From positions 1,596,996-1,660,995 of the forward strand of contig NZ_AP014564.1 of assembly GCF_002369955.1 (NCBI RefSeq): 64,000 nt of DNA. Reading direction: 5' to 3'. Below, piece after piece: positions 1 through 64,000 of this stretch (position 1 is its first letter; each line of letters begins with the position of its first letter). The DNA is from Ichthyobacterium seriolicida. GTDB lineage: Bacteria; Bacteroidota; Bacteroidia; Flavobacteriales; Ichthyobacteriaceae. Both the position numbers and the translations under genes were made by a program. The notes under the pieces were generated by a model. That model was given only the letters and a program-made list of their open reading frames with translations, searched no databases and had not been told where the DNA came from.

Positions 1-850
1 CACCTACCAAACCCGATTCTTCTGTTATAATAGCAAATATAAAATCTGAAAAAGACTGAGGTAAAAAGTTTTTCATAGTGCTCTTGCCAGGACCTATACC
101 AAACCATCCACCTAACTTAACAGCTTCCATAGCTCCATTAGATTGATAAGTTTCATTTGTATCCCCATTGATAAATGAACTAATTCTATTAGACCAAGTC
201 TTTGCACGAACAGGACCGTAATCGGAAAATACATTTATCATCAAAAAAAATATAAGTGCAATAACACAAGTGCTTCCTATAATTCTAAACATATATTTAA
301 ATGGGAATTTGCCTATTAACATAAGTGTGAGATTACTAATAAATATTAGCATCGCTGTAGACAAATTAGACGGAAATACCAATAATACTATAACTGCTAA
401 AGGTATTAACAAGTATAAACATTCCTTAAAATTATTATAGACACCATTCTTTTTTGATAAAAAAGCAGCCGTATACATCATACTTACGTATATAGCAAAA
501 GCAGAAGTCTGGAAACTAACCCCACCTATTCGTATCCATCTACTCGCACTATTTACACTAGTGCCAAAAAACAGAGTTATTGTCAGTAGAATAATAATTA
601 CAAGAACCATGATCACCGATATTCTCTTGTAATAATTATAATCTATCCTGTGTACTAAAAATATAATGATAAAACCAAAAAATAGATGAAAAGCATGTTT
701 TATAAGAATCAAAGAAGTATTCCCATCTCCATACAGATAAGCTGGATTACTACTGGTAGTATAATTAGGCCAAAAAGAAAATAAGGCTAATGCAAAAATA
801 GCACTCCAAAGAGTTTTATTGCCTCTTATATTTTTTATCCTAGATATCAC
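1..850 (-). CDS. ftsW: FtsW, septal peptidoglycan polymerase (C-terminus beyond the left edge)
   Basis: This is the N-terminal ~283 codons of a SEDS-family glycosyltransferase that polymerises septal peptidoglycan with FtsI in the inner membrane. Reading the minus strand from a GTG at 850-848 gives a multi-span membrane protein with the family signatures SRWIRIGG (near 530) and, at the cut end, GWFGIGPGKS followed by LPQSFSDFIFAIITEE, the conserved extracytoplasmic loop of FtsW/RodA. The GTG overlaps the murD stop codon by 2 bases (GTGA), which supports translational coupling and decides the start. It is the last visible gene of the dcw operon. RodA is the alternative, but the position directly after murD favours FtsW. 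murG, murC and ftsQ would be expected further left, outside the window. Confidence 0.93.
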   Translation of the reverse strand, partial: MISRIKNIRGNKTLWSAIFALALFSFWPNYTTSSNPAYLYGDGNTSLILIKHAFHLFFGFIIIFLVHRIDYNYYKRISVIMVLVIIILLTITLFFGTSVNSASRWIRIGGVSFQTSAFAIYVSMMYTAAFLSKKNGVYNNFKECLYLLIPLAVIVLLVFPSNLSTAMLIFISNLTLMLIGKFPFKYMFRIIGSTCVIALIFFLMINVFSDYGPVRAKTWSNRISSFINGDTNETYQSNGAMEAVKLGGWFGIGPGKSTMKNFLPQSFSDFIFAIITEESGLVG

Positions 851-2187
851 TGTATATTTTTTACCGCCTCTTTAAATCTATTGCCTCTATCTTCATAATT
901 TTCAAATAAATCAAAACTAGCACAAGTGGGTGATAGTATTACAGTATCTCCCAATACCGCTATCTCATTAGCTAACCCAACTGCTTCAGTCATAGATTTA
1001 GTCTGAAAAATATACTCTGTCTTATTTTTAAAAATATCTATAATTTTAGAATTATCTACTCCTAAACATATCATAGCCTTTACTTTTTTTTTCACTAAAG
1101 GAATAAGCTCGGTGTAATCATTTCCCTTATCCTGACCTCCTACTATCCAAATAATAGGCCTACTTATATTCTCTAAAGCAAAAAATGTAGAATTAACATT
1201 AGTAGCTTTAGAATCATTTATATACTCCACACCATTTATTTCCAATACCCTTTCAAATCTGTGCTCAACTGAACTAAAATGCTCTAAAGTATGCTTTATA
1301 TATCTGTCTTGTACATTTAAGATTTTTGCACAAACACTCGCCGCCATAGAATTACAAATATTGTGAATACCCTTTAAAGCCATACTATTCAATGCCATTT
1401 TAAAATACAATTCTCCATAATTGAAAATCATATCACCCTTGGAAATACCAATGCCTCCATCTACAATATCTGTGGCAGAAAAGGGAATTGTTTTAGCATC
1501 TATCTCAATAGATCTCATATAATCTTTAATTATTTCGTCTTCTTTGTAGTATAGAAAATAGTCGTGCTCGCTTTGATTTTTTAGGATTCTAAACTTAGAC
1601 TTTATATAATTCTCAATATCGTAATCATAACGATCCAAATGATCTGGAACTATATTTAACAATACAGCTATCTCAGGCCTGAATTCTACTATTCCATCTA
1701 ATTGGAAACTACTCAACTCTAAAACATAAAAATCAAAATCACCCTCTGCTACTCTTAAAGCAAAACTGCTTCCTATATTCCCTGCCATACATACATTTAA
1801 TCCAGCTGATTTTAATATTTCATAAATCAATAAAGTAGTAGTAGTCTTTCCATTACTTCCAGTAACGGCTATTATTTGGGCATTTGTATACCTATATGCG
1901 AATTCTATTTCTGAGATAATTTTAATCCCCTTATTTCTAGCTTTATTTAAAATATCAATATCATCTGGTATTCCAGGACTCTTGATTATCTCGGCAGCAC
2001 TTAAAATGATCTCTTCACTGTGTTTGAGTTGCTCAAAGCTTATATTTTCACGATTTAAGATCAGTTTATATTTTTCTTTTATCACACGGCAATCCGATAA
2101 AAAAACTTCGAAGCCTTTGCTCTTGGCTAATACAGCAGCTCCTACACCACTCTCAGCCCCTCCCAATACAACTATTAAACCTTTCAT
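847..2187 (-). CDS. murD: UDP-N-acetylmuramoyl-L-alanine--D-glutamate ligase MurD
   Basis: This cytoplasmic ATP-dependent Mur ligase adds D-glutamate to UDP-MurNAc-L-Ala. The 446-residue length is usual. The N-terminal Rossmann-like domain begins with LGGAESGVGAA, the ATP-binding P-loop is TGSNGKTTTT (about residue 108), the central domain carries LELSSFQLD and NIVPDHLDRY, and the C-terminal domain has NDSKATN and GGQDKG, all MurD signatures. The start ATG overlaps the mraY stop by one base (TAATG) and its TGA stop overlaps the GTG of ftsW, so it is embedded in the division operon. Nothing is missing or odd. Confidence 0.97.
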   Translation of the reverse strand: MKGLIVVLGGAESGVGAAVLAKSKGFEVFLSDCRVIKEKYKLILNRENISFEQLKHSEEIILSAAEIIKSPGIPDDIDILNKARNKGIKIISEIEFAYRYTNAQIIAVTGSNGKTTTTLLIYEILKSAGLNVCMAGNIGSSFALRVAEGDFDFYVLELSSFQLDGIVEFRPEIAVLLNIVPDHLDRYDYDIENYIKSKFRILKNQSEHDYFLYYKEDEIIKDYMRSIEIDAKTIPFSATDIVDGGIGISKGDMIFNYGELYFKMALNSMALKGIHNICNSMAASVCAKILNVQDRYIKHTLEHFSSVEHRFERVLEINGVEYINDSKATNVNSTFFALENISRPIIWIVGGQDKGNDYTELIPLVKKKVKAMICLGVDNSKIIDIFKNKTEYIFQTKSMTEAVGLANEIAVLGDTVILSPTCASFDLFENYEDRGNRFKEAVKNIQ

Positions 2188-3401
2188 TATCTTATCTTCA
2201 GAGTCACAACGGTTAGTACAGCCAATATTATTCCCACAATAAGAAAGCGCATGACCACTTGATTTTCATGAATTCCCTTTTTTTGGTAGTGATGATGCAG
2301 TGGAGCCATCCTAAAAAAGCGCTTACCCTCATTAAACCTTATCCTGGTATATTTAAAATAACCCACTTGCAATATGACAGATAAGTTTTCAACCAAGAAA
2401 ACACCACACAAAATAGGTATTAACAATTCTTTTCTTATACATATGCTTATAACAGCAATAACAGCACCTATCATTAAGCTACCAGTATCACCCATAAAAA
2501 CCCTTGCTGGGTATGAATTATACCATAAAAATCCAACCAGAGCTCCCACAAATGAAGAAGTGAATACAACTATCTCTTCAGAATGAGGTATGTACATAAT
2601 ATTTAGATAATCAGCGTAAATAACATTGCTAGAAACCCAAGATAATACAACTAAAACTCCGCCTATTATGGCTGAAATTCCAGTGGCTAAACCGTCTAAT
2701 CCATCTGTTAGATTAGCTCCATTAGATACGGATGTGGTGATAAAAATTATACAAAAAACAAATATTATCCAAGTGTATTTCTCATAGTCTTGACCTAACC
2801 ACTTTATTAAATATTTATAATCAAAATCAATATTTTTTAAAAAAGGAATGGTCGTCTTTGTAGACTTGATATTTCCTTTGACTGGAGTAGTCTCTTGCGC
2901 TTGTGAAATTAAATCTTCATTATGCCTAACGACTACATCTTGGTGAAAATAAAGAGTTAAACCTACTATCAACCCTAAAATTACTTGCCCAGATATTTTT
3001 AAATAGGCATTTAATCCGTTTTTATTCTTCTTAAATATCTTTATGTAATCATCTAAAAAACCTATAAATCCCATCCACAGAGTAGTTGTAACCAATAGAA
3101 TTATATAGACATTTGCAATATCGGCAAATAGAAAACACGGAATCAAAGTTGATAAGATTATTATTACACCTCCCATAGTAGGAGTGCCTTCTTTTTCAAT
3201 TTGACCTTCTATTCCCAAATTTCTGATTGTCTCACCTATCTGTTTTCTCTTTATGTACCTTATTATTTTTCCTCCAAAAAACATAGAGAACAAAAGTGAT
3301 AAAATCACACTCATAGAAACTCTAAAAGAAGTATAACTAAACAACCTAGCGCCAATAAAATCAAAATTTGAATCTAAATAACTAAACAGGTAATACAACA
3401 T
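2187..3401 (-). CDS. mraY: Phospho-N-acetylmuramoyl-pentapeptide-transferase MraY
   Basis: This integral membrane enzyme transfers phospho-MurNAc-pentapeptide to undecaprenyl phosphate, making lipid I. Visible signatures are EGTPTMGGV, the DDYIK aspartates in [39 protein letters not shown] and [11 protein letters not shown] near the end. At 404 residues it is longer than the ~360 of E. coli. The extra length is a polar insert of about 60 residues around 165-215, between transmembrane segments, which is usual for Bacteroidota MraY. Both ends overlap neighbours by one base (TAATG with murE and with murD), indicating one translationally coupled transcript. Confidence 0.97.
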
Positions 3402-4864
3402 TATTTTTTATAATTTCTAAAGCAATTCAATAGTATTTCGTAATCATTGTGATATTCTTTTACATCCCCTATATATTGATAAGTTTCATGACCTTTACCG
3501 AGTACCAAAATTATATCACCTCTCTGGCTCATACTCACAGCTCTGTCTATGGCTTGTTTTCTATCTGGTATGATAAACACATTTTCTGAATCAGAATCTG
3601 CAATACCTTCTCTCATATCTGAAATTATTTGCAAGGGATCCTCATGCCTAGGATTATCACTTGTCAAGAAAACTTTATCGGAATATTCATGAGCTATACT
3701 CGCCATTTTAGGACGCTTTTTTTTATCTCTATTTCCTCCACAACCTACGATGCAAATGACATTAATCCCATCACTTTTAATCTCATTTACCGTCTTGAAA
3801 ACATTTATAAGAGCATCGGGAGTATGAGCAAAATCAACTATTCCTAATATTCCTGTCTCTGAAATAACGTGCTGAAATCTCCCTCTTATGCTCTCTATAT
3901 CACTAATGGCTATCAATATTTCTTCAGAATCCTTACCTAAAATAATAGCCACACTATAAACCGCTAATATATTGTAAGCATTAAAGCGACCGACTAACTT
4001 GGTATGAACCTCTCTTTTGTCTATCTCTAAAATCAAGCCGTGTAGACTATTCTCTAGAATTTTAGCTTTAAAATCGGCATGTTTTTTCACAGATAAATAA
4101 TACTTCTTACTAAGAGTATTCTGTAACATGACCGTGCCATTTTTATCATCTATATTAGACAGAGAAAAAGCTGACTTTGGCAAATTGTCGAAAAAAGATT
4201 TTTTAACGCTTATATATTCACCAAAAGTATTGTGGTAATCTAAATGATCGTGAGTTATATTGGTAAATATCCCTCCGAAGAACACCAGACCAGAATTGCG
4301 CTGTTGACTGATTCCATGAGAACTAACTTCCATAAAACAATACTCACAACCTATTTCTACCATCTTATTCAAAGCACGATTGATACTTATAGAATCAGGA
4401 GTGGTATAATCCGAATCTATTTCTTCATCGCCTATTATCACACTTATGGTAGACACCAAACCAGATTTATTACCTAAAAGATTAAACAACCTATAGAGTA
4501 AAGTCGCTACAGTTGTCTTTCCATTAGTGCCTGTAACCCCAATTAACTTTATCTTTTTGGAAGGATTATCATAAAAATTACTGGCCAATAATCCCATATA
4601 CTTAGCCGAATCGTCAACTTTTATATAACAAATTCTGTCATTTATTTTTTCAGGAAGAACCTCACACAATACAGATGTAGCTCCCTTTTTAATAGCAATA
4701 TCTATAAAATCATGCCCATCTACTCTCGCTCCCTTAATAGCTACAAACAAACTAGAAGTAGATACACTTTTGCTGTCAAAAATTATATCCTTCACCTCAC
4801 ACTCATGAGAACCTATAATTTCAAATGATGTATTCTCTGGCAATATCTCCTTTAATAACTTCAT
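3401..4864 (-). CDS. murE: UDP-MurNAc-tripeptide ligase MurE, probably meso-diaminopimelate adding
   Basis: This cytoplasmic Mur ligase adds the third amino acid to UDP-MurNAc-L-Ala-D-Glu. The 487-residue protein has the Mur N-domain ([16 protein letters not shown]), the P-loop [10 protein letters not shown] (about residue 108), the dipeptide-substrate segment [25 protein letters not shown] and the C-terminal motif [13 protein letters not shown] is the motif linked to meso-diaminopimelate rather than L-lysine specificity, so a DAP-type wall is inferred. Its ATG overlaps the ftsI stop (ATGA) and its stop overlaps the mraY start. Confidence 0.96.
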
Positions 4865-6834
4865 ATATCTTGAGAGAATTTTAATATGAGAACTGATCCT
4901 TCTTTAAATGAAGTGCCTGGTTTGGGATGCTGATCTACCAAAATACCCATACCCTTTACTTTTACCTTTAATCCTTTTTTTTCTAACTCTGGCAGAGCTC
5001 GCTCCAAGCTAACACCATACATATCTGGAATTTTATTTTTTTTGAGCGAACTTAGATTGTCGTTATCCCTTATCTTATCTTTAAGTTTATTCAAATCCAA
5101 CTCCTCAGCCTCCAAAACAGATGGAATACTAGAAAATATTTTTTGTGCAATATTTCTGAATACAGGAGCAGCTACAGTACTACCGTAATAATTTATCTTT
5201 TTATCTGGCTTGTTTATAACTACAATACAAGAATACAAAGGTTTATCAGCAGGAAAATATCCTACAAAAGAACTTATATATCCCATCTTTTCACGTCCCT
5301 TCCAGTATTCTAATTGTGTAGTTCCCGTCTTGCCTGCCATAGGTAATTTGGAATCGTATATCTCTTTAGCCGTACCTCTTAAAACTACTCCCTCTAACAT
5401 CTTTTTCACCTTATCTAAGGTCGACTTAGAACATAAAATAGGATTTATAACCTCCACTGGAAAGACCTTTTTAGTTATTCCCCTCTCCCTTGTCTCTAAT
5501 ACAAATCTAGGTTTTAACATAACCCCATCATTAGCGACAGCATTGTAAAAAGCTAATACGTGTATAGGAGTCAACCTTATACCATAACCAAAGGCCATCC
5601 ATGCCAAGGTGATAGCAGACCACTCTCTACCCTTAGGGGTGGGGATCAAAGGAATTCCCTCTCCTTTTATACTCAAATCTAATTTCTGACCCAAATTCAT
5701 CTTATAAAGCCTATTTATAAAATCTAGCGGTCTATCTTTATACTTATCATACACTAATTTGGCTACACCTACATTAGAAGATTTCTCAAATATCTCTTGT
5801 AGACCCAATACTCCCCATGAATGCATATCCTCTATAACATTGCCATATATAGACAACTTACCATCTGTATTTACCTTATCGCTAATACTCATTGTCCCAT
5901 CTTCTAGGCCTATCATAACTGAAGCTAATTTAAAAGTTGAACCAGGTTCAACGCTCTCCCATACAGCATAATTTTTATTCTCTTGATATAAACCCGATGA
6001 CTCATCCTTGCCTAAATTAGAAATAGCTAAAACATTTCCAGTTTTAACTTCCATGACCACCACACAACCATGATCTGCCTTAAACTTTTTTAAACTCTTT
6101 AACAATTCATAATGAGCTATATCTTGTATCCCAGTATTTATAGTAAGGTGTATATCCTCTCCATTATCAGGTTCAATTTTATCATCGTCGTTTAGGGGTT
6201 TCCAATTTCCTCCAAATATCTTCTGTTTTAACCTGGAACCATCTTTGCCTCTCAAAATAAAATCAAACCACCCCTCTATGCCTATCTTGTTATTTACATG
6301 CCCTATAGTTCTAGATGCTATATCTCCCAAAGGATTCTCTCTTGTGATCTTACACGAATAAATAAATCCACCTGAATACCTCCCATGCCTGAATATGGGA
6401 AAATCTTTAATTCTTAAAAATTCGCTATGAGATATATTTTTAGCTATAAACAGATATCTGTTATTCTCCTTCTTTGCTTTGAGCAACCTATCTAAGTAAT
6501 ACTTATAATTCTTCCCAAAAAAAGCAGATAAGGAATCTGATAATTCTCTTACCTTTTGGCTAAACAAATCCTCCCTTACAACAGAGACATCCATTCTTAT
6601 ATCGTACTTAGACGTAGATGTGGCCAAGAGATACCCATCACCAGAATAAATATTACCTCTGAGTGCTGCGATTCTTTTTCTCTGTATTTTCGTGGTATTG
6701 TCTCTATCATTCTCATGTAAATCACAATTTTTCTCTATGATAAAAAGTTTTACAATCACAGATGCGAAAAACAATACTATAAAAATACATACTAAATATA
6801 TCCTTAATGATATGCTCTTTCGTATATCATTCAT
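4861..6834 (-). CDS. ftsI: FtsI / PBP3-type peptidoglycan transpeptidase with PASTA domain
   Basis: This is the class B penicillin-binding protein that cross-links septal peptidoglycan. The 657 residues have one N-terminal membrane anchor (about 12-33), a PBP dimerisation domain, then the transpeptidase domain with the serine motif GSTFK (about 298), the SSN motif in EKSSNVGVAK (about 350) and KTGTTQ (about 502). The last ~60 residues form one PASTA domain starting IPDMYGVSLERALPELEKKG, common in Bacteroidota and Gram-positive division PBPs but absent from E. coli FtsI. Its start overlaps the upstream ftsL by 8 bases. It is expected to work with FtsW encoded at the end of the same operon. Confidence 0.95.
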   Translation of the reverse strand: MNDIRKSISLRIYLVCIFIVLFFASVIVKLFIIEKNCDLHENDRDNTTKIQRKRIAALRGNIYSGDGYLLATSTSKYDIRMDVSVVREDLFSQKVRELSDSLSAFFGKNYKYYLDRLLKAKKENNRYLFIAKNISHSEFLRIKDFPIFRHGRYSGGFIYSCKITRENPLGDIASRTIGHVNNKIGIEGWFDFILRGKDGSRLKQKIFGGNWKPLNDDDKIEPDNGEDIHLTINTGIQDIAHYELLKSLKKFKADHGCVVVMEVKTGNVLAISNLGKDESSGLYQENKNYAVWESVEPGSTFKLASVMIGLEDGTMSISDKVNTDGKLSIYGNVIEDMHSWGVLGLQEIFEKSSNVGVAKLVYDKYKDRPLDFINRLYKMNLGQKLDLSIKGEGIPLIPTPKGREWSAITLAWMAFGYGIRLTPIHVLAFYNAVANDGVMLKPRFVLETRERGITKKVFPVEVINPILCSKSTLDKVKKMLEGVVLRGTAKEIYDSKLPMAGKTGTTQLEYWKGREKMGYISSFVGYFPADKPLYSCIVVINKPDKKINYYGSTVAAPVFRNIAQKIFSSIPSVLEAEELDLNKLKDKIRDNDNLSSLKKNKIPDMYGVSLERALPELEKKGLKVKVKGMGILVDQHPKPGTSFKEGSVLILKFSQDI

Positions 6835-7138
6835 CCCTAGGTTTTACTATTATCTCTTTGGCCCCTTCCATGGGCTTTAAACCTGATTTTTTTATAGCCT
6901 TTTCAACCTCAGTGCCAAGCCTGACACGCATCAACTTAGAACTGATCTCTAAAGATTCTGATTGTAATTTCTGAAATTCCATTTTCAACTTAGAGATTGT
7001 ATATACCTTCTCATCAGCTTTGTGTGAACAGTATATCATAATCATGATAAAGAAAAAAATAAAAACTATAAACTTCCAATCTTTTATCTCATCTATTTGT
7101 TGCTTTATAACACCTATATATTTCCTCATTAGAATCAT
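6827..7138 (-). CDS. ftsL: FtsL-like small division protein
   Basis: This is a 103-residue bitopic membrane protein. A short basic and amphipathic cytoplasmic N-terminus is followed by one strongly hydrophobic segment (about 23-40, FIVFIFFFIMIMIYCS) and a predicted coiled coil (about 48-85, rich in heptad leucines and isoleucines). Sequence identity in this family is low. The call rests on size, topology and position between rsmH and ftsI, exactly where Bacteroidota keep their FtsL-like protein. It is expected to scaffold FtsI/FtsW at the septum. The start overlaps the rsmH stop (ATGA); a second Met three codons in is an alternative start. Confidence 0.82.
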   Translation of the reverse strand: MILMRKYIGVIKQQIDEIKDWKFIVFIFFFIMIMIYCSHKADEKVYTISKLKMEFQKLQSESLEISSKLMRVRLGTEVEKAIKKSGLKPMEGAKEIIVKPRDE

Positions 7139-8046
7139 ACCTTAACCGCTATTCTAAGTCTGGCACTTCTAGATCTGTTATTATGACTAACCTCTTGATA
7201 TGAAGGTTTTATCACTCTCTTATTAACTGCTTTAAATGGAGGAGAAGTAGCTGTATTTCCATAGATGTCTTTTTCTATTTCACTTTCAAACACTCCATTT
7301 TTAATAAACCTCTTTACTAACCTATCCTCTAGAGAATGATACGATATAACTACTAATCTACCTCCTACATTCAACACATCTTGACTGTCTTTTAACAAAA
7401 CTTTTAAAGAATTTAATTCATCATTAACCTCAATGCGAATTGCTTGAAATAATTTAGCAAAAAACTTATGCCACATCCTATCGGTATAAAAAACAGATAA
7501 AATCTCTTTTAAGTCACTTATATTCTTAATATTTCTCTTTTTTCTAGCCACACAGATAGTCTGAGCTATGACCTTATAATTTTTGATTTCTCCGTATTTG
7601 TTAAATATGTCTGATAACTCTTCCTCTTGATAAGTGTTTATTATATCCATGGCAGAGTGATTCATATCTGTGTTCATTCTCATATCTAAATCGCCATTAT
7701 AACGTATGGAAAAACCTCTGTGCTCGGTGTCTAATTGATGTGAAGAAACTCCCAAATCTGCAATTATGCCATCTACCTTTGTTATTTTATAGAACTTCAG
7801 ATAATTTTTTAAATACTTAAAATTCTGATTTATCAACATAAATCTAGGATCGTCTATGGCATTTTTTAAAGAGTCCTTATCTTGATCAAAGGCAAATAAC
7901 ATTCCTTTTTCACCCAAGTTATTCAATATCTCTGCAGAATGGCCTCCACCACCAAAAGTGACATCGACATAAATACCATCCCTATTTATATCTAAGCCTA
8001 TTATACTTTCACTTAACAGCACAGGATTATGATATTCGTATATCAT
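7135..8046 (-). CDS. rsmH: 16S rRNA (cytosine-1402-N4)-methyltransferase RsmH (MraW)
   Basis: This SAM-dependent enzyme methylates C1402 of 16S rRNA and is the usual first or second gene of dcw clusters. The 303-residue protein starts with the family hallmark HNPVLLSE, then the SAM-binding DVTFGGGGHSAEIL, DGIIADLGVSSHQLD, the GFSIRYNGDLDMRM segment and the C-terminal SYHSLEDRLVKRF and SRSARLRIA. No mraZ is found upstream: the next 480 bases are non-coding relic DNA followed by fibre gene A. rsmH is therefore the first gene of the operon here. Confidence 0.97.
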   Translation of the reverse strand: MIYEYHNPVLLSESIIGLDINRDGIYVDVTFGGGGHSAEILNNLGEKGMLFAFDQDKDSLKNAIDDPRFMLINQNFKYLKNYLKFYKITKVDGIIADLGVSSHQLDTEHRGFSIRYNGDLDMRMNTDMNHSAMDIINTYQEEELSDIFNKYGEIKNYKVIAQTICVARKKRNIKNISDLKEILSVFYTDRMWHKFFAKLFQAIRIEVNDELNSLKVLLKDSQDVLNVGGRLVVISYHSLEDRLVKRFIKNGVFESEIEKDIYGNTATSPPFKAVNKRVIKPSYQEVSHNNRSRSARLRIAVKV

Positions 8047-8189
8047 ATTTTTAATATTTCTAATTGGATATGCATTTAATACTCGGTAAGTCTAATTGTA
8101 ATTTTTTATCTGCAAAAATAAAACTACTTATATCAAGATATTTATAAAACATCGCTTTTTTACTGTCTTTTCAAAAAAGACCTAATAAG

Positions 8190-8515
8190 CCACGAAGTTA
8201 TGAAAATAAAAATCAGAGAATTGTAAACCTGAGTTGAATTAATAATTTACTTAATTAAAGTACTAGAAAGCCTTGAATTAACTGGGATTAAAATAAAATC
8301 AAAAGATTCAAGCGTTTTTTACACCACAAATTTGATCAAAAATATCAATGTAAAAATCAGAAAGTATACCAAAAACAAATTGTGATTTCCAACTGCTGAT
8401 GCTGTTAAAAAATCTACTTTTTTTAGCTCTTTGGGAAGCTATAAGAAAATAGTCTAAACCTATAATAAAAACAAAAAAATATGTCGTTTTTTATTTACAT
8501 ACTTTAAGCGATAGT
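8190..8515 (+). pseudogene. Decayed IS256-family transposase relic, copy 1
   Basis: This non-coding stretch between rsmH and fibre gene A is a shorter, more damaged version of the relic at 20477-20740. Shared segments include ACACCACAAAtTTGATcaAA (about 8321), the piece around CCAACTGCTGATGCTG (about 8389) and the end piece TTTATTTACATACTTTAAGC (about 8491). Relative to copy 2 it has lost at least two internal blocks and is out of frame, so it is not expressed. The upstream part (8225-8290) also matches 20245-20315. Both copies lie just 3' of a fibre gene (A and D), suggesting that gene and relic were duplicated together. Confidence 0.6.
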
Positions 8516-8530
8516 GTATATAATGAATAT

Positions 8531-11500
8531 CTATTCTTTTATCAAAACTTTGATATTTTCCTTACTAAGGACATCTGATTTACTTAATACTCTAATTAAA
8601 ATATCTAATTTCTTTTGAGTACTAGAAAGCTTTTCCTTTGTAACAGAAATTTCTTTTTCATTAGCAGAAAGTTTTTCCTTTGTAACAGAAAGTTCTTTTT
8701 TGAGAAAAATATTTTCTTTCTTGATATCATTATTCTCCTTTTTAATAATGCCACTTTCTTTTTCTAAGCCCACAACACGATCATAAACTGCTTGAGTAGC
8801 TGAAATATTTAAAGTGGTAAGACCATCGTAATCTACTGAGCGTAAATCGTCTACCTCCTTACCATAGATGAAAACCTTATTTTTAGAATCTAAAACCTCT
8901 TCTGTTAAAAATGTATTTGAATCTATAACTCTCTTTACTTTTACAGATCTATCTCCATCATTTTCTATTATAATCTTAACAATATCTCCAATAGAAAAAT
9001 CATGAGCCTTGTTTGTTGTAATAGCACTTCCTTCATTTGAAGTTTTAACTGATTTAGCTAATTCATATACATTAGGGATAATACCTTTATTTATATTTAT
9101 AACCTGTGGCAGTATGTTTTCTACTTGCTGAGCTATTACCTTTTTAAATGGCATAACCCCGCTTTCTATACTGTCTATCATGGTATAATCTGTAATTTCT
9201 ATATTTAGAAGTTTCTTTAAATCTTCTCTTCTATCTGATACCCCCTTTATACTCTTGATACGTTTATCTGATGTAGCTAAAAATTTATCATGTGTTACAA
9301 TACTATATTTTGCAGACAGAGACATCTTCAGAGAGGTACTAGTCCTCGAACGCAATTTATAACTACTATAGGAATCTTCATCATCACTATCACTATCCTC
9401 ATCATCACTAGTAAAGGTGCTATCAAAATATATTCCACTCAAGCCCCCTAGCGAATAATCCTCTAAAATAACGTAACCTTTTAAAAATGTTTTTTTAGTC
9501 TCCTTATTGCCAATAGTTACAGTATTACTCCCATTTCCTACCATATTAGTCCCTATAACTATTTCGTTAGTACTCTTATTTTCTTCTGACGACATAGTAT
9601 TATTCCCTATGAAAATAGAACTATTTGATTCTGTAAGCTCCATGGACGGCAGCTTATTATATAAATATTTAGCGCCAGCATAATATCCTATAGATATATT
9701 ATCTCTTCCTCCAACCATGTTACTTAAAGAATATGAACCTACCGAAGTATTATTGGAGCCAGTACTATTCCTTTGGAGAGAACCCACACCAACTGAAGTA
9801 TTATACTCGCCAGTAGTATTTTTTAGGAGAGAAGATTCACCAACTGAAGTGTTATTACTTCCAGAGGTGACATCTTTTAGGGATTCATAACCAACAGCTG
9901 TGTTGCTACCTGAGCTAACTACGTTATTACCAGATCCTATGCCTAAAAAAATATTTTTTTCACCACTACCTCCACTAGTGCCATTACTACCCTTACCAGA
10001 CCATTTAGTTATAATATTATCGTTAGTATCTGTTTTTATAAGCGTATATGCTTTTTTTATTTTTTCATCTAGTTCCTTCCCCTGATTAGCCGATAAGGCC
10101 TTTGTAGCCTCAGTAGTGGTTAAATTATCTACAATATCAGATATATTTAATTTTTTTTTCTCTAGTTCCTTCCCCTGCTTAGCTGATAAGGCACTTGTGC
10201 TATCATCAGAATTTAAATTATCTTCAAGATTTACTGGCCCTGGAATACCTTGTTCTCCTTGTGGTCCTGGGGCTCCTGTAGCACCATCTTTACCAGCGAG
10301 GCCCGCTGGACCTGCTACTCCATCTCTACCATCTCTACCTGGCGCTCCATCTTCACCTTTTTCTCCTCTTGGTCCTGTTAGACCTGCTGCCCCTGCTGGA
10401 CCTATTTCACCTTGAAGCCCTCTTGGCCCTACTGGTCCTATTGACCCTTGTGGACCTACTGGTCCTTCTTTACCATCAGCACCTGCTGGGCCTGGCTTGC
10501 CATCTTCACCTTTGTCTCCTGCTGGGCCTGTTTCACCCCGAAGCCCTGTTGGGCCTGGAGGGCCTTGTTTTCCTTCTTTACCTGCCAGTCCATCTTTACC
10601 ATCAGTACCTTTTGGACCTTCTTTACCAGCAGGTCCTATCTCGCCTCGATCTCCTTTCTCTCCCTTTTCTGCTTTTTTGTCTATCATCTGCTTAAGCTGA
10701 TACCCTTGATGCGCTGATAAAACTTTTTTTTCATTATGAGCTGAAACATCTAGGTTGTTTACAACTTCTAGTTTCCCATCCTCTAATTTTTTAAATTTTT
10801 CTTCGTATTCTACTAATTTAGCACCCTGTTCTTTTAACTCTATCCTCTGAGCAGCTATATTAGCTCCTAAAGTAGTCTCCGCTGTATTTATCTTACCTGT
10901 TAACTCTGCTTTCTGTTTAGTTAACTCTGCCTTCTGTTTAGTTAACTCTGCCTTCTCTTCATTTAACTCTGCCTTCTGTTCATTTAACTCTGCCTTCTCT
11001 TCAGTTAACTCTTTCTCTTGTTTGTCTATTTTTTCACTTTGAATCTTTAGCCCCTCTTTCTGAGCGGTTAACTCCTTTTCCTGTTCAAATATCTTGGTTT
11101 CAGATTTATCTACCCTTTCATAAAGCTCCTTGCCTCTATCAGCTGATAAAACTTTACCTTTACCTCCATTAAAATTATCAGCAATATCTATTTTGTCTAA
11201 TTTTCTTTCTTCTAAATCTCTCCCTTTATTGGCTGATAGAGCAGCTGATACAGCTCTAGAACTCAAATTATCTATAACATCTATTTTTGGACTATCCGCT
11301 GCATAAAATGCATAAGGGACACTAAGTATTTGACTCTTTTTTATAAGAGCATTACTATAATTATTTTTGCCAGTCAGATCTATCTCCGATTTAATGTAAT
11401 ATGAATATTCAGACCATTCTAAATCAGATAATTTTGAACCTGAGAATCCTTGAGATCTAATACCTTCTCCTACCTTTAGAGTAGCTAGGCCATTCTTATC

Positions 11501-11725
11501 TGTTTTAACATTCCAATGAACTTCAGAGTATACAACATTTTCTATCTTTCCATTTAAAGAATATATAGAAATACGAATACTAACTGTAAATTCTTTTAAT
11601 AATTTATCATCTTTCCTAATCACTAACTGATAACTCAACTTATCAGGAAAATTATTAGAAAGAGAATCTATACTTAAAAATGAGAGAAATATAAATCCAA
11701 AATAAAAAACAATTCTTCTAGTCAT
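8531..11725 (-). CDS. Fibre gene A: secreted collagen-like protein with coiled coil, beta-roll head and S74 chaperone domain
   Basis: This 1064-residue member of the window's paralogous fibre family has a signal peptide (1-~22), then the N-domain (~28-145) ending [14 protein letters not shown] and LSADRG repeats follow, then a coiled coil (~205-335) with five perfect 7-residue QKAELT-type units, LSAHQG, and a collagen tract (~353-498, about 48 triplets). Two more LSAxQGKEL repeats precede a head of five 17-residue GxNTSVG units (~607-692). The S74 domain begins at the S-D-K-R-I-K motif (~818), and a C-terminal coiled coil ends ENIKVLIKE. The head is nearly identical to the first part of gene J's head in the other array. 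Function is inferred: a homotrimeric surface or secreted fibre. It lacks a type IX sorting domain. Confidence 0.85.
10898..11002 (-). repeat. 21-bp tandem repeat (5 units) in the coiled coil of gene A
   Basis: There are five head-to-tail 21-bp units, each coding seven residues of the form [EK][EQ]KAEL[NT]. One unit equals one coiled-coil heptad. The same array has 12 units in gene E and 2 in gene F, with the same flanking sequence. Confidence 0.9.
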
Positions 11726-11759
11726 AACTATTATATTAGTTGATATAACTGTATGCTCA

Positions 11760-11789
11760 CGAAGTTAAAGCTTTTTTAGAATATGCTAA
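11760..11789 (-). promoter_or_regulatory. Predicted promoter of fibre gene A (class i)
   Basis: On the minus strand, TTAG (11789-11786), an 18-bp spacer and TAACTTCG (11767-11760) resemble the Bacteroidota -33/-7 pattern (TTTG, TAnnTTTG). The -7 box lies 35 bp upstream of the ATG. The same layout precedes genes B, H, I and K. Confidence 0.55.
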
Positions 11790-11812
11790 CGTAGTAGTTA
11801 TATACTATAAAA

Positions 11813-11847
11813 GGTTCAGTAAAAAATTAATAGTGATTATTTTTACC
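11813..11847 (-). promoter_or_regulatory. Conserved 35-bp inverted-repeat block upstream of gene A
   Basis: The block reads GGTAAAAAT ... TTTTTTACTGAACC in gene direction, with a GTAAAAA / TTTTTAC stem and a loop of about 14 bases. It sits some 25 bp upstream of the -33 box and is conserved before genes A, B, H, I and K only. It may be an operator or an upstream terminator. Confidence 0.45.
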
Positions 11848-11884
11848 AAGTGACTTGTTAATAGGATCTTAATTTATCTTGAAC

Positions 11885-14800
11885 TTATTTTATCAAAACT
11901 TTGATATCTTCCTTACTAAGGACATCTGATTTACTTAATACTTTAATTAAAATATCTAATTTCTTTTGAGTACTAGAAAGTTTTTCCTCAATAGCAGAAA
12001 GTTTTTCCTCAGTAGCAGAAAGTTTTTCATTGGTAGTAGAAAGTTGTTTAGTAAGAATACTATTCTCTTTTTCTAAACCCACAACACGATCATAAACTGC
12101 TTGAGTAGCTGAAATGTTTAAAGTAGTAAGACCATCGTAATCTATTGAGCGTAAATCGTCTACCTCCTTACCGTAGATGAAAACCTTATTTTTAGAATCT
12201 AAAACCTCTTCTGTTAAAAATCTATTAGAATCTATAACTCTCTTTACTTTTACGTATCTCTCTCCATCATTTTCTATAATAACCTTAATGAGATCTCCAA
12301 CAGAAAAATCGTGAACCTTGTTTGTCGTGATAGTACTTCCTTCATTAGAAATGTTGATTGATTTAGCTAATTCATACACATTAGGGATAGTACCTTCATT
12401 TATATTTATGATCTCTGGAACTATACTTTCTACCTGCTGAGCTATTACTTTTTTAAATGGTCTAACGCCACTTTTTATACTATCTATCATCGTATAATCT
12501 GTAATTTCTATATCCAAGAGTTTCTTTAAATCTTCTCTTTTATCTGAGATACCTTTTATACTCTTGATACGTTTGTCTGATACAGCTAAAAATTTATTGT
12601 CTGTTAAAATAGATTCACCTGCATACAGAGAAACTTTAGTATCAATGAATTTGTATCTAGCTGTTTTTTTCAAATAATAATCATGATCATAATCAAAATA
12701 AGTTCCACTAAAACGATTGCTGGTTCCTCCATTGATATTCAACATTCCAATATTTTTTCGTATTGCTGAACTATTATTATTTATTAAAACTCTCCCCTTT
12801 AAGTATGTTTCTATAGTATTGTCATTCCCGATAAGTACTGTATTACTACCTTTACCTTTATTAGGTATGTCTGCATTAGATGCTCCAATAACTATCTCAT
12901 TAATAGATCTGTTGCCTTCTCCAGAACTTGATCCATGCCCTATAAAAATAGAGCGATTTGAATGCTTAACAAGAGCGGCTGCATTATACCCAATAGCTAC
13001 AGTATTAGATACTGTTGTAGTATTCAAAAATACATTAGAGCCTATACCTACATTACTATTAGAATTATCACCAATCTTAGATAAAATATTAGCCCCAATA
13101 ACTACATTATCACTCACCATAGCCCTAGTTCCTGAATTGGTACCTAAAAACATATTTCTATATCCTCTAGAGTTAGAAGCTACTTCATCACAATTACTTT
13201 TATTACCAGACCAACACGTTATAATATTACCATTCCTACGATTCATACCTCCTTCTACAAAAAGAAATGATTTTTTTATTTTGTCATCTAAAACCTTACC
13301 CTGTTTAGCTGATAAGGCACTTGTTGTATCCCCAGAAGTTAAATTATTTATAATTTTCTCTGGCCCTGGAGGACCTTGTGGACCTTTAGCTCCTGCTGGG
13401 CCTGGTAAACCTTGTGGACCTCTAGCGCCTGGGGCTCCTGCTGGACCCGCTGGGCCTGGTAAACCTGATTCACCATCCTTGCCATCTACACCATGATTAC
13501 CATCTGCACCTTTTGGTCCTGCTGGGCCTGGAGGCCCTTCCGCTCCTGTTTCACCTTTTGCTCCTGCTGGACCTGGAGGTCCTTGCGCTCCTGTTTCACC
13601 TTTTGCTCCTGCTAGACCTGGAGGACCTTGCTTGCCTTCTTTTCCATCTTTACCAGGAGGGCCTTCTGAACCTTGCATCCCTTGATCTCCTTTTTTCCCG
13701 TCAATACCATTTTTACCAGCAGGACCAGCTGGACCTACTGCCCCTGCAGCTCCTGGGGGGCCTGCCAGACCGATTGAGCCTGGTGCTCCATCTTCACCTT
13801 TTAACCCTTGCTCTCCTCTGTCTCCTTTTGGTCCTGGATTACCATCTTTACCATCAGTACCTTTTGGACCAGGAACTCCTTGAATACCTATGTCACCTCG
13901 TTTGCCATCTGGTCCTGCTGGACCTCTTTCACCTTGCTCTCCTTTTTCACCTTGTTTCCCTTGAGGTCCTGCTGGCCCTGCTGGTCCTGCTGGACCATCC
14001 TTGCCATCTCTACCAGCAAGGCCTGGATCACCATCTTTGCCCTTTTCGCCTCTGGTACCTTGAGGACCTTTTACCCCTGTGTATCCTCGAGGTCCTTGCG
14101 CTCCTGTTTCACCTTTTGCTCCTGCTGGACCTGGAGGACCTGGAGGACCTGGAGGACCTTGCTTGCCTTCTTTTCCATCTTTACCAGGAGGACCTTCTGA
14201 ACCTTGCATCCCTTGATCTCCTTTTTTCCCGTCAATACCATTTTTACCAGCAGGACCAGCTGGACCTACTGCCCCTGTAGCTCCTGGGGGCCCAGCGGGG
14301 CCTGCCAGACCGATTGGGCCTGGTGCTCCATCTTCACCTTTTAACCCTTGCTCTCCTCTGTCTCCTTTTGGTCCTGGATTACCATCTTTACCATCAGTAC
14401 CTTTTGGACCAGGAACTCCTTGAATACCTATGTCACCTCGTTTGCCATCTGGTCCTGCTGGACCTCTTTCACCTTGCTCTCCTTTTTCACCTTGTTCTCC
14501 ATCTTTACCAGGGGGGCCCGCTGAGCCTGTTTCACCTGGAATCCCTCGATCACCTTGTTTTCCTTGAGGCCCTGCTACACCTACTGGTCCTGTTTTACCA
14601 TTTGGTCCTGCTGGTCCTGCAGGGCCTGCAGGACCTATCTCGCCTCGATCTCCTTTCTCTCCCTTTTCTGCTTTTTTGTCGTCTATCATCTGCTTAAGCA
14701 GATATCCTTGATGCGCTGATAAAACTTTTTTAGGGCCATGAGTTGAAAGTGTCAAATCATTAATAACTTCTAACTCTCCATCCTTTAACTTTTTAATTTT

Positions 14801-15493
14801 TGTTTCTTGATCTGTTAATTTATTATCATGTTCAGTTAACTCCTTTTCCTGTTCTTTTATCTTGGTCTCAAATTTATTTACTCTTTCATAAAGTTCTTTT
14901 CCCTTTTTAGCTGATAAAACTTTTCCAACCTCTCCATCAAAATTATCAGCAATATCTATTTTGTCTAATTTTCTTTCTTCCAAATCTCTCCCTTTATTAG
15001 CTGATAGAGCAGATGATACAACTCTAGATCTCAAATTATCTATAACATTTGTTTTTGGGCTTTTTGCAGCATAAAATGCGTAAGGAACACTAAGTATTTC
15101 ACTCTTTTTTATAAGAGCATTACTATAATTATTTTTGCCAGTCAGATCTATCTCTGATTTAATGTAATATGAATACTCAGACCATGATAAATCAGACAAT
15201 TTTGAACCTGAGAATCCTTGAGATCTAATACCTTCTCCTACCTTTAGAGTAGCTAAGCCATTCTTATCTGTTTTAATATTCCAATGAACTTCAGAGTATA
15301 CAACATCTTCTATCTTTCCATTTAAAGAATATATAGAAATACGAATACTAACTGTAGATTCTCTTAATAGTTTATCATCTTTCCTAATCACTAACTGATA
15401 ACTCAACTTATTAGGAAAATTATTAGAAAGAGAATCTATACTTAAAAATGAGAGAAATATAAATCCAAAATAAAAAACAATTCTTATAGTCAT
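11885..15493 (-). CDS. Fibre gene B: long collagen-like secreted protein with S74 domain
   Basis: This 1202-residue family member has a signal peptide, an N-domain to VPYAFYAA (~139), two LSAxxG repeats, a short coiled coil (~205-262) and LSAHQG. A collagen tract of ~145 triplets follows (~276-712), then LSAKQG, a beta-roll-like head (about 745-900) with [22 protein letters not shown] and NTVLIGN motifs, the S74 domain from S-D-K-R-I-K (~973) and a C-terminal coiled coil ending KEDIKVLIK. Two near-identical collagen blocks (13621-13955 and 14152-14489) lie exactly 531 bp (59 x 9) apart, a product of in-register duplication. The head matches gene C. A trimeric secreted fibre is inferred. Confidence 0.86.
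13621..14489 (-). repeat. 531-bp-period direct repeat in the collagen tract of gene B
   Basis: Two long near-identical blocks start at 13621 and 14152 (same GAGGACCTTGCTTGCC start). The 531-bp spacing is 59 Gly-X-Y units, so both the reading frame and the triplet register are preserved. Confidence 0.8.
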
Positions 15494-15527
15494 AACTATT
15501 ACATTAGTCGATATAACTGTATGCTCA

Positions 15528-15557
15528 CGAAGTTAAAGCTTTTTTAGAATATGCTAA
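15528..15557 (-). promoter_or_regulatory. Predicted promoter of fibre gene B (class i)
   Basis: On the minus strand, TTAG (15557-15554), an 18-bp spacer and TAACTTCG (15535-15528) lie 35 bp upstream of the ATG. The sequence is nearly identical to the gene A promoter. Confidence 0.55.
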
Positions 15558-15580
15558 CGTAGTAGTTATGTACTATAAAA

Positions 15581-15615
15581 GGTTCAGTAAAAAATTGATA
15601 GTGATTATTTTTACC
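15581..15615 (-). promoter_or_regulatory. Conserved 35-bp inverted-repeat block upstream of gene B
   Basis: Same block as at 11813-11847: GGTAAAAAT ... TTTTTTACTGAACC in gene direction, ahead of the class i promoter. Confidence 0.45.
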
Positions 15616-17685
15616 AAGTGACCTGCTAATAGGATCTTAATTTATCTTGAACTTATTTTATCAAAACTTTGGTGTCATCCTTATTGAGGATGTTTGATTT
15701 GTTTAGTAATTTAATTAAGTTATCTAACTTCTGTTTAGTAGAAGATAATTCTTTCTTGGTAGAAATAAGCTTTTCATTGGTAGTAGAAAGTTGTTTAGTA
15801 AGAATACTATTCTCTTTTTCTAAGCCCACAACACGATCATAAACAGCTTGAGTAGCTGAAATATTTAAAGTGGTAAGTCCATCGTAATCTACTGAGCGTA
15901 AATCGTCTACCTCCTTACCGTAGATGAAAACCTTATTCTTAGAATCTAAAACCTCTTCTGTTAAAAATCTATTAGAATCTATAACTCTCTTTACTTTTAC
16001 GTATCTCTCTCCATCATTCTCTATAATAACCTTAATGAGATCTCCAACAGAAAAATCGTGAACCTTGTTTGTCGTGATAGTACTTCCTTCATTAGAAATG
16101 CTGATTGATTTAGCTAATTCATACACATTAGGGATAGTACCTTTATTTATATTTATGACCTCTGGAACTATACTTTCTACCTGCTGAGCTATTACTTTTT
16201 TAAATGGCCTAACGCCACTTTCTATACTATCTATCATCGTATAATCTGTAATTTCTATATTCAAGAGTTTCTTTAAATCTTCTCTTTTATCTGAGATACC
16301 TTTTATACTCTTGATACGTTTGTCTGATACAGCTAAAAAACTTCCATCTGTTAAAATAGATTCACTTGCATACAGAGAAACTTTAGTATCAATAAATTTA
16401 CTTGTTTGAACCAAATAATATTTATGCTTAATGTTATTACTAAAATAAGTTCCACTAAAATGATTGCTGGTTCCTCCATAGATATTCAACATTCCAATAC
16501 TTTTTCGTGTTGCTGAATCACTATTATTTATTAAAACTCTCCCCTTTAAGTAAGTTACTTCAGTGTTGTCATTCCCAATAAGTACTGTATTATTACCTTT
16601 ACCTTTATTAAGTACATCTCCAGTAGATGCTTAACTATCTCATTAGAAGAACTACTGTTTTCTTTAGGAGCTGATCCATGCCCTATAAAAATAGAGCGAT
16701 TTAATTGATTAGCATAAGCGGCTGCAGTATGCCCAATAGCTACAGTATTAGATACCCTTGCAGCTGCCTGAAATACACGAGAGCCTATAGCTACATTGCT
16801 ATTAGAACCATTACTAATACTAGATAAAGTATTATCCCCAATAGCTACATTATGAGTCGTACTAAATTTACCGTCATTGCCTGAATTGATACCTAAAAAC
16901 ATATTTCTAGTTCCTATAGAATTAGAAACTATTTCATCATATCTATCTTTATTACCAGACCAACACGTTATAATATTACCATTACCATTACCATTACCCC
17001 CTTCTACAAAAAGACGTGATCTTTTTATATCGTCATTTAAAACCTTACCCTGTTTAGCTGATAAGGCACTTGTTGTATCCCCAGAAGTTAAATCATTTAT
17101 AATTTTCTCTGGCCCTGGAGCTCCTGCTGGACCCGCTGGGCCTGGAGGACCTTGTGGACCTTTAGCGCCTGGAGCTCCTGCTAGACCCGCTGGACCTGGT
17201 AAACCTTGTGGACCTGGTAAACCTTGTGGACCTGGTAAACCTGATTCACCATCCTTGCCATCTGCACCTTTTGGTCCTGCCAGGCCTGGATTACCTGGTA
17301 ACCCAGGTAATCCAGGTTCACCATCTTTACCTGCAGGACCTTGCTCTCCTTTTGGTCCTGGGTCTCCCTTTACTCCTTGAGGGCCTATCGCTCCTGCTGG
17401 GCCTGTCTCACCACGAAGCCCTTGTGGTCCTTGAATCCCTGCTGGACCTCTTTCTCCTCTTTCTCCATCTTTACCTGCAAGACCAGCTGGGCCTACTGGC
17501 CCTGGAATACCTTGTTCCCCTTTTGGCCCTGGGTCTCCTGGGTTACCATCTTTACCATCAGCACCTGGAAGGCCTTTATCACCTTGTGGCCCTTGAGGGC
17601 CTTTTTCACCTTTTTCACCTTTAGGCCCTGCTGGACCTGCTACACCTACTGGCCCTTGAGACCCTGCTGGACCTGCTGGACCCAT

Positions 17686-18990
17686 TGGACCAGTCAGACC
17701 TGCTGCGCCATCTTTACCTGGGATCCCAGGGGCTCCCGTTGGGCCTATAGGACCTGTAGCTCCCGTATTACCTATTGGTCCTTGGTCTCCTTTTGGTCCT
17801 TGAGCACCAACGTCTCCTTTTTCACCATCTTTACCATTAGTGCCATCAGCACCTGGAGGGCCTGATGGTCCTGGAGGGCCTGATGGTCCTGGAGGCCCTG
17901 TTTCGCCCCTATCACCTTGTATTCCTGTTGCACCTGGGGCACCCTGTGGACCTCTAGGCCCTTGAGGGCCTTGTTTTCCTGCTGCTCCATCTCTACCAGC
18001 AGGACCGACTGCCCCTGTAGCGCCTGGGGGTCCTGCCGGGCCAGTTTCCCCCGCTACTCCATCTTCACCTTTTAGCCCTTGAGGCCCTTTTTCACCTTTT
18101 TCACCTTTAGGCCCTGCTACACCTACTGGCCCTTGAGACCCTGCTGGACCTGGGGCTCCTGTTTCACCAGCGTCTCCTTTTGGTCCTTGATCTCCTTGAT
18201 CACCAGCGTCTCCTTTTTCCCCTTTTGGACCTGCTGGTCCTGTGTCTCCTTGCTCTCCTTTTGGTCCTTGAGGACCTGATGGTCCTGCTTCACCTTTTGC
18301 TCCTGAGTCTCCCTTTACTCCTTGAGGGCCTATTGCTCCTGCTAGACCTGCTGGACCCATTGGACCAGTCAGACCTGCTGCGCCATCTTTACCTGGAGTC
18401 CCAGGGGCTCCCGTTGGCCCTGATGGACCTGGATCACCTTTTGGTCCTGGGTCTCCTTTTGGTCCTTGAGCACCAACGTCTCCTTTTTCACCAGCTGGTC
18501 CTCTTTCACCTTGCTCTCCTCTAACGCCTGTTGGACCTGGGGCTCCTGTTTCACCTTTTTCACCTTTTGGTCCTTGTTCACCTTGGGGACCTCTTTCTCC
18601 TCTTTCTCCATTTTTGCCATCAGCACCTGCTGGGCCTGATAGTCCTGGAGGCCCTGTTTCGCCCCTATCACCTTGTATTCCTGTTGCACCTGGGGCACCC
18701 TGTGGACCTCTAGGCCCTTGAGGGCCTTGTTTTCCTGCTGCTCCATCTCTACCAGTAGGACCGACTGCCCCTGTAGCGCCTGGGGGCCCTGCCGGGCCGG
18801 TTTCCCCCGCTACTCCATCTTCACCTTTTAGCCCTTGAGGACCTTTTTCACCTTGAGACCCTGCTGGACCTGCTGGACCTGCTGGACCTGCTGGACCTGC
18901 TGGACCTGCTGGACCTGCTGGACCTGCTGGACCTGCTGGACCCATTGGACCAGTCAGACCTGCTGCGCCATCTTTACCTGGGGTCCCAGG
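17686..18990 (-). repeat. 675- and 585-bp-period direct repeats in the collagen tract of gene C
   Basis: The segment beginning TGGACCAGTCAGACCTGCTG occurs at 17686, 18361 and 18946. The spacings are 675 (75 x 9) and 585 (65 x 9) bp, both whole numbers of Gly-X-Y units. Confidence 0.8.
18861..18941 (-). repeat. 9-bp microsatellite coding (Gly-Pro-Ala)9 in gene C
   Basis: Nine consecutive perfect or near-perfect copies of the 9-bp unit CTGCTGGAC (plus strand) code an uninterrupted Gly-Pro-Ala run. The tract is slippage-prone, and any length change keeps frame and collagen register. Confidence 0.88.
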
Positions 18991-20135
18991 GGCTCCCGTT
19001 GGCCCTGATGGACCTGGATCACCTTTTGGTCCTGGGTCTCCTTTTGGTCCTTGAGCACCAACGTCTCCTTTTTCACCAGATGGACCTGCTGGACCTGTGT
19101 CTCCTTGCTCTCCTTTTGGTCCTTGAGGACCTGATGGTCCTGCTTCACCTTTTGCTCCTGAGTCTCCCTTTACTCCTTGAGGGCCTCTTTCTGCCTTTTT
19201 GTCTATCAATTTCTTGAGTTCATACCCTTGATGCGCTGATAAAACTTTTTTAGGGTCATGAGTGTCGGTGTTTAAATCATTAACAATATCAGATATACTT
19301 AATTTAGTATCTATTTCTGCCTTAAGGACTTTTCCTTGTGCTGCTGATAATACTTTTGTAGCATCATCAGTGGTTAAATTATTTATTATTTGATTATTAT
19401 CAATCTTGTTTTTTAACTCTGCCTTCTTAGCGGTTAACTCCTTTTCCTGTTTTTTTATCTTAGTCTCAGATTTATCTACCCTTTCATAAAGCTCCTTGCC
19501 TCTATCAGCTGATAAAACTTTACCTTTACCTCCATTAAAATTATCAGCAATATCTATTTTGTCTAATTTTCTTTCTTCTAAATCTCTCCCTTTATTAGCT
19601 GATAAAGCAGCTGATACAACTCTAGAACTCAAATTATCTATAACATTTGTTTTTGGGCTATCTGCTGCATAAAATGCATAAGGGACACTAAATAATTGAC
19701 TCTTTTTTATAAGAGCATTACTATAATTATTTTTGCCAGTCAAATCTAACTCTGATTTAATGTAATATGAATCTTCAGACCATGATAAATCAGACAATTT
19801 TGAATCTGAAAACCCTTGAGATCTAATACCTTCTCCTATATTTAGAGTAGCTAAACCATTTTTATCTGTTTTAACACTCCAATGAACTTCAGAGTATACA
19901 ACATCTTCTATCTTTCCATTTAAAGAATATATAGAAATACGAATACTAACTGTAGATTCTCTTAATAGTTTATCATCTTTCCTAATAACTAACTGATAAC
20001 TCAACTTATTAGGAAAGTTTTTAGAAATGGAATCTACACTCAGAAACAGCAGAAATATAAATCCAAAGTAAAACACAAGCCTTCTTTTCATGTTATCTAA
20101 AAATATTGTCAATAGATGCTACGGTAATAAAATTA

Positions 20136-20166
20136 CAAAATTACAAAATTCTCACATTTATACTAA
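20136..20166 (-). promoter_or_regulatory. Predicted promoter of fibre gene C (class iii)
   Basis: On the minus strand, TTAG (20166-20163), a 19-bp spacer and TAATTTTG (20143-20136) give a perfect TAnnTTTG -7 box 45 bp upstream of the ATG at 20091. A TAAATGTGAGAATTTTG-like spacer is shared with gene D and loosely with gene E. Confidence 0.6.
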
Positions 20167-20476
20167 CAACATAGCAGCTATAAATAATAGCGGTTTGAGT
20201 AAAAAAAATCAGATAGAGATATTTTTGCTAAAAAAATAAACGATTTAAACCTGAGTTTGATTAATAGTTTACTTAATTAAAGTACTTGAAAGCATTCAAT
20301 TAACTGGGATTAAAGAAATTTGTGTTTGTGATAAATAGTATATTTTAGTACAAGAATTATTAAATTTCGACTAAATTAGCCTCATAAGCATAAAAGAGCC
20401 CAAAACTAAAGGGGTATTTCCTTAAATCCGAATAAAATCAAAGGATTCAAGTGTTTTTATTAATCTAACTCGGGTT

Positions 20477-20740
20477 ATTATTATAACGAGCTGGACAAAG
20501 AACCTAAATTTAGAAATCAGGAAAATTATTTACACCACAAACTTGATTGAAAATCTCAATATAAAAATCAGAAACTATACCAAAAATAAATTGTTGTTTC
20601 CAACTGCTGATGCTGTTGTAAAATATACTTTTTTAGCTCTTGGGAAGGCTACAAAAAAATGGTCTAAGCCAATAATACTGAATTGGGAAATAATAACGAA
20701 CCAATTTTTAACTATTCTTGACAAAAGAGCTCGACTATGA
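20477..20740 (+). pseudogene. Truncated IS256-family (Mutator-type) transposase C-terminus, copy 2
   Basis: The plus-strand frame from 20477 reads IITSWTKNLNLEIRKIIYTT, continues NLIENLNIKIRNYTKN, then ALGKATKKWSKPI and ends after LDKRARL. This matches the C-terminal end of IS256-family transposases (EIRKxIYTTNAIESLNxxIRKxTK ... KKWxxPIxNW). The N-terminal and catalytic parts are missing, so it is a dead fragment. It sits between fibre genes C and D, in the 3' flank of D. A shorter homologue is at 8190-8515. The rest of the gap (20170-20476) holds the upstream part of the shared flank and nothing else recognisable. Confidence 0.78.
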
Positions 20741-20805
20741 ATAAAAACAAAAAATATGTCATTTTTTATTTACATACTTTAAGCGATAATCTCTAAAATG
20801 AATAT

Positions 20806-23800
20806 CTATTCTTTTATCAAAACTTTGATATCTTTCTTATCTAGGATATTTGATTTACTTAATACTTTAATTAAAATATCTAATTTCTTTTGAGTATTAG
20901 AAAGCTTTTCATTTGTAACAGAAAGTTCTTTTTTAAGAAAAATATTTTCTCTCTTGATATCGTTATTCTCCTTTTTAATAATACCACTTTCTTTTTCTAA
21001 GTCCACAACACGATCATAAACTGCTTGAGTAGCTGAAATATTTAAAGTGGTAAGTCCATCGTAATCTACTGAGCGTAAATCGTCTACCTCCTTACCGTAA
21101 ATGAAAACCTTATTTTTAGAATCTAAAACCTCTTCTATTAAAAACCTATTAGGATCTATAACAGCTTTTACTTTTACTTCTTTGGTTCCTTTGGTTCCCT
21201 CATTTTCTATAATAACCTTAATGAGATCTCCAACAGAAAAATTGTGAACCTTGTTTATCGTGATAATACTTCCTTCATTAGAGACGCTAATTGATTTAGC
21301 TAACTCATATACATTAGGAATAACTCCTTTATTTATATCTATAACTTCTGGAACTATATTTTCTACCTGCTGAGCTATTACCTTTTTAAATGACCTAACG
21401 CCACTTTCTATACTATCTATCATAGTATAATCTGTAATCTCTATACCCAAGAGTTTCTTTAAATCTTCTCTTTTATCTGAGATACCTTTTATACTCTTTA
21501 CACGTTTATCTGATGTAGCTATAAATTTTCCATATGTCATAATACTTCCTTTAGAATTCAAAGAAATTCGAGCTTTGTTTCGATCTTTTATGGAGATACA
21601 ATCAGTACTGCCATCTTCAAAATATGATCCAGATGTTGGCTCTTTAGCAATCTCGTCTTCTAGAAGAACTGTACCTCTTAAATATGTTTTTAGAGTCTTA
21701 TCATTTCCTAACACTACTGTATTAGCTCCTTTACCTTGAGCGCTACTTCCTATAGCTATCTCATTGCTACTGGATATGCTAGAAAGCTTGGAGCCAATCC
21801 CTAAAAGCATATTTTCTGTGCCAGTTAAAGTACTTTCCTCCTCTTCATCAGAGAGCGTTATGATATTTTCTCCAGTATCTGTCTTTATAAATGGTGTTTT
21901 TTTTATTTTTTCATTTAGGATTTTCCCCTGTTTTGCGGATAAGGCACTTGTGCTATCATCAGTGATTAAATCATCTATAAGTTTCACTGGCCCAGGAGGC
22001 CCTGCTGGACCTATGGCTCCTGGTTCACCCCTATCACCTTTTGCGCCTGTTGGACCTGGTTTGCCATCTGGTCCTTGTTCTCCTTTTGGCCCTTTCGGGC
22101 CTATTTCACCTGGTATACCTGCCTCACCTCGCCTTCCTCTAGGGCCTGGTAGACCTTGTGGACCTGATAAACCTGGATCACCATCTTTACCAGGCTTACC
22201 TTGTTTTCCTTCTGCCCCTGGGGCTCCTTGTGGTCCTGTTGCGCCTGCTGGGCCTTGTGGCCCTTGAATCCCTGGAACACCATCTTCGCCCTTTTCACCT
22301 CTGATACCTTGAGGACCTTCTGCCCCTTGTTCTCCTCTTTCTCCTGCTGGGCCTGTCTCACCACGAAGCCCTTGTGGTCCTTGAATCCCCGCTGGGCCTT
22401 GATCACCTGTTGCGCCTTTTTCCCCTGGTTTTCCTTCTACTCCTTGAGCTCCTTGAGCACCTGCTGGACCTCTTTCTCCATCTTTACCTGCAAGACCAGC
22501 TGGGCCTACTGGACCTGGAATACCTTGTTCCCCTTTTGGCCCTGGGTCTCCTTTTTCTCCATTTTTGCCATCAGCACCTGCTGGGCCTCGTTCACCATTT
22601 TCACCTCTTGCACCATCTCTACCTGCTGCTCCTGGATTGCCTTGATCTCCCTTTTCCCCTTTTTCACCATCTTTACCATTAGTGCCATCAGCACCTGGAG
22701 GCCCTGTTTCGCCTCTATCACCTTGTATTCCTGTTGCACCTGGGGCACCCTGTGGACCTCTAGGCCCTTGAGGGCCTTGCTCACCTCTGTCTCCTTTGTT
22801 TCCTGCTGGACCTTGTGGCCCTATGGCTCCTGCTATACCATCGTTTCCTTTTTCACCTTTAGGACCTTCTGGACCTCTTTCACCTTGCTCTCCTCTAACG
22901 CCTGTTGGACCTGGGGCTCCTGTTTCACCTTGCTCTCCTTTTGGTCCTTGTTCACCTTGGGGACCTCTTTCTCCTCTTTCTCCATCTTTACCTGCTTCGC
23001 CCCTATCACCTTTTGCCCCATCGGCTCCTTTTTCTCCTTGTGGTCCTATGTCTCCTTTGTCTCCATTTTTGCCATCAGCACCTGCTGGGCCTCGTTCACC
23101 ATTTTCACCTCTTGCACCATCTCTACCATCTCTACCTGCTGCTCCTGGATTGCCTTGATCTCCCTTTTCCCCTTTTTCACCATCTTTACCATTAGTGCCA
23201 TCAGCACCTGGAGGCCCTGTTTCGCCTCTATCACCTTGTATTCCTGTTGCACCTGGGGCACCCTGTGGACCTCTAGGCCCTTGAGGGCCTTGCTCACCTC
23301 TGTCTCCTTTGTTTCCTGCTGGACCTTGTGGCCCTATGGCTCCTGCTATACCATCGTTTCCTTTTTCACCTTTAGGACCTTCTGGACCTCTTTCACCTTG
23401 CTCTCCTCTAACGCCTGTTGGACCTGGGGCTCCTGTTTCACCTTTTTCACCTTTTGGTCCTTGTTCACCTTGGGGACCTCTTTCTCCTCTTTCTCCTCTT
23501 TCTCCATCTTTACCTGCTTCGCCCCTATCACCTTTTGCCCCATCGGCTCCTTTTTCTCCTTGTGGTCCTATGTCTCCTTTGTCTCCATTTTTGCCATCAA
23601 CACCTGCTGGGCCTCGTTCACCATTTTCACCTCTTGCACCATCTCTACCATCTCTACCTGCTGCTCCTGGATTGCCTTGATCTCCCTTTTCCCCTTTTTC
23701 ACCATCTTTACCATTGGTGCCATCAGCACCTGGAGGGCCTGGATCACCATCTTTACCAGGCTTGCCTTGTTTCCCTTCTGCCCCTGGGGCTCCTTGTGGT

Positions 23801-24990
23801 CCTGTTGCGCCTGCTGGGCCTTGTGGCCCTTGAATCCCTGGAACACCATCTTCGCCCTTTTCGCCTCTGATACCTTGAGGACCTTCTGCCCCTGGGGCTC
23901 CCTTTACCCCTTGTTCTCCTCTTTCTCCTGCTGGGCCGGTTTCACCACGAAGCCCTTGTGGGCCTTGAATCCCTGCTGGACCTCTTTCTCCATCTTTACC
24001 TGCTTCGCCCCTATCACCTTTTGCCCCATCGGCTCCTTTTTCTCCTTGTGGTCCTATGTCTCCTTTTTCTCCATTTTTACCATCAGCACCTGCTGGGCCT
24101 GTATCACCTTGAGGACCTCTTTCTACCTTTCTGTCTATCAATTTCTTGAGTTCATGCCCTTGACGCGCTGATAAAACTTTTTTAGGGTCATAAGTTGAAA
24201 GATCTAGGTTGTCTATAACTTCTAGTTTCGCCTCCTCTAACTCTTTAATTCTTGTTCCGTGGGTTTCTAATTTAGTATCCTGTTTTTCTATTTTGCTTTC
24301 TAACTCTTTCTTCTGTTGAGATATTTGTTCATCATGAATAGTTAACCTTTCAGAAAAACCCTTCTCATATTTATTTACCCTTTCATAGAGTTCTTTCCCC
24401 TTATTAGCTGATAAAGCTTTACCTTTACCTCCATGAAAATTATCAGCAATATTTATTTTGTCTAATTTTTTCTTTTCTAAAATCCTTCCTTGATTAGCAG
24501 ATAGAGCAGCTGATACAACTCTAGAACTCAAATTATCTATAACATCTATTTTTGGACTATCCGCTGCATAAAATGCATAAGGGACACTAAGTATTTGACT
24601 CTTTTTTATAAGAGCATTTCTATAATCATTTTTGCCAGTCAGATCTATCTCTGATTTAATGTAATATGAATACTCAGACCATGATAAATCAGACAATTTT
24701 GAACCTGAGAATCCTTGAGATCTAATACCTTCTCCTATCTTTAGAGTAGCTAAGCCATTCTTATCTGTTTTAATATTCCAATGAACTTCAGAGTATACAA
24801 CATCTTCTATCTTTCCATTTAAAGAATATATAGAAATACGAATACTAACTGTAGATTCTTTTAATAATTTATCATCTTTCCTAATCACTAACTGATAACT
24901 CAACTTATCAGGAAAATTATTAGAAAGAGAATCTATACTTAAAAATGAGAGAAATATAAATCCAAAATAAAACACGAACCTTCTTTTCAT
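20806..24990 (-). CDS. Fibre gene D: longest collagen tract, S74 domain
   Basis: This 1394-residue family member has a signal peptide, an N-domain to [14 protein letters not shown] and LSANKG repeats, a coiled coil (~205-275) and LSARQG. A collagen tract of about 237 triplets (~290-1002, the longest in the window) follows, then LSAKQG, a very short head ([27 protein letters not shown]), the S74 domain from S-D-K-R-V-K (~1160) and a C-terminal coil ending KDIKVLIKE. The collagen tract has large in-register duplications (504 and 522 bp). The X-Y positions are rich in KGE, KGD, ERG and PQG, which provides charge pairing as in other bacterial collagens without hydroxyproline. Its 3' flank resembles that of gene A. 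Confidence 0.86.
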   Translation of the reverse strand: MKRRFVFYFGFIFLSFLSIDSLSNNFPDKLSYQLVIRKDDKLLKESTVSIRISIYSLNGKIEDVVYSEVHWNIKTDKNGLATLKIGEGIRSQGFSGSKLSDLSWSEYSYYIKSEIDLTGKNDYRNALIKKSQILSVPYAFYAADSPKIDVIDNLSSRVVSAALSANQGRILEKKKLDKINIADNFHGGKGKALSANKGKELYERVNKYEKGFSERLTIHDEQISQQKKELESKIEKQDTKLETHGTRIKELEEAKLEVIDNLDLSTYDPKKVLSARQGHELKKLIDRKVERGPQGDTGPAGADGKNGEKGDIGPQGEKGADGAKGDRGEAGKDGERGPAGIQGPQGLRGETGPAGERGEQGVKGAPGAEGPQGIRGEKGEDGVPGIQGPQGPAGATGPQGAPGAEGKQGKPGKDGDPGPPGADGTNGKDGEKGEKGDQGNPGAAGRDGRDGARGENGERGPAGVDGKNGDKGDIGPQGEKGADGAKGDRGEAGKDGERGERGERGPQGEQGPKGEKGETGAPGPTGVRGEQGERGPEGPKGEKGNDGIAGAIGPQGPAGNKGDRGEQGPQGPRGPQGAPGATGIQGDRGETGPPGADGTNGKDGEKGEKGDQGNPGAAGRDGRDGARGENGERGPAGADGKNGDKGDIGPQGEKGADGAKGDRGEAGKDGERGERGPQGEQGPKGEQGETGAPGPTGVRGEQGERGPEGPKGEKGNDGIAGAIGPQGPAGNKGDRGEQGPQGPRGPQGAPGATGIQGDRGETGPPGADGTNGKDGEKGEKGDQGNPGAAGRDGARGENGERGPAGADGKNGEKGDPGPKGEQGIPGPVGPAGLAGKDGERGPAGAQGAQGVEGKPGEKGATGDQGPAGIQGPQGLRGETGPAGERGEQGAEGPQGIRGEKGEDGVPGIQGPQGPAGATGPQGAPGAEGKQGKPGKDGDPGLSGPQGLPGPRGRRGEAGIPGEIGPKGPKGEQGPDGKPGPTGAKGDRGEPGAIGPAGPPGPVKLIDDLITDDSTSALSAKQGKILNEKIKKTPFIKTDTGENIITLSDEEEESTLTGTENMLLGIGSKLSSISSSNEIAIGSSAQGKGANTVVLGNDKTLKTYLRGTVLLEDEIAKEPTSGSYFEDGSTDCISIKDRNKARISLNSKGSIMTYGKFIATSDKRVKSIKGISDKREDLKKLLGIEITDYTMIDSIESGVRSFKKVIAQQVENIVPEVIDINKGVIPNVYELAKSISVSNEGSIITINKVHNFSVGDLIKVIIENEGTKGTKEVKVKAVIDPNRFLIEEVLDSKNKVFIYGKEVDDLRSVDYDGLTTLNISATQAVYDRVVDLEKESGIIKKENNDIKRENIFLKKELSVTNEKLSNTQKKLDILIKVLSKSNILDKKDIKVLIKE
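22560..23860 (-). repeat. 504/522-bp tandem duplication in the collagen tract of gene D
   Basis: The segment GCCATCAgCACCTGCTGGGC occurs at 22567, 23071 and 23593 with long flanking identity. Periods of 504 (56 x 9) and 522 (58 x 9) bp preserve the Gly-X-Y register. The 18-bp difference is two extra triplet units. Confidence 0.85.
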
Positions 24991-25030
24991 GTGATCTGAA
25001 AAATATTTGGGAAAACTTAAACTAGAGCTG

Positions 25031-25062
25031 CAAGGTTACAAAATTTTCACATTTAATACTAA
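25031..25062 (-). promoter_or_regulatory. Predicted promoter of fibre gene D (class iii)
   Basis: On the minus strand, TTAG (25062-25059), a 20-bp spacer and TAACCTTG (25038-25031) lie 41 bp upstream of the ATG. The spacer resembles that of gene C. Confidence 0.55.
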
Positions 25063-25374
25063 AAAAGTAGTAGCTAAAAATAATAGCGGTTTAAGTAAAA
25101 AATCAGATTGATATATTTACTAATAAATAAACGATTAAAGTGATATAATGTACTTATAATCAGTCTTTTATATAAAAAATTATTGAGCTTAGATTAGCAA
25201 AATAAAGCTTAAAAAGTTCATTTGTTTTATAGTATCATAGTTAGCTGTTTAATTTGAGCTCTTAAAACATTTAGATTTTCTTGTTTTTTCTATCAAAAAA
25301 AGTTTTAAAAACACCAAAAAAAAGGTTTAAAAAGTTGGAAAAGCTCTCTCTTAAGTATGTGTTTTACACGATGT
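25063..25374. other. AT-rich intergenic DNA without recognisable content
   Basis: About 310 bases lie between the gene D promoter and the IS982 relic. The stretch is very AT-rich with A runs and no supported ORF, RNA or repeat. Bases 25063-25100 continue the flank shared with gene C. Confidence 0.5.
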
Positions 25375-25694
25375 TTTAACCTCTAAAAAATCTCTTTGAA
25401 AAAGACGTAGAATTAATTACCTCAGTTAAAAATAACATGAAAAATACCCTCATACCAATGATTGATAAGCTATTACTCAGAAAAAGATCAATCATAGAAA
25501 CCATCAATGATCAGCTTAAAAATATTTGTCAGATAGAACATTCTAGACATAGAAGTTTTGCTAATTTTCTAACTAATATTTCTGAACTTATCGCTCTTAC
25601 AGCTTTTCGCCTAAAAAACCCTCTGTCAAATACCCAATCGTTGGTAATGCCTGTCTTAATTCAGTTTATTAACCAAACTCAGATTATAAAATAA
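25375..25694 (+). pseudogene. Truncated IS982-family transposase C-terminus
   Basis: A plus-strand frame opens right after a stop at about 25378 and reads [19 protein letters not shown], then [20 protein letters not shown] and [16 protein letters not shown]. These are the signature C-terminal motifs of IS982-family transposases. The N-terminal DDE portion is absent and the last ~30 residues no longer match well, so this is an inactive remnant. It lies between fibre gene D and the housekeeping island, marking past IS activity at the array boundary. Confidence 0.85.
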
Positions 25695-25745
25695 TTGAAA
25701 AAAGACTATTGACTATCGTAAAATATGAAGACATATCAAAATGCC

Positions 25746-27635
25746 TTAAAACCTGAATTGTATCTGTGACTTTAAATGATATTCTGTCTCTTGATTAGTA
25801 TTGTTTTGAACATATTTTATTCCAAATGCCATCTGCTCATAATTGTATTTTAACAAAATATAATATCTAAGTCCTCTGCCTCGATAAGGCGGCACTGAAA
25901 AAACTCCCCTTATATCATTTTCATAAGCGTATATTCTGTTTTGCCATTTAGTATTAAAACAAGCTGCCCTCAAATACAAAACCAATGGAAAGAATGAAAA
26001 ATTATACTTTATATCTTGAAATATCATCTGACCTATATCACTCTCATATTTAGATAATTCTACTCTAGTCTGAAGATTCAATTGCTCAGAAAATCTATAA
26101 CGTATATTATATCTCAAACTGCTTTTTACATGCTCTTTCTCATCGTATTTAAACCTGATATAATGACTTATATCTCTATTAAAATCATGCGATATATCCA
26201 TTACAAAATCTGCATTATCTCTAGTAAAAGGATAATTATTTTTTTTGTGCAAACTATATATGTCCGAGTATAACTTAATTTTTACTTTACTAATATCGAA
26301 TTCAAAACCCATGTATAAGCCCTTCTCCGAATGAGAATTAGATTCTTGAAAAGTGTTTTTATAAAAACTATAATACTCACTGGTGATATCCCTATACACC
26401 AAAGACAATTTAGAGTTATCACCAGTGTTAACTTGTAATTTCTGTATAAAAGCCCAAGCTCCCACCTCATTTACACTGAGCTCTCCCAAAAAGAAATAAT
26501 CACTTAAAAACAACCTATAATCCAAAGAGATAACAGAAAAATTATTTCCTCTCAAATTATCCTTACTCTTACTGAAAACATAATTTTTGAATCTAGTATT
26601 CATATTGGTAATACCTATATCACCATTTGTAAAATCATAGCTGATATGTGCCCCAAAATCTACTTTAGTAGATTTATTCTTTTTTGATATCTCACTATAA
26701 GTACGATGCAAGCCAGATGTAGGAAAGGAGGTAATACGATCAGAATCATCCAAAGTAGCATCTATATCTTTTTTAGAATAGAACAAATCTAAACTTATAT
26801 CTCTCCACTCATAAGCACAAGCTAAACCAGAAAAATAATTAACTTCATCAGTTCCTGTATGAGGCTTTATACCTCTTTTAAAACTAAAAGTCTTATTGAC
26901 CTCAGCCGTCTTCATAGATCTATATCCAGACCACAAAGCCAAACCCTCTCCAAAATTGAGATGATAATTCCCAACTAAAATCCTCTTAAATCCATATAAA
27001 TCATTCAACAGTAAATAAAAAGAGAGAAAATCAAAACCAAAAGGGGAAATGGAACTATTAAAACTCTCTCCTACATCTTTCTCTGCTACTAAGCCCATAT
27101 TTATCAAATCGTAATATTTAAAATCGTATTTGAAATATACCTTTTGAGCGCCTCCTTCATATTTTTCTAAATCCTTTATAGGAGACCTAAATTCTTGTCT
27201 CATAATGATCTTATTTCTACCTCTCTTTATGATATTGTCAAAAGATATTTTTCTATCTACATGATCAACTTTAAAAAATGGGATTATACTCTTTAGTGCT
27301 TTCCCATCAAAACCCTTGACGCTACTCAATTCGAATAGATGCAACAAATAACCATTTTTCATTCTGTAATCCATTAAATTTTTAACTTGAAAAACATCTA
27401 ATAAACCTGAATTCAATAGTTCCTCTTTGGTAGAATTTATATTTATCTTATTAAAACTGATATTCTCTAATTCATCTAATATTAACTCTCCTTCTCTTTG
27501 AAGACCTTCATCTCTATATTCTAAAATATTTTCTAACAATATTTTTTCACTTGGTATATTTGGTATATCCTGGGCAATTGCACTTAATCCTCTCAAAAAA
27601 ATAAATGATAAACCAATAAAATAACACTTTATCAT
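25746..27635 (-). CDS. Helix-hairpin-helix protein with predicted outer-membrane beta barrel
   Basis: The protein of about 629 residues has a signal peptide (MIKCYFIGLSFIFLRGLSAIAQD). A ComEA-like helix-hairpin-helix region follows (about residues 55-120: INSTKEELLNSGLLDVFQVK, FELSSVKGFDGKALKSI). The remainder is dominated by alternating aromatic and polar strands with tyrosine-rich turns, ending QIQFRF, typical of outer-membrane barrels. Similar HhH-plus-barrel proteins are widespread in Bacteroidota, and their function is not settled. I place the start at 27635 because it gives a canonical signal peptide; an ATG nine codons upstream (27662) is possible. It is divergent from the Ig-like lipoprotein gene. 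Confidence 0.7.
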   Translation of the reverse strand: MIKCYFIGLSFIFLRGLSAIAQDIPNIPSEKILLENILEYRDEGLQREGELILDELENISFNKININSTKEELLNSGLLDVFQVKNLMDYRMKNGYLLHLFELSSVKGFDGKALKSIIPFFKVDHVDRKISFDNIIKRGRNKIIMRQEFRSPIKDLEKYEGGAQKVYFKYDFKYYDLINMGLVAEKDVGESFNSSISPFGFDFLSFYLLLNDLYGFKRILVGNYHLNFGEGLALWSGYRSMKTAEVNKTFSFKRGIKPHTGTDEVNYFSGLACAYEWRDISLDLFYSKKDIDATLDDSDRITSFPTSGLHRTYSEISKKNKSTKVDFGAHISYDFTNGDIGITNMNTRFKNYVFSKSKDNLRGNNFSVISLDYRLFLSDYFFLGELSVNEVGAWAFIQKLQVNTGDNSKLSLVYRDITSEYYSFYKNTFQESNSHSEKGLYMGFEFDISKVKIKLYSDIYSLHKKNNYPFTRDNADFVMDISHDFNRDISHYIRFKYDEKEHVKSSLRYNIRYRFSEQLNLQTRVELSKYESDIGQMIFQDIKYNFSFFPLVLYLRAACFNTKWQNRIYAYENDIRGVFSVPPYRGRGLRYYILLKYNYEQMAFGIKYVQNNTNQETEYHLKSQIQFRF

Positions 27636-27745
27636 AGTGCTCTTAAAAATAAATGAATACAAACTATATAAATCTGAGTTAAATCAATTTGGTTGTAGAT
27701 AAATATTATCACTTTTAAAGATTACTTTTTTGTGCCCAATGATAG

Positions 27746-27753
27746 TAAATTTG
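27746..27753 (+). promoter_or_regulatory. Possible -7 box upstream of the Ig-like lipoprotein gene
   Basis: TAAATTTG matches TAnnTTTG and lies 52 bp before the ATG at 27806. TTAC at 27722-27725, 20 bp upstream, is a weak -33 candidate. Confidence 0.4.
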
Positions 27754-27805
27754 TAACTCAAATAGAAATATAAAAAGTTAATAATTTATTAGCGAAACTA
27801 AAGGC

Positions 27806-29419
27806 ATGGACGTACTTAAAAAATCTATTATCACTCTTATATGTATAATTACGCTCCAATGTGCACGTACTGGATTTATGTTAACAGGAGGAGCAAAAGA
27901 TACCATCCCACCTAAAGCCATATCATTTTCACCTAAAAATTTCAGTAAAAATGTTAAAGACAATGTGATAAGAATATCATTTGACGAATTGATTAGAATA
28001 GAAAATGTATCTAAAAATGTAATAATATCTCCTCCTCTAAAAAAAATGCCGAAGATAAATCCAGTATCCTCTCCTAGGGATTATATATCCGTGGAATTAG
28101 ACGTAGATTCTTTAAAAAAGAATACTACTTATATCATAAATTTTATAAAAGCCATAAAGGATAATAACGAATCTAATCTCTTGCCAGAATTAAAATATGT
28201 CTTTTCAACTGGTGATAATATAGACTCCTTAACTGTAAAGGGAACCGTACAATATTCAAATAAAAAAGATTTACCAAAAGACGTTACGGTAATGCTCTAC
28301 CCAATAGATGAAAATTATACAGATTCTATTTTATACAAAGAACTCCCTACGTATATGACCAACACAAGAGACAGTAATTATTTTGAAATAACCAATATAA
28401 AAGAAGGACTGTACAAACTAATAGCATTAAAGAGTAAATCTCAACAAATAAAATACAGTCTCAAAAACGACAGTATAGGGTTTGTAGTAAATACACTAAA
28501 ACTACCACAGGACACAAGCACCTTTTTTAAGCTAAACTTATTCAAAGAGTTGGATACTTTTGATATACAAAGACCTATACACGCTTCTAAAGGCAAGATT
28601 CAACTACTATTCAAAGGAACGCCTAGAGACATAGATGTAAAAAGAATAAGTCCTGTAAAAAACGATAGTATTAGAGACCTATTTATCAGATCATTCACAG
28701 GAGACACCATAGATTATTGGTTCGAACGAGAAGAACAAGATAGTATAACCTTTGAAATATCTAGAAATAAAATACCTATAGACACAGTATCTGTAGACTT
28801 GAAAAGACAGAAAGAACAAGACTTTACAATTAATCCCAACATAAAAGGAACGCTTCACATAACAGAAAAGTTATCTTTTAAAACTAATAAACCCATATAT
28901 GCTATAAATGATAGTTGTATATCTATAGTTGATAAAGACTCCATAAGTATTCCTTTGCACTTGGAAATAAACAAACTGAAAGACCAAGTAGCTATATTAT
29001 TTGACACCCAAGAGAAACAAGAATACAAATTAGAATTACTTCCAGGAGCTATAGAAAGTATCTTTAAAGAAAGGAATGATACTATAAATACTAGTTTTAG
29101 GACTATTTCAAAAATAGATTACGGAAGTATAAAAATAACATTGAATAAAATCCCAGAAAAAAATATCATCATAGAGTTAATGGATGGAAATAAAGTCATA
29201 AGACGAGCCTCTTGTAAAAATGGTGAAAAAACATATCTCTTTGAGTATCTACAACCCAAACACTATTCTTTCAGAATAATAGTAGATGACAATGACAACG
29301 ATAGATGGGATACTGGAAACCATGTTAAAAACCTTCTCCCAGAAGAAATAATCTACTATAAAGATTCTATAACAGTAAAATCAAATTGGGATATAGAAGA
29401 GAAATGGGATTTATTCTAA
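27806..29419 (+). CDS. Ig-like (SbsA/Big_5-type) domain lipoprotein
   Basis: This 537-residue predicted lipoprotein has an N-terminal hydrophobic signal ending ITLQC, with the lipobox cysteine at about residue 19. Then comes the Bacteroidota-typical opening TGGAKDTIPPKAISFSP and an Ig-like domain (about 30-135: IRISFDELIRIENVSKNVII, NTTYIINF, KYVFSTGD). The long C-terminal part has further beta-sandwich-like segments, including a DDNDNDRWDTGN acidic turn. Homologues are common in Flavobacteriia as Ig-like domain proteins of unknown function, anchored to a membrane by lipid. The gene stands alone and converges on miaA. Confidence 0.8.
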   Translation: MDVLKKSIITLICIITLQCARTGFMLTGGAKDTIPPKAISFSPKNFSKNVKDNVIRISFDELIRIENVSKNVIISPPLKKMPKINPVSSPRDYISVELDVDSLKKNTTYIINFIKAIKDNNESNLLPELKYVFSTGDNIDSLTVKGTVQYSNKKDLPKDVTVMLYPIDENYTDSILYKELPTYMTNTRDSNYFEITNIKEGLYKLIALKSKSQQIKYSLKNDSIGFVVNTLKLPQDTSTFFKLNLFKELDTFDIQRPIHASKGKIQLLFKGTPRDIDVKRISPVKNDSIRDLFIRSFTGDTIDYWFEREEQDSITFEISRNKIPIDTVSVDLKRQKEQDFTINPNIKGTLHITEKLSFKTNKPIYAINDSCISIVDKDSISIPLHLEINKLKDQVAILFDTQEKQEYKLELLPGAIESIFKERNDTINTSFRTISKIDYGSIKITLNKIPEKNIIIELMDGNKVIRRASCKNGEKTYLFEYLQPKHYSFRIIVDDNDNDRWDTGNHVKNLLPEEIIYYKDSITVKSNWDIEEKWDLF

Positions 29420-29514
29420 AGCTAGAAAACTGCAAATAACTTTAGACCCTGTTAAGGGATAGGGTTTTGTAGGCCCAGACAGAGTTAATTTTACAGTAGC
29501 TGACACTTTAGACA

Positions 29515-30420
29515 CTATAGTATCATATCTTTACAGTACTTTACAATTTCTTGAAAATCCATAGGATCAAACCACTTTAAATCTCTATTTTTTCTAAACC
29601 AAGTGAGCTGTCTCTTAGCAAAATTTCTAGTGTTCTTTTTTATCTCTTTAACTGATTCCTCCAAGGAACACTCTCGATCTAAATACTTAAATAACTCTTT
29701 ATAACCGACGGTGTTTAAAGCATTTTTATCTCTGTATTTCACTAGTGATTCTACTTCTTGGACTAACCCACATTCTATCATTCCATCTACTCTGGATTCA
29801 ATTTGAGAATACAATATATCCCTATCTATATTCAATCCTATTTGTACACTAGTAAAAAACCGTTTTTTAGTTTTTTTGCCCAAATAATCAGAATAAGGCT
29901 TTCCCGTATAAATAGATACCCCCAAAGCCCTAATTATACGCATGTGATTACTCTTATCTACACGTTCAAAATAAATGGGATCTAACCCTTCTAACATCTC
30001 CAATATAAACGATAATCCTTTTTCTCTATACTTATTATTTATATCCTCTCTAACTTCAATTGGAATTTTAGGAAAATCATCTAATCCATATATTAAAGAA
30101 TTAGCATAAAGACCAGAGCCTCCGACCATTATAACTATATCTTTTCTCTGGAAAATTTCTCTTAATACCAAGAGTCCTTCGTTTTCAAATAGGCCTACAT
30201 CATAATGATCACAAATACTCTTATTAGCTATAAAATGATGATTTACCTGGCTTAATTCAAAATCAGAGGGAGGTGCAGCTCCTATTTTTAACTCCTTAAA
30301 AAACTGACGTGAATCACACGATATAATCTCAGTATTGAAATATTTCGCTAATCTGATACTCAAAGTGGTTTTGCCTATGGCCGTAGGTCCTAAAACAGCT
30401 ATTAAGTATTTTTTATTCAT
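29515..30420 (-). CDS. miaA: tRNA dimethylallyltransferase MiaA
   Basis: This enzyme transfers a dimethylallyl group to N6 of A37 in tRNAs reading UNN codons. The 301 residues include the P-loop GPTAIGKTTL (about 11-20), the SCDSRQFFKELKIGAAPP segment, HHFI, GGSGLYANSLIYG and the C-terminal KRQLTWFRKN motif. It is the last gene of tilS-cmk-miaA; its ATG overlaps the cmk stop (ATGA). Confidence 0.96.
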   Translation of the reverse strand: MNKKYLIAVLGPTAIGKTTLSIRLAKYFNTEIISCDSRQFFKELKIGAAPPSDFELSQVNHHFIANKSICDHYDVGLFENEGLLVLREIFQRKDIVIMVGGSGLYANSLIYGLDDFPKIPIEVREDINNKYREKGLSFILEMLEGLDPIYFERVDKSNHMRIIRALGVSIYTGKPYSDYLGKKTKKRFFTSVQIGLNIDRDILYSQIESRVDGMIECGLVQEVESLVKYRDKNALNTVGYKELFKYLDRECSLEESVKEIKKNTRNFAKRQLTWFRKNRDLKWFDPMDFQEIVKYCKDMIL

Positions 30421-31100
30421 AATCTACTCTCTACTATAGAGATGACCTTTTTTAATTGTTCCTCTATAGAGAGATTTGTATTATCTATAACCACTGCACC
30501 CTCTGGCTTAACCAATGGAGATTCTGCCCTTTGTGTGTCTTCCCTATCTCTCTTTATTATATTGTCTTTCACCTCTTCAAAAGAAATATCACTTTGATTC
30601 GATAATAACTCATCATAACGTCTCTTAGCCCTTATATCGGTGTCAGCTACTATAAAAAATTTTATATCTGCATTGGGAAATACCACAGAACCTATATCTC
30701 TTCCATCTAAAACAACTGATTTATCTCTGCCCATTTCTCTCTGATGAGAGATCATATTTTTTCTGACCTCTTTCAACTGGGCAACCTTAGATACTAACTC
30801 ACTCACAGACATTGAACGTATTTCTCCCTCTATATTTTTACCATTCAAAAAAATATCAGATCTCTTGGTTTTTTCATTCCATGCAAAACTTATGTTTATT
30901 TTATCTAAATGATCTAATATTTTATCTTCATCCACACTTGAATTAGAAAATAACTGCTCTTGTATACAATAAAAAGTAACAGCTCTGTACATGGCTCCAG
31001 TATCTATAAATGTATACCCAAAATGTTTGGCTAACCCCCTGGCAATAGTACTCTTACCAGTCGACGAATAACCATCTACAGCTATAATCAACTTTTTCAT
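30417..31100 (-). CDS. cmk: Cytidylate kinase
   Basis: This enzyme phosphorylates CMP and dCMP in pyrimidine nucleotide recycling. The 227-residue protein has the P-loop DGYSSTGKSTIARGLA at the N-terminus, then IDTGAMYRAVT, the LDGRDIGSVVFPNA CMP-binding motif, RAKRRYDEL and RDREDTQRAESPL, all Cmk signatures. It lies 11 bases downstream of tilS and overlaps miaA, so a three-gene transcript is likely. Confidence 0.97.
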   Translation of the reverse strand: MKKLIIAVDGYSSTGKSTIARGLAKHFGYTFIDTGAMYRAVTFYCIQEQLFSNSSVDEDKILDHLDKINISFAWNEKTKRSDIFLNGKNIEGEIRSMSVSELVSKVAQLKEVRKNMISHQREMGRDKSVVLDGRDIGSVVFPNADIKFFIVADTDIRAKRRYDELLSNQSDISFEEVKDNIIKRDREDTQRAESPLVKPEGAVVIDNTNLSIEEQLKKVISIVESRL

Positions 31101-31111
31101 GTAAAAATTTT

Positions 31112-32428
31112 TTAATCTACATTCTTTAATTCTATTTGATACACTCTATGAGTATGAGAAGTTATTTTATAATTATTACTTATCCTATGACCAACTACCC
31201 ATACTATATCTCTGTCACTGCATAATACCCATATGTTTTCTTTGTCTAAGATAGATAGTTTTTCATCCTTGAAAAATTTACTCAACTTCTTAGAACTCCT
31301 CATACCCAAAGGTATAAACCTATCTCCTAATTCCCATCTCCTCAGTATCAAAGGAAAACTCAACTTATCTAAGTCTAATTGAGCTATGTCTTTATTATTT
31401 AAAATTTTTATCTGATCTGTAATTTCAATTACAGCGGATATGGGTTTAATCAAAATAGTTTCATTCTCGTTTATGAAATAATTATCATTATCGATATCTG
31501 AAATTTCCGTCAATATGAAATATTCTCTATCTCTTAACAAACGATGAGTGGAAGAATAAAAAACAGAACCTGAAATACCATTTATACTCTCTGCAATATC
31601 TGATATTTGACTAAATCCATATTCCGATAGTATATGATGTAAATACGTAGATGCTAAACCTGTTTTTTTTAGTTTTTCAATATTTATCTTTGTAATTTCT
31701 CCCTCTATTTCTAAAATATCGTTTTTTACATCAGATAATTTTTGTTGAAAAATACTGTGTGTATCCTTCAAATAGGCTAAAGTATTTGAAAAAAAAGATA
31801 GGAAATTTGGACAGTATTTCTTTATTGGAGGAATTACTTCTCTTCTAAAAAAATTTCTAGAGTATTTATTAGTATTATTAGTAGAGTCTTCCATGGAGCA
31901 CACTTTATTTATCTCAGCAAATAAGAGTATGTCTTGTTTTGTAAATGGGAGCATAGGACGTATTATTCTTCCATTTCTCGGTGGGATTCCTATCAATCCC
32001 TTTATGCCAGAGCCTCTGCTCAGATTGATGAAAAAAGTCTCTAATTCATCATCTAAATGATGTGCCGTAATTATATAATCTATATTTTCACGCTTGCGTA
32101 TCTCTTCAAACCAGGCGTAACGCAATTCCCTAGCCGCCATCTGTATAGATATCCTAAATCTCTCTGAGTACTCGGCAGTGTTGAACTTCTTTGTAAAATG
32201 AGAAACTCCTATTTTTTTGCTCTCTTCTATTACAAAAGACTCATCTCTATTGGAATCCTCCCCTCTCAATTGAAAATTACAATGGGCTACAGAAAAATTT
32301 AATTTCAAAGAATTAAATAGAGACATCATAGTCATACTATCTACCCCTCCACTTACAGCTAATAATACTTTAGAAGAAAAAAGATGAGGAAACTCTTTTG
32401 ATATATGACTTTTAAATTCCTCTAACAT
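31112..32428 (-). CDS. tilS: tRNA(Ile)-lysidine synthetase TilS
   Basis: This PP-loop ATPase converts C34 of the AUA-reading tRNA-Ile to lysidine and is essential in most bacteria. The 438 residues have the PP-loop SGGVDSM (about 27-33), HCNFQLRGEDSNRDESFV, TAHHLDDELETFFINL, RGSGIKGLIGIPPRNGRIIR and a C-terminal TilS domain with RRWELGDRFIPLGM and SKKLSKFFKDEK. It starts 82 bases after the nqrF stop and may be cotranscribed with the nqr operon or have its own promoter. Confidence 0.96.
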   Translation of the reverse strand: MLEEFKSHISKEFPHLFSSKVLLAVSGGVDSMTMMSLFNSLKLNFSVAHCNFQLRGEDSNRDESFVIEESKKIGVSHFTKKFNTAEYSERFRISIQMAARELRYAWFEEIRKRENIDYIITAHHLDDELETFFINLSRGSGIKGLIGIPPRNGRIIRPMLPFTKQDILLFAEINKVCSMEDSTNNTNKYSRNFFRREVIPPIKKYCPNFLSFFSNTLAYLKDTHSIFQQKLSDVKNDILEIEGEITKINIEKLKKTGLASTYLHHILSEYGFSQISDIAESINGISGSVFYSSTHRLLRDREYFILTEISDIDNDNYFINENETILIKPISAVIEITDQIKILNNKDIAQLDLDKLSFPLILRRWELGDRFIPLGMRSSKKLSKFFKDEKLSILDKENIWVLCSDRDIVWVVGHRISNNYKITSHTHRVYQIELKNVD

Positions 32429-32509
32429 AAGGGGGAAAATATCAATATTTTAATTCATGTATCCCGCCCCTACTCATATATCAATTACTATAAAACATGA
32501 GCCAATTGA

Positions 32510-33799
32510 CTAACCAAAGTCGTCGAAGGATACATTTTCTTTAGGAATACCCCAGTCGTCACACATCTTTACTACAGCATCATTCATCATAGGTGGGCCA
32601 CAGAAATAAAATTCTATATCCTCCGGAGATTTATGAGGCTTTAAATGATGCTCTATAACGGCATTGTGAACAAAACCTACATAACCGTCACCATTGTCAT
32701 CAACAGTTTTTTTAGCAATCCAATTATCTTCAGGAAGAGGTTCGGATAGAACAACATGAAATTTGAAATTAGGAAACTTTTTCTCTATATCTCTAAAATC
32801 ATCTACATAAAACAATTCTTTTTTGGAACGCCCTCCATAATAAAATGTCACCTTTCTCTCTGTCTTAAGAGTGTGAAAGAGATGGAACAGATGAGATCTC
32901 ATAGGCGCCATACCAGCTCCACCCCCTATATAGACCATTTCAGCATCAGTATTCTTTATGAAAAATTCTCCATATGGCCCAGATATGGTAACCTTGTCAC
33001 CAGGTTTACGAGAAAAGACATAAGAAGAACATATTCCAGGATTGATATCCGACCAACCGTTTTTCTTAGGATTCCAAGGCGGTGTAGCAATACGAACTGT
33101 CAACATAACTATGTTACCCTCAGCTGGATGATTAGCCATAGAATAAGCACGAAAACATGAAGAGTCATTCTTCATCTTTAAATCCCATAGCTTAAACTTA
33201 TCCCATTCACTTTTAAATTTATCCTTACCAGCTTCATCGTTCTCATCAGGAGAGATATCTATATCTTTATAATCTACTTCACATTCTGGAACATCGACCT
33301 GTATATATCCCCCAGCTTTAAAATCTAAGATTTCTCCCTCTGGAAGCTTCAACACAAAAGCCTTTATAAAAGATGACACATTGTAATTATGCATTACATC
33401 GCAGGTCCATTTTTTTATCCCGAAAATCTCTTCTGGAACTTTGACATCCATGCTGCCCTTTACCTTTACTTGACAACCTAACCTCCAATTATCTGCTATT
33501 TCCTTACGAGAAAAATAAGGCTTTTCCGTCGGCAATATATCTCCTCCCCCACTCAATACCTGACATTTACACATAGCACAAGTGCCTCCACCTCCACAGG
33601 CCGATGGAAGGAATATTTTGTTATTCCCCAAAGTCTGTAATAAGGTGCTACCAGATGTTACCTCTACCTGTTTTTTGCCATTTATATTTAAAATAGCAAC
33701 CCCTGCAGGACTTAGCTTTGCCTTAGAAACCAACAAAACTGACACTAAGAACTGTATAATTAACAAAAAGAAAATTGAACTCGTTATTATAGTTACCAT
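32510..33799 (-). CDS. nqrF: Na+-translocating NADH:quinone reductase subunit F
   Basis: NqrF is the NADH-oxidising subunit of the sodium pump. The 429 residues have one N-terminal membrane helix (about 3-25) and a ferredoxin-type 2Fe-2S domain with CGGGGTCAMC and a later Cys in RLGCQVKV. The FAD domain has RAYSMANHP, the NADH-binding domain has YIGGGAGMAPMRSH, and the protein ends SFDDFG, near the usual terminus of the family. It is the last gene of nqrA-F. All expected cofactor ligands are visible. Confidence 0.97.
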   Translation of the reverse strand: MVTIITSSIFFLLIIQFLVSVLLVSKAKLSPAGVAILNINGKKQVEVTSGSTLLQTLGNNKIFLPSACGGGGTCAMCKCQVLSGGGDILPTEKPYFSRKEIADNWRLGCQVKVKGSMDVKVPEEIFGIKKWTCDVMHNYNVSSFIKAFVLKLPEGEILDFKAGGYIQVDVPECEVDYKDIDISPDENDEAGKDKFKSEWDKFKLWDLKMKNDSSCFRAYSMANHPAEGNIVMLTVRIATPPWNPKKNGWSDINPGICSSYVFSRKPGDKVTISGPYGEFFIKNTDAEMVYIGGGAGMAPMRSHLFHLFHTLKTERKVTFYYGGRSKKELFYVDDFRDIEKKFPNFKFHVVLSEPLPEDNWIAKKTVDDNGDGYVGFVHNAVIEHHLKPHKSPEDIEFYFCGPPMMNDAVVKMCDDWGIPKENVSFDDFG

Positions 33800-33817
33800 A
33801 TTATTGTATTTGTAGTA

Positions 33818-34432
33818 TTAGAGTTTTATACCCATAAAACTCATGAAGGCTATACCCATCAAACCAGTAATAATAAAAGTTATACCAAGCCCCCTAAAAG
33901 GAGCTGGCACATTAGAATACTTTATCTTTTCCCTTATAGCTGCAAGAGCCAAAATAGCCAAAAACCAGCCTATACCCGACCCCAACCCATAAACCGCGGC
34001 ATGTGAGACATCAGGAAAATTACGTTGCTGCATAAATAGAGAACCACCTAGTATAGAACAGTTCACAGCGATAAGCGGAAGAAAAATACCCAAAGCTCCA
34101 TAAAGAGATGGACTGAATCTCTCGACTATCATCTCAACTAATTGGACCATAGAAGCAATTACAGCTATGAACATTATAAAACTCAAAAAGCTCAAATCTA
34201 TATTACTAAACCCTTCACCTAACCAAGATAAAGCACCCTCCTTTAAAATATAATTTTCAATGATATAATTAGTAGGAACAGTAATTGTCAAAACAAAAGT
34301 GACAGCAATCCCTAATCCCACAGCTGTGTTTATAGTCTTAGATACAGCCAAGTAAGAACACATACCCAAAAAATAAGCGAAAATCATATTGTCTATGAAT
34401 ATAGCCTTTATAAAAATATTTACTAATTCCAT
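33818..34432 (-). CDS. nqrE: Na+-NQR subunit E
   Basis: This 204-residue membrane subunit has about six helices and is homologous to NqrD and RnfA/E. It starts [20 protein letters not shown] and contains [12 protein letters not shown] and [14 protein letters not shown]. The conserved cysteines in these two stretches match the pair that NqrD and NqrE use to hold the intramembrane iron centre. It lies 15 bases downstream of nqrD and 18 bases before nqrF. Confidence 0.96.
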
Positions 34433-34447
34433 CTCTGTAAATACAAA

Positions 34448-35113
34448 TTATTGTTTCTCTATCAATTTTTGATTTTTATACCTATGTGTACCAATAATAA
34501 TACCCGTAGTTATAAGAGCCATAGATGGTAAGAGCATCATACCATTATTTTTATACCATCCTCCGAATTCCATATAAACACTGTCGGGAATTACCTGATA
34601 TCCGAGCAACTGACCTGAACCGAATAACTCTCTGAAAAAGGCTACAATAATCAAAATTATACCATAACTCATGGCATTACCTATTCCATCTAAAAAAGAT
34701 TTCCAGGGAGTATTACCTAGAGCAAAAGCTTCGAAACGCCCCATTATAATACAATTGGTAATTATCAATCCCACAAATACACTCAGCTCCTTACTAACAT
34801 CAAATACAAAGGCTTTTAACACCTGATCTACCAATATTACCAAAGAAGCTACTACAACCAACTGAACTATAATACGAATACGATTCGGTATTAAATTCCT
34901 GATAAGAGATATAACTACATTACCTATAGCTAATACTGCCATTACCGATATGGCCATAACTATGGAAGGCTTTAACTTTACCGTTATAGCCAAAGCAGAA
35001 CATATACCTAAAACCTGAACAGTTACTGGATTATCATCATCTAACGGATTAGTTATAAGTTTCCTGTTGTTCTTAGAAAACAATGGCTCTTTTTTCTTAA
35101 CTTCTTTGGTCAT
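34448..35113 (-). CDS. nqrD: Na+-NQR subunit D
   Basis: This 221-residue membrane subunit has a lysine-rich start ([10 protein letters not shown]), then [35 protein letters not shown] and [15 protein letters not shown]. The cysteines GIC and TNC are the iron-centre ligands shared with NqrE. The basic N-terminal extension before NNRKLI is usual in NqrD of this operon type. It sits 10 bases after nqrC. Confidence 0.96.
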
Positions 35114-35123
35114 TACTATTTAA

Positions 35124-35846
35124 CTAACTTGTAGAAACTCTTATCTTCTTAAAATAAGGTATGTAATTTTTTATTCTTTCCATTATCATATTGGAAACTC
35201 CATCGGATGTGATAGTCCCCCCTGATATACCATCTACTACATGAGATTGCTCTGACACTGGAAGGTTTTTAACACCCCCTTTGACAACTCTTACAGATAC
35301 AAAGTCACCTTTTTCATCAATAATTTTTTTACCTATAAAACGATCTTGAAACCACTTTTTGTTTATCTCTGCTCCAAGACCTGGGGTCTCACCTTGATGA
35401 TCTAAATTAATTCCGTATACAGTATTTAGATCGTCTTCCAAACACACATATCCCCAAATGGCATTCCATAGACCAGCCCCCCTAATAGGAATTATATAAT
35501 ACTTTTTATCATCTTTCTGAGCTATGTATAATGGAAAAACCTGTTTATCTAGATCTTTATACAATTCCTTTGATAAATCTACATCGAACGCATCTATACC
35601 ATCAATGATCTTACCAAATTTATTAATAGATACTTTTTCCCTTATATAATTGTCGAATACTTTACCTGATTCTTCTCTACTCTTGTGTATCCTGATTGTA
35701 GAGAGAATATTTTGCATTTTTTCTTGAACGATATTTTCATTTTGTTTATCCTTAAGAGATAAAGCCGTAAAAGACAATATAGCAGCCACAGCCACAGCCA
35801 AAACAGCTGAAAATATAAAAGTATAACTATTCGTATCTGTATTCAT
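35124..35846 (-). CDS. nqrC: Na+-NQR subunit C (covalent FMN)
   Basis: This 240-residue subunit has one N-terminal transmembrane helix (about 8-28) and a periplasmic FMN-binding domain. The covalent FMN site is the threonine within SGGTITSDGVS near residue 207 (family pattern SGATxT, here with Gly for Ala). GAGLWNAIWGYVCLEDD and HQGETPGLGAEI are conserved. It lies 6 bases downstream of nqrB. Confidence 0.95.
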   Translation of the reverse strand: MNTDTNSYTFIFSAVLAVAVAAILSFTALSLKDKQNENIVQEKMQNILSTIRIHKSREESGKVFDNYIREKVSINKFGKIIDGIDAFDVDLSKELYKDLDKQVFPLYIAQKDDKKYYIIPIRGAGLWNAIWGYVCLEDDLNTVYGINLDHQGETPGLGAEINKKWFQDRFIGKKIIDEKGDFVSVRVVKGGVKNLPVSEQSHVVDGISGGTITSDGVSNMIMERIKNYIPYFKKIRVSTS

Positions 35847-35852
35847 TTTAGT

Positions 35853-37034
35853 CTAAGCCCTATTCAATTTCAATCTCTTTTTCCTTCTTTTTATATTAGC
35901 CTGTATAACATAGTGATCTATGGTAGGAGCAAATACATTCATAAATAATATAGCCAACATAACTCCCTCGGGATAAGCAGGATTAAACACCCTGATGAGT
36001 ATGCTAAACACACCTACTAAAAAACCATATATGTATTTTCCTTTATTCGTCTGTGCTGCACTTACAGGATCAGTAGCCATAAATACAACTCCAAAAGCAA
36101 ATCCACCCACTAACATATGATTCCACCAAGGGAAACTCATAAGAGAATTGCCCTCAGGAGCCACAGCATTAAACAAAAGCCCGATTGCAGAGGCTCCAAC
36201 AACAGCTGAAAACATTATTTGCCAACTCCCAATACCAGTATAAATTAAAAAAAACGCACCTATGAGTATGGCCAATACAGAAGTTTCAGCTATGGATCCA
36301 GGTATACTACCCATAAACATATCGTATACGGTGTAGTGAATATCACTTCCAACAGAAGACACAAGAGGTTTGTTCTGTGCCAACTGACCCAGTATAGTTT
36401 CACCAGAAATGCCGTCTAAAATCATGGAATCAGCTACCCAGACCTTGTCTCCAGACATAAAAGTAGGATAGGCAAAAAATAAAAAAGCTCTAGCAGTAAG
36501 AGCAGGATTTAATATATTCATGCCCGTGCCTCCAAATATTTCCTTACCCAAGACCACAGCAAAAACAACAGATACAGCTAGCATCCATAGAGGCAGATCT
36601 ACTGGCATAATCATAGGTATTAGCATCCCAGAGACCAAAAAACCCTCATTGACTTCGTGCTTTCTCTTTATTGCAAAGAGAAACTCTATGCCCAAACCAA
36701 CACCATATGATACTAATATCATCGGAACCACCCTCTGTAACCCAAATATCATAGCGTCGAGGAAATAAACATCCGAACCTTCAAGTTGAGAATAGTGCTG
36801 ATATCCTACGTTGTATATGCCAAAAAACAGACATGGCATTAGAGCTAATATAACGGTAATCATAACCCTCTTTAAGTCTACACCACTCCTGATATGAACA
36901 CCAGAATGCGTAACAGTATTAGGTACGTACAAAAGAGTATCAAAAGCACTAAAAGCAGGCTTGAAATTCTCTAACTTTCCCCCTTTGTCAAAATGTACTT
37001 TTATCTTGTCTAAAGACTTTCTCAAAAATCTCAT
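35853..37034 (-). CDS. nqrB: Na+-NQR subunit B (covalent FMN, sodium channel subunit)
   Basis: This 393-residue multi-span membrane subunit has motifs KVHFDKGGKLENF, VTHSGVHIRSGVDLKRVM, the FMN-attachment threonine in DGISGETILGQL (family pattern SGAT; Glu replaces Ala), GGTGMNILNPALTARAFLFF and FMATDPVSAAQTNKG. Its start overlaps the nqrA stop by one base, indicating coupling. The SGET form of the flavin motif is worth noting but keeps the key threonine. Confidence 0.96.
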   Translation of the reverse strand: MRFLRKSLDKIKVHFDKGGKLENFKPAFSAFDTLLYVPNTVTHSGVHIRSGVDLKRVMITVILALMPCLFFGIYNVGYQHYSQLEGSDVYFLDAMIFGLQRVVPMILVSYGVGLGIEFLFAIKRKHEVNEGFLVSGMLIPMIMPVDLPLWMLAVSVVFAVVLGKEIFGGTGMNILNPALTARAFLFFAYPTFMSGDKVWVADSMILDGISGETILGQLAQNKPLVSSVGSDIHYTVYDMFMGSIPGSIAETSVLAILIGAFFLIYTGIGSWQIMFSAVVGASAIGLLFNAVAPEGNSLMSFPWWNHMLVGGFAFGVVFMATDPVSAAQTNKGKYIYGFLVGVFSILIRVFNPAYPEGVMLAILFMNVFAPTIDHYVIQANIKRRKKRLKLNRA

Positions 37035-38389
37035 TAGCCTAACTCTTTTTTCATTAAATCTAATCCTTCTCTAACTATTTGCTGAGAATTAATTTTTGAA
37101 GGACATATAAATTCTATAAGCGCAAAGTCTTCAGGAGAAACCTCATAAGCCCCCAGCTCTTCTAAGAGCTCTACATCCTCTGTCATAAAAGCCTTTAACA
37201 ATTGCAATGGATATATGTCCATGGGAAAAACCTTTTCATAATCACCAGTGACTACTAAAGCCCTTTCTTCTCCATTGGTATTAGTGTCTAATTTGTACTT
37301 TTTATTAGGAAATAACCAAGAAAAGTTATTAGCCCTTATAAGTGGAAAAAACTTCTTTGAAGAAGGCAATAACCAACCCAAAAAATCATAATTGTCACCT
37401 TCGGGAATAACTGTGATATGATTGCTATAATGAGATAAAAAACCATCCCTTTTTATAGTATTGCCAGTAAATATATTGCCACTTATTATCCTGTTATTAC
37501 CCTCTTTAAACATGGGCAAAAAACTCTCTAAATTCGAACCAGATATAACCTTTGTATATTTAGGATTTATAACCTCTGTGCCACAAATAGACACGACTCT
37601 TTCAAAACTCAATTCTCCCGTTAAAAAGAACCTGCCTATAATGGCCAAATCCTGAGGGTTTACAACCCACACTTGCTCACCTTTATTTATAGGGTCTATA
37701 TGATGGATTTGAACTCCTACATCACCTGATGGGTGAGGTCCACTAACTTTGGTTAATTTAACACCAGATAATTTTGAAAATATAGAGTTTATAATATCAC
37801 TATCTACAGAAAAATAAAAATTACCATCTGTAAACTTCTTGAGAACATTTATACCAGCTTGTATATTATCGACATCCTTTATGAGAGAAAACTCATAGTT
37901 ATTTGGAAGAGGACAAGTATCTAAAGCAGATACAAAAATGGATTTAGGAGAGCTATCAGGATCTGCTATAACATCAAAAGGCCTCTGCATTATATACGGC
38001 CACAAACCACTCGATAGCAGTATTTCTTTGGCTTTTTCGCTGGAAATATCAGATATGGGGTCAAAATCTCTCTTGGATTGTGTTCTCTTGTGATCTGACT
38101 CTATGATTACCTCTAAAATTTTTCTTTTTTCACCCCTAACTATAGAAGAAACTTTTCCACTAACTGTGGAAACAAAAACAATTCTACTATCGGCCTTAGA
38201 ACAGAAAATAGGAGATCCTACCTCTACACTATCGCCCACCTCAACTAATAACTTAGGAATTACGCTGTGAAAATCAGTAGGCTTTAAAGCTATTTTATTA
38301 GACTCATAACAATTAGAGTCATAAACTTTCTCTGAAGCTCCTTGAATTTTAATGTTAAGCCCTTTCTTTATCCTAACTTCTCCGAACAT
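37034..38389 (-). CDS. nqrA: Na+-NQR subunit A
   Basis: This is the cytoplasmic subunit, first gene of nqrA-F. The protein of 451 residues starts MFGEVRIKKGLNIKIQG, which lines up with the canonical MxxIxIKKGLDIPIxG start of NqrA. Further motifs are IKRGE-like RGEKRKILEVIIE, RPFDVIADPDSSPKSIFVSA, SGPHPSGDVGVQIH and MDIYPLQLLKAFM. A longer frame reaches an ATG at 38431, but its hydrophobic 14-residue extension is not in the family, and that ATG falls inside a good -7 promoter box. I therefore start at 38389. Confidence 0.95.
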   Translation of the reverse strand: MFGEVRIKKGLNIKIQGASEKVYDSNCYESNKIALKPTDFHSVIPKLLVEVGDSVEVGSPIFCSKADSRIVFVSTVSGKVSSIVRGEKRKILEVIIESDHKRTQSKRDFDPISDISSEKAKEILLSSGLWPYIMQRPFDVIADPDSSPKSIFVSALDTCPLPNNYEFSLIKDVDNIQAGINVLKKFTDGNFYFSVDSDIINSIFSKLSGVKLTKVSGPHPSGDVGVQIHHIDPINKGEQVWVVNPQDLAIIGRFFLTGELSFERVVSICGTEVINPKYTKVISGSNLESFLPMFKEGNNRIISGNIFTGNTIKRDGFLSHYSNHITVIPEGDNYDFLGWLLPSSKKFFPLIRANNFSWLFPNKKYKLDTNTNGEERALVVTGDYEKVFPMDIYPLQLLKAFMTEDVELLEELGAYEVSPEDFALIEFICPSKINSQQIVREGLDLMKKELG

Positions 38390-38428
38390 ATCTCTTTTAA
38401 TAAGAACCGCAATTAAGAATACAAACGG

Positions 38429-38436
38429 CAAAAGTA
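38429..38436 (-). promoter_or_regulatory. Predicted -7 box of the nqrA-F operon
   Basis: On the minus strand TACTTTTG matches TAnnTTTG, ending 40 bp upstream of the nqrA ATG at 38389. No clear -33 element is visible. It lies in the short divergent gap with the DUF5103 gene. Confidence 0.45.
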
Positions 38437-38471
38437 TATATTTTTACCATCTTTGATTAAAATATTTTACC

Positions 38472-39683
38472 TTGAAAAAAAATAAAATAAAGATACTGAT
38501 AACGATAGTATTTCTAATGAAATTAGATATAACTATTGCCCAAACATACCCTTTGAAAACTATATCTCTAAACAGCAGTATTCATAAAACTACTCCTGCG
38601 ATAGGCCTAGATAATGGATACCTCCTGTTGAATTTTGATTTACTGACCAATGCAGACGAATCATTCAAATACACAATAGTTCACTGTGATGAAAATTGGA
38701 AACCATCTAATTTGTCCAAAATGGAATACATAGAAGGATTTCACAGTAATACAATACATAATTTCAATTTTTCATTTAATACCCTTCAACCTTATATAAA
38801 CTACAATTTAAAAATCCCCAATGACCATATGAAAATAAAACTGTCGGGCAATTACCTTTTGGCAGTATACAAAAACGATGAAAATAATCCGATTTTCACA
38901 AGACGTTTTTTCGTTTATAAGGAAAATATTTCTTTGAATATCTCCACGGACAGAAGTGACGATTTTAAGAGATACAAAACACATCAAAAACTAAAATTAG
39001 AATTAAATACAAATGAGACTAACCCTAGCTCCATAAAGCTAGGTGTCACTAAAAATGGATATTGGAATGATATAAAAATAATAAAAGAACCATCTTTTAT
39101 AAAAATGGGACATATGATCTACAACGGAGACAATACAGTATTTGAAGGAGGAAATGAATTTAGATTTTTTAGTTGCACTAGCACTAAAGTCATAGGGTTA
39201 GAGGTTTCTAATATAGAACTAAACGACAGATATGAATTTAACTTAGTAGAAGACATCCCTTGGAAAAACAATCTATATCAACAAATGAGCGATATAAATG
39301 GGAGCTTCTCTATTTTCAGCAGAGATAACGAAAAAGCAAATACTGAATCCGATTACGTCTATGTAAATTTTACACTAAACTCTGTGGAACTATTTGAAAA
39401 AAAAATATTTATAGTTGGAAGTTTTAATAACTGGGAACTCTCACAAGCTATGACATATGACACAGAAAATATGAATTACAAGTCTAAACTACTCCTAAAA
39501 CAAGGCGTGTACAATTACAAATACACAGTTGTAAATGAAAAAACAAATATGAAAAGAGACAACTACATAGATGGCTCTTTTTTTGAAACCAAAAATGAAT
39601 ACACTTTTTTAATATATAAAAAAGATGTAGGCCATACACACACCGAACTTTTAGGGATAAAAGTTTATGAACAAAAAAGATAG
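38472..39683 (+). CDS. DUF5103 / type IX secretion plug-like protein
   Basis: This 403-residue protein has a cleavable signal peptide (KILITIVFLMKLDITIAQ). The body matches the Bacteroidota DUF5103 family, which is related to the plug protein of the type IX secretion translocon. Recognisable stretches are YTIVHCDENWKPSNLSKMEY, NFSFNTLQPYINYNLKIPN, KIKLSGNYLLAVY, FTRRFFVY and TESDYVYVNFTLNS. The start is TTG at 38472: no ATG is available upstream and this start gives a complete signal peptide. It is divergent from nqrA. If the family assignment holds, the organism has a type IX secretion system, though no other component is in the window. Confidence 0.82.
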   Translation: MKKNKIKILITIVFLMKLDITIAQTYPLKTISLNSSIHKTTPAIGLDNGYLLLNFDLLTNADESFKYTIVHCDENWKPSNLSKMEYIEGFHSNTIHNFNFSFNTLQPYINYNLKIPNDHMKIKLSGNYLLAVYKNDENNPIFTRRFFVYKENISLNISTDRSDDFKRYKTHQKLKLELNTNETNPSSIKLGVTKNGYWNDIKIIKEPSFIKMGHMIYNGDNTVFEGGNEFRFFSCTSTKVIGLEVSNIELNDRYEFNLVEDIPWKNNLYQQMSDINGSFSIFSRDNEKANTESDYVYVNFTLNSVELFEKKIFIVGSFNNWELSQAMTYDTENMNYKSKLLLKQGVYNYKYTVVNEKTNMKRDNYIDGSFFETKNEYTFLIYKKDVGHTHTELLGIKVYEQKR

Positions 39684-39736
39684 GACACTACCCACGCAAA
39701 GTGTGTAAAAAGGATGCCCCTATAAAAAACTAACTC

Positions 39737-42700
39737 TTATTTAAAAACTACTACTAAATCATTTACATCTACTAAATTACCATCACTTATAATAACATCT
39801 GATACAATTGCATCTCGCTCAGCAACAATAGCAGTCTCAGTCTTCATAGACTCTATTATGAATAATGTATCGCCCTTAATTACAGAATCTCCCTCTTTGA
39901 CAAATACTTTTGAAAGGAGCCCTTGCAAGGGAGCGCCCAGATGTTTTGTATTATTTGACTCTACCTTCCTATTTTTATTCTCTTGTACGTTTAAAGACCT
40001 ATCACGACAAAATATATTTCTGGTTTGACCATTTACCCTAAAGAAAACTATCCTAATACCCGATTCATTTGGCTGTCCTACAGACAATAATTTTATCAAT
40101 ACAGATTTACCTTTATCTATATCGAACATCACCTCATCACCTTGCTTCATTCCAAAAAAGAAATTTTCCGTGGGCAACTTAGATATGTCACCATATATTA
40201 AATACTTATCATGCATATCAGCATATACCTTAGGATAAAGCTTATAAGAGAGATAATCCTCTAGGGTCAGCTCCCTGTGATAATCTCTTTGATATATCTC
40301 TGAGAAACATTCAAAATCAGAATCGATATCTACAGGCTCTATTCTAGAATTTGGTCTCTCCGTATAAGGCGTTTCACCTTTGAGAATTATATCTTGAAGC
40401 TCTTTTGGAAACCCTCCTAAAGGTTGACCTAAATCACCCATAAAAAAAGACTTTACCGAATCGGGATAAGAGATGCTATCTCCCTTGGATATCACATCCT
40501 CTACAGTGTAATCATTAGAGACTAAGAATTGAGCCATATCGCCCACCACCTTAGAACTAGGAGTTACCTTTATTACATCTCCAAATAATTTATTTACATG
40601 GGCATATGTCTTTTTTATCTTTTCGAACTTATCACCCAAACCTATAGACGCAGACTGAGACATCAAATTTGAATACTGACCGCCTGGAATTTCATGTTTA
40701 TAAACCTCTGCGGTTCCAGATTTCATATTAGACTCAAATGGATAGTAATACTCCCTCACCCTCTCCCAATAATTAGAATAGGCATTTAAAGAATCTACAT
40801 CCATTTTATTTTCTCTAGGATGATTTTTCATCATCTCGACTATAGAGTTAAAATTAGGCTGAGACGTCAATCCAGACATACCTCCTAAAGCTACATCTAT
40901 AACATCCACATCAGCTTCAATAGCCTTTAAATAAGTGGCAGACTGTAGAGAAGAAGTATCATGAGTGTGAAGATGGATAGGCAGATTGACACTTTGTTTT
41001 AAAGCAGATATAAGCTCAAAGGCAGCATATGGTTTTAACAATCCCGCCATATCTTTTATAGCTATGATATGAGCTCCAGAATTCTCCAAATCCTTAGCCA
41101 TTTGTAGATAGTAAGCTAAGTTATATTTAGTATTTCTAGGATCTAAAATGTCGCCTGTATAACAAATGGCGGCCTCTATTATGTTAGATGTGTTTTTTCT
41201 TATAAAATCTATGGAAGGAACTATATTATCTATCCAGTTTAGAGAGTCGAAAACTCTGAAAATATCTATACCATTTACAGAGGCCCTCTCTATGAACTTG
41301 CAGATCAGATTATCGGAATAGGCCGAATAGCCAACAGCATTGGAACCTCTCAACAACATCTGAAATAAAATATTTGGAATGGCCTTTCTCAACTGCCTCA
41401 ACCTATCCCAAGGATCTTCATACAGAAATCTCATACACACATCGAAAGTAGCCCCTCCCCACATCTCTAAACTGAAAATATCAGAATGTGCCTTGGCATA
41501 TCCTTCAGCTACTTTTAACATATCATAAGTACGCATACGAGTGGCTATAAGAGATTGATGAGCATCCCTCATAGTTGTATCAGTGTAATGTATCTTTTTC
41601 TCCTCTTTCAACCATTTAGAAAATCCATCTGTACCCATATGGGTAAGCATATCTTTAGTCCCCTTTGGATAAGCCTTGTAATGATCAGACTTAGGAACTA
41701 CAGGTACTACAAATCTCTTGTCATTTTGAACAAACCTCACATCGGGATTACCATTTACTACAACCTCGCCTATGTAATTTATTATTTTAGATACCCTATC
41801 TCGTCTTTTCTTTATATCAAATAACTCTTTAGAATTCTCTATAAAATTAACTGTAGCTTTTCCACTTTTAAAAGTTTCATTTCTAACTATATTTAATAAA
41901 AAAGGAATATTCGTCTTGACTCCCCTTATTCTGAATTCTTGTAAGGCCCGATCCATTTTTTTACAAGCGCTGGTCAATTCCCTAGAATGAGCAGATACCT
42001 TTACTAACATAGAATCGAAAAAAGGACTTATTGTCACACCTTGATAAACACTTCCCACATCTAAGCGGATACCAAAACCTGCAGCGCTTCTATAAGCAGT
42101 AATAGTTCCATAATCGGGAGTGAAATTATTTTTTGGATCTTCTGTTGTAATACGAGATTGTATGGCATATCCATTTACTTTAACACATTCTTGGGAAGGT
42201 ATATTTATCTCTTTAGAATCTAGTTTATAATCTCCTGCTACAAAAATCTGGGTCTTGACCAAATCTATATTCGTAACCATCTCTGTTATAGTGTGTTCTA
42301 CTTGAATCCTAGGATTTACCTCTATAAAATAAATGCGATTATCAGAATCTAATAAAAACTCTACAGTTCCTACATTGTTATAATTTACCTCTTTACATAT
42401 ATCTACGGCTGATTTGTATAAATCTTGTTTAACTTGCTCATCTAACCCATAAGATGGAGCCATCTCTATCACCTTTTGATAACGCCTTTGAACAGAACAA
42501 TCTCTCTCGTATAGATGAACTATATTGCCATAGTTATCTGATACTACCTGTACTTCTATGTGTTTTGGATTTTCCACATATTTCTCCATGAATACTGAAT
42601 CGTTTCCAAATGAATTCAAGGCTTCTCTCTTAGCCTCTGGATACGACTTTATCAGCTCTTGTCTATTGCGTATAACGCGCATGCCTCTACCACCACCTCC

Positions 42701-43189
42701 AAATACAGATTTCAACATAATGGGATAAGATATCCTTTCGGCCTCTTGTATGGCCACATCTATATCTGTTAAATCTCTTTCATTGCTTTGTATTACAGAG
42801 ACTCCACATTTCTGTGCTACTCGTTTTGCACTCACCTTATCTCCTAAATACCTCATAACACTAGGTTTAGGGCCTATAAATATTATGTCGTTATCGATGC
42901 ATTTTTGAACAAAATCTTCATTTTCCGACATAAAACCATATCCAGGATGGATGGCGTCAACACCTTTTTCTTTAGCTAATTTTACAATTATATCCGCGTC
43001 TAAATAGGGCTTTATAGGAGAGTCATTGGGACCTATCTGATATGACTCATCAGCTTTGTAACGATGTTGGGAATACCTGTCTTCATATGTAAATACAGCC
43101 ACAGTTTTTATTCCTAATTCCACTGAAGCTCTGAAAACTCTAATGGCTATCTCTCCTCTATTAGCAACTAATATTTTCTTTATTCTCAT
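39737..43189 (-). CDS. pyc: Pyruvate carboxylase
   Basis: This single-chain biotin enzyme makes oxaloacetate from pyruvate. The 1150 residues hold a biotin carboxylase domain (1-~455: KILVANRGEIAIRVFRA, FGGGGRGMRV, EKYVENPKHIEVQ, EVNPRIQVEH), a carboxyltransferase domain (~530-800: DTTMRDAHQSLIATRMRT, MWGGATFDVCMRF, IKDMAGLLKP, HLHTHDTS) and a C-terminal biotinyl domain with the lysine in IESMKTETA (about residue 1111). Length and order are those of the alpha4 type enzyme. It is a single-gene unit with its own promoter, divergent from fibre gene E. Confidence 0.97.
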   Translation of the reverse strand: MRIKKILVANRGEIAIRVFRASVELGIKTVAVFTYEDRYSQHRYKADESYQIGPNDSPIKPYLDADIIVKLAKEKGVDAIHPGYGFMSENEDFVQKCIDNDIIFIGPKPSVMRYLGDKVSAKRVAQKCGVSVIQSNERDLTDIDVAIQEAERISYPIMLKSVFGGGGRGMRVIRNRQELIKSYPEAKREALNSFGNDSVFMEKYVENPKHIEVQVVSDNYGNIVHLYERDCSVQRRYQKVIEMAPSYGLDEQVKQDLYKSAVDICKEVNYNNVGTVEFLLDSDNRIYFIEVNPRIQVEHTITEMVTNIDLVKTQIFVAGDYKLDSKEINIPSQECVKVNGYAIQSRITTEDPKNNFTPDYGTITAYRSAAGFGIRLDVGSVYQGVTISPFFDSMLVKVSAHSRELTSACKKMDRALQEFRIRGVKTNIPFLLNIVRNETFKSGKATVNFIENSKELFDIKKRRDRVSKIINYIGEVVVNGNPDVRFVQNDKRFVVPVVPKSDHYKAYPKGTKDMLTHMGTDGFSKWLKEEKKIHYTDTTMRDAHQSLIATRMRTYDMLKVAEGYAKAHSDIFSLEMWGGATFDVCMRFLYEDPWDRLRQLRKAIPNILFQMLLRGSNAVGYSAYSDNLICKFIERASVNGIDIFRVFDSLNWIDNIVPSIDFIRKNTSNIIEAAICYTGDILDPRNTKYNLAYYLQMAKDLENSGAHIIAIKDMAGLLKPYAAFELISALKQSVNLPIHLHTHDTSSLQSATYLKAIEADVDVIDVALGGMSGLTSQPNFNSIVEMMKNHPRENKMDVDSLNAYSNYWERVREYYYPFESNMKSGTAEVYKHEIPGGQYSNLMSQSASIGLGDKFEKIKKTYAHVNKLFGDVIKVTPSSKVVGDMAQFLVSNDYTVEDVISKGDSISYPDSVKSFFMGDLGQPLGGFPKELQDIILKGETPYTERPNSRIEPVDIDSDFECFSEIYQRDYHRELTLEDYLSYKLYPKVYADMHDKYLIYGDISKLPTENFFFGMKQGDEVMFDIDKGKSVLIKLLSVGQPNESGIRIVFFRVNGQTRNIFCRDRSLNVQENKNRKVESNNTKHLGAPLQGLLSKVFVKEGDSVIKGDTLFIIESMKTETAIVAERDAIVSDVIISDGNLVDVNDLVVVFK

Positions 43190-43237
43190 ATTCTAACAAA
43201 TCTTTTTGTGCAAAAAAAACGATGAGTATTATCTGTT

Positions 43238-43267
43238 CGAAGGTATTGAGAACAAACTAAACACTAA
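43238..43267 (-). promoter_or_regulatory. Predicted promoter of pyc
   Basis: On the minus strand, TTAG (43267-43264), an 18-bp spacer and TACCTTCG (43245-43238) lie 49 bp upstream of the pyc ATG. It is the same TTAG / TAnnTTyG pattern found before the fibre genes, so it is probably the housekeeping promoter form of this organism. Confidence 0.5.
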
Positions 43268-43410
43268 TCAAACAGGCAAAAAACCCCAGCAAAAGTATAG
43301 TATATTTTTTAAGGTAACCCGTGATATACTAATATTTGAGCGTAATAAATCTCATTTTTTAAAAACTGCTTTCAGGCACTTCAGTTTGCTAAAAATATTT
43401 TGCTGCTATT

Positions 43411-43441
43411 TTAGTATAAATATCGGAACTTTGTAAGTTTG
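43411..43441 (+). promoter_or_regulatory. Predicted promoter of fibre gene E (class iii)
   Basis: TTAG (43411-43414), a 19-bp spacer and TAAGTTTG (43434-43441) give a perfect -7 box 52 bp before the ATG at 43493. The TATAAATATCGGAACTTTG spacer resembles genes C and D of the opposite array. Confidence 0.6.
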
Positions 43442-43492
43442 CACATACTATTACCGTAGTTATTTAATTATATGACGATGTTATTAGATCAC

Positions 43493-46225
43493 ATGAGAAG
43501 AAGACTCGTGTTTTACTTTGGTTTTATATTTTTATCATTTCTAAGTATCAATTCTCTTTCTAATAATTTTCCTGATAAGTTGAGTTATCAGCTAGTGATT
43601 AGGAAAGATGATAAATTATTAAAAGAATTTACAGTTAGTATTCGTATTTCTATATATTCTTTAAATGGAAAGATAGAAAATGTTGTATACTCTGAAGTTC
43701 ATTGGAATGTTAAAACAGATAAGAATGGCCTAGCTACTCTAAAGGTAGGAGAAGGTATTAGATCTCAAGGATTCTCAAGTTCAAAATTATCTGATTTAGA
43801 ATGGTCCGAATATTCATATTACATTAAATCAGAGATAGATCTGACTGGTAACAATAATTATAGTAATGCTCTTATAAAAAAGAGTCAAATACTTAGTGTC
43901 CCTTATGCATTTTATGCAGCGGATAGTCCAAAAATAGATGTTATAGATAATTTGAGTTCTAGAGCTGTATCAGCTGCTCTATCAGCCAATAAAGGGAGAG
44001 ATTTAGAAGAAAGAAAATTAGACAAAATAGATATTGCTGATAATTTTAATGGAGGTAAAGGTAAAGTTTTATCAGCTGATAGAGGCAAAGAGCTTTATGA
44101 AAGGGTAGATAAATCTGAAACTAAGATATTTGAACAGGAAAAGGAGTTAACCGCTCAGAAAGAGGGGCTAAAGATTCAAAGTGAAAAAATAGACAAACAA
44201 GAGAAAGAGTTAACTGAAGAGAAGGCAGAGTTAACTGAACAGAAGGCAGAGTTAAATGAACAGAAAGCAGAGTTAACTGAACAGAAGGCAGAGTTAAATG
44301 AACAAAAGGCAGAGTTAACTGAAGAGAAGGAAGAGTTAACTAAACAGAAGGCAGAGTTAACTGAACAGAAGGCAGAGTTAACTGAAGAGAAGGAAGAGTT
44401 AACTAAACAGAAGGCAGAGTTAACTAAACAGAAGGCAGAGTTAACTAAACAGAAGGCAGAGTTAACAAACAAGATAGAAACTCAGAAGACAGAGTTAACA
44501 GGTAAGATAAATACAGCGAAGGCTACTTTAGGAACCCACGAAACAAGAATTACAAATTTAGAGGAGGGGAAACTAGACGTCATTACTAATCTAACCCTTA
44601 ACTCTGAAAATGCTAAAAAAGTTTTATCAGCGCATCAAGGATATCTGCTTAAGCAGATGATAGACGCAAAGGCAAAAAGAGGTCCAGCAGGCGCTAGAGG
44701 AGAGCGAGGTGAAACAGGAGCAATAGGGCCAAAAGGAGAAGATGGTCAAAAAGGTGACCAAGGAGAACAAGGGTTAAAGGGAGATACTGGTCTAACAGGA
44801 CCTCAAGGTCTAGCGGGAGCTGTTGGGCCTCCAGGCCCAACAGGCGCAAAAGGTGAAGATGGCAAGAAAGGTCCAAAAGGTGATAGGGGCGAAACAGGGC
44901 CATCAGGGCCTAAAGGGCAAAAAGGAGACACTGGTGCTCAAGGACCAAAGGGAGAGCAAGGTGAAAAGGGACAAATAGGCCCAGCAGGACCAAAAGGAGA
45001 CGATGGTGCTCAAGGGCCTCCAGGCGAGCCAGGACCAGAAAAAATTATTGATGATTTAGACTCTGAGGAGACAACAAGTGCCTTATCAGCTAAACAAGGT
45101 AAGGTTTTAGCTGGGATGATAAAAAGTAAATCACCATTTATAAAGACAGATACTGGAGAAAATATCATAACTCTTTCTCATGAAGGGGATAAGAGTACTT
45201 CAATAAGTGGCACAAAAAATATGCTTTTAGGTATTGGCTCCAAGTCTTCTAGCGGATCACCTAGCAATGAGATAGCTATAGGAAGTAACGCTCAAGGTAA
45301 AGGGTCTAATACAGTAGTTTTAGGGAATGATAAGATTTTAAAAACGTATTTAAAAGGCAGGGTTATGTTAGGTAATAGTAATCGTCACACAGGCTCAACT
45401 ATGGAAAATATGGGATTATTAAATATTAATGGCAATACTAATTCCCTTGTCAAAAAATCTGTTTATTTTAACAAAGATCATTATAGTTTGAGTTATACTA
45501 ATCGTAATAGGAATGAAAATATTTCTTTGTATGCTAGTCATAGTATTGCAACAAGTCATAGATTTCTAGCTATATCAGATAAGCGTATCAAAAGTATAAA
45601 GGGGCTCTCGGATAAAAGAGAAGATTTAAAAAAGCTCTTAAATATAGAGATTACAGATTATACTATAATAGACAGTATAGAAAGCGGGGTAAAACCGTTC
45701 AAAAAGGTAATAGCTCAGCAAGTAGAAAATATATTACCAGATGTTATAAGTATAAGTAAAGGAGTTATTCCTAATATGTATGAATTAGCTAAATCAATGA
45801 GCATTTCTAATGAAGGAAGTAATATCACGACAAACAAGGCACACAATTTTTCTGTTGGAGATCTCATTAAGGTTATTATAGAAAATGACGGAGAGAGGTC
45901 TGTAAAAGTAAAGAGAGTTATAGATTCTAATACATTTTTAACAGAAGAGGTTTTAGATTCTAAAAATAAGGTTTTCATCTACGGTAAGGAGGTAGACGAT
46001 TTACGATCAGTAGATTACGATGGACTTACCACTTTAAATATTTCAGCTACCCAAGCAGTTTATGAAGAGCTTGTCTCTACTAAGGAAAAACTTTCTGTTA
46101 CAAATCAAAAGCTTTCTGCTACTGAGCAAAAGCTTTCCACTAATGAAAAAGAACTTTCTGTTACTAAAGAAAAGCTTTCTAATACTGAAAATAAATTAGA
46201 TACTCTAAATAAAGGTATTAAGTAA
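43493..46225 (+). CDS. Fibre gene E: coiled-coil-rich collagen-like fibre, C-terminus frameshifted
   Basis: The gene codes ~910 residues from [11 protein letters not shown]; an ATG seven codons upstream is unlikely by alignment to paralogues. The order is signal peptide, N-domain to [14 protein letters not shown] and LSADRG, then a long coiled coil with 12 seven-residue QKAELT-type units and LSAHQG. A short collagen tract (~395-513, 40 triplets) precedes LSAKQG, a short head ([31 protein letters not shown]), the S74 domain from S-D-K-R-I-K (~695) and the C-terminal coil. An extra A at 46207-46209 (CTCTAAATAAAGG versus CTCTAATAAAGG in paralogues) shifts the frame and replaces the last ~20 residues by NKGIK. 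The restored frame would stop at 46271. A trimeric secreted fibre is inferred. Confidence 0.85.
44216..44467 (+). repeat. 21-bp tandem repeat (12 units) in the coiled coil of gene E
   Basis: Twelve consecutive 21-bp units each code one heptad of the type [EK][EQ]K[AE]EL[TN]. Homologous arrays have 5 units in gene A and 2 in gene F, so this is a variable-number repeat. Confidence 0.92.
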
Positions 46226-46318
46226 ATCAAATACCCTTAGTGAGGAAGATATAAAAGTTTTGACAGAATAAGTTCAAAATAAATTAAAATCCTAGGTTCG
46301 ATATATAGAACTACTGTG

Positions 46319-46351
46319 TTAGCATATTTAAAAGAAAAAGTTTTAACTTTG
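46319..46351 (+). promoter_or_regulatory. Predicted promoter of fibre gene F (class ii)
   Basis: TTAG (46319-46322), a 21-bp spacer and TAACTTTG (46344-46351) lie 46 bp before the ATG. The A-rich spacer with TTTAAAAGAA is shared with genes G and J. Confidence 0.6.
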
Positions 46352-46397
46352 TTAACATGTATATACTAGAATAGATTGTATTAATATAACTAAAATT

Positions 46398-48923
46398 ATG
46401 AATAGAAAAATTGCTTTTTACTTTGGATTTATATTTTTCTCATTTCTAAGTATCAATTCTCTTTCTAATAATTTTCCTGATAAGTTAAGTTATCAGTTAG
46501 TGATTAGGAAAGGTGATAAATTATTAAAAGAAGCTATAGTTAGTATTCGTATTTCTATATATTCTTTAAATGGAAAGATAGAAAATATTGTATACTCTGA
46601 AGTTCATTGGAGTGTTAAAACGGATAAAAATGGTTTAGCCTCTTTAAAAGTTGGAGAAGGTATTAGGACTGAATCTTTTGTGAAGTTAAGTCTATCGGAT
46701 TTACCATGGTCTAATAGTTCTTATTACATCAAATCAGAGATAGATCTGACCAGTAAAAACAATTATGACAAAGCTCTTATAGAAAAGAGTCAGATTCTTA
46801 GTGTCCCTTATGCATTTTATGCAGCAGATAGTCCAAAAATAACTGTTGTAGATAATCTAAATTCTAGGTCTGTAACATCTGCTATATCGGCCAATAAGGG
46901 AAGAGATTTAGAAAAGAGAAAATTAGATAAAATAAATATTGCTGATAATTTTAATGGAGGTTCTGGTAAAGTTTTATCAGCTGATAGAGGAAAGGAGCTT
47001 TATGAAAGGGTAAATAAATATGAAACCAAGATATTTGAACAGGAAAAGGAGTTAACCGCTCAGAAAGAGGGGCTAAAGATTCAAAGTGAAAAAATAGACA
47101 AACAAGAGAAAGAGTTAACTGAAGAGAAGGCAGAGTTAACTAAACAGAAAGCAGAGTTAACAGGTAAGATAAATACAGCGGAGACTACTTTAGGAGCTAA
47201 TATAGCTGCTCAGAGGATAGAGTTAAAAGAACAGGGTGCTAAATTAGTAGAATACGAAGAAAAATTTAAAAAATTAGAGGATGGGAAACTAGAAGTTGTA
47301 AACAACCTAGATTTTTCAGCTCATAATGAAAAAAAAGTTTTATCAGCATATCAAGGATATCTGCTTAAGAATATGATAGATAAAAAGGCAGAAAGAGGTC
47401 CTATAGGACTAACAGGGCCAGCGGGTCCAACAGGAGAAAAAGGAAAAACTGGCCCAGCAGGTAAAGAAGGTCCTGCTGGGCCTCAAGGAGTAGCTGGACC
47501 AGCGGGATCTCCAGGTTCAGTAGGACCTCGTGGTGAAAAAGGCCTGACAGGAGCTACAGGAGCAGCAGGCCCTACCGGCCCAGTGGGTCCAGCAGGACCA
47601 AAAGGAGACGATGGTGCTCAAGGGCCTCCAGGCAAGCCAGGACCAGAAAAAATTATTGATGATTTAGACTCTGAGGAGACAACAAGTGCCTTATCAGCTA
47701 AACAAGGTAAGGTTTTAGCTGGGATGATAAAAAGTAAATCACCATTTATAAAGACAGATACTGGAGAAAATATCATAACTCTTTCTCATGAAGGGGATAA
47801 GAGTACTTCAATAAGTGGCACAAAAAATATGCTTTTAGGTATTGGCTCCAAGTCTTCTAGCGGATCACCTATAAACGAGATCGCTATAGGAAGTGGCGCT
47901 CAAGGTAAAGGATCTAATACAGTAGTATTAGGAAATAACAATACTCTAATGACATATTTAAAAGGAAGGGTTTTAATAACTACTGCTACAAAAAATTTAA
48001 GCGATCATGCTATAGGTATGTTGAACATTGATGGTAATACTGGTCACACTTTAGACCCTGGAACTCACTTTAGTAAAGATCAAGGGTATTCTTTGACGTA
48101 CGATAGTTCTCACAGAAAAATAGCTCGTTATATCTCTATCTATGCTAGTCACGCTGTTGTAACAAAGGATATGTTTTTAGCTATATCGGACAAACGTATC
48201 AAGAGCATAAAGGGAATCTCAGATAGAAGAGAAGATTTAAAGAAACTTCTAAATATAGAAATTACAGATTATACCATGATAGATAGTATAGAAAGTGGAG
48301 TTAGGCCATTTAAAAAAGTAATAGCTCAGCAGGTAGAAAGTATAGTTCAAGAGGTCATAAATATAAATAAAGGTATTATCCCTAATGTATATGAATTAGC
48401 TAAATCAATGAGCATTTCTAACGAAGGAAGTACTATCACGACAAACAAGGTTCACAGTTTTTCTATTGGAGATCTCATTAAGGTTATTATAGAGAATGAT
48501 GGAGAGAGATATGTGAAAGTAAAGAGAGTTATAGATTCTAATACATTTTTAACAGAAGAGATTTTAGATTCTAAAAATAAGGTTTTCATCTACGGTAAGG
48601 AGGTAGACGATTTACGATCAGTAGATTACGATGGTCTTACCACTTTAAATATTTCAGCAACACAAGCAGTTTATGAAGAGCTTGTTTCTACTAACAAAAA
48701 ACTTTCTACTACTGAGAAAAAACTTTCCACTACTGAGAAAAAACTTTCTGCTACTGAGAAAAAACTTTCTGCTACTGAGCAAAAGCTTTCTACTAATGAA
48801 AAAGAGCTTTCTGTTACTAAAGAAAAGCTTTCTAATACTGAAAATAAATTAGATACTTTGATAAAGGCATTAAGTAAATCAAATGCCCTTAGTAAGGAAG
48901 ATATAAAAGTTTTGACAAAGTAA
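46398..48923 (+). CDS. Fibre gene F: short collagen tract, S74 domain
   Basis: This 841-residue family member has a signal peptide, an N-domain to [14 protein letters not shown] and LSADRG, a coiled coil with only two 7-residue QKAELT units followed by a stretch nearly identical to gene A ([20 protein letters not shown]), and LSAYQG. A collagen tract of ~27 triplets (~333-415) precedes LSAKQG, a head, the S74 domain (S-D-K-R-I-K ~597) and a C-terminal coil with five LSTTEKK-type units. From about 47598 to 47865 the DNA is almost identical to gene E (44995-45262), while the collagen just upstream is different: a clear mosaic junction. In the S74 domain VPEV is replaced by VQEV. Confidence 0.86.
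47121..47162 (+). repeat. 21-bp repeat (2 units) in the coiled coil of gene F
   Basis: Two units are homologous to the 5-unit array of gene A and the 12-unit array of gene E, with the same flanks (KQEKELT before, GKINTA after). Confidence 0.85.
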
Positions 48924-48970
48924 GTTCAAGATAAATTTAGATCCTAGGTTCGACGTATAGAACTACTATA

Positions 48971-49003
48971 TTAGCTTTTTTAAAAGAAAAAGTATTACCT
49001 TCG
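48971..49003 (+). promoter_or_regulatory. Predicted promoter of fibre gene G (class ii)
   Basis: TTAG (48971-48974), a 21-bp spacer and TACCTTCG (48996-49003) lie 45 bp before the ATG at 49049. A nearby ATG at 49042 opens a frame of only four codons and is not the start. Confidence 0.55.
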
Positions 49004-49048
49004 TTAGATATATATATAACAATTTATGTTAATATAAAACTATGAATA

Positions 49049-52000
49049 ATGAATAGAAAAATTGCTTTTTACTTTGGGTTTATATTTTTCTCATTTTTAA
49101 GTATCTATTCTTTTTCTAAGAATTTTCCTGATAAATTGAGTTATCAATTAGTGATTAGGAAAGATGATAAATTATTAAAAGAATCTACAGTTAGTATTCG
49201 TATTTCTATTTTAGATGGAAAGACAGAAGATGTTGTATACTCTGAAGTTCATTGGAGTGTTAAAACAGATAAAAATGGTTTAGCTACTCTAAATATAGGA
49301 GAAGGTATTAGAACTGGATCTTTTGTGAAGTTAAGTCTATCTAATTTGCCATGGTCTAATAGTTCTTATTACGTCAAATTAGAGATAGATATGACTGGTA
49401 AAAACAATTATGACAAAGCCCTTATAAAAAAGACTGAAATGCTTAGCGTTCCTTACGCATTTTATGCAGCAGATAGTCCGAAAATAACTGTTGTAGACAA
49501 TCTAAATTCTAGGTCTATAGCATCTGCTTTATCAGCCGAAAAGGGAAGAGATTTAGAAGATAGAAAATTAGATAAAATAAATATTGCTGATAATTTTAAT
49601 GGAGGTTATGGTAAAGTTTTGTCAGCTAATAAGGGGAAAGAGCTTCATGAAAGGGTAAATGAATATGAAAAGGTTTTTTCTGAAAAGTTAACAGCTCAGA
49701 AAGAGGAGTTAAAGATTCAAAGTGAAAAAATAGACGAACAAAATAAAGAGTTAGCTCAACAGAAGATAGAGCTAAAAAAAGATATATCTGCTCAGGAAAT
49801 CAAAATAACTGATCAGGATACTAAATTAACAAATCAAAAAACAGAAATTAAGGAGTTAAAGGATAAAGAGTTAACAGTTATTAATGATTTGAACCTTTCA
49901 TCTCATAATGAAAAAAAAGTTTTATCAGCGTATCAAGGATATAAACTTAAGGAGATGATAGACAACAAAAAGGCAGAAAGAGGGCCAGCAGGTCCAGAAG
50001 GAAAAAAAGGAGACACAGGAGTGAAAGGAGATCCAGGTATAGCAGGACCACAAGGTCCAGTTGGTAAAGAAGGACCTAAAGGTGAAACAGGACCACAGGG
50101 TAAAGAAGGACCACAAGGTAAAGAAGGACCTAAAGGTGAAACAGGGCTTCAAGGAGTAGCAGGACCACAAGGTCCAGTAGGGCCAACTGGTAAAACGGGA
50201 CCAGCAGGTGCTAATGGCGCTCCAGGTAAAAAAGGAGACACTGGACCAGAGGGAGCTGTTGGTGCGCAAGGGCCAAAAGGAGAAAATGGTAAAGATGGAG
50301 AAAAAGGAGACAGAGGCCCAGATGGTCCAACAGGACCAAGAGGAGAACAAGGAGAACGAGGAGAACAAGGAGAACGAGGAGAACAAGGAGAACGAGGAGA
50401 ACAAGGAGAACAAGGAGAACGAGGTGAACGAGGTGAACGAGGTCCTGCTGGTATAGATGGTGCGCCAGGAGCAAGAGGTATACCTGGCGAAACAGGTAAA
50501 GATGGCCCACAAGGACCACAAGGTAAAGAAGGACCTAAAGGTGAAACAGGGCTTCAAGGAGTAGCTGGACCACAAGGTCCAGTAGGGCCAACAGGTGCTA
50601 ATGGCGCTCCAGGGGAAAAAGGAGACACTGGACCGGCGGGAGCTGTTGGTGCGCAAGGGCCAAAAGGAGAAAATGGTAAAGATGGAGAAAAAGGAGACAG
50701 AGGCCCAAATGGTCCAATAGGACCAAGAGGTGAACAAGGTGAACAAGGTGAACAAGGTGAACAAGGTGAACAAGGTGAACAAGGTGAACGAGGTCCTGCT
50801 GGTATAGATGGTACTACAGGAGCAAGAGGTATCCCTGGCAAAGATGGTCTGAGAGGGCCAGAAGGGCTTCAAGGCCCACCAGGACCAGTAGGGACGCCAG
50901 GTAAAACAGGTGAAAAAGGCCCAGCAGGAGACAAAGGTGAAGTAGGACCAGCAGGTCCACAAGGTATTCCAGGGCCTCAAGGTCTAACAGGGCCAGAAGG
51001 CGCTAGAGGAGAGCGAGGTGAAACAGGAGCAGTAGGGCCAAAAGGAGACGATGGTCTACAAGGACCAGTGGGTCCAGAAGGAAAAAAAGGAGACACAGGC
51101 CCTCAAGGGGCTCAAGGGCCTCAAGGTCTAACAGGACCAAGAGGACAACGAGGTGATCCTGGTAAACAAGGTGATAAAGGTGATCCTGGTAAACAAGGTT
51201 CTGCTGGTAGAGATGGTAAAGAAGGGCCCGCAGGGCCAGCAGGGCTAGCAGGGCCTCCAGGGCCTCCAGGGCCTCCAGGGCCAGCAGGGCCAGCAGGGCC
51301 TCCAGGGCCAGCAGGGCTAGCAGGGCCTCCAGGGCCAGCAGGAATTATTGATAATTTAGAGTCTGATGAGACAACAAGTGTCTTATCAGCTAAGCAGGGT
51401 AAGGTCTTATATGAAAAAATAAAAAAATCATCACCATTTATAAAGACAAATACTGGTGAAAGTATTATAACATTTTCTGATGACGAAGATCTTAATTCTC
51501 TCGAATCTATTGGAGGAGATGCAAATAACATATTTTTAGGTATTAATTCAGGCAGGAAAGGGCGTTGGAATATAGGTTTAGGAAAAGGAACTTTGAGTAA
51601 GAATACTCATGGGCATAGCAATACTTTTATTGGTCATACGGCTGGTGAAAATAATGTAACAGGGGTAATGAATATAGGAATAGGTATTAATTCACTTAAA
51701 GATAATCATGAGGGGAATAGGACTGTTGCTATAGGCTATAAAGCTCCTTATATTGCAGACAACTCAAAAAAATGCAATTATAATGAGAGTATCTATATAG
51801 GTAATTTATGTGAACCTAATGATACTAAAACCTGTGCTAGTAATAACGAAATAGTTATTGGGTCTGAGGCAAAAGGTAAGGGCGATAATACAGTGGTATT
51901 AGGAAATGATAAGATTAAAAGAACATATTTAAAGGGTACAGTTTTTTTATCAGGTATTAATTTCCCCTTAAGTGATAGAAGGGTTTTCAACTTTAAAACT

Positions 52001-52786
52001 AATCATCATGGCTATAATACCTCTTTTGAGCATTTTACAAATAGTATAAATGAATTAATTTCTTTACATGCTGATGGTTCTATTCTAACAAAATCTAAAT
52101 TTATAGCTGTATCAGATAAGCGTATTAAGAATATAAAAGGTATATCAGACAGAAAAGAAGATTTAAAGAAACTCTTAAATATAGAGATTACAGATTATAC
52201 TATGATAGACAGTATAGAAAGCGGCGTTAGGCCATTTAAAAAGGTAATAGCTCAGCAAGTAGAAAGCGTACTGCCACAGGTTATAAATATAAATAAAGGT
52301 ATTATCCCTAATGTATATGAATTAGCTAAATCAGTTAAAATTTCTAATGAAGGAAGTGCTTTTACAACAAACAAGGCTCATGATTTTTCTATTGGAGATA
52401 TTGTTAAGATTATAATAGAAAATGAAGGAACCAAAGAGGTAAAAGTAAAAGCTGTTATAGATCCTAATACGTTCTTAATAGAAGAAGTTTTAGATTCTAA
52501 TAATAAGGTTTTTGTTTATGGTAAAGAAGTAGACGACATGCGATCAGTAGATTACGATGGTCTTACCACTTTAAATATTTCAGCTACCCAAGCAGTTTAT
52601 GAAGAGCTTGTTTCTACTAAGAAAAAACTTTCTGCTACTGAGCAAAAGCTTTCTACTAATCAAAAAGAACTTTCTGTTACTAAGGAAAAGATTTCTAATA
52701 CTGAGAATAAATTGGATGCTCTAATAAAGGCATTAAGTAAATCAAATGCCCTTAGTAAGGAAGATATAAAAGTTTTGACAAAATAA
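49049..52786 (+). CDS. Fibre gene G: long collagen-like fibre with S74 domain
   Basis: This 1245-residue family member has a signal peptide and an N-domain to VPYAFYAA. The N-domain is slightly shortened: SILDGKTED replaces [17 protein letters not shown] and LSANKG follow, then a coiled coil (~210-280) and LSAYQG. A collagen tract of ~152 triplets (~310-764) includes two charged runs, GEQ/GER x11 and GEQ x6, and a proline-rich end [13 protein letters not shown]. Next come LSAKQG, a head ([37 protein letters not shown]), the S74 domain from S-D-K-R-I-K (~1020) and a C-terminal coil. The head is shared with gene H and contains an unusual pair of cysteines ([16 protein letters not shown]). Two collagen blocks are repeated at a 405-bp (45 x 9) period. 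Confidence 0.86.
50119..50760 (+). repeat. 405-bp-period direct repeat in the collagen tract of gene G
   Basis: The segment TAAAGAAGGACCTAAAGGTG starts at 50119 and at 50524, followed by long similarity ([14 protein letters not shown] ... [20 protein letters not shown]). The 405-bp spacing equals 45 Gly-X-Y units. Confidence 0.78.
50342..50440 (+). repeat. 9-bp tandem repeat coding (Gly-Glu-Gln/Arg)11
   Basis: Eleven 9-bp units GGAGAACAA / GGAGAACGA / GGTGAACGA code GEQ and GER triplets, mostly alternating. This is a local expansion that keeps the collagen register. Confidence 0.9.
50729..50791 (+). repeat. 9-bp tandem repeat coding (Gly-Glu-Gln)6-Gly-Glu-Arg
   Basis: Six perfect GGTGAACAA units are followed by GGTGAACGA. 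The run sits in the second copy of the 405-bp repeat, at the place of the GEQ/GER run, but with a different third base and length, so it expanded independently. Confidence 0.9.
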
Positions 52787-52830
52787 GTTCAAGATAAATT
52801 AAGATCATAGGTTCGATTAACAAATCACTT

Positions 52831-52865
52831 GGTAAAAATAATCAACATCAAATTTTTACTGAACC
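52831..52865 (+). promoter_or_regulatory. Conserved 35-bp inverted-repeat block upstream of gene H
   Basis: GGTAAAAAT ... ATTTTTACTGAACC, with stem GTAAAAAT / ATTTTTAC. This is the block found before genes A, B, I and K. The site TTAA at 52817-52820, where genes I and K carry a MITE, is empty here. Confidence 0.45.
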
Positions 52866-52888
52866 CTTTATTGTATAGAACTACTATG

Positions 52889-52918
52889 TTAGCGTATTCT
52901 AAAAAAGCTTTAATTTCG
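52889..52918 (+). promoter_or_regulatory. Predicted promoter of fibre gene H (class i)
   Basis: TTAG (52889-52892), an 18-bp spacer and TAATTTCG (52911-52918) lie 34 bp before the ATG. Confidence 0.55.
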
Positions 52919-52952
52919 TGAGTATATAGCTATATCAACTAATCGAACAGTT

Positions 52953-55900
52953 ATGAATAGAAGAATTATTTTTTATTTTGGATTTATATTTCTCTCATTT
53001 CTAAGTTTAGATTCTGTTTCTAATAATTTTCCTGATAAGTTGAGTTATCAGTTTGTGATTAGGAAGGAAAATCAACTCTTAAAAGAGTCTACAGTTAGTA
53101 TTCGTATTTCTATATATTCTTTAAATGGAAATATAGAAGATGTTGTATACTCTGAAATTCATTGGAGTATTAAAACAGATAAAAATGGTTTAGCCTCTTT
53201 AAAAGTTGGAGAAGGGATTAAATCTGGAAATTTTGTTATGTCAAAATTATCTGATTTAGAATGGGCAAAAAACTCTTATTATATCAAATTTGAGATTGAT
53301 TTGGATAGCAGAAACAATTATGATAAAGCTCTTATAACAAAGAGTCAAATTCTCAGTGTCCCTTATGCATTTTATGCAGGGGATAGTCCAAAAATAACCG
53401 TTGTAGATAATCTGAGTTCTAGTTCTGTAACATCTGCTCTATCAGCCAATAAGGGAAGAGATTTAGAAAATAGAAAATTAGACAAAATAGATATTGCTGA
53501 TAATTTTAATGGAGGTGAAGGTAAAGTTTTATCAGCTAATAAGGGGAAAGAACTTTATGAAAGGGTAAATGAATATAAAAAGGATTTTTCTGAAAGGTTA
53601 ACTTTTCAGGATGAACAAATATCTAAACAAAAGGAAGATTTAGTTACTCAAAAAGAGAATATAGCTCAACAAAAGGAAGAGCTAGAAAGCGAGATAGCTG
53701 AGCAGGATAAAGTTCTAGAAAATCAGAAAGAGAGACAAAGTGAAACTATTTCTGAAATTGAAGAATTGAAGAAATCAAGATTACAAGTCATTGATGATCT
53801 GAGTATTTTGAGTCATGATGCTAAAAAAGTTTTATCAGCGCATCAAGGATATAAGCTTAAGCAGATGATAGACGCAAAGGAAGAAATAGGGCTAGTAGGG
53901 CCAGTAGGTCTGGCAGGAAAAAAAGGAGACAAAGGAGACAGAGGAGATCGAGGCCCAGCAGGACCAGTTGGTCCTACAGGAGCGCAAGGGCCACAAGGTG
54001 AAACAGGGACAACGGGAGCGCAAGGACCACAAGGTGAAACAGGGACAACAGGAGCGCAAGGACCACAAGGTGAAAGAGGGCTTCAAGGTCCAGCAGGACC
54101 AGATGGTAAAACAGGAACAGTAGGTGCTAATGGCGTTCCAGGGAAAGTAGGAGACACTGGACTAGCGGGAGCTGTTGGTGAGCAAGGGCCAAAAGGAGAC
54201 GATGGTAAAGATGGGCCAAAAGGAGACATGGGTCTAAAGGGTCCAGCAGGCGCAAAAGGCCCTGATGGTACTAAGGGCCTAAAGGGACCTAAAGGGGTAA
54301 AAGGAGACAAAGGTGAACAAGGTCCTGCTGGTAAAGATGGTCCTATAGGAGCGCAAGGACCAGTTGGTAAAACAGGAACAACGGGAGCGCAAGGACCACA
54401 AGGTGAAGATGGTCCTATAGGAGCGCAAGGACCACAAGGTGAAAGAGGACCTCAAGGTGAAAGAGGGCTTCAAGGTCCAGCAGGACCAGTTGGTAAAACA
54501 GGAACAGCAGGTGCTAATGGCGCTCCAGGGAAAGTAGGAGACTCTGGACCAGCGGGAGCTGTTGGTGTGCGAGGGCCAAAAGGAGACGATGGTAAAGATG
54601 GGCCAGAAGGAGACAGAGGTTTAGAGGGGCCAGCAGGCGCAAAAGGCCCTGATGGTGCTAAGGGCCTAAAGGGACCTAAAGGGGTAAAAGGAGACAAAGG
54701 TGAACAAGGTCCTGCTGGTAAAGATGGTGATCAAGGCCCAAAAGGGACGGATGGCGCTCCAGGTAAAGATGGTCCACGTGGTAAAAGAGGCCTACAAGGG
54801 CCAGAAGGAACACCAGGCAAACCAGGTAACCCTGGTAAAAAAGGAGAAAGAGGTCCAAAAGGACCAAAAGGACCTCAAGGGCTTCATGGTAAACAAGGTC
54901 TAGCAGGCGCTAGAGGACAGCGAGGTGAAACAGGAGCAGTAGGGCCAAAAGGAAAAGATGGTCTACGAGGGCCAGTAGGTCTGGCAGGAGCTCAAGGTGA
55001 AACAGGAGCAGTAGGGCCAAAAGGTCTAGAAGGAGAACAAGGGCCAGAAGGTCTAAAAGGAGAGCAAGGGCCAGAAGGTCTAAAAGGAGAGCAAGGCGAT
55101 ACAGGACCTGATGGTAGAAATGGTATAGATGGCGCCACAGGTACTCCAGGACCACTGGGACCAGCAGGAGACAAAGGTAAACAAGGCCCTATGGGACCAA
55201 CAGGTATTCGAGGAAACACAGGCCCACAAGGGCCTCCAGGGCCAGTGAAAATTAAAGATGAGTTAAATTCTGATGACAATACAAGTGCCTTATCAGCTAA
55301 ACAGGGTAAGGTTTTAGCTGGGATTATAAAAGGTCTATTTATAAAAACAACGACTGGTGAAAGTATTATAACACTTTCTGATACAGATGATCCTAATTCT
55401 CTAGAATCTATTCAAGGAGGTTCAAATAACATGTTTTTAGGTTTTGATTCAGGCAGGAAAGGAAGTGGAAATATAGGTTTAGGAGAAGGAGCTTTGCGTA
55501 ATATTACTGAGAGTGCGGTTGACAATATTTTTATTGGTCATGCGGCTGGTGAAAATAATGCAGGGTCAAAGAATATAGGTATAGGTAATGGTTCACTTAA
55601 AAATAATTATAATGGAAGTGAGACTGTTGCTATCGGTTATATGGCTCCTTATATAGCAAAACCCTCAAGTTCAATAAGATACTCTTATAATAAGAGTATC
55701 TATATAGGTAATTTATGTGAATCTGGAACTACTAGTTCTAGTACTAACGAAATAGTTATTGGATCTAAGGCAACAGGTATGGGTACTGATAGAGTAGTGT
55801 TAGGAAATGATAGGACTAGTAAAACATATTTAAAGGGTACAGTTTTTTTATCAAAACCTCTTGAGAATACCCTTTTAAGAGGAGATAGAAGAATGTTCAT

Positions 55901-56708
55901 ATATGACCCTAAAAATAATTGGTTTCATCGTAGTTATAATTACAAATTTACCTGGGAAGGTGACCCAATTCATGAGTGGATTTCTTTATATGCTGATGGT
56001 TCTATTCTAACAAAATCTGGGTTTATAGCCGTATCAGATAAGCGTATTAAGAGTATAAAAGGTATATCAGACAGAAAAGAAGATTTAAAGAAACTTCTGA
56101 ATATAGAGATTACAGATTATACTATGATAGACAGCATAGAAAGCGGCGTTAGGCCATTTAAAAAAGTAATAGCTCAGCAAGTAGAAAGCATACTGCCACA
56201 GGTTATAAATATAAATAAAGGTATTATCCCTAATGTATATGAATTAGCTAAATCAGTTAAAATTTCTAATGAAGGAAGTGCTTTTACAACAAACAAGGCT
56301 CATGATTTTTCTATTGGAGATATTGTTAAGATTATAATAGAAAATGAAGGAACCAAAGAGGTAAAAGTAAAAGCTGTTATAGATCCTAATACGTTCTTAA
56401 TAGAAGAGGTTTTAGATTCTAATGATAAGGTTTTTATTTATGGTAAAGAAGTAGACAACATGCGATCAGTAGATTACGATGGTTTTACCACTTTAAATAT
56501 TTCAGCTACCCAAGCAATTTATGAAGAGCTTGTTTCTACTAAAAAAAAACTTTCTACTACTGAGCAAAAGCTTTCTACTAATGAAAAAGAACTTTCTGTT
56601 GCTAAAGAAAAGCTTTCTAATACTGAAAATAAATTAGATACTCTAATAAAGGCATTAAGTAAATCAAATACCCTTAGTAAGGAAGATATAAAAGTTTTGA
56701 TAAAGTAA
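52953..56708 (+). CDS. Fibre gene H: long collagen-like fibre with S74 domain
   Basis: This 1251-residue family member has a signal peptide and an N-domain to VPYAFYAG, with diverged opening residues ([12 protein letters not shown]). LSANKG is repeated twice, then a coiled coil (~205-290), LSAHQG, a collagen tract of ~150 triplets (~313-764), LSAKQG and a head related to gene G ([37 protein letters not shown]). The S74 domain starts at S-D-K-R-I-K (~1027) and a C-terminal coil follows. The collagen tract contains a 387-bp (43 x 9) tandem duplication. From the S74 start to the stop the DNA is nearly identical to gene G, whereas the N-domain differs, again suggesting segmental exchange. Confidence 0.86.
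54060..54740 (+). repeat. 387-bp-period direct repeat in the collagen tract of gene H
   Basis: CTTCAAGGTCCAGCAGGACC begins at 54081 and 54468. The two copies code parallel GANGxPGKVGD ... [16 protein letters not shown] stretches. The period equals 43 triplet units. Confidence 0.82.
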
Positions 56709-56735
56709 GTTCAAGATAAATTAAGATCCTATTAA

Positions 56736-56945
56736 CCCAGATTATCCATGGTTTGTATTTCAATTTAAATGTAAAGTGTTATTTTTAAAGGGGTTCAACC
56801 AAAAATAACCACTTTAGATATAGCCCAAAAATGAGGAATAAAAATATATCATTTATAACTCTGAGTTCATCAATGACTACTTATAAATACTGGATAAAGC
56901 GATATATTCTATCCGAAAAATTCATACGACTATGAATAATCTGGG
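56736..56945. mobile_element. 210-bp MITE-like element, copy 1
   Basis: The element starts CCCAGATTATCCATGG and ends CTATGAATAATCTGGG, so the ends form imperfect terminal inverted repeats of about 16 bp. It is flanked on both sides by TTAA (56732-56735 and 56946-56949). The site between genes B and A has the same flanks with a single TTAA (11858-11861) and no element, which shows insertion with a TTAA target duplication. The inside holds a further hairpin (AAAGTGTTATTTTT / AAAAATAACCACTTT) and no ORF. TTAA duplications fit IS1380/piggyBac-like transposases, but no such gene is in the window. Confidence 0.82.
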
Positions 56946-56959
56946 TTAACAAGTCACTT

Positions 56960-56994
56960 GGTAAAAATAATCACCATCAAATTTTTACTAAACC
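56960..56994 (+). promoter_or_regulatory. Conserved 35-bp inverted-repeat block upstream of gene I
   Basis: GGTAAAAAT ... ATTTTTACTAAACC, directly downstream of the MITE; same block as before A, B, H and K. Confidence 0.45.
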
Positions 56995-57017
56995 TTTTAT
57001 TTTATATAACTACTACG

Positions 57018-57047
57018 TTAGCATATTCTAAAAAAGCTTTAATTTCG
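57018..57047 (+). promoter_or_regulatory. Predicted promoter of fibre gene I (class i)
   Basis: TTAG (57018-57021), an 18-bp spacer and TAATTTCG (57040-57047). The distance to the ATG is 55 bp, about 20 bp longer than in H because a TATATCAACTAATATAATAGT-like segment is duplicated just before the start. Confidence 0.55.
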
Positions 57048-57102
57048 TGAGCATATAGTTATATCAACTAATATAATAGTTATATCAACTAATATAGTAG
57101 TT

Positions 57103-59133
57103 ATGAATAGAAGAATTGTTTTTTATTTTGGATTTATATTTCTCTCATTTCTAAGTTTAGATTCTGTTTCTAATAATTTTCCTGATAAGTTGAGTTATCA
57201 GTTAGTGATTAGGAAAGATGATAAATTATTAAGAGAAGCTACAGTTAGTATTCGCATTTCTATATATTCTTTAAATGGAAAGATAGAAAATGTTGTATAC
57301 TCTGAAGCTCATTTTAATCTTAAAACAGATAAGAACGGCTTAGCTTCTCTGAAAATAGGAGAAGGGATTAGAGCTAAAGGATTTTCGGATTTAAGTTTAT
57401 CTAGTTTAGAATGGTCAAAAAACTCTTATTACATCAAATCAGAGATTGATTTGTCTGGCAAAAACAATTATGACAAAGCTCTTGTTAATAAAAGTGAAAT
57501 GCTAAGTGTCCCTTATGCGTTTTATGCAGCAGATGCTCCAAAAGCAATTGTTATAAACAATTTAGAATCTAACTCTATAGCAATTCCTCTATCAGCTAAT
57601 CAAGGGAGAATTTTAAAGGAGATGATAGAAAAAAAAGATAAAGGAGACACTGGCCCTGCTGGCCCTGCTGGACCTCGTGGGTCAAGAGGGGCAACAGGGC
57701 TACCAGGTGCAGCAGGTGCAAAAGGTGAAACAGGTGCAGCAGGGCCTCGAGGTGAAGCAGGGCCAAAAGGTAACGATGGTGAACGAGGCCCTATAGGGGA
57801 AACAGGTCCTCCAGGACCAACAGGGCCAGAAGGAAAGCGAGGCCCAGCAGGTAAAAATGGTGTAGATGGCAAGGATGGTGCTCCAGGAGCAGCAGGCCCA
57901 GCAGGAAAAGAAGGGCCAGCAGGAGCAACAGGTGAACAAGGAGTAGCAGGGCCACAAGGTCCTCCAGGGCCAGAAAAAATTATTGATAATTTAGATTCTG
58001 ATGAAACAACAAGTGCCTTATCAGCTAAGCAGGGTAAGGTTTTAGCTGAGATGATAAAAAGTAAATCACCATTTATAAAAACAGATACTGGGGAAAATAT
58101 CATAACGTTCTCTGATGAAGAGGAGAAAAGTAAATCAAGTGGCACAAAAAATATGCTTTTAGGTATTGGCTCCAAGTCTTCTAGCGAATCACCTAGCAAT
58201 GAGATAGCTATAGGAAGTGACGCTCAAGGTAAGGGGTCTAATACAGTAGTTTTAGGAAACGACATAACTAAAATAACATATTTAAAAGGTCAAGTTGTTC
58301 TAGAAGGATATATTACAGAGTCAAAAAATGGAACATATTTTGACAGCAAAACAACAAGCAAGGCGACGTTTTTCGTGGAAAAGTCTAGAGCCTTAGATGG
58401 GACTAGTAGCGCAATATCGCATGACATTTCTCTGTATGCTAAGCATAGTATTGCAACAGAGAAAAAATTTTTAGCTACATCAGATAAACGTGTTAAGAGT
58501 ATAAAGGGGATCTCAGATAAAAGAGAAGATTTAAAAAAGCTCCTAAATATAGAGATTACAGATTACACTATGATAGACAGTATAGAAAGCGGGGTTAAAC
58601 CGTTTAAAAAGGTAATAGCTCAGCAAATAGAAAATATAGTTCCAGAAGTTATAGATATAAATAAAGGTATTATCCCTAATGTGTATGAATTAGCTAAATC
58701 AGTTAAGGTTTCCATTGAAGGAAGTGCTATTACAACAAACAAGGCTCATGATTTTTCTATTGGAGATATTGTTAAGATTATAATAGAAAATGAAGGAACC
58801 AAAGAGGTAAAAGTAAAAGCTGTTATAGGTCCTAATACGTTTTTAATAGAAGAAGTTTTAGATTCTAATAAGAAGGTTTTTATTTATGGTAAAAAAGTAG
58901 ACGACATGCGATCAGTAGATTACGATGGTCTTACCACTTTAAATATTTCAGCTACTCAAGCAGTTTACGAAGAACTTATTTCTACTAAGAAAAAACTTTC
59001 TGATAATAAAAAAGAACTTTCTGTTACTAAGGAAAAGCTTTCTAGTACTCAAAAGAAATTAGATACTCTAATAAAGGCATTAAGTAAATCAAATGCTCTT
59101 AGCAAGGAAGATATAAAAGTTTTGATAAAGTAA
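57103..59133 (+). CDS. Fibre gene I: smallest member, no central coiled coil
   Basis: This 676-residue family member has a signal peptide, an N-domain to VPYAFYAA and a single LSANQG repeat that runs directly into the collagen tract (~180-291, 37 triplets: [16 protein letters not shown]...). LSAKQG, a short head ([31 protein letters not shown]), the S74 domain from S-D-K-R-V-K (~459) and a C-terminal coil ending KEDIKVLIK follow. It lacks the second LSAxxG repeat and the coiled-coil stalk of its paralogues, so it shows the minimal architecture of the family. The head and LSAKQG segment are close to genes E and F. Confidence 0.86.
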
Positions 59134-59180
59134 GTTCAAAATAAATTAAGATCCTAGGCTCGACATATAGAGCTATTATA

Positions 59181-59213
59181 TTAGCATATTTAAAAGAAGA
59201 AGTGTTAATTTAG
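59181..59213 (+). promoter_or_regulatory. Predicted promoter of fibre gene J (class ii)
   Basis: TTAG (59181-59184), a 21-bp spacer and TAATTTAG (59206-59213; one mismatch to TAnnTTTG) lie 41 bp before the ATG. Confidence 0.5.
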
Positions 59214-59254
59214 TCGGTTATGTATCTATAACAATTTGTTTTAATCATAAAACT

Positions 59255-62200
59255 ATGAATAGAAAAATTGCTTTTTACTTTGGATTTATATTTTTCTCAT
59301 TTTTAAGTATCTATTCTTTTTCTAATAATTTTCCTGATAAATTGAGTTATCAGTTAGTGATTAGGAAAGATGATAAATTATTAAAAGAATCTACAGTTAG
59401 TATTCGTATTTCTATATATTCTTTAAATGGAAAGATAGAAGATGTTGTATACTCTGAAATTCATTGGAGTGTTAAAACAGATAAAAATGGTTTATCTACT
59501 CTAGATATAGGAGAAGGGATTAGATCTCAAGCATTCTCAGGTTCAAAATTGTCTGACTTAGAATGGTCAAAAAACTCTTATTACATTAAATCAGAGATAG
59601 ATCTAACTGGCAAAAATAATTATAGTAATGCTCTTATAAAAAAGAGTCAAATTCTTAGTGTCCCTTATGCATTTTATGCAGCAGATAGTCCAAAAATAGA
59701 TATTCAAAATCATTTAAGTTCTAGAAGTGCAACCAATGCGTTATCGGCTAATCAAGGAAGAATTTTAGAAGAAAGAAAATTAGACAAAATAGATATTGCT
59801 GATAATTTTAATGGAGAGGTTGGTAAAGTTTTATCAGCTAAAAAGGGGAAAGAACTTTATGAAAGAGTAAATGAACATGAAACCAAGATAGAAAAACACA
59901 AAGAAGAATTAACTCAACAGGAGAAAGATCTAACAGAAAAGATAGCTGCTCAGAAGAAAGAGTTAACAAAAAAGATAGATGATGAGAAGAAAGAATTAGA
60001 AAAAAAGATAGAAACCGAAAAGAAGTATTTAGAAAATAAGATAGACGATAATAAAACAGCCTTAACAACTCAGGGCGACAAGATATCTGCTCAGGAAACC
60101 AAGATAGATGCTCAGAAGGTAGCTTTAGAAGGCAAGATATTTGCTCAGAAGACAGCTTTAGAAAATACGATAGCTGAAGAGAAGAAAACTTTAGAAGCTA
60201 AGATAGATGCTCAGGGGACTAAATTAGGAACCCACGAAACAATAATTAAAAAGTTAGATACAGATTTAGATGCTCAGAAGACAGATTTAGATGCTCAAAG
60301 AAAAAAGATAGAAACCCAGCAAAAAGCTTTAGAAGCTAAGATAGATGCTCAGGGGACTAAATTAGGAACCCACGAAACAATAATTAAAAAGTTAGATACA
60401 GATTTAGATGCTCAGAAGACAGATTTAGATGCTCAAAGAAAAAAGATAGAAAACCAGGAAAAAGAAATTAAAGATTTAAAGGATGGAGAGTTACAAGTCA
60501 TTAATGATCTAAAGACTTCAACTCATGAAGTTAAAAAAGTTTTATCAGCGTATCAAGGAAAAGTCCTTAAGGATATGATAGAAGCTCATAAGGCAGATTT
60601 AACAGAAAAGATAGATGATAATAAGAAAGTGTTAACTAAACAGAAAGAAAAGGTAGATGAACATGAAGGTAAATTAGCAAAATACGAAGAAAAACTTAAA
60701 AATTTAGAGAAGGAGAAACTAGAAGGTGTAAACACACTAGACGTTTCAACTCATGATGCTAAAAAAGTTTTATCAGCGCATCAAGGACATAAACTTAATG
60801 AAAAAATAGCCAAAAAATTAAATATATCTGATATTGTAAATGATTTAAACACAGACTCTCATAACCCTAAAAAAGTTTTAGCAGCGCATCAAGGATATCA
60901 GCTTAATCAAATGATAAAAACTCAGGAGACAGCTTTAGAAGTTAAGATAGAAAATCAGAAGACAGCCTTAGAAAACAAGATATCTGCTCAGGAAACCAAG
61001 ATAACTAATCAGGATACTAAATTAGGAACCCACGAAAAAAAAATTACAGAGTTAGAGAATGGGCAACTACAAGTTGTAAATGACCTAGAACTTTCAGATC
61101 ATGATGAAAAAAAAGTTTTATCAGCGTATCAAGGATATCAGCTTAAGCAGATGATAGACAAAAAAGCAGAAAAGGGAGAGAAAGGAGATCAAGGCGAGAT
61201 AGGACCTGCTGGTAAAGAAGGCCCCGCTGGAACCCCAGGCGCTACAGGGGCAGTAGGTCTAACTGGTCCCTCTGGTAAAAATGGTACTAACGGGAAAGAC
61301 GGCATCCAAGGTCCTCGAGGAGCAGATGGAGCAAGAGGCCCAGCAGGTAAAAATGGTAAAGATGGCAAGGATGGTTCCCCAGGCCCCCCTGGGGAACAAG
61401 GTCCTCCAGGGCCAGCAGAAATTATTGATAATTTAGAATCTGATAAGACAACAAGTGCCTTATCAGCTAAGCAGGGGAAAATACTAGAGGTCAAAAAATT
61501 AAATAAATCTGATATAGAAGATAATTTAACCAGTAATGATGCTAATAAGCCCTTATCAGCTAATCAGGGGAAGGAACTAGAGAACAAAAAAATAGATAAA
61601 ACTGATATTGCAACTAATTTAACCACTGATGATGATAAAAAGGTCTTATCAGCTAAGCAGGGGAAAATACTAGAGGTCAAAAAAATAGACAAAACTGATA
61701 TTGTAAATAATTTAACCAGTGATGCTACTAATAAGCCCTTATCGGCTAAGCAGGGAAAAATACTAGATAAAAAAATAAAAGAAGCACATACGCTTATAAA
61801 AACAGATACTCACAATAATATTATAACTAAATGGTCTGGTAAGGGTAGTGATGGAACTAGTGGAGGTAGTGGTCAAAAAAATACTTTTTTAGGTATAAGA
61901 TCTGGTAACGAAGTAGTTAGCTCAGGTAGCAACACAGCTGTTGGTTATGAATCCCTAAAAGATGTCACCTCTGGAAGTAATAACACTTCAGTTGGTGAAT
62001 CTTCTCTCCTAAAAAATACTACTGGGATGCATAATACTTCAATTGGCAATAGTTCTCTAAAAGAGAATACTAGTGGCTCATATAACACTTCTTTTGGCTC
62101 ATTCTCTCTTAGAAATAATACTGCCGATTTTAACACTTCATTTGGCTATAATTCTCTCCAAAATAATACTAAAGGCAAATATAATACTTCTGTTGGTGCG

Positions 62201-63505
62201 AGTTCTCTCCAAAACAATAATAATGGCTCACATAATACTTCAATTGGCATAAGTTCTCTCCAAAGCAATAATAGTGGCTCCTATAATACTTCAGTTGGCA
62301 CGAATTCTCTCCAAAAGAATACTGAGGGCTCCTTTAATACTTCAGTTGGCATGAATTCTCTCCAAAAGAATACTAAGGGCAAACAAAATACTTCTGTTGG
62401 CTCTTTTTCTCTCCAAGTAAATACTGAGGGCTCCTTTAATATTTCTGTTGGCACGAATTCTCTCCGAGATAATACTACTGGCTCCTGTAATACTTCAGTT
62501 GGCACGAATTCTCTCCGATATAATACTACTGGCTCCTATAATACTTTGATAGGGACACGTTCTTTATATAACATGGTTAAAGGAAATAATAATATATCTA
62601 TAGGATGTCATGCTGGCAATGAAGATAATTCAAAACATAAATTCACGGAATCAAATAATTCTATTTTTATAGGGAATAATACTAAGGCGTTAGCAAATAA
62701 GAGTACTAACGAGATAGTTATAGGGCATAGTGCGGTAGGAAATGGAAATAATACTGTAACCATTGGTAATAGTATTACTAAAACTTACTTAGGAGGAACA
62801 GTTCATGCAAATGGCGTACAACTCACTTCTGATAAACGTATCAAGAGCATAATAGGCATATCAGATAAAGAATCAGACCTTAAAAAACTTTTAGATATAG
62901 AAATCACGGATTACACTATGAGAGATACTAATAAACTGGGTAATCAGCATTTTAAGAAGGTAATAGCTCAGCAGATAGAAAGTATAGTTCCAAATATTGT
63001 ACAAAAGAATAGTGGTATAATTCCTAGTGTCTACGAATCAACTAAATCAATAGAGACTACAAATGATACTACATCAATTACTACAAAAAAGGCACATGGA
63101 TTTTCTAAGGGTGATACAGTAAAACTAATTTTGGATGATGGCAAAGAGATTTTTGTCAAAGTAAAAGAGATAAAAAGCACCAATACTTTTGTAGTAAAGT
63201 TAGGAAATGAAATATCTCCAAATAGCGTGTTTGTATACGGTAAGGAGGTAGACGATTTACGATCAGTAGATTACGATGGTCTTACCACTTTAAATATTTC
63301 AGCTACTCAAGCAATTTATGAAGAGCTTGTTTCTACTAAGAAAAAACTTTCTGCCAATAAAAAAGAACTTTCTGCTAATAAAAAAGAACTTTCTGTTACT
63401 AAGGAAAAGCTTTCTAGTACTCAAAAGAAATTAGATACTCTAATAAAGGCATTAAGTAAATCAAATGCTCTTAGCAAAGAAGATATAAAAGTTTTGATAA
63501 AATAA
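59255..63505 (+). CDS. Fibre gene J: coiled-coil stalk, short collagen, long beta-roll head, S74 domain
   Basis: This 1416-residue member is the most elaborate. After the signal peptide and N-domain (to VPYAFYAA) it has about 400 residues of coiled coil (~200-620), interrupted by LSAYQG, LSAHQG and LAAHQG repeats and containing a 46-residue tandem duplication. A short collagen tract (~638-719, 27 triplets) is followed by four LSAxQGK repeats in a row. The head has about 14 units of 17 residues (~890-1125, GxxNTSVGxxSLxxNT), which resembles YadA-type beta rolls. The S74 domain begins at S-D-K-R-I-K (~1191) and differs most from its paralogues ([39 protein letters not shown]), looking closest to the ancestral form. 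The end, [20 protein letters not shown] plus coil, is standard. Confidence 0.86.
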   Translation: MNRKIAFYFGFIFFSFLSIYSFSNNFPDKLSYQLVIRKDDKLLKESTVSIRISIYSLNGKIEDVVYSEIHWSVKTDKNGLSTLDIGEGIRSQAFSGSKLSDLEWSKNSYYIKSEIDLTGKNNYSNALIKKSQILSVPYAFYAADSPKIDIQNHLSSRSATNALSANQGRILEERKLDKIDIADNFNGEVGKVLSAKKGKELYERVNEHETKIEKHKEELTQQEKDLTEKIAAQKKELTKKIDDEKKELEKKIETEKKYLENKIDDNKTALTTQGDKISAQETKIDAQKVALEGKIFAQKTALENTIAEEKKTLEAKIDAQGTKLGTHETIIKKLDTDLDAQKTDLDAQRKKIETQQKALEAKIDAQGTKLGTHETIIKKLDTDLDAQKTDLDAQRKKIENQEKEIKDLKDGELQVINDLKTSTHEVKKVLSAYQGKVLKDMIEAHKADLTEKIDDNKKVLTKQKEKVDEHEGKLAKYEEKLKNLEKEKLEGVNTLDVSTHDAKKVLSAHQGHKLNEKIAKKLNISDIVNDLNTDSHNPKKVLAAHQGYQLNQMIKTQETALEVKIENQKTALENKISAQETKITNQDTKLGTHEKKITELENGQLQVVNDLELSDHDEKKVLSAYQGYQLKQMIDKKAEKGEKGDQGEIGPAGKEGPAGTPGATGAVGLTGPSGKNGTNGKDGIQGPRGADGARGPAGKNGKDGKDGSPGPPGEQGPPGPAEIIDNLESDKTTSALSAKQGKILEVKKLNKSDIEDNLTSNDANKPLSANQGKELENKKIDKTDIATNLTTDDDKKVLSAKQGKILEVKKIDKTDIVNNLTSDATNKPLSAKQGKILDKKIKEAHTLIKTDTHNNIITKWSGKGSDGTSGGSGQKNTFLGIRSGNEVVSSGSNTAVGYESLKDVTSGSNNTSVGESSLLKNTTGMHNTSIGNSSLKENTSGSYNTSFGSFSLRNNTADFNTSFGYNSLQNNTKGKYNTSVGASSLQNNNNGSHNTSIGISSLQSNNSGSYNTSVGTNSLQKNTEGSFNTSVGMNSLQKNTKGKQNTSVGSFSLQVNTEGSFNISVGTNSLRDNTTGSCNTSVGTNSLRYNTTGSYNTLIGTRSLYNMVKGNNNISIGCHAGNEDNSKHKFTESNNSIFIGNNTKALANKSTNEIVIGHSAVGNGNNTVTIGNSITKTYLGGTVHANGVQLTSDKRIKSIIGISDKESDLKKLLDIEITDYTMRDTNKLGNQHFKKVIAQQIESIVPNIVQKNSGIIPSVYESTKSIETTNDTTSITTKKAHGFSKGDTVKLILDDGKEIFVKVKEIKSTNTFVVKLGNEISPNSVFVYGKEVDDLRSVDYDGLTTLNISATQAIYEELVSTKKKLSANKKELSANKKELSVTKEKLSSTQKKLDTLIKALSKSNALSKEDIKVLIK
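60191..60452 (+). repeat. 138-bp tandem duplication in the coiled coil of gene J
   Basis: TTAGAAGCTAAGATAGATGC starts at 60191 and again at 60329, with near-complete identity for ~125 bases. Each copy codes 46 residues beginning LEAKIDAQGTKLGTHETIIK. Unlike the collagen repeats this is not a whole number of heptads. Confidence 0.88.
61925..62632 (+). repeat. 51-bp degenerate repeat (about 14 units) forming the head of gene J
   Basis: About 14 units of 17 residues follow the pattern GxxNTSVGxxSLxxNT. Middle units such as GSYNTSVGTNSLQKNT are nearly identical to each other, indicating recent expansion. Gene A has only five such units, and its first two are nearly identical to those of J. Confidence 0.9.
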
Positions 63506-63532
63506 GTTCAAGATAAATTAAGATCCTATTAA

Positions 63533-63742
63533 CCTGGATTATTCATGGTTTGTATTTCAATTTAACTATAAAGTGTTATTTTTAAAGGGTTTCAACCAAA
63601 AATAACCACTTTAGATATAGCCCAAAAATGAGGAATAAAAATATACCATTTATAACTCTGAGTTCATCAATGACTACTTATAAATACTGGATAAAGCGAT
63701 AGATTATATCCAAAAAATTCATACGACTATGAATAATCTGGG
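63533..63742. mobile_element. 210-bp MITE-like element, copy 2
   Basis: This is a second copy of the element at 56736-56945, also exactly 210 bp and flanked by TTAA (63529-63532 and 63743-63746). Its left end is mutated (CCTGGATTATTCATGG). It sits at the same relative position, between the conserved 3' flank of one fibre gene and the 35-bp block of the next, so it may have spread with the duplicated gene rather than by a new transposition. Confidence 0.8.
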
Positions 63743-63756
63743 TTAACAAGTCACTT

Positions 63757-63791
63757 GGTAAAAATAATCACCATCAAATTTTTACTAAACC
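63757..63791 (+). promoter_or_regulatory. Conserved 35-bp inverted-repeat block upstream of gene K
   Basis: GGTAAAAAT ... ATTTTTACTAAACC, identical in layout to the block before gene I. Confidence 0.45.
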
Positions 63792-63814
63792 TTTTATTTT
63801 ATAGAACTACTATG

Positions 63815-63844
63815 TTAGCATATTCTAAAAAAGCTTTAATTTCG
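63815..63844 (+). promoter_or_regulatory. Predicted promoter of fibre gene K (class i)
   Basis: TTAG (63815-63818), an 18-bp spacer and TAATTTCG (63837-63844) lie 55 bp before the ATG, as in gene I. Confidence 0.55.
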
Positions 63845-63899
63845 TGAGCATATAGTTGTATCAACTAATACAATAGTTATATCAACTAATATGATAGTT

Positions 63900-64000
63900 A
63901 TGACTAGAAGAATTGTTTTTTATTTTGGATTTATATTTCTCTCATTTTTAAGTATCTATTCTTTTTCTAAGAATTTTCCTGATAAGTTGAGTTATCAGTT
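63900..64000 (+). CDS. Fibre gene K (5' end only, runs off the right edge)
   Basis: The ATG at 63900 opens a frame beginning [16 protein letters not shown], then [16 protein letters not shown], which is the signal peptide and first strand of the family N-domain. The 34 visible codons match genes A, G and I almost residue for residue. Everything downstream is outside the window, so length, collagen content and intactness are unknown. It shows that the right-hand array continues. Confidence 0.85.
   Translation, partial: MTRRIVFYFGFIFLSFLSIYSFSKNFPDKLSYQ

Follow-up and report, generated by a model that had tools for sequence, protein, structure and literature searches.

Putative MAT-like proteins with predicted S74 chaperones, frequent collagen tracts and a hypervariable pre-chaperone segment in Ichthyobacterium seriolicida

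Proteins of the MAT superfamily contain a signal peptide, a β-structured N-terminal domain (N-domain) of approximately 130 aa, a fibre and an S74 domain with the motif SDxxxK. Bdellovibrio bacteriovorus encodes a large mosaic set of 21 such paralogs; those tested are located on the surface of the predator, one of them cleaves itself at the S74 serine and one binds glycans (PMC10769870). The parasite Pasteuria ramosa carries dozens of collagen-like genes (36–45 per genome) (PMC13233619), and the C-terminus of the collagen-like protein Pcl7 mediates host-genotype-specific attachment (PMC10987987). Lcl of Legionella is a trimeric “lollipop” with an N-terminal anchor region, a collagen stalk and a C-terminal binding domain (PMC11162425). 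S74 chaperones are also known from endosialidases, the T5 fibre and MYRF; the Ser and Lys residues concerned are S587/K592 in MYRF and S911/K916 in endoNF (PMC8326128).

The I. seriolicida family described here resembles the MATs both in the type and order of its parts and in being a large mosaic paralog set (32 loci). It differs in its collagen stalk, an insert within S74, the absence of a capping-loop match and its occurrence in an animal pathogen; the word “collagen” does not appear in the main text of the MAT paper (PMC10769870). The collagen-like proteins of P. ramosa are, by contrast, Bacillota spore proteins, many of them encoded in triplets, and neither S74 nor a MAT-like N-domain is mentioned in the sections consulted of the two reports (PMC13233619, PMC10987987). 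A plan like that of Lcl is predicted here, but Lcl has other N- and C-terminal domains and is exported by T2SS (PMC11162425); NCBIfam Lcl models matched largely the collagen tract, far under their cut-off. The endosialidase, T5 fibre and MYRF chaperones are similar in predicted fold, Ser–Lys spacing and C-terminal coil, and the family differs from them in a β insert of ~70 residues within the chaperone, its bacterial context and its signal-peptide-like start. The whole text of the genome paper of the species does not mention the family, and searches by title or abstract of the literature on the species, on S74, collagen or tail-fibre proteins of Bacteroidota/Flavobacterium and on expanded collagen-like families found no description of it.

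The window, i.e. the whole 64,000-nucleotide stretch analyzed, originates from strain JBKA-6T (published genome, 1,921,407 bp). It contains ten family genes (nine intact, one with a broken frame) and the start of an eleventh (Table 1), arranged in two divergent arrays with housekeeping genes between them. The first-pass annotation had described two inverted arrays of eleven paralogs occupying about 36 kb. The arrays were recovered at 8531–24990 (minus strand; A, B, C, E) and 43493–63505 (plus strand; F–K), together ~36.5 kb, and the count holds if the broken gene C is taken as one gene and gene L, cut by the window edge, is included.

Table 1. Family genes of the window (the letter D is not used); tip, the 60 residues before the predicted S74 Ser.
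Gene	Strand	Position	Length (aa)	Start and N-domain	Collagen tract	Tip	S74 Ser (residue)	Remarks
A	-	8531..11725	1064	11300-11725	10232-10663	9272-9451	819	S74, insert and coil, 8534-9271
B	-	11885..15493	1202	15068-15493	13358-14662	12581-12760	972	
C	-	15653..20112						single reading-frame break, in head; 5' part 16555-20112 (aligned start 20091); 3' part 15653-16492, with S74 and coil
E	-	20806..24990	1394	24565-24990	21985-24117	21514-21693	1160	collagen tract of 711 aa, longest in window
F	+	43493..46225	910		44681-45040	45395-45574	695	length from aligned start; listed ORF start 43472
G	+	46398..48923	841		47397-47648	48006-48185	597	
H	+	49049..52786	1245		49982-51349	51932-52111	1022	
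I	+	52953..56708	1251		53889-55247	55854-56033	1028	
J	+	57103..59133	676		57643-57975	58300-58479	460	shortest intact gene in window
K	+	59255..63505	1416		61175-61417		1192	chimera: collagen-type N-domain, C-terminal module of other type
L	+	63900..64000						start only, cut by window edge; open frame reaches genome position 1663060; no long perfect Gly-X-Y tract found

The predicted proteins share one order of parts: a signal-peptide-like start (judged by eye), the ~130-aa β domain, coil/LSA repeats, often a collagen tract, a head, S74 with its insert, and a terminal coil. Pfam analysis of seven window ORFs (A, B, both parts of C, F, J and K) identified Collagen (PF01391; E 6e-11 to 4e-111) and Phage_fiber_rpt (E 3e-23 to 4e-66), each in all six ORFs that carry the respective part, in agreement with the collagen assignment made earlier; genes E, G, H and I were recognized by profiles of the window copies. 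Each of the 11 intact copies measured has one uninterrupted Gly-X-Y tract of 81–711 residues. The collagen helix rises 0.286 nm per residue, which gives calculated stalk lengths of ~23–203 nm. CBM_5_12 scored over its cut-off in two of six other family copies scanned. The YadA-like rolls named in the first-pass annotation were not recovered, as no Pfam YadA family, including the YadA anchor, matched any of the 13 family ORFs scanned. The C-terminal membrane anchor barrel of trimeric autotransporter adhesins (type Vc) was thus not found in these 13 ORFs; the chains end in S74 and the coil. Matches to coiled-coil Pfam families, to the NCBIfam Scl/Lcl models and to unrelated enzymes were discounted, being attributable to low complexity or repeats.

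The N-domain matched the Bdellovibrio MAT_N model (NF053851) in all 32 copies at E ≤ 0.01 (best 1.3e-9), none of them over the curated 60-bit cut-off; a genome search with the same model gave 27 family places at E ≤ 0.001, all likewise below it. The MAT capping-loop motif, in a strict reading of the printed pattern, was present in 0/32 family copies and 0/47 related ORFs. A fold search with the N-domain gave no Foldseek match at E ≤ 0.001, and the best Z score (7.3) was below the level that goes beyond a common sandwich; adhesin ester-bond domains and secretion pilotins, which appeared among these matches, were not regarded as relatives. Sequence searches of the PDB found nothing for the N-domain or for the head of K, and of the three matches to the C-terminal profile only 6f45 (long tail fibre distal subunit, E 1e-4) was convincing. 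With respect to export, the T9SS sorting-domain models TIGR04183 and TIGR04131 matched one and six places in the genome, respectively, none inside the 32 family spans, and Cys was absent from the first 40 residues in 31 of the 32 N-terminal segments delimited by the profile.

Peptidase_S74 (PF13884) was detected at 18.7–24.7 bits in all six scanned window ORFs that carry this part, exceeding the 22-bit cut-off in one. A six-frame search located S74 at 29 places in the genome, all over the cut-off (five only together with frame neighbors) and including E, G, H and I. The catalytic Ser and the Lys at +5 of SDxxxK are invariant (32/32) and have the spacing found in MYRF and endoNF. When the C-terminal part of gene J was modeled as a monomer, the best Foldseek matches were 7dc3 (MYRF, E 1.7e-5) and 3gw6 (endosialidase chaperone, E 2.4e-4), chains of which made up the first nine rows. 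VIA-align gave Z 9.0 for 7dc3 (rmsd 3.5, 122 residues aligned, model range 109–312) and Z 8.1 for 3gw6 (rmsd 5.0, 127 aligned, model range 107–304), values with which rows covering only the insert tie. Confidence in the model is only moderate for the S74 core (10-residue means 57–91). The model thus supports an S74 intramolecular chaperone fold for the C-terminal module, and the S74 domain noted at first pass is supported by predicted fold and motif.

Relatives of the C-terminal module, searched with a profile of 30 of the 32 C-termini (one truncated and one split copy left out), were found at 39 loci in bacterial records, 34 of them with Bacteroidota names. Separate counts within the order and the phylum, limited to 6 or 13 scored candidates per genome depending on the profile, show presence, not copy number. 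Three Bacteroidota fibre proteins (L038, L041 and L047) likewise combine the N-domain, collagen and S74 in a single open frame; they differ in originating from MAGs and in carrying YadA_head (L038) or LVIVD repeats (L047). The module types matched phage fibre families of PHROGs in 4/4 proteins scanned and, since some eCIS operons include an S74 gene (PMC8213781), the genes might be read as tail fibres of a prophage, tailocin or eCIS. This reading is highly improbable. The proteins begin with a signal-peptide-like segment and have a cellular N-domain. In viral contigs, 70 stretches came up as candidates but none was confirmed as a relative, and 50,697 phage records gave no tblastn match to the N-domain of J or to its piece from head to end. 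Nor was there any phage (structural, lysis, integrase) or eCIS gene among the 19 neighboring ORFs of at least 150 aa scanned by Pfam, which comprise ftsW, murD, mraY, murE, a PBP gene, mraW, miaA, cmk, tilS, nqrA–F and genes for a T9SS plug protein, pyruvate carboxylase, an HHH_3 protein and a Big_5 protein. The initial observation that the window holds no phage structural, lysis or integrase gene is upheld for the ORFs scanned, and no prophage surrounds the arrays. The accompanying idea of borrowed or shared phage parts has the PHROGs matches in its favor, but the relatives found are bacterial.

Homologs are numerous in the genome, and the family extends well beyond the window: its 32 loci cover 138.9 kb, or 7.2% of the genome. 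Loci were defined by pairing N- and C-terminal pieces by adjacency, the pairing being inferred in the nine that are interrupted; in the other 23 both ends lie in one open frame. With 9/32 loci interrupted, some members may be undergoing decay; alternatively, the breaks (inspected in five of these loci) may include errors of the assembly, which combines 454 and Illumina data. By C-terminal type, 13 copies are collagen-type and 16 belong to the other type, which is mostly not collagen-like; three copies at 897–909 kb fall in neither tip group. Modules have been swapped: K and the copy at 454–459 kb pair a collagen-type N-domain with the other C-terminal type (N and C trees included 26 of the 32 loci). 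Distant copies have exact tracts of up to 586 bp in common, which suggests conversion or recent duplication.

Such module exchange and long identical tracts would also be expected if the main role of the family were not adhesion but antigenic variation in the face of fish antibodies, with recombination between copies as the switch, and strong antibody-mediated killing has been reported in survivors (PMC11429256). We consider this unlikely, although not remote, as populations are reported to be clonal (PMC11429256). In addition, 13 of 15 regions upstream of collagen-type genes contain a promoter-like site of the Bacteroidota type, by a pattern loosened once the alignment had been seen, which shuffled sequences matched in 300/3000 cases. 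These sites suggest that the copies are expressed in place.

What is new in this family is hypervariability just before the predicted cut, followed by a conserved chaperone. In the 13 collagen-type copies, mean column identity is 0.13–0.25 at positions -60 to -21 relative to the predicted cut and 0.72–0.95 in the 60 residues that start with the Ser. The other-type C-termini (15 of 16 copies) have an identity of 0.71–0.76 at -60 to -21 and their own low stretch at -20 to -1 (0.40). Since these copies, as well as relatives from other Bacteroidota, drop in identity upstream of S74, variability ahead of the chaperone is in part common to proteins of this kind. Median dN/dS was 1.02 for the tip and 0.12 for S74 over 78 pairs (tip above 1 in 42), but the tips of A and copy v391 were bounded too far upstream, mixing conserved head into this comparison, and column identity at fixed distance is therefore preferred. 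In 11 chosen pairs, tip dN was 0.17–0.82 compared to 0.01–0.08 for S74, and tip dN/dS was below 1 in six and above 1 in five. Tip dS exceeded S74 dS in 8/11, suggesting some segment replacement at the tips. Given that tip alignments are poor and most of the tip was modeled at pLDDT <50, a tip dN/dS close to 1 is equally compatible with relaxed constraint and with diversifying selection. Because the species is nearly clonal according to reviews (PMC11429256), variation between strains may be low.

A tip dN/dS not clearly above 1, together with the exact tracts, the interrupted loci and the variation upstream of S74 in relatives, would suit structural fibres (a matrix, gliding or biofilm scaffold) whose tip is drifting as a loop-rich, little-constrained segment, with copy number explained by gene conversion and tandem duplication. 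A free-living Thermoactinomyces likewise has large collagen-gene expansions (PMC13233619). This reading is nevertheless unlikely, although not remote: the variable segment has more conserved sequence on either side, other-type copies are conserved at -60 to -21, most loci retain both ends in one open frame, and some copies carry carbohydrate-binding modules.

The family probably consists of secreted, self-trimerizing MAT-like adhesins with collagen stalks and a diversified tip, serving as a repertoire for host adhesion and/or antigenic diversity. In the mechanism proposed, (i) the signal peptide would take the chain out of the cytoplasm and (ii) the β N-domain would remain at the cell as a base. 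The coiled-coil/LSA repeats and the Gly-X-Y triple helix would then (iii) form a stalk of gene-specific length, followed by the β head, while (iv) the C-terminal S74 chaperone and coil would gather three chains. Upon correct folding, (v) the Ser–Lys dyad would cut before the Ser of SDxxxK and release the chaperone, so that the ~60 residues preceding the cut would form the distal tip. Because the segment so exposed is the hypervariable part of the collagen-type copies, the paralogs would offer different tips on a common chassis to putative host ligands. The surface-fibre interpretation made at the outset is partly supported: collagen and S74 are found by profile or predicted fold, homologs are many and no prophage surrounds the genes. 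The homotrimer, the surface location and the role in adhesion are predictions, and its “borrowed phage parts” were imprecise.

More tentatively, this chromosomal set of self-cleaving trimeric collagen-stalked fibres, with diversification concentrated in the segment exposed by the chaperone, could be the vertebrate-pathogen counterpart of the Bdellovibrio prey-recognition fibres, acting as both adhesin set and antigen repertoire. If so, it would provide candidate surface adhesins and antigens for a neglected, economically important fish pathogen, would connect Bacteroidota with the MAT fibres recently named in predatory bacteria, and would offer a natural experiment, with many different tips displayed by a single autoprocessing chaperone.

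Searches with profiles from the window copies identified 32 N-domains and 32 C-terminal modules (14 fetched stretches plus the window); the count of homologues in the genome, proposed in the first-pass annotation, gives 32 loci of this collagen/tail-fibre-like family, those of the window included. A whole-genome search placed the N-domain at 37 sites: the 32 already identified, and five short fragments located around 454 kb and 566 kb. Remnants of more family copies, seen as short N-domain fragments (some with stops), are included in the table below. Counted as open frames, with pieces of broken loci paired by adjacency, the spans of the 32 loci add up to 138,868 bp, or 7.2% of the genome; this figure includes one IS and one remnant. 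Both ends lie in one frame in 23 of the 32 loci, and nine are interrupted. One copy carries an IS-like element (recognized by eye) of ~1.6 kb with two overlapping transposase-like frames.

The window itself holds ten family genes and the very beginning of an eleventh (L) in two arrays on opposite strands (~36.5 kb), where the first-pass annotation had described eleven paralogues in two inverted arrays; gene C has one frame break, located in the head. The claim that no phage gene lies near the arrays also held, since none was found among the 19 neighbouring ORFs of at least 150 aa scanned with Pfam.

Positions of family genes, neighbouring genes and associated elements (neighbours named by Pfam)
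Feature	Position	Strand
Family genes A, B, C, E	window	minus
Family genes F to K	window	plus
mur/fts cluster	window, left side of the arrays	
Housekeeping and envelope genes, including nqrA-F, tilS, cmk, miaA, pyruvate carboxylase	window, between the two arrays	
Type 9 secretion plug protein (T9SS_plug_1st, E 7e-39)	window, 38472-39683, between both arrays	
IS-like element in a family copy	L003 (own genome) 8161-9725; genome about 274160-275724	minus
N-domain remnants	genome 566379-566734 and 454332-454636	
CBM_5_12 inside a family member (E 5e-7)	L006 (own genome) 7127-11023	
CBM_5_12 inside a family member (E 2e-11)	L011 (own genome) 227-5374	

By C-terminal sequence, 13 copies are collagen-type, 16 belong to another type and three (897-909 kb) are intermediate. 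Gene L has a collagen-type C-terminus, yet lacks a long perfect Gly-X-Y tract. Among the 16 other-type copies, collagen occurs in K and in the copy at 454-459 kb; the remaining ones are for the most part long LSA-repeat proteins that lack it, the exception being one 60-residue run at 1450 kb. The N-domains of K and the 454-459 kb copy have mean identities of 0.83 and 0.84 to the collagen type and 0.40 to the other, while their C-terminal parts are closer to the other type (0.75 and 0.65, versus 0.58 and 0.57). Judged by these identities, both are chimeras of a collagen-type N-domain and the other C-terminal type. The longest exact shared DNA tract (586 bp) links copies about 50 kb apart, and genes A and F share 236 bp across the two window arrays.

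In 13 of 15 collagen-type genes, a TTAG...TAnnTTnG-like site resembling the Bacteroidota promoter consensus begins 64-85 bases ahead of the start codon (the pattern was loosened after the alignment had been inspected). This suggests that these genes are transcribed separately.

The encoded proteins consist of a signal-peptide-like start (by eye), an N-domain ending near VPYAFYA, a coil and LSA repeats (PF22337), a Gly-X-Y tract (PF01391), a head, the tip directly preceding the catalytic Ser, the S74 domain, an insert and a coil. The collagen and S74 parts named in the first-pass annotation were both recovered, the former by Pfam and the latter by marginal PF13884 scores, predicted structure and the catalytic dyad. 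PF13884 matched at 29 places in I. seriolicida, and in 7 of 39 other sampled relatives at no more than six places per genome. The predicted C-terminal model (49-sequence alignment) has a mean pLDDT of 75.5, with 10-residue means of 57-91 in the S74 core, 95-97 in the insert and 80-92 in the coil. Its best Foldseek matches were the MYRF (7dc3) and endosialidase (3gw6) chaperones, to which a second aligner gave Z scores of 9.0 and 8.1, respectively. Since matches to the insert only (ubiquitin E1 enzymes, Z 8.0-8.5) tied with these, the chaperone assignment rests jointly on Foldseek, sequence and the catalytic motif. The Ser...Lys+5 spacing is invariant in all 32 loci and is also described for MYRF (S587/K592) and endoNF (S911/K916) (PMC8326128). 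On this model and sequence basis, the module is read as an S74-type intramolecular chaperone with predicted cleavage. CBM_5_12 was above the cut-off inside two family members and matched weakly in three of the other four family proteins scanned.

The N-domain points to the mosaic adhesive trimer (MAT) fibres of Bdellovibrio. NCBIfam NF053851 (Bdello_MAT_N) is matched by all 32 N-domains at E<=0.01, the best E being 1.3e-9; searched against the genome, it hit 27 places of the family at E<=0.001, none of them over the 60-bit cut-off, and the matches shown extend over about half of the profile from its start. An N-domain of another genome of the order (G023) matched almost the entire profile (3-159 of 162, E 2.8e-12, 46.8 bits), in support of homology along the complete domain. 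In Bdellovibrio, 21 MAT proteins are described in which the signal peptide is followed by a ~130-aa beta domain; 13 of them have a C-terminal S74 carrying SDxxxK, Bd3182 self-cleaves, and those tested are surface-located, one binding glycans (PMC10769870). The present family has the N-domain profile match, below the cut-off, and the SDxxxK motif, but the MAT capping-loop pattern, read strictly, was found in 0 of 32 copies. Because this pattern is absent and no N-domain exceeds the cut-off, we call the family MAT-like rather than a Bdellovibrio MAT.

The N-domain is predicted to form beta strands (pLDDT 78.4), and structure searches gave no convincing solved relative. With regard to export, neither of two T9SS sorting-domain models matched the family, no autotransporter barrel was detected on the 13 ORFs scanned with Pfam, and 31 of the 32 N-terminal segments, in the form in which they were cut (one is without its start), contain no Cys among their first 40 residues. 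In the account of the Bdellovibrio MATs, surface location of the N-domain is likewise only presumed (PMC10769870).

A search of genome contigs for the C-terminal module with its insert yielded 39 loci. Of these, 34 bear Bacteroidota names; the other five are in MAGs labelled Proteobacteria, Gammaproteobacteria, Akkermansiaceae (two loci) or SAR324, and may reflect binning error. As these relatives are bacterial and none was confirmed in the viral and phage collections searched, the first-pass wording of borrowed phage tail-fibre parts is imprecise. In three of the 39 loci (L038, L041, L047), a single open frame encodes N-domain, collagen and S74. Few of the sampled genomes have the C-terminal module (order sample, 3 of 394 others, two with internal stops; phylum sample, 7 of 394 others, one with an internal stop), and the N-domain is common (98 of 295 other genomes in the order sample, E<=1e-5). 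The N-domain also occurs with collagen without the chaperone, in one open frame in three genomes of the order lacking an S74 match (G035 C2 and C6, G019 C7, G006 C2). A small genome of the order (G198, 1.5 Mb) has 12 N-domain matches, the next highest among the other genomes listed having six.

Mean column identity, anchored on the catalytic Ser, was 0.54-0.65 (-90..-61), 0.13-0.25 (-60..-21) and 0.47-0.55 (-20..-1) in the 13 collagen-type C-termini, and 0.72-0.95 in the 60 residues that follow. The values in a control set of other-type copies (15 of 16) were 0.42-0.49 (-100..-61), 0.71-0.76 (-60..-21) and 0.40 (-20..-1). Nine paralogues of three relatives' loci (L022, L032, L036) had values of 0.22-0.42 in the 100 residues preceding Ser and of 0.60-0.81 downstream of it, and 45 C-termini of other loci 0.10-0.31 and 0.34-0.67. 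Lower identity upstream of S74 is thus a general feature; what sets the collagen type apart is a sharp dip flanked on both sides by more conserved sequence.

Over 78 pairs, the tip had a median dN/dS of 1.02, S74 one of 0.12 and the insert one of 0.27, with values above 1 in 42, one and one pairs, respectively. In 11 chosen pairs (one of intermediate type), dN was 0.17-0.82 in the tip versus 0.01-0.08 in S74; tip dN/dS exceeded 1 in five, and tip dS exceeded S74 dS in eight. We conclude that the protein sequence of the tip changes rapidly in evolution, with positive selection, relaxed constraint or segment replacement as candidate causes. The predicted S74 cut would turn the tip into the distal end of the fibre, from which a role in recognition or as an antigen would be a natural inference. 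The first-pass reading as a whole is partly supported, its homotrimeric, surface-displayed adhesive fibre being a prediction.

I. seriolicida, the sole recognised species of its family, causes haemolytic jaundice of farmed yellowtail; the paper on the complete JBKA-6T genome (a single chromosome of 1,921,407 bp) describes genes for gliding and type IX secretion and makes no mention of the present family (PMC5331501). Large collagen-adhesin families are already known in parasites: Pasteuria ramosa is reported to have 36-45 collagen-like genes per genome (PMC13233619), and its Pcl7 C-terminus to mediate host-genotype-specific attachment (PMC10987987). What is new is a collagen-like family combined with a MAT-like base, a predicted self-cleaving chaperone and tip variation concentrated just upstream of the predicted cut.

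Follow-up and report, generated by a model that had tools for sequence, protein, structure and literature searches.

A 210-bp element with inverted ends lies twice between fibre genes in the 64,000-nucleotide stretch of the Ichthyobacterium seriolicida genome that we analysed (the window). This raises the question of whether the element is mobile, what would move it and whether its position between the genes serves a function. I. seriolicida JBKA-6 is a fish pathogen placed in its own family within the Flavobacteriales (PMC5331501), and the genome is a single 1,921,407-bp contig.

Window copies and empty fibre-gene junctions

A reading made from the sequence alone (the sequence-only reading) had described two 210-bp MITEs with inverted ends and TTAA flanks. 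We found them at 56732–56949 (copy 1) and 63529–63746 (copy 2), both on the plus strand and each comprising 210 bp plus TTAA on each side. Copy 1 starts 24 nt downstream of the fibre gene at 52953–56708, counted from its stop codon. The inverted ends of both elements are ~20 bp long; in copy 1 the left terminal inverted repeat (TIR) is located at 56736–56755 (plus strand) and the right one at 56926–56945 (minus strand). For copy 2, the right end given previously (ATAATCTGGG) was correct, whereas the left end is CCTGGATTAT and not CCCAGATTAT.

The two elements are 95.4% identical and the intergenic DNA downstream of them is 96.1% identical. In addition, an extra copy of a 21-bp repeat before the next gene is common to the two filled sites only. 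Since identity in the flanks is as high as in the elements and the extra repeat is present in both sites alone, the simplest history is a single insertion that was later duplicated together with the fibre-gene cassette, and we count the pair as one event. The filled sites had been taken as evidence of insertion. The TTAA duplication at these sites stands, but the two sites are not independent, so that mobility has to be proved by the empty paralogues and the remainder of the genome, and not by copy 2.

Paralogous fibre-like genes are clustered at 8531–25000 and 39737–63505 of the window, and their junctions contain blocks that are near-identical from one to another. The five fibre-like genes that were tested carry collagen repeats and phage-fibre repeats, with a weak match to the S74 chaperone in some.

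The preserved empty site reported in the sequence-only reading is indeed present. A paralogous fibre-gene junction at 11846–11865 (minus strand) has a single TTAA and reads CCTATTAACAAGTCACTTGG, which is exactly the sequence obtained by joining the flanks of the filled site; the chance level for such a match was 0.02 matches in shuffled windows at ≤ 3 mismatches. Two diverged empty paralogues can be added. At 15614–15633 (minus strand) the target is now TTAG, and at 52813–52832 (plus strand) a single TTAA is retained with diverged neighbouring bases.

Empty counterparts were also detected for copies elsewhere in the genome. When the flanks of the MITE copy at 169815 (genome coordinates here and below, unless the window is named) were joined and the genome was searched, uninterrupted paralogues with a single TTAA were recovered at 1882802 and 989896 (~95%). 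The copy at 1324336 has a clean single-TTAA empty paralogue at 1046011. Paralogous empty sites also exist for the MITE sites at 655831, 989162 and 1883317; these we consider supportive only, because the target in the empty paralogues differs (TTAC or TTAG). Judged against the empty sites, insertion of the MITE duplicates TTAA. Two MITE copies that adjoin IS fragments (1030129 and 1237622) were considered as proof of this duplication and set aside, as they are not clean pairs of insertion and empty site.

A dispersed family among genes

Two subfamily members served as queries in a search of the genome, and together with a subsequent local census this recovered 39 full-length MITE copies as well as partial ones. 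TTAA is found on both sides in 31 of them, against a background TTAA frequency of about 1.2% in the genome segments examined and 0.8% in the window. In most of the remaining copies the bases on one side have changed, and in one or two the boundary was misplaced. The copies lie mostly in unrelated flanks. They form four clusters, within which copies diverge on average by 5.6 to 10.8%; the window copies belong to the tightest of these, at 5.6%. After the flanks had been joined, 36 of the 39 sites were outside open frames of ≥ 80 codons. The 210-bp MITE has no coding capacity, and 92.7% of the cells in its ~20-bp TIRs are paired over 38 copies.

Two functional roles can be considered for an element in this position. 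We see a slim chance that the MITE and its relatives, as dispersed homologous segments bounded by TTAA, drive the duplication and reshuffling of fibre cassettes or alter transcription between them. The other role, put forward in the sequence-only reading, is that of a transcriptional insulator or terminator: the MITE would have been co-opted, and its position, after the stop of one fibre gene and ahead of the start of the following one, would be functional. The predicted transcript fold is strong (RNA −52.1 kcal/mol, z −4.8), an effect mostly of the inverted ends. However, we detected no site resembling an intrinsic terminator in 56600–57200 of the window, the terminal pairs were no more concerted in their changes than shuffled columns, and 1 of 25 predicted consensus pairs covaried. 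Three equivalent fibre junctions have no MITE, and the copies in the genome adjoin open frames in varied orientations. We regard the proposed insulator or terminator role as very unlikely. Across 38 copies there was no conserved or covarying internal structure, and an RNA structure under selection was rejected on the absence of covariation.

An IS1380-family partner and the origin of the MITE

Elements of the IS1380 family are about 1.6 kb long, have ends starting with CC and generate a 4-bp target duplication. The genome contains 20 full-length copies of a ~1.6-kb IS (1601 and 1600 bp) that agrees with the family in length, ends and 4-bp duplication and encodes an IS1380-type DDE transposase. 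This 432-aa protein matched both NCBIfam NF033539 (IS1380 family transposase; E 1.4e-89, 300.6 bits, cut-off 180) and PF13701 (E 3e-113, 377 bits, cut-off 34.7), and many loci for PF13701 (IS1380-type transposase) are present in the genome, intact and decayed. The IS ends are CCCAGATTATTCATAG / CCCGCATTATTCATAG. Two lineages can be distinguished by the left end (CCCAGATTATTCATAGTTACCC and CCTGGATTATTCATGGTTATAT), and the right end CCCGCATTATTCATAGTCATAC is found in nearly all copies. TTAA is present on both sides of 18 of the 20. Relatives in other Bacteroidota, with 52–78% protein identity, have ends of the same CCC...ATTCAT kind, and TTAA or TTAG duplications were seen at 13 of the 15 loci of such related IS that were examined.

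Several full-length IS copies are identical at different sites, which shows that the IS transposed recently. Recent movement in this sense applies to the IS; the MITE copies of the window subfamily are, by the divergence given above, 5.6% apart on average.

The sequence-only reading had proposed IS1380-type transposition, and the 20 IS copies with matching ends in the same genome bear this out. It had also named the result that would speak against mobility: a single insertion copied by segmental duplication, with neither other copies nor a related transposase in the genome. Segmental duplication of one insertion does describe the window pair, but further copies and the transposase are both present.

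The MITE has its outer ends in common with this IS, and the similarity continues inwards. In the copies compared, the left 110–130 bp aligned to the IS left end at 73–85%, and this homology (~123 bp) runs through the leader and the transposase start codon into the first codons (ATGAGGAATAAAAA). In copy 1 this part spans 56732–56854 of the window (plus strand), has 77% identity to both IS lineages and takes in the IS leader as well as the start codon of the transposase (ATGAGGAATAAA), which lies at 56831. The right ~25 bp of the MITE matches the IS right end. For the middle ~70 bp we found no convincing source in the IS, the best match being 13 bp.

Homology that extends past the TIRs into the start codon is what would be expected of a deletion derivative. 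We therefore consider it highly probable that the 210-bp element is a type-I non-autonomous MITE, derived from an IS1380-family element by internal deletion and inserted at TTAA, by inference in trans, by the IS transposase. As the left part shows no more than about 80% identity and the middle ~70 bp lacks a convincing match, the exact parent was probably related to the present IS copies but diverged from them or since lost, and belonged to a slightly different IS1380 lineage.

In the mechanism that we propose, IS1380 transposase produced elsewhere in the genome would recognise the ends common to IS and MITE and would insert the MITE into TTAA, duplicating that tetranucleotide. The reaction would be of the cut-and-paste type and possibly piggyBac-like. 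From its parent the MITE would have kept about 25 bp at the right and, at the left, the first 123 bp, in which the end, the leader and the start codon of the transposase are included. One such insertion, between two fibre genes, was subsequently copied along with the fibre cassette.

The absence of the central ~70 bp from the IS would suit a type-II MITE, that is, an independent palindrome whose ends converged on or captured those of IS1380, but homology that starts at the left end and proceeds for ~123 bp, beyond the ~20-bp ends and into the start codon and first codons, leaves very little probability for such an origin. That the sequence is an immobile local repeat of the fibre cluster, spread by segmental duplication, with the "empty site" a deletion, would agree with the long flanks that were duplicated with the window pair, but is refuted by the 37 further full-length copies dispersed in distinct flanks, most with TTAA on both sides, by the independent empty sites and by the partner IS with the same ends.

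Longer non-autonomous IS1380 derivatives were observed at 1391451–1392076 (about 626 bp) and 1382233–1382764. In these the left ~54 bp is joined to the right ~560 bp, and one of them has a further deletion. Related copies are present at 1365967 and 1373144, and their left flanks are similar. In the IS1380 copies at 1029018–1030639 and 1362077–1364795 the break falls on one and the same internal TTAA (IS position ~1110); one adjoins a MITE and the other another IS copy.

Relation to known systems and a second MITE-like family

With IS1380-family IS (NF033539 / PF13701; many Bacteroidota) the MITE has in common the outer ends (CCC...ATTATTCAT) and the TTAA duplication, and it differs from them in having no transposase, a length of 210 bp instead of 1601 bp and a ~70-bp middle without a convincing match in the IS. 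A parallel in kind is found in type-I bacterial MITEs such as MITEAba12, for which ISAba12 is the proposed parent (PMC6382973). Like the present MITE, such elements are short, gene-less and multi-copy, and have inverted ends as in a resident parent IS; here, unlike in MITEAba12, the parent is of the IS1380 family and the target is TTAA.

Target choice also recalls the piggyBac transposons of eukaryotes, which insert at TTAA and duplicate it (PMC7351741), and IS1380 transposases have served as outgroup in trees of piggyBac (PMC10813416). The TTAA target duplication of the piggyBac superfamily is thus found for the MITE as well, whereas the element is bacterial and the transposase falls in IS1380 models and is not piggyBac-type. 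We found no sequence match between the transposase and a solved piggyBac transposase.

No similar sequence was present in the plasmid collection, and Rfam gave no match in the window. Among 39 other genomes of the order we found a single match, of 30 bp, which falls on the part of the MITE surrounding the transposase start codon. The IS left end had no DNA match in 295 other genomes of the order, in a search of low sensitivity in which two candidates were scored per genome. Since no mention of IS1380, MITE and TTAA together was found in the open-access papers that were searched, this MITE family may be undescribed; the kind of mobile DNA that it represents is ordinary. Within one finished genome it brings together a documented MITE family, a resident IS1380 partner that was active recently and naturally occurring empty sites, and with this MITE/IS pair TTAA-specific bacterial transposition in trans becomes directly testable.

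At 20249–20475 the window also contains a member of another MITE-like family, which is unrelated to the first and has a length of ~228 bp and the ends ACCTGAGTTCGATTAA. Its ends gave 118 matches in the genome (≤ 1 mismatch), compared with 0 for the reversed pattern, and these often occur as convergent pairs ~228 bp apart. The same ends are carried by an IS of ~1.0 kb at the loci L154 (genome 979249–980262) and L150 (50807–51819), which encodes an IS982-family transposase (NF033520, E 8e-83) and is likely the autonomous partner of this second family.
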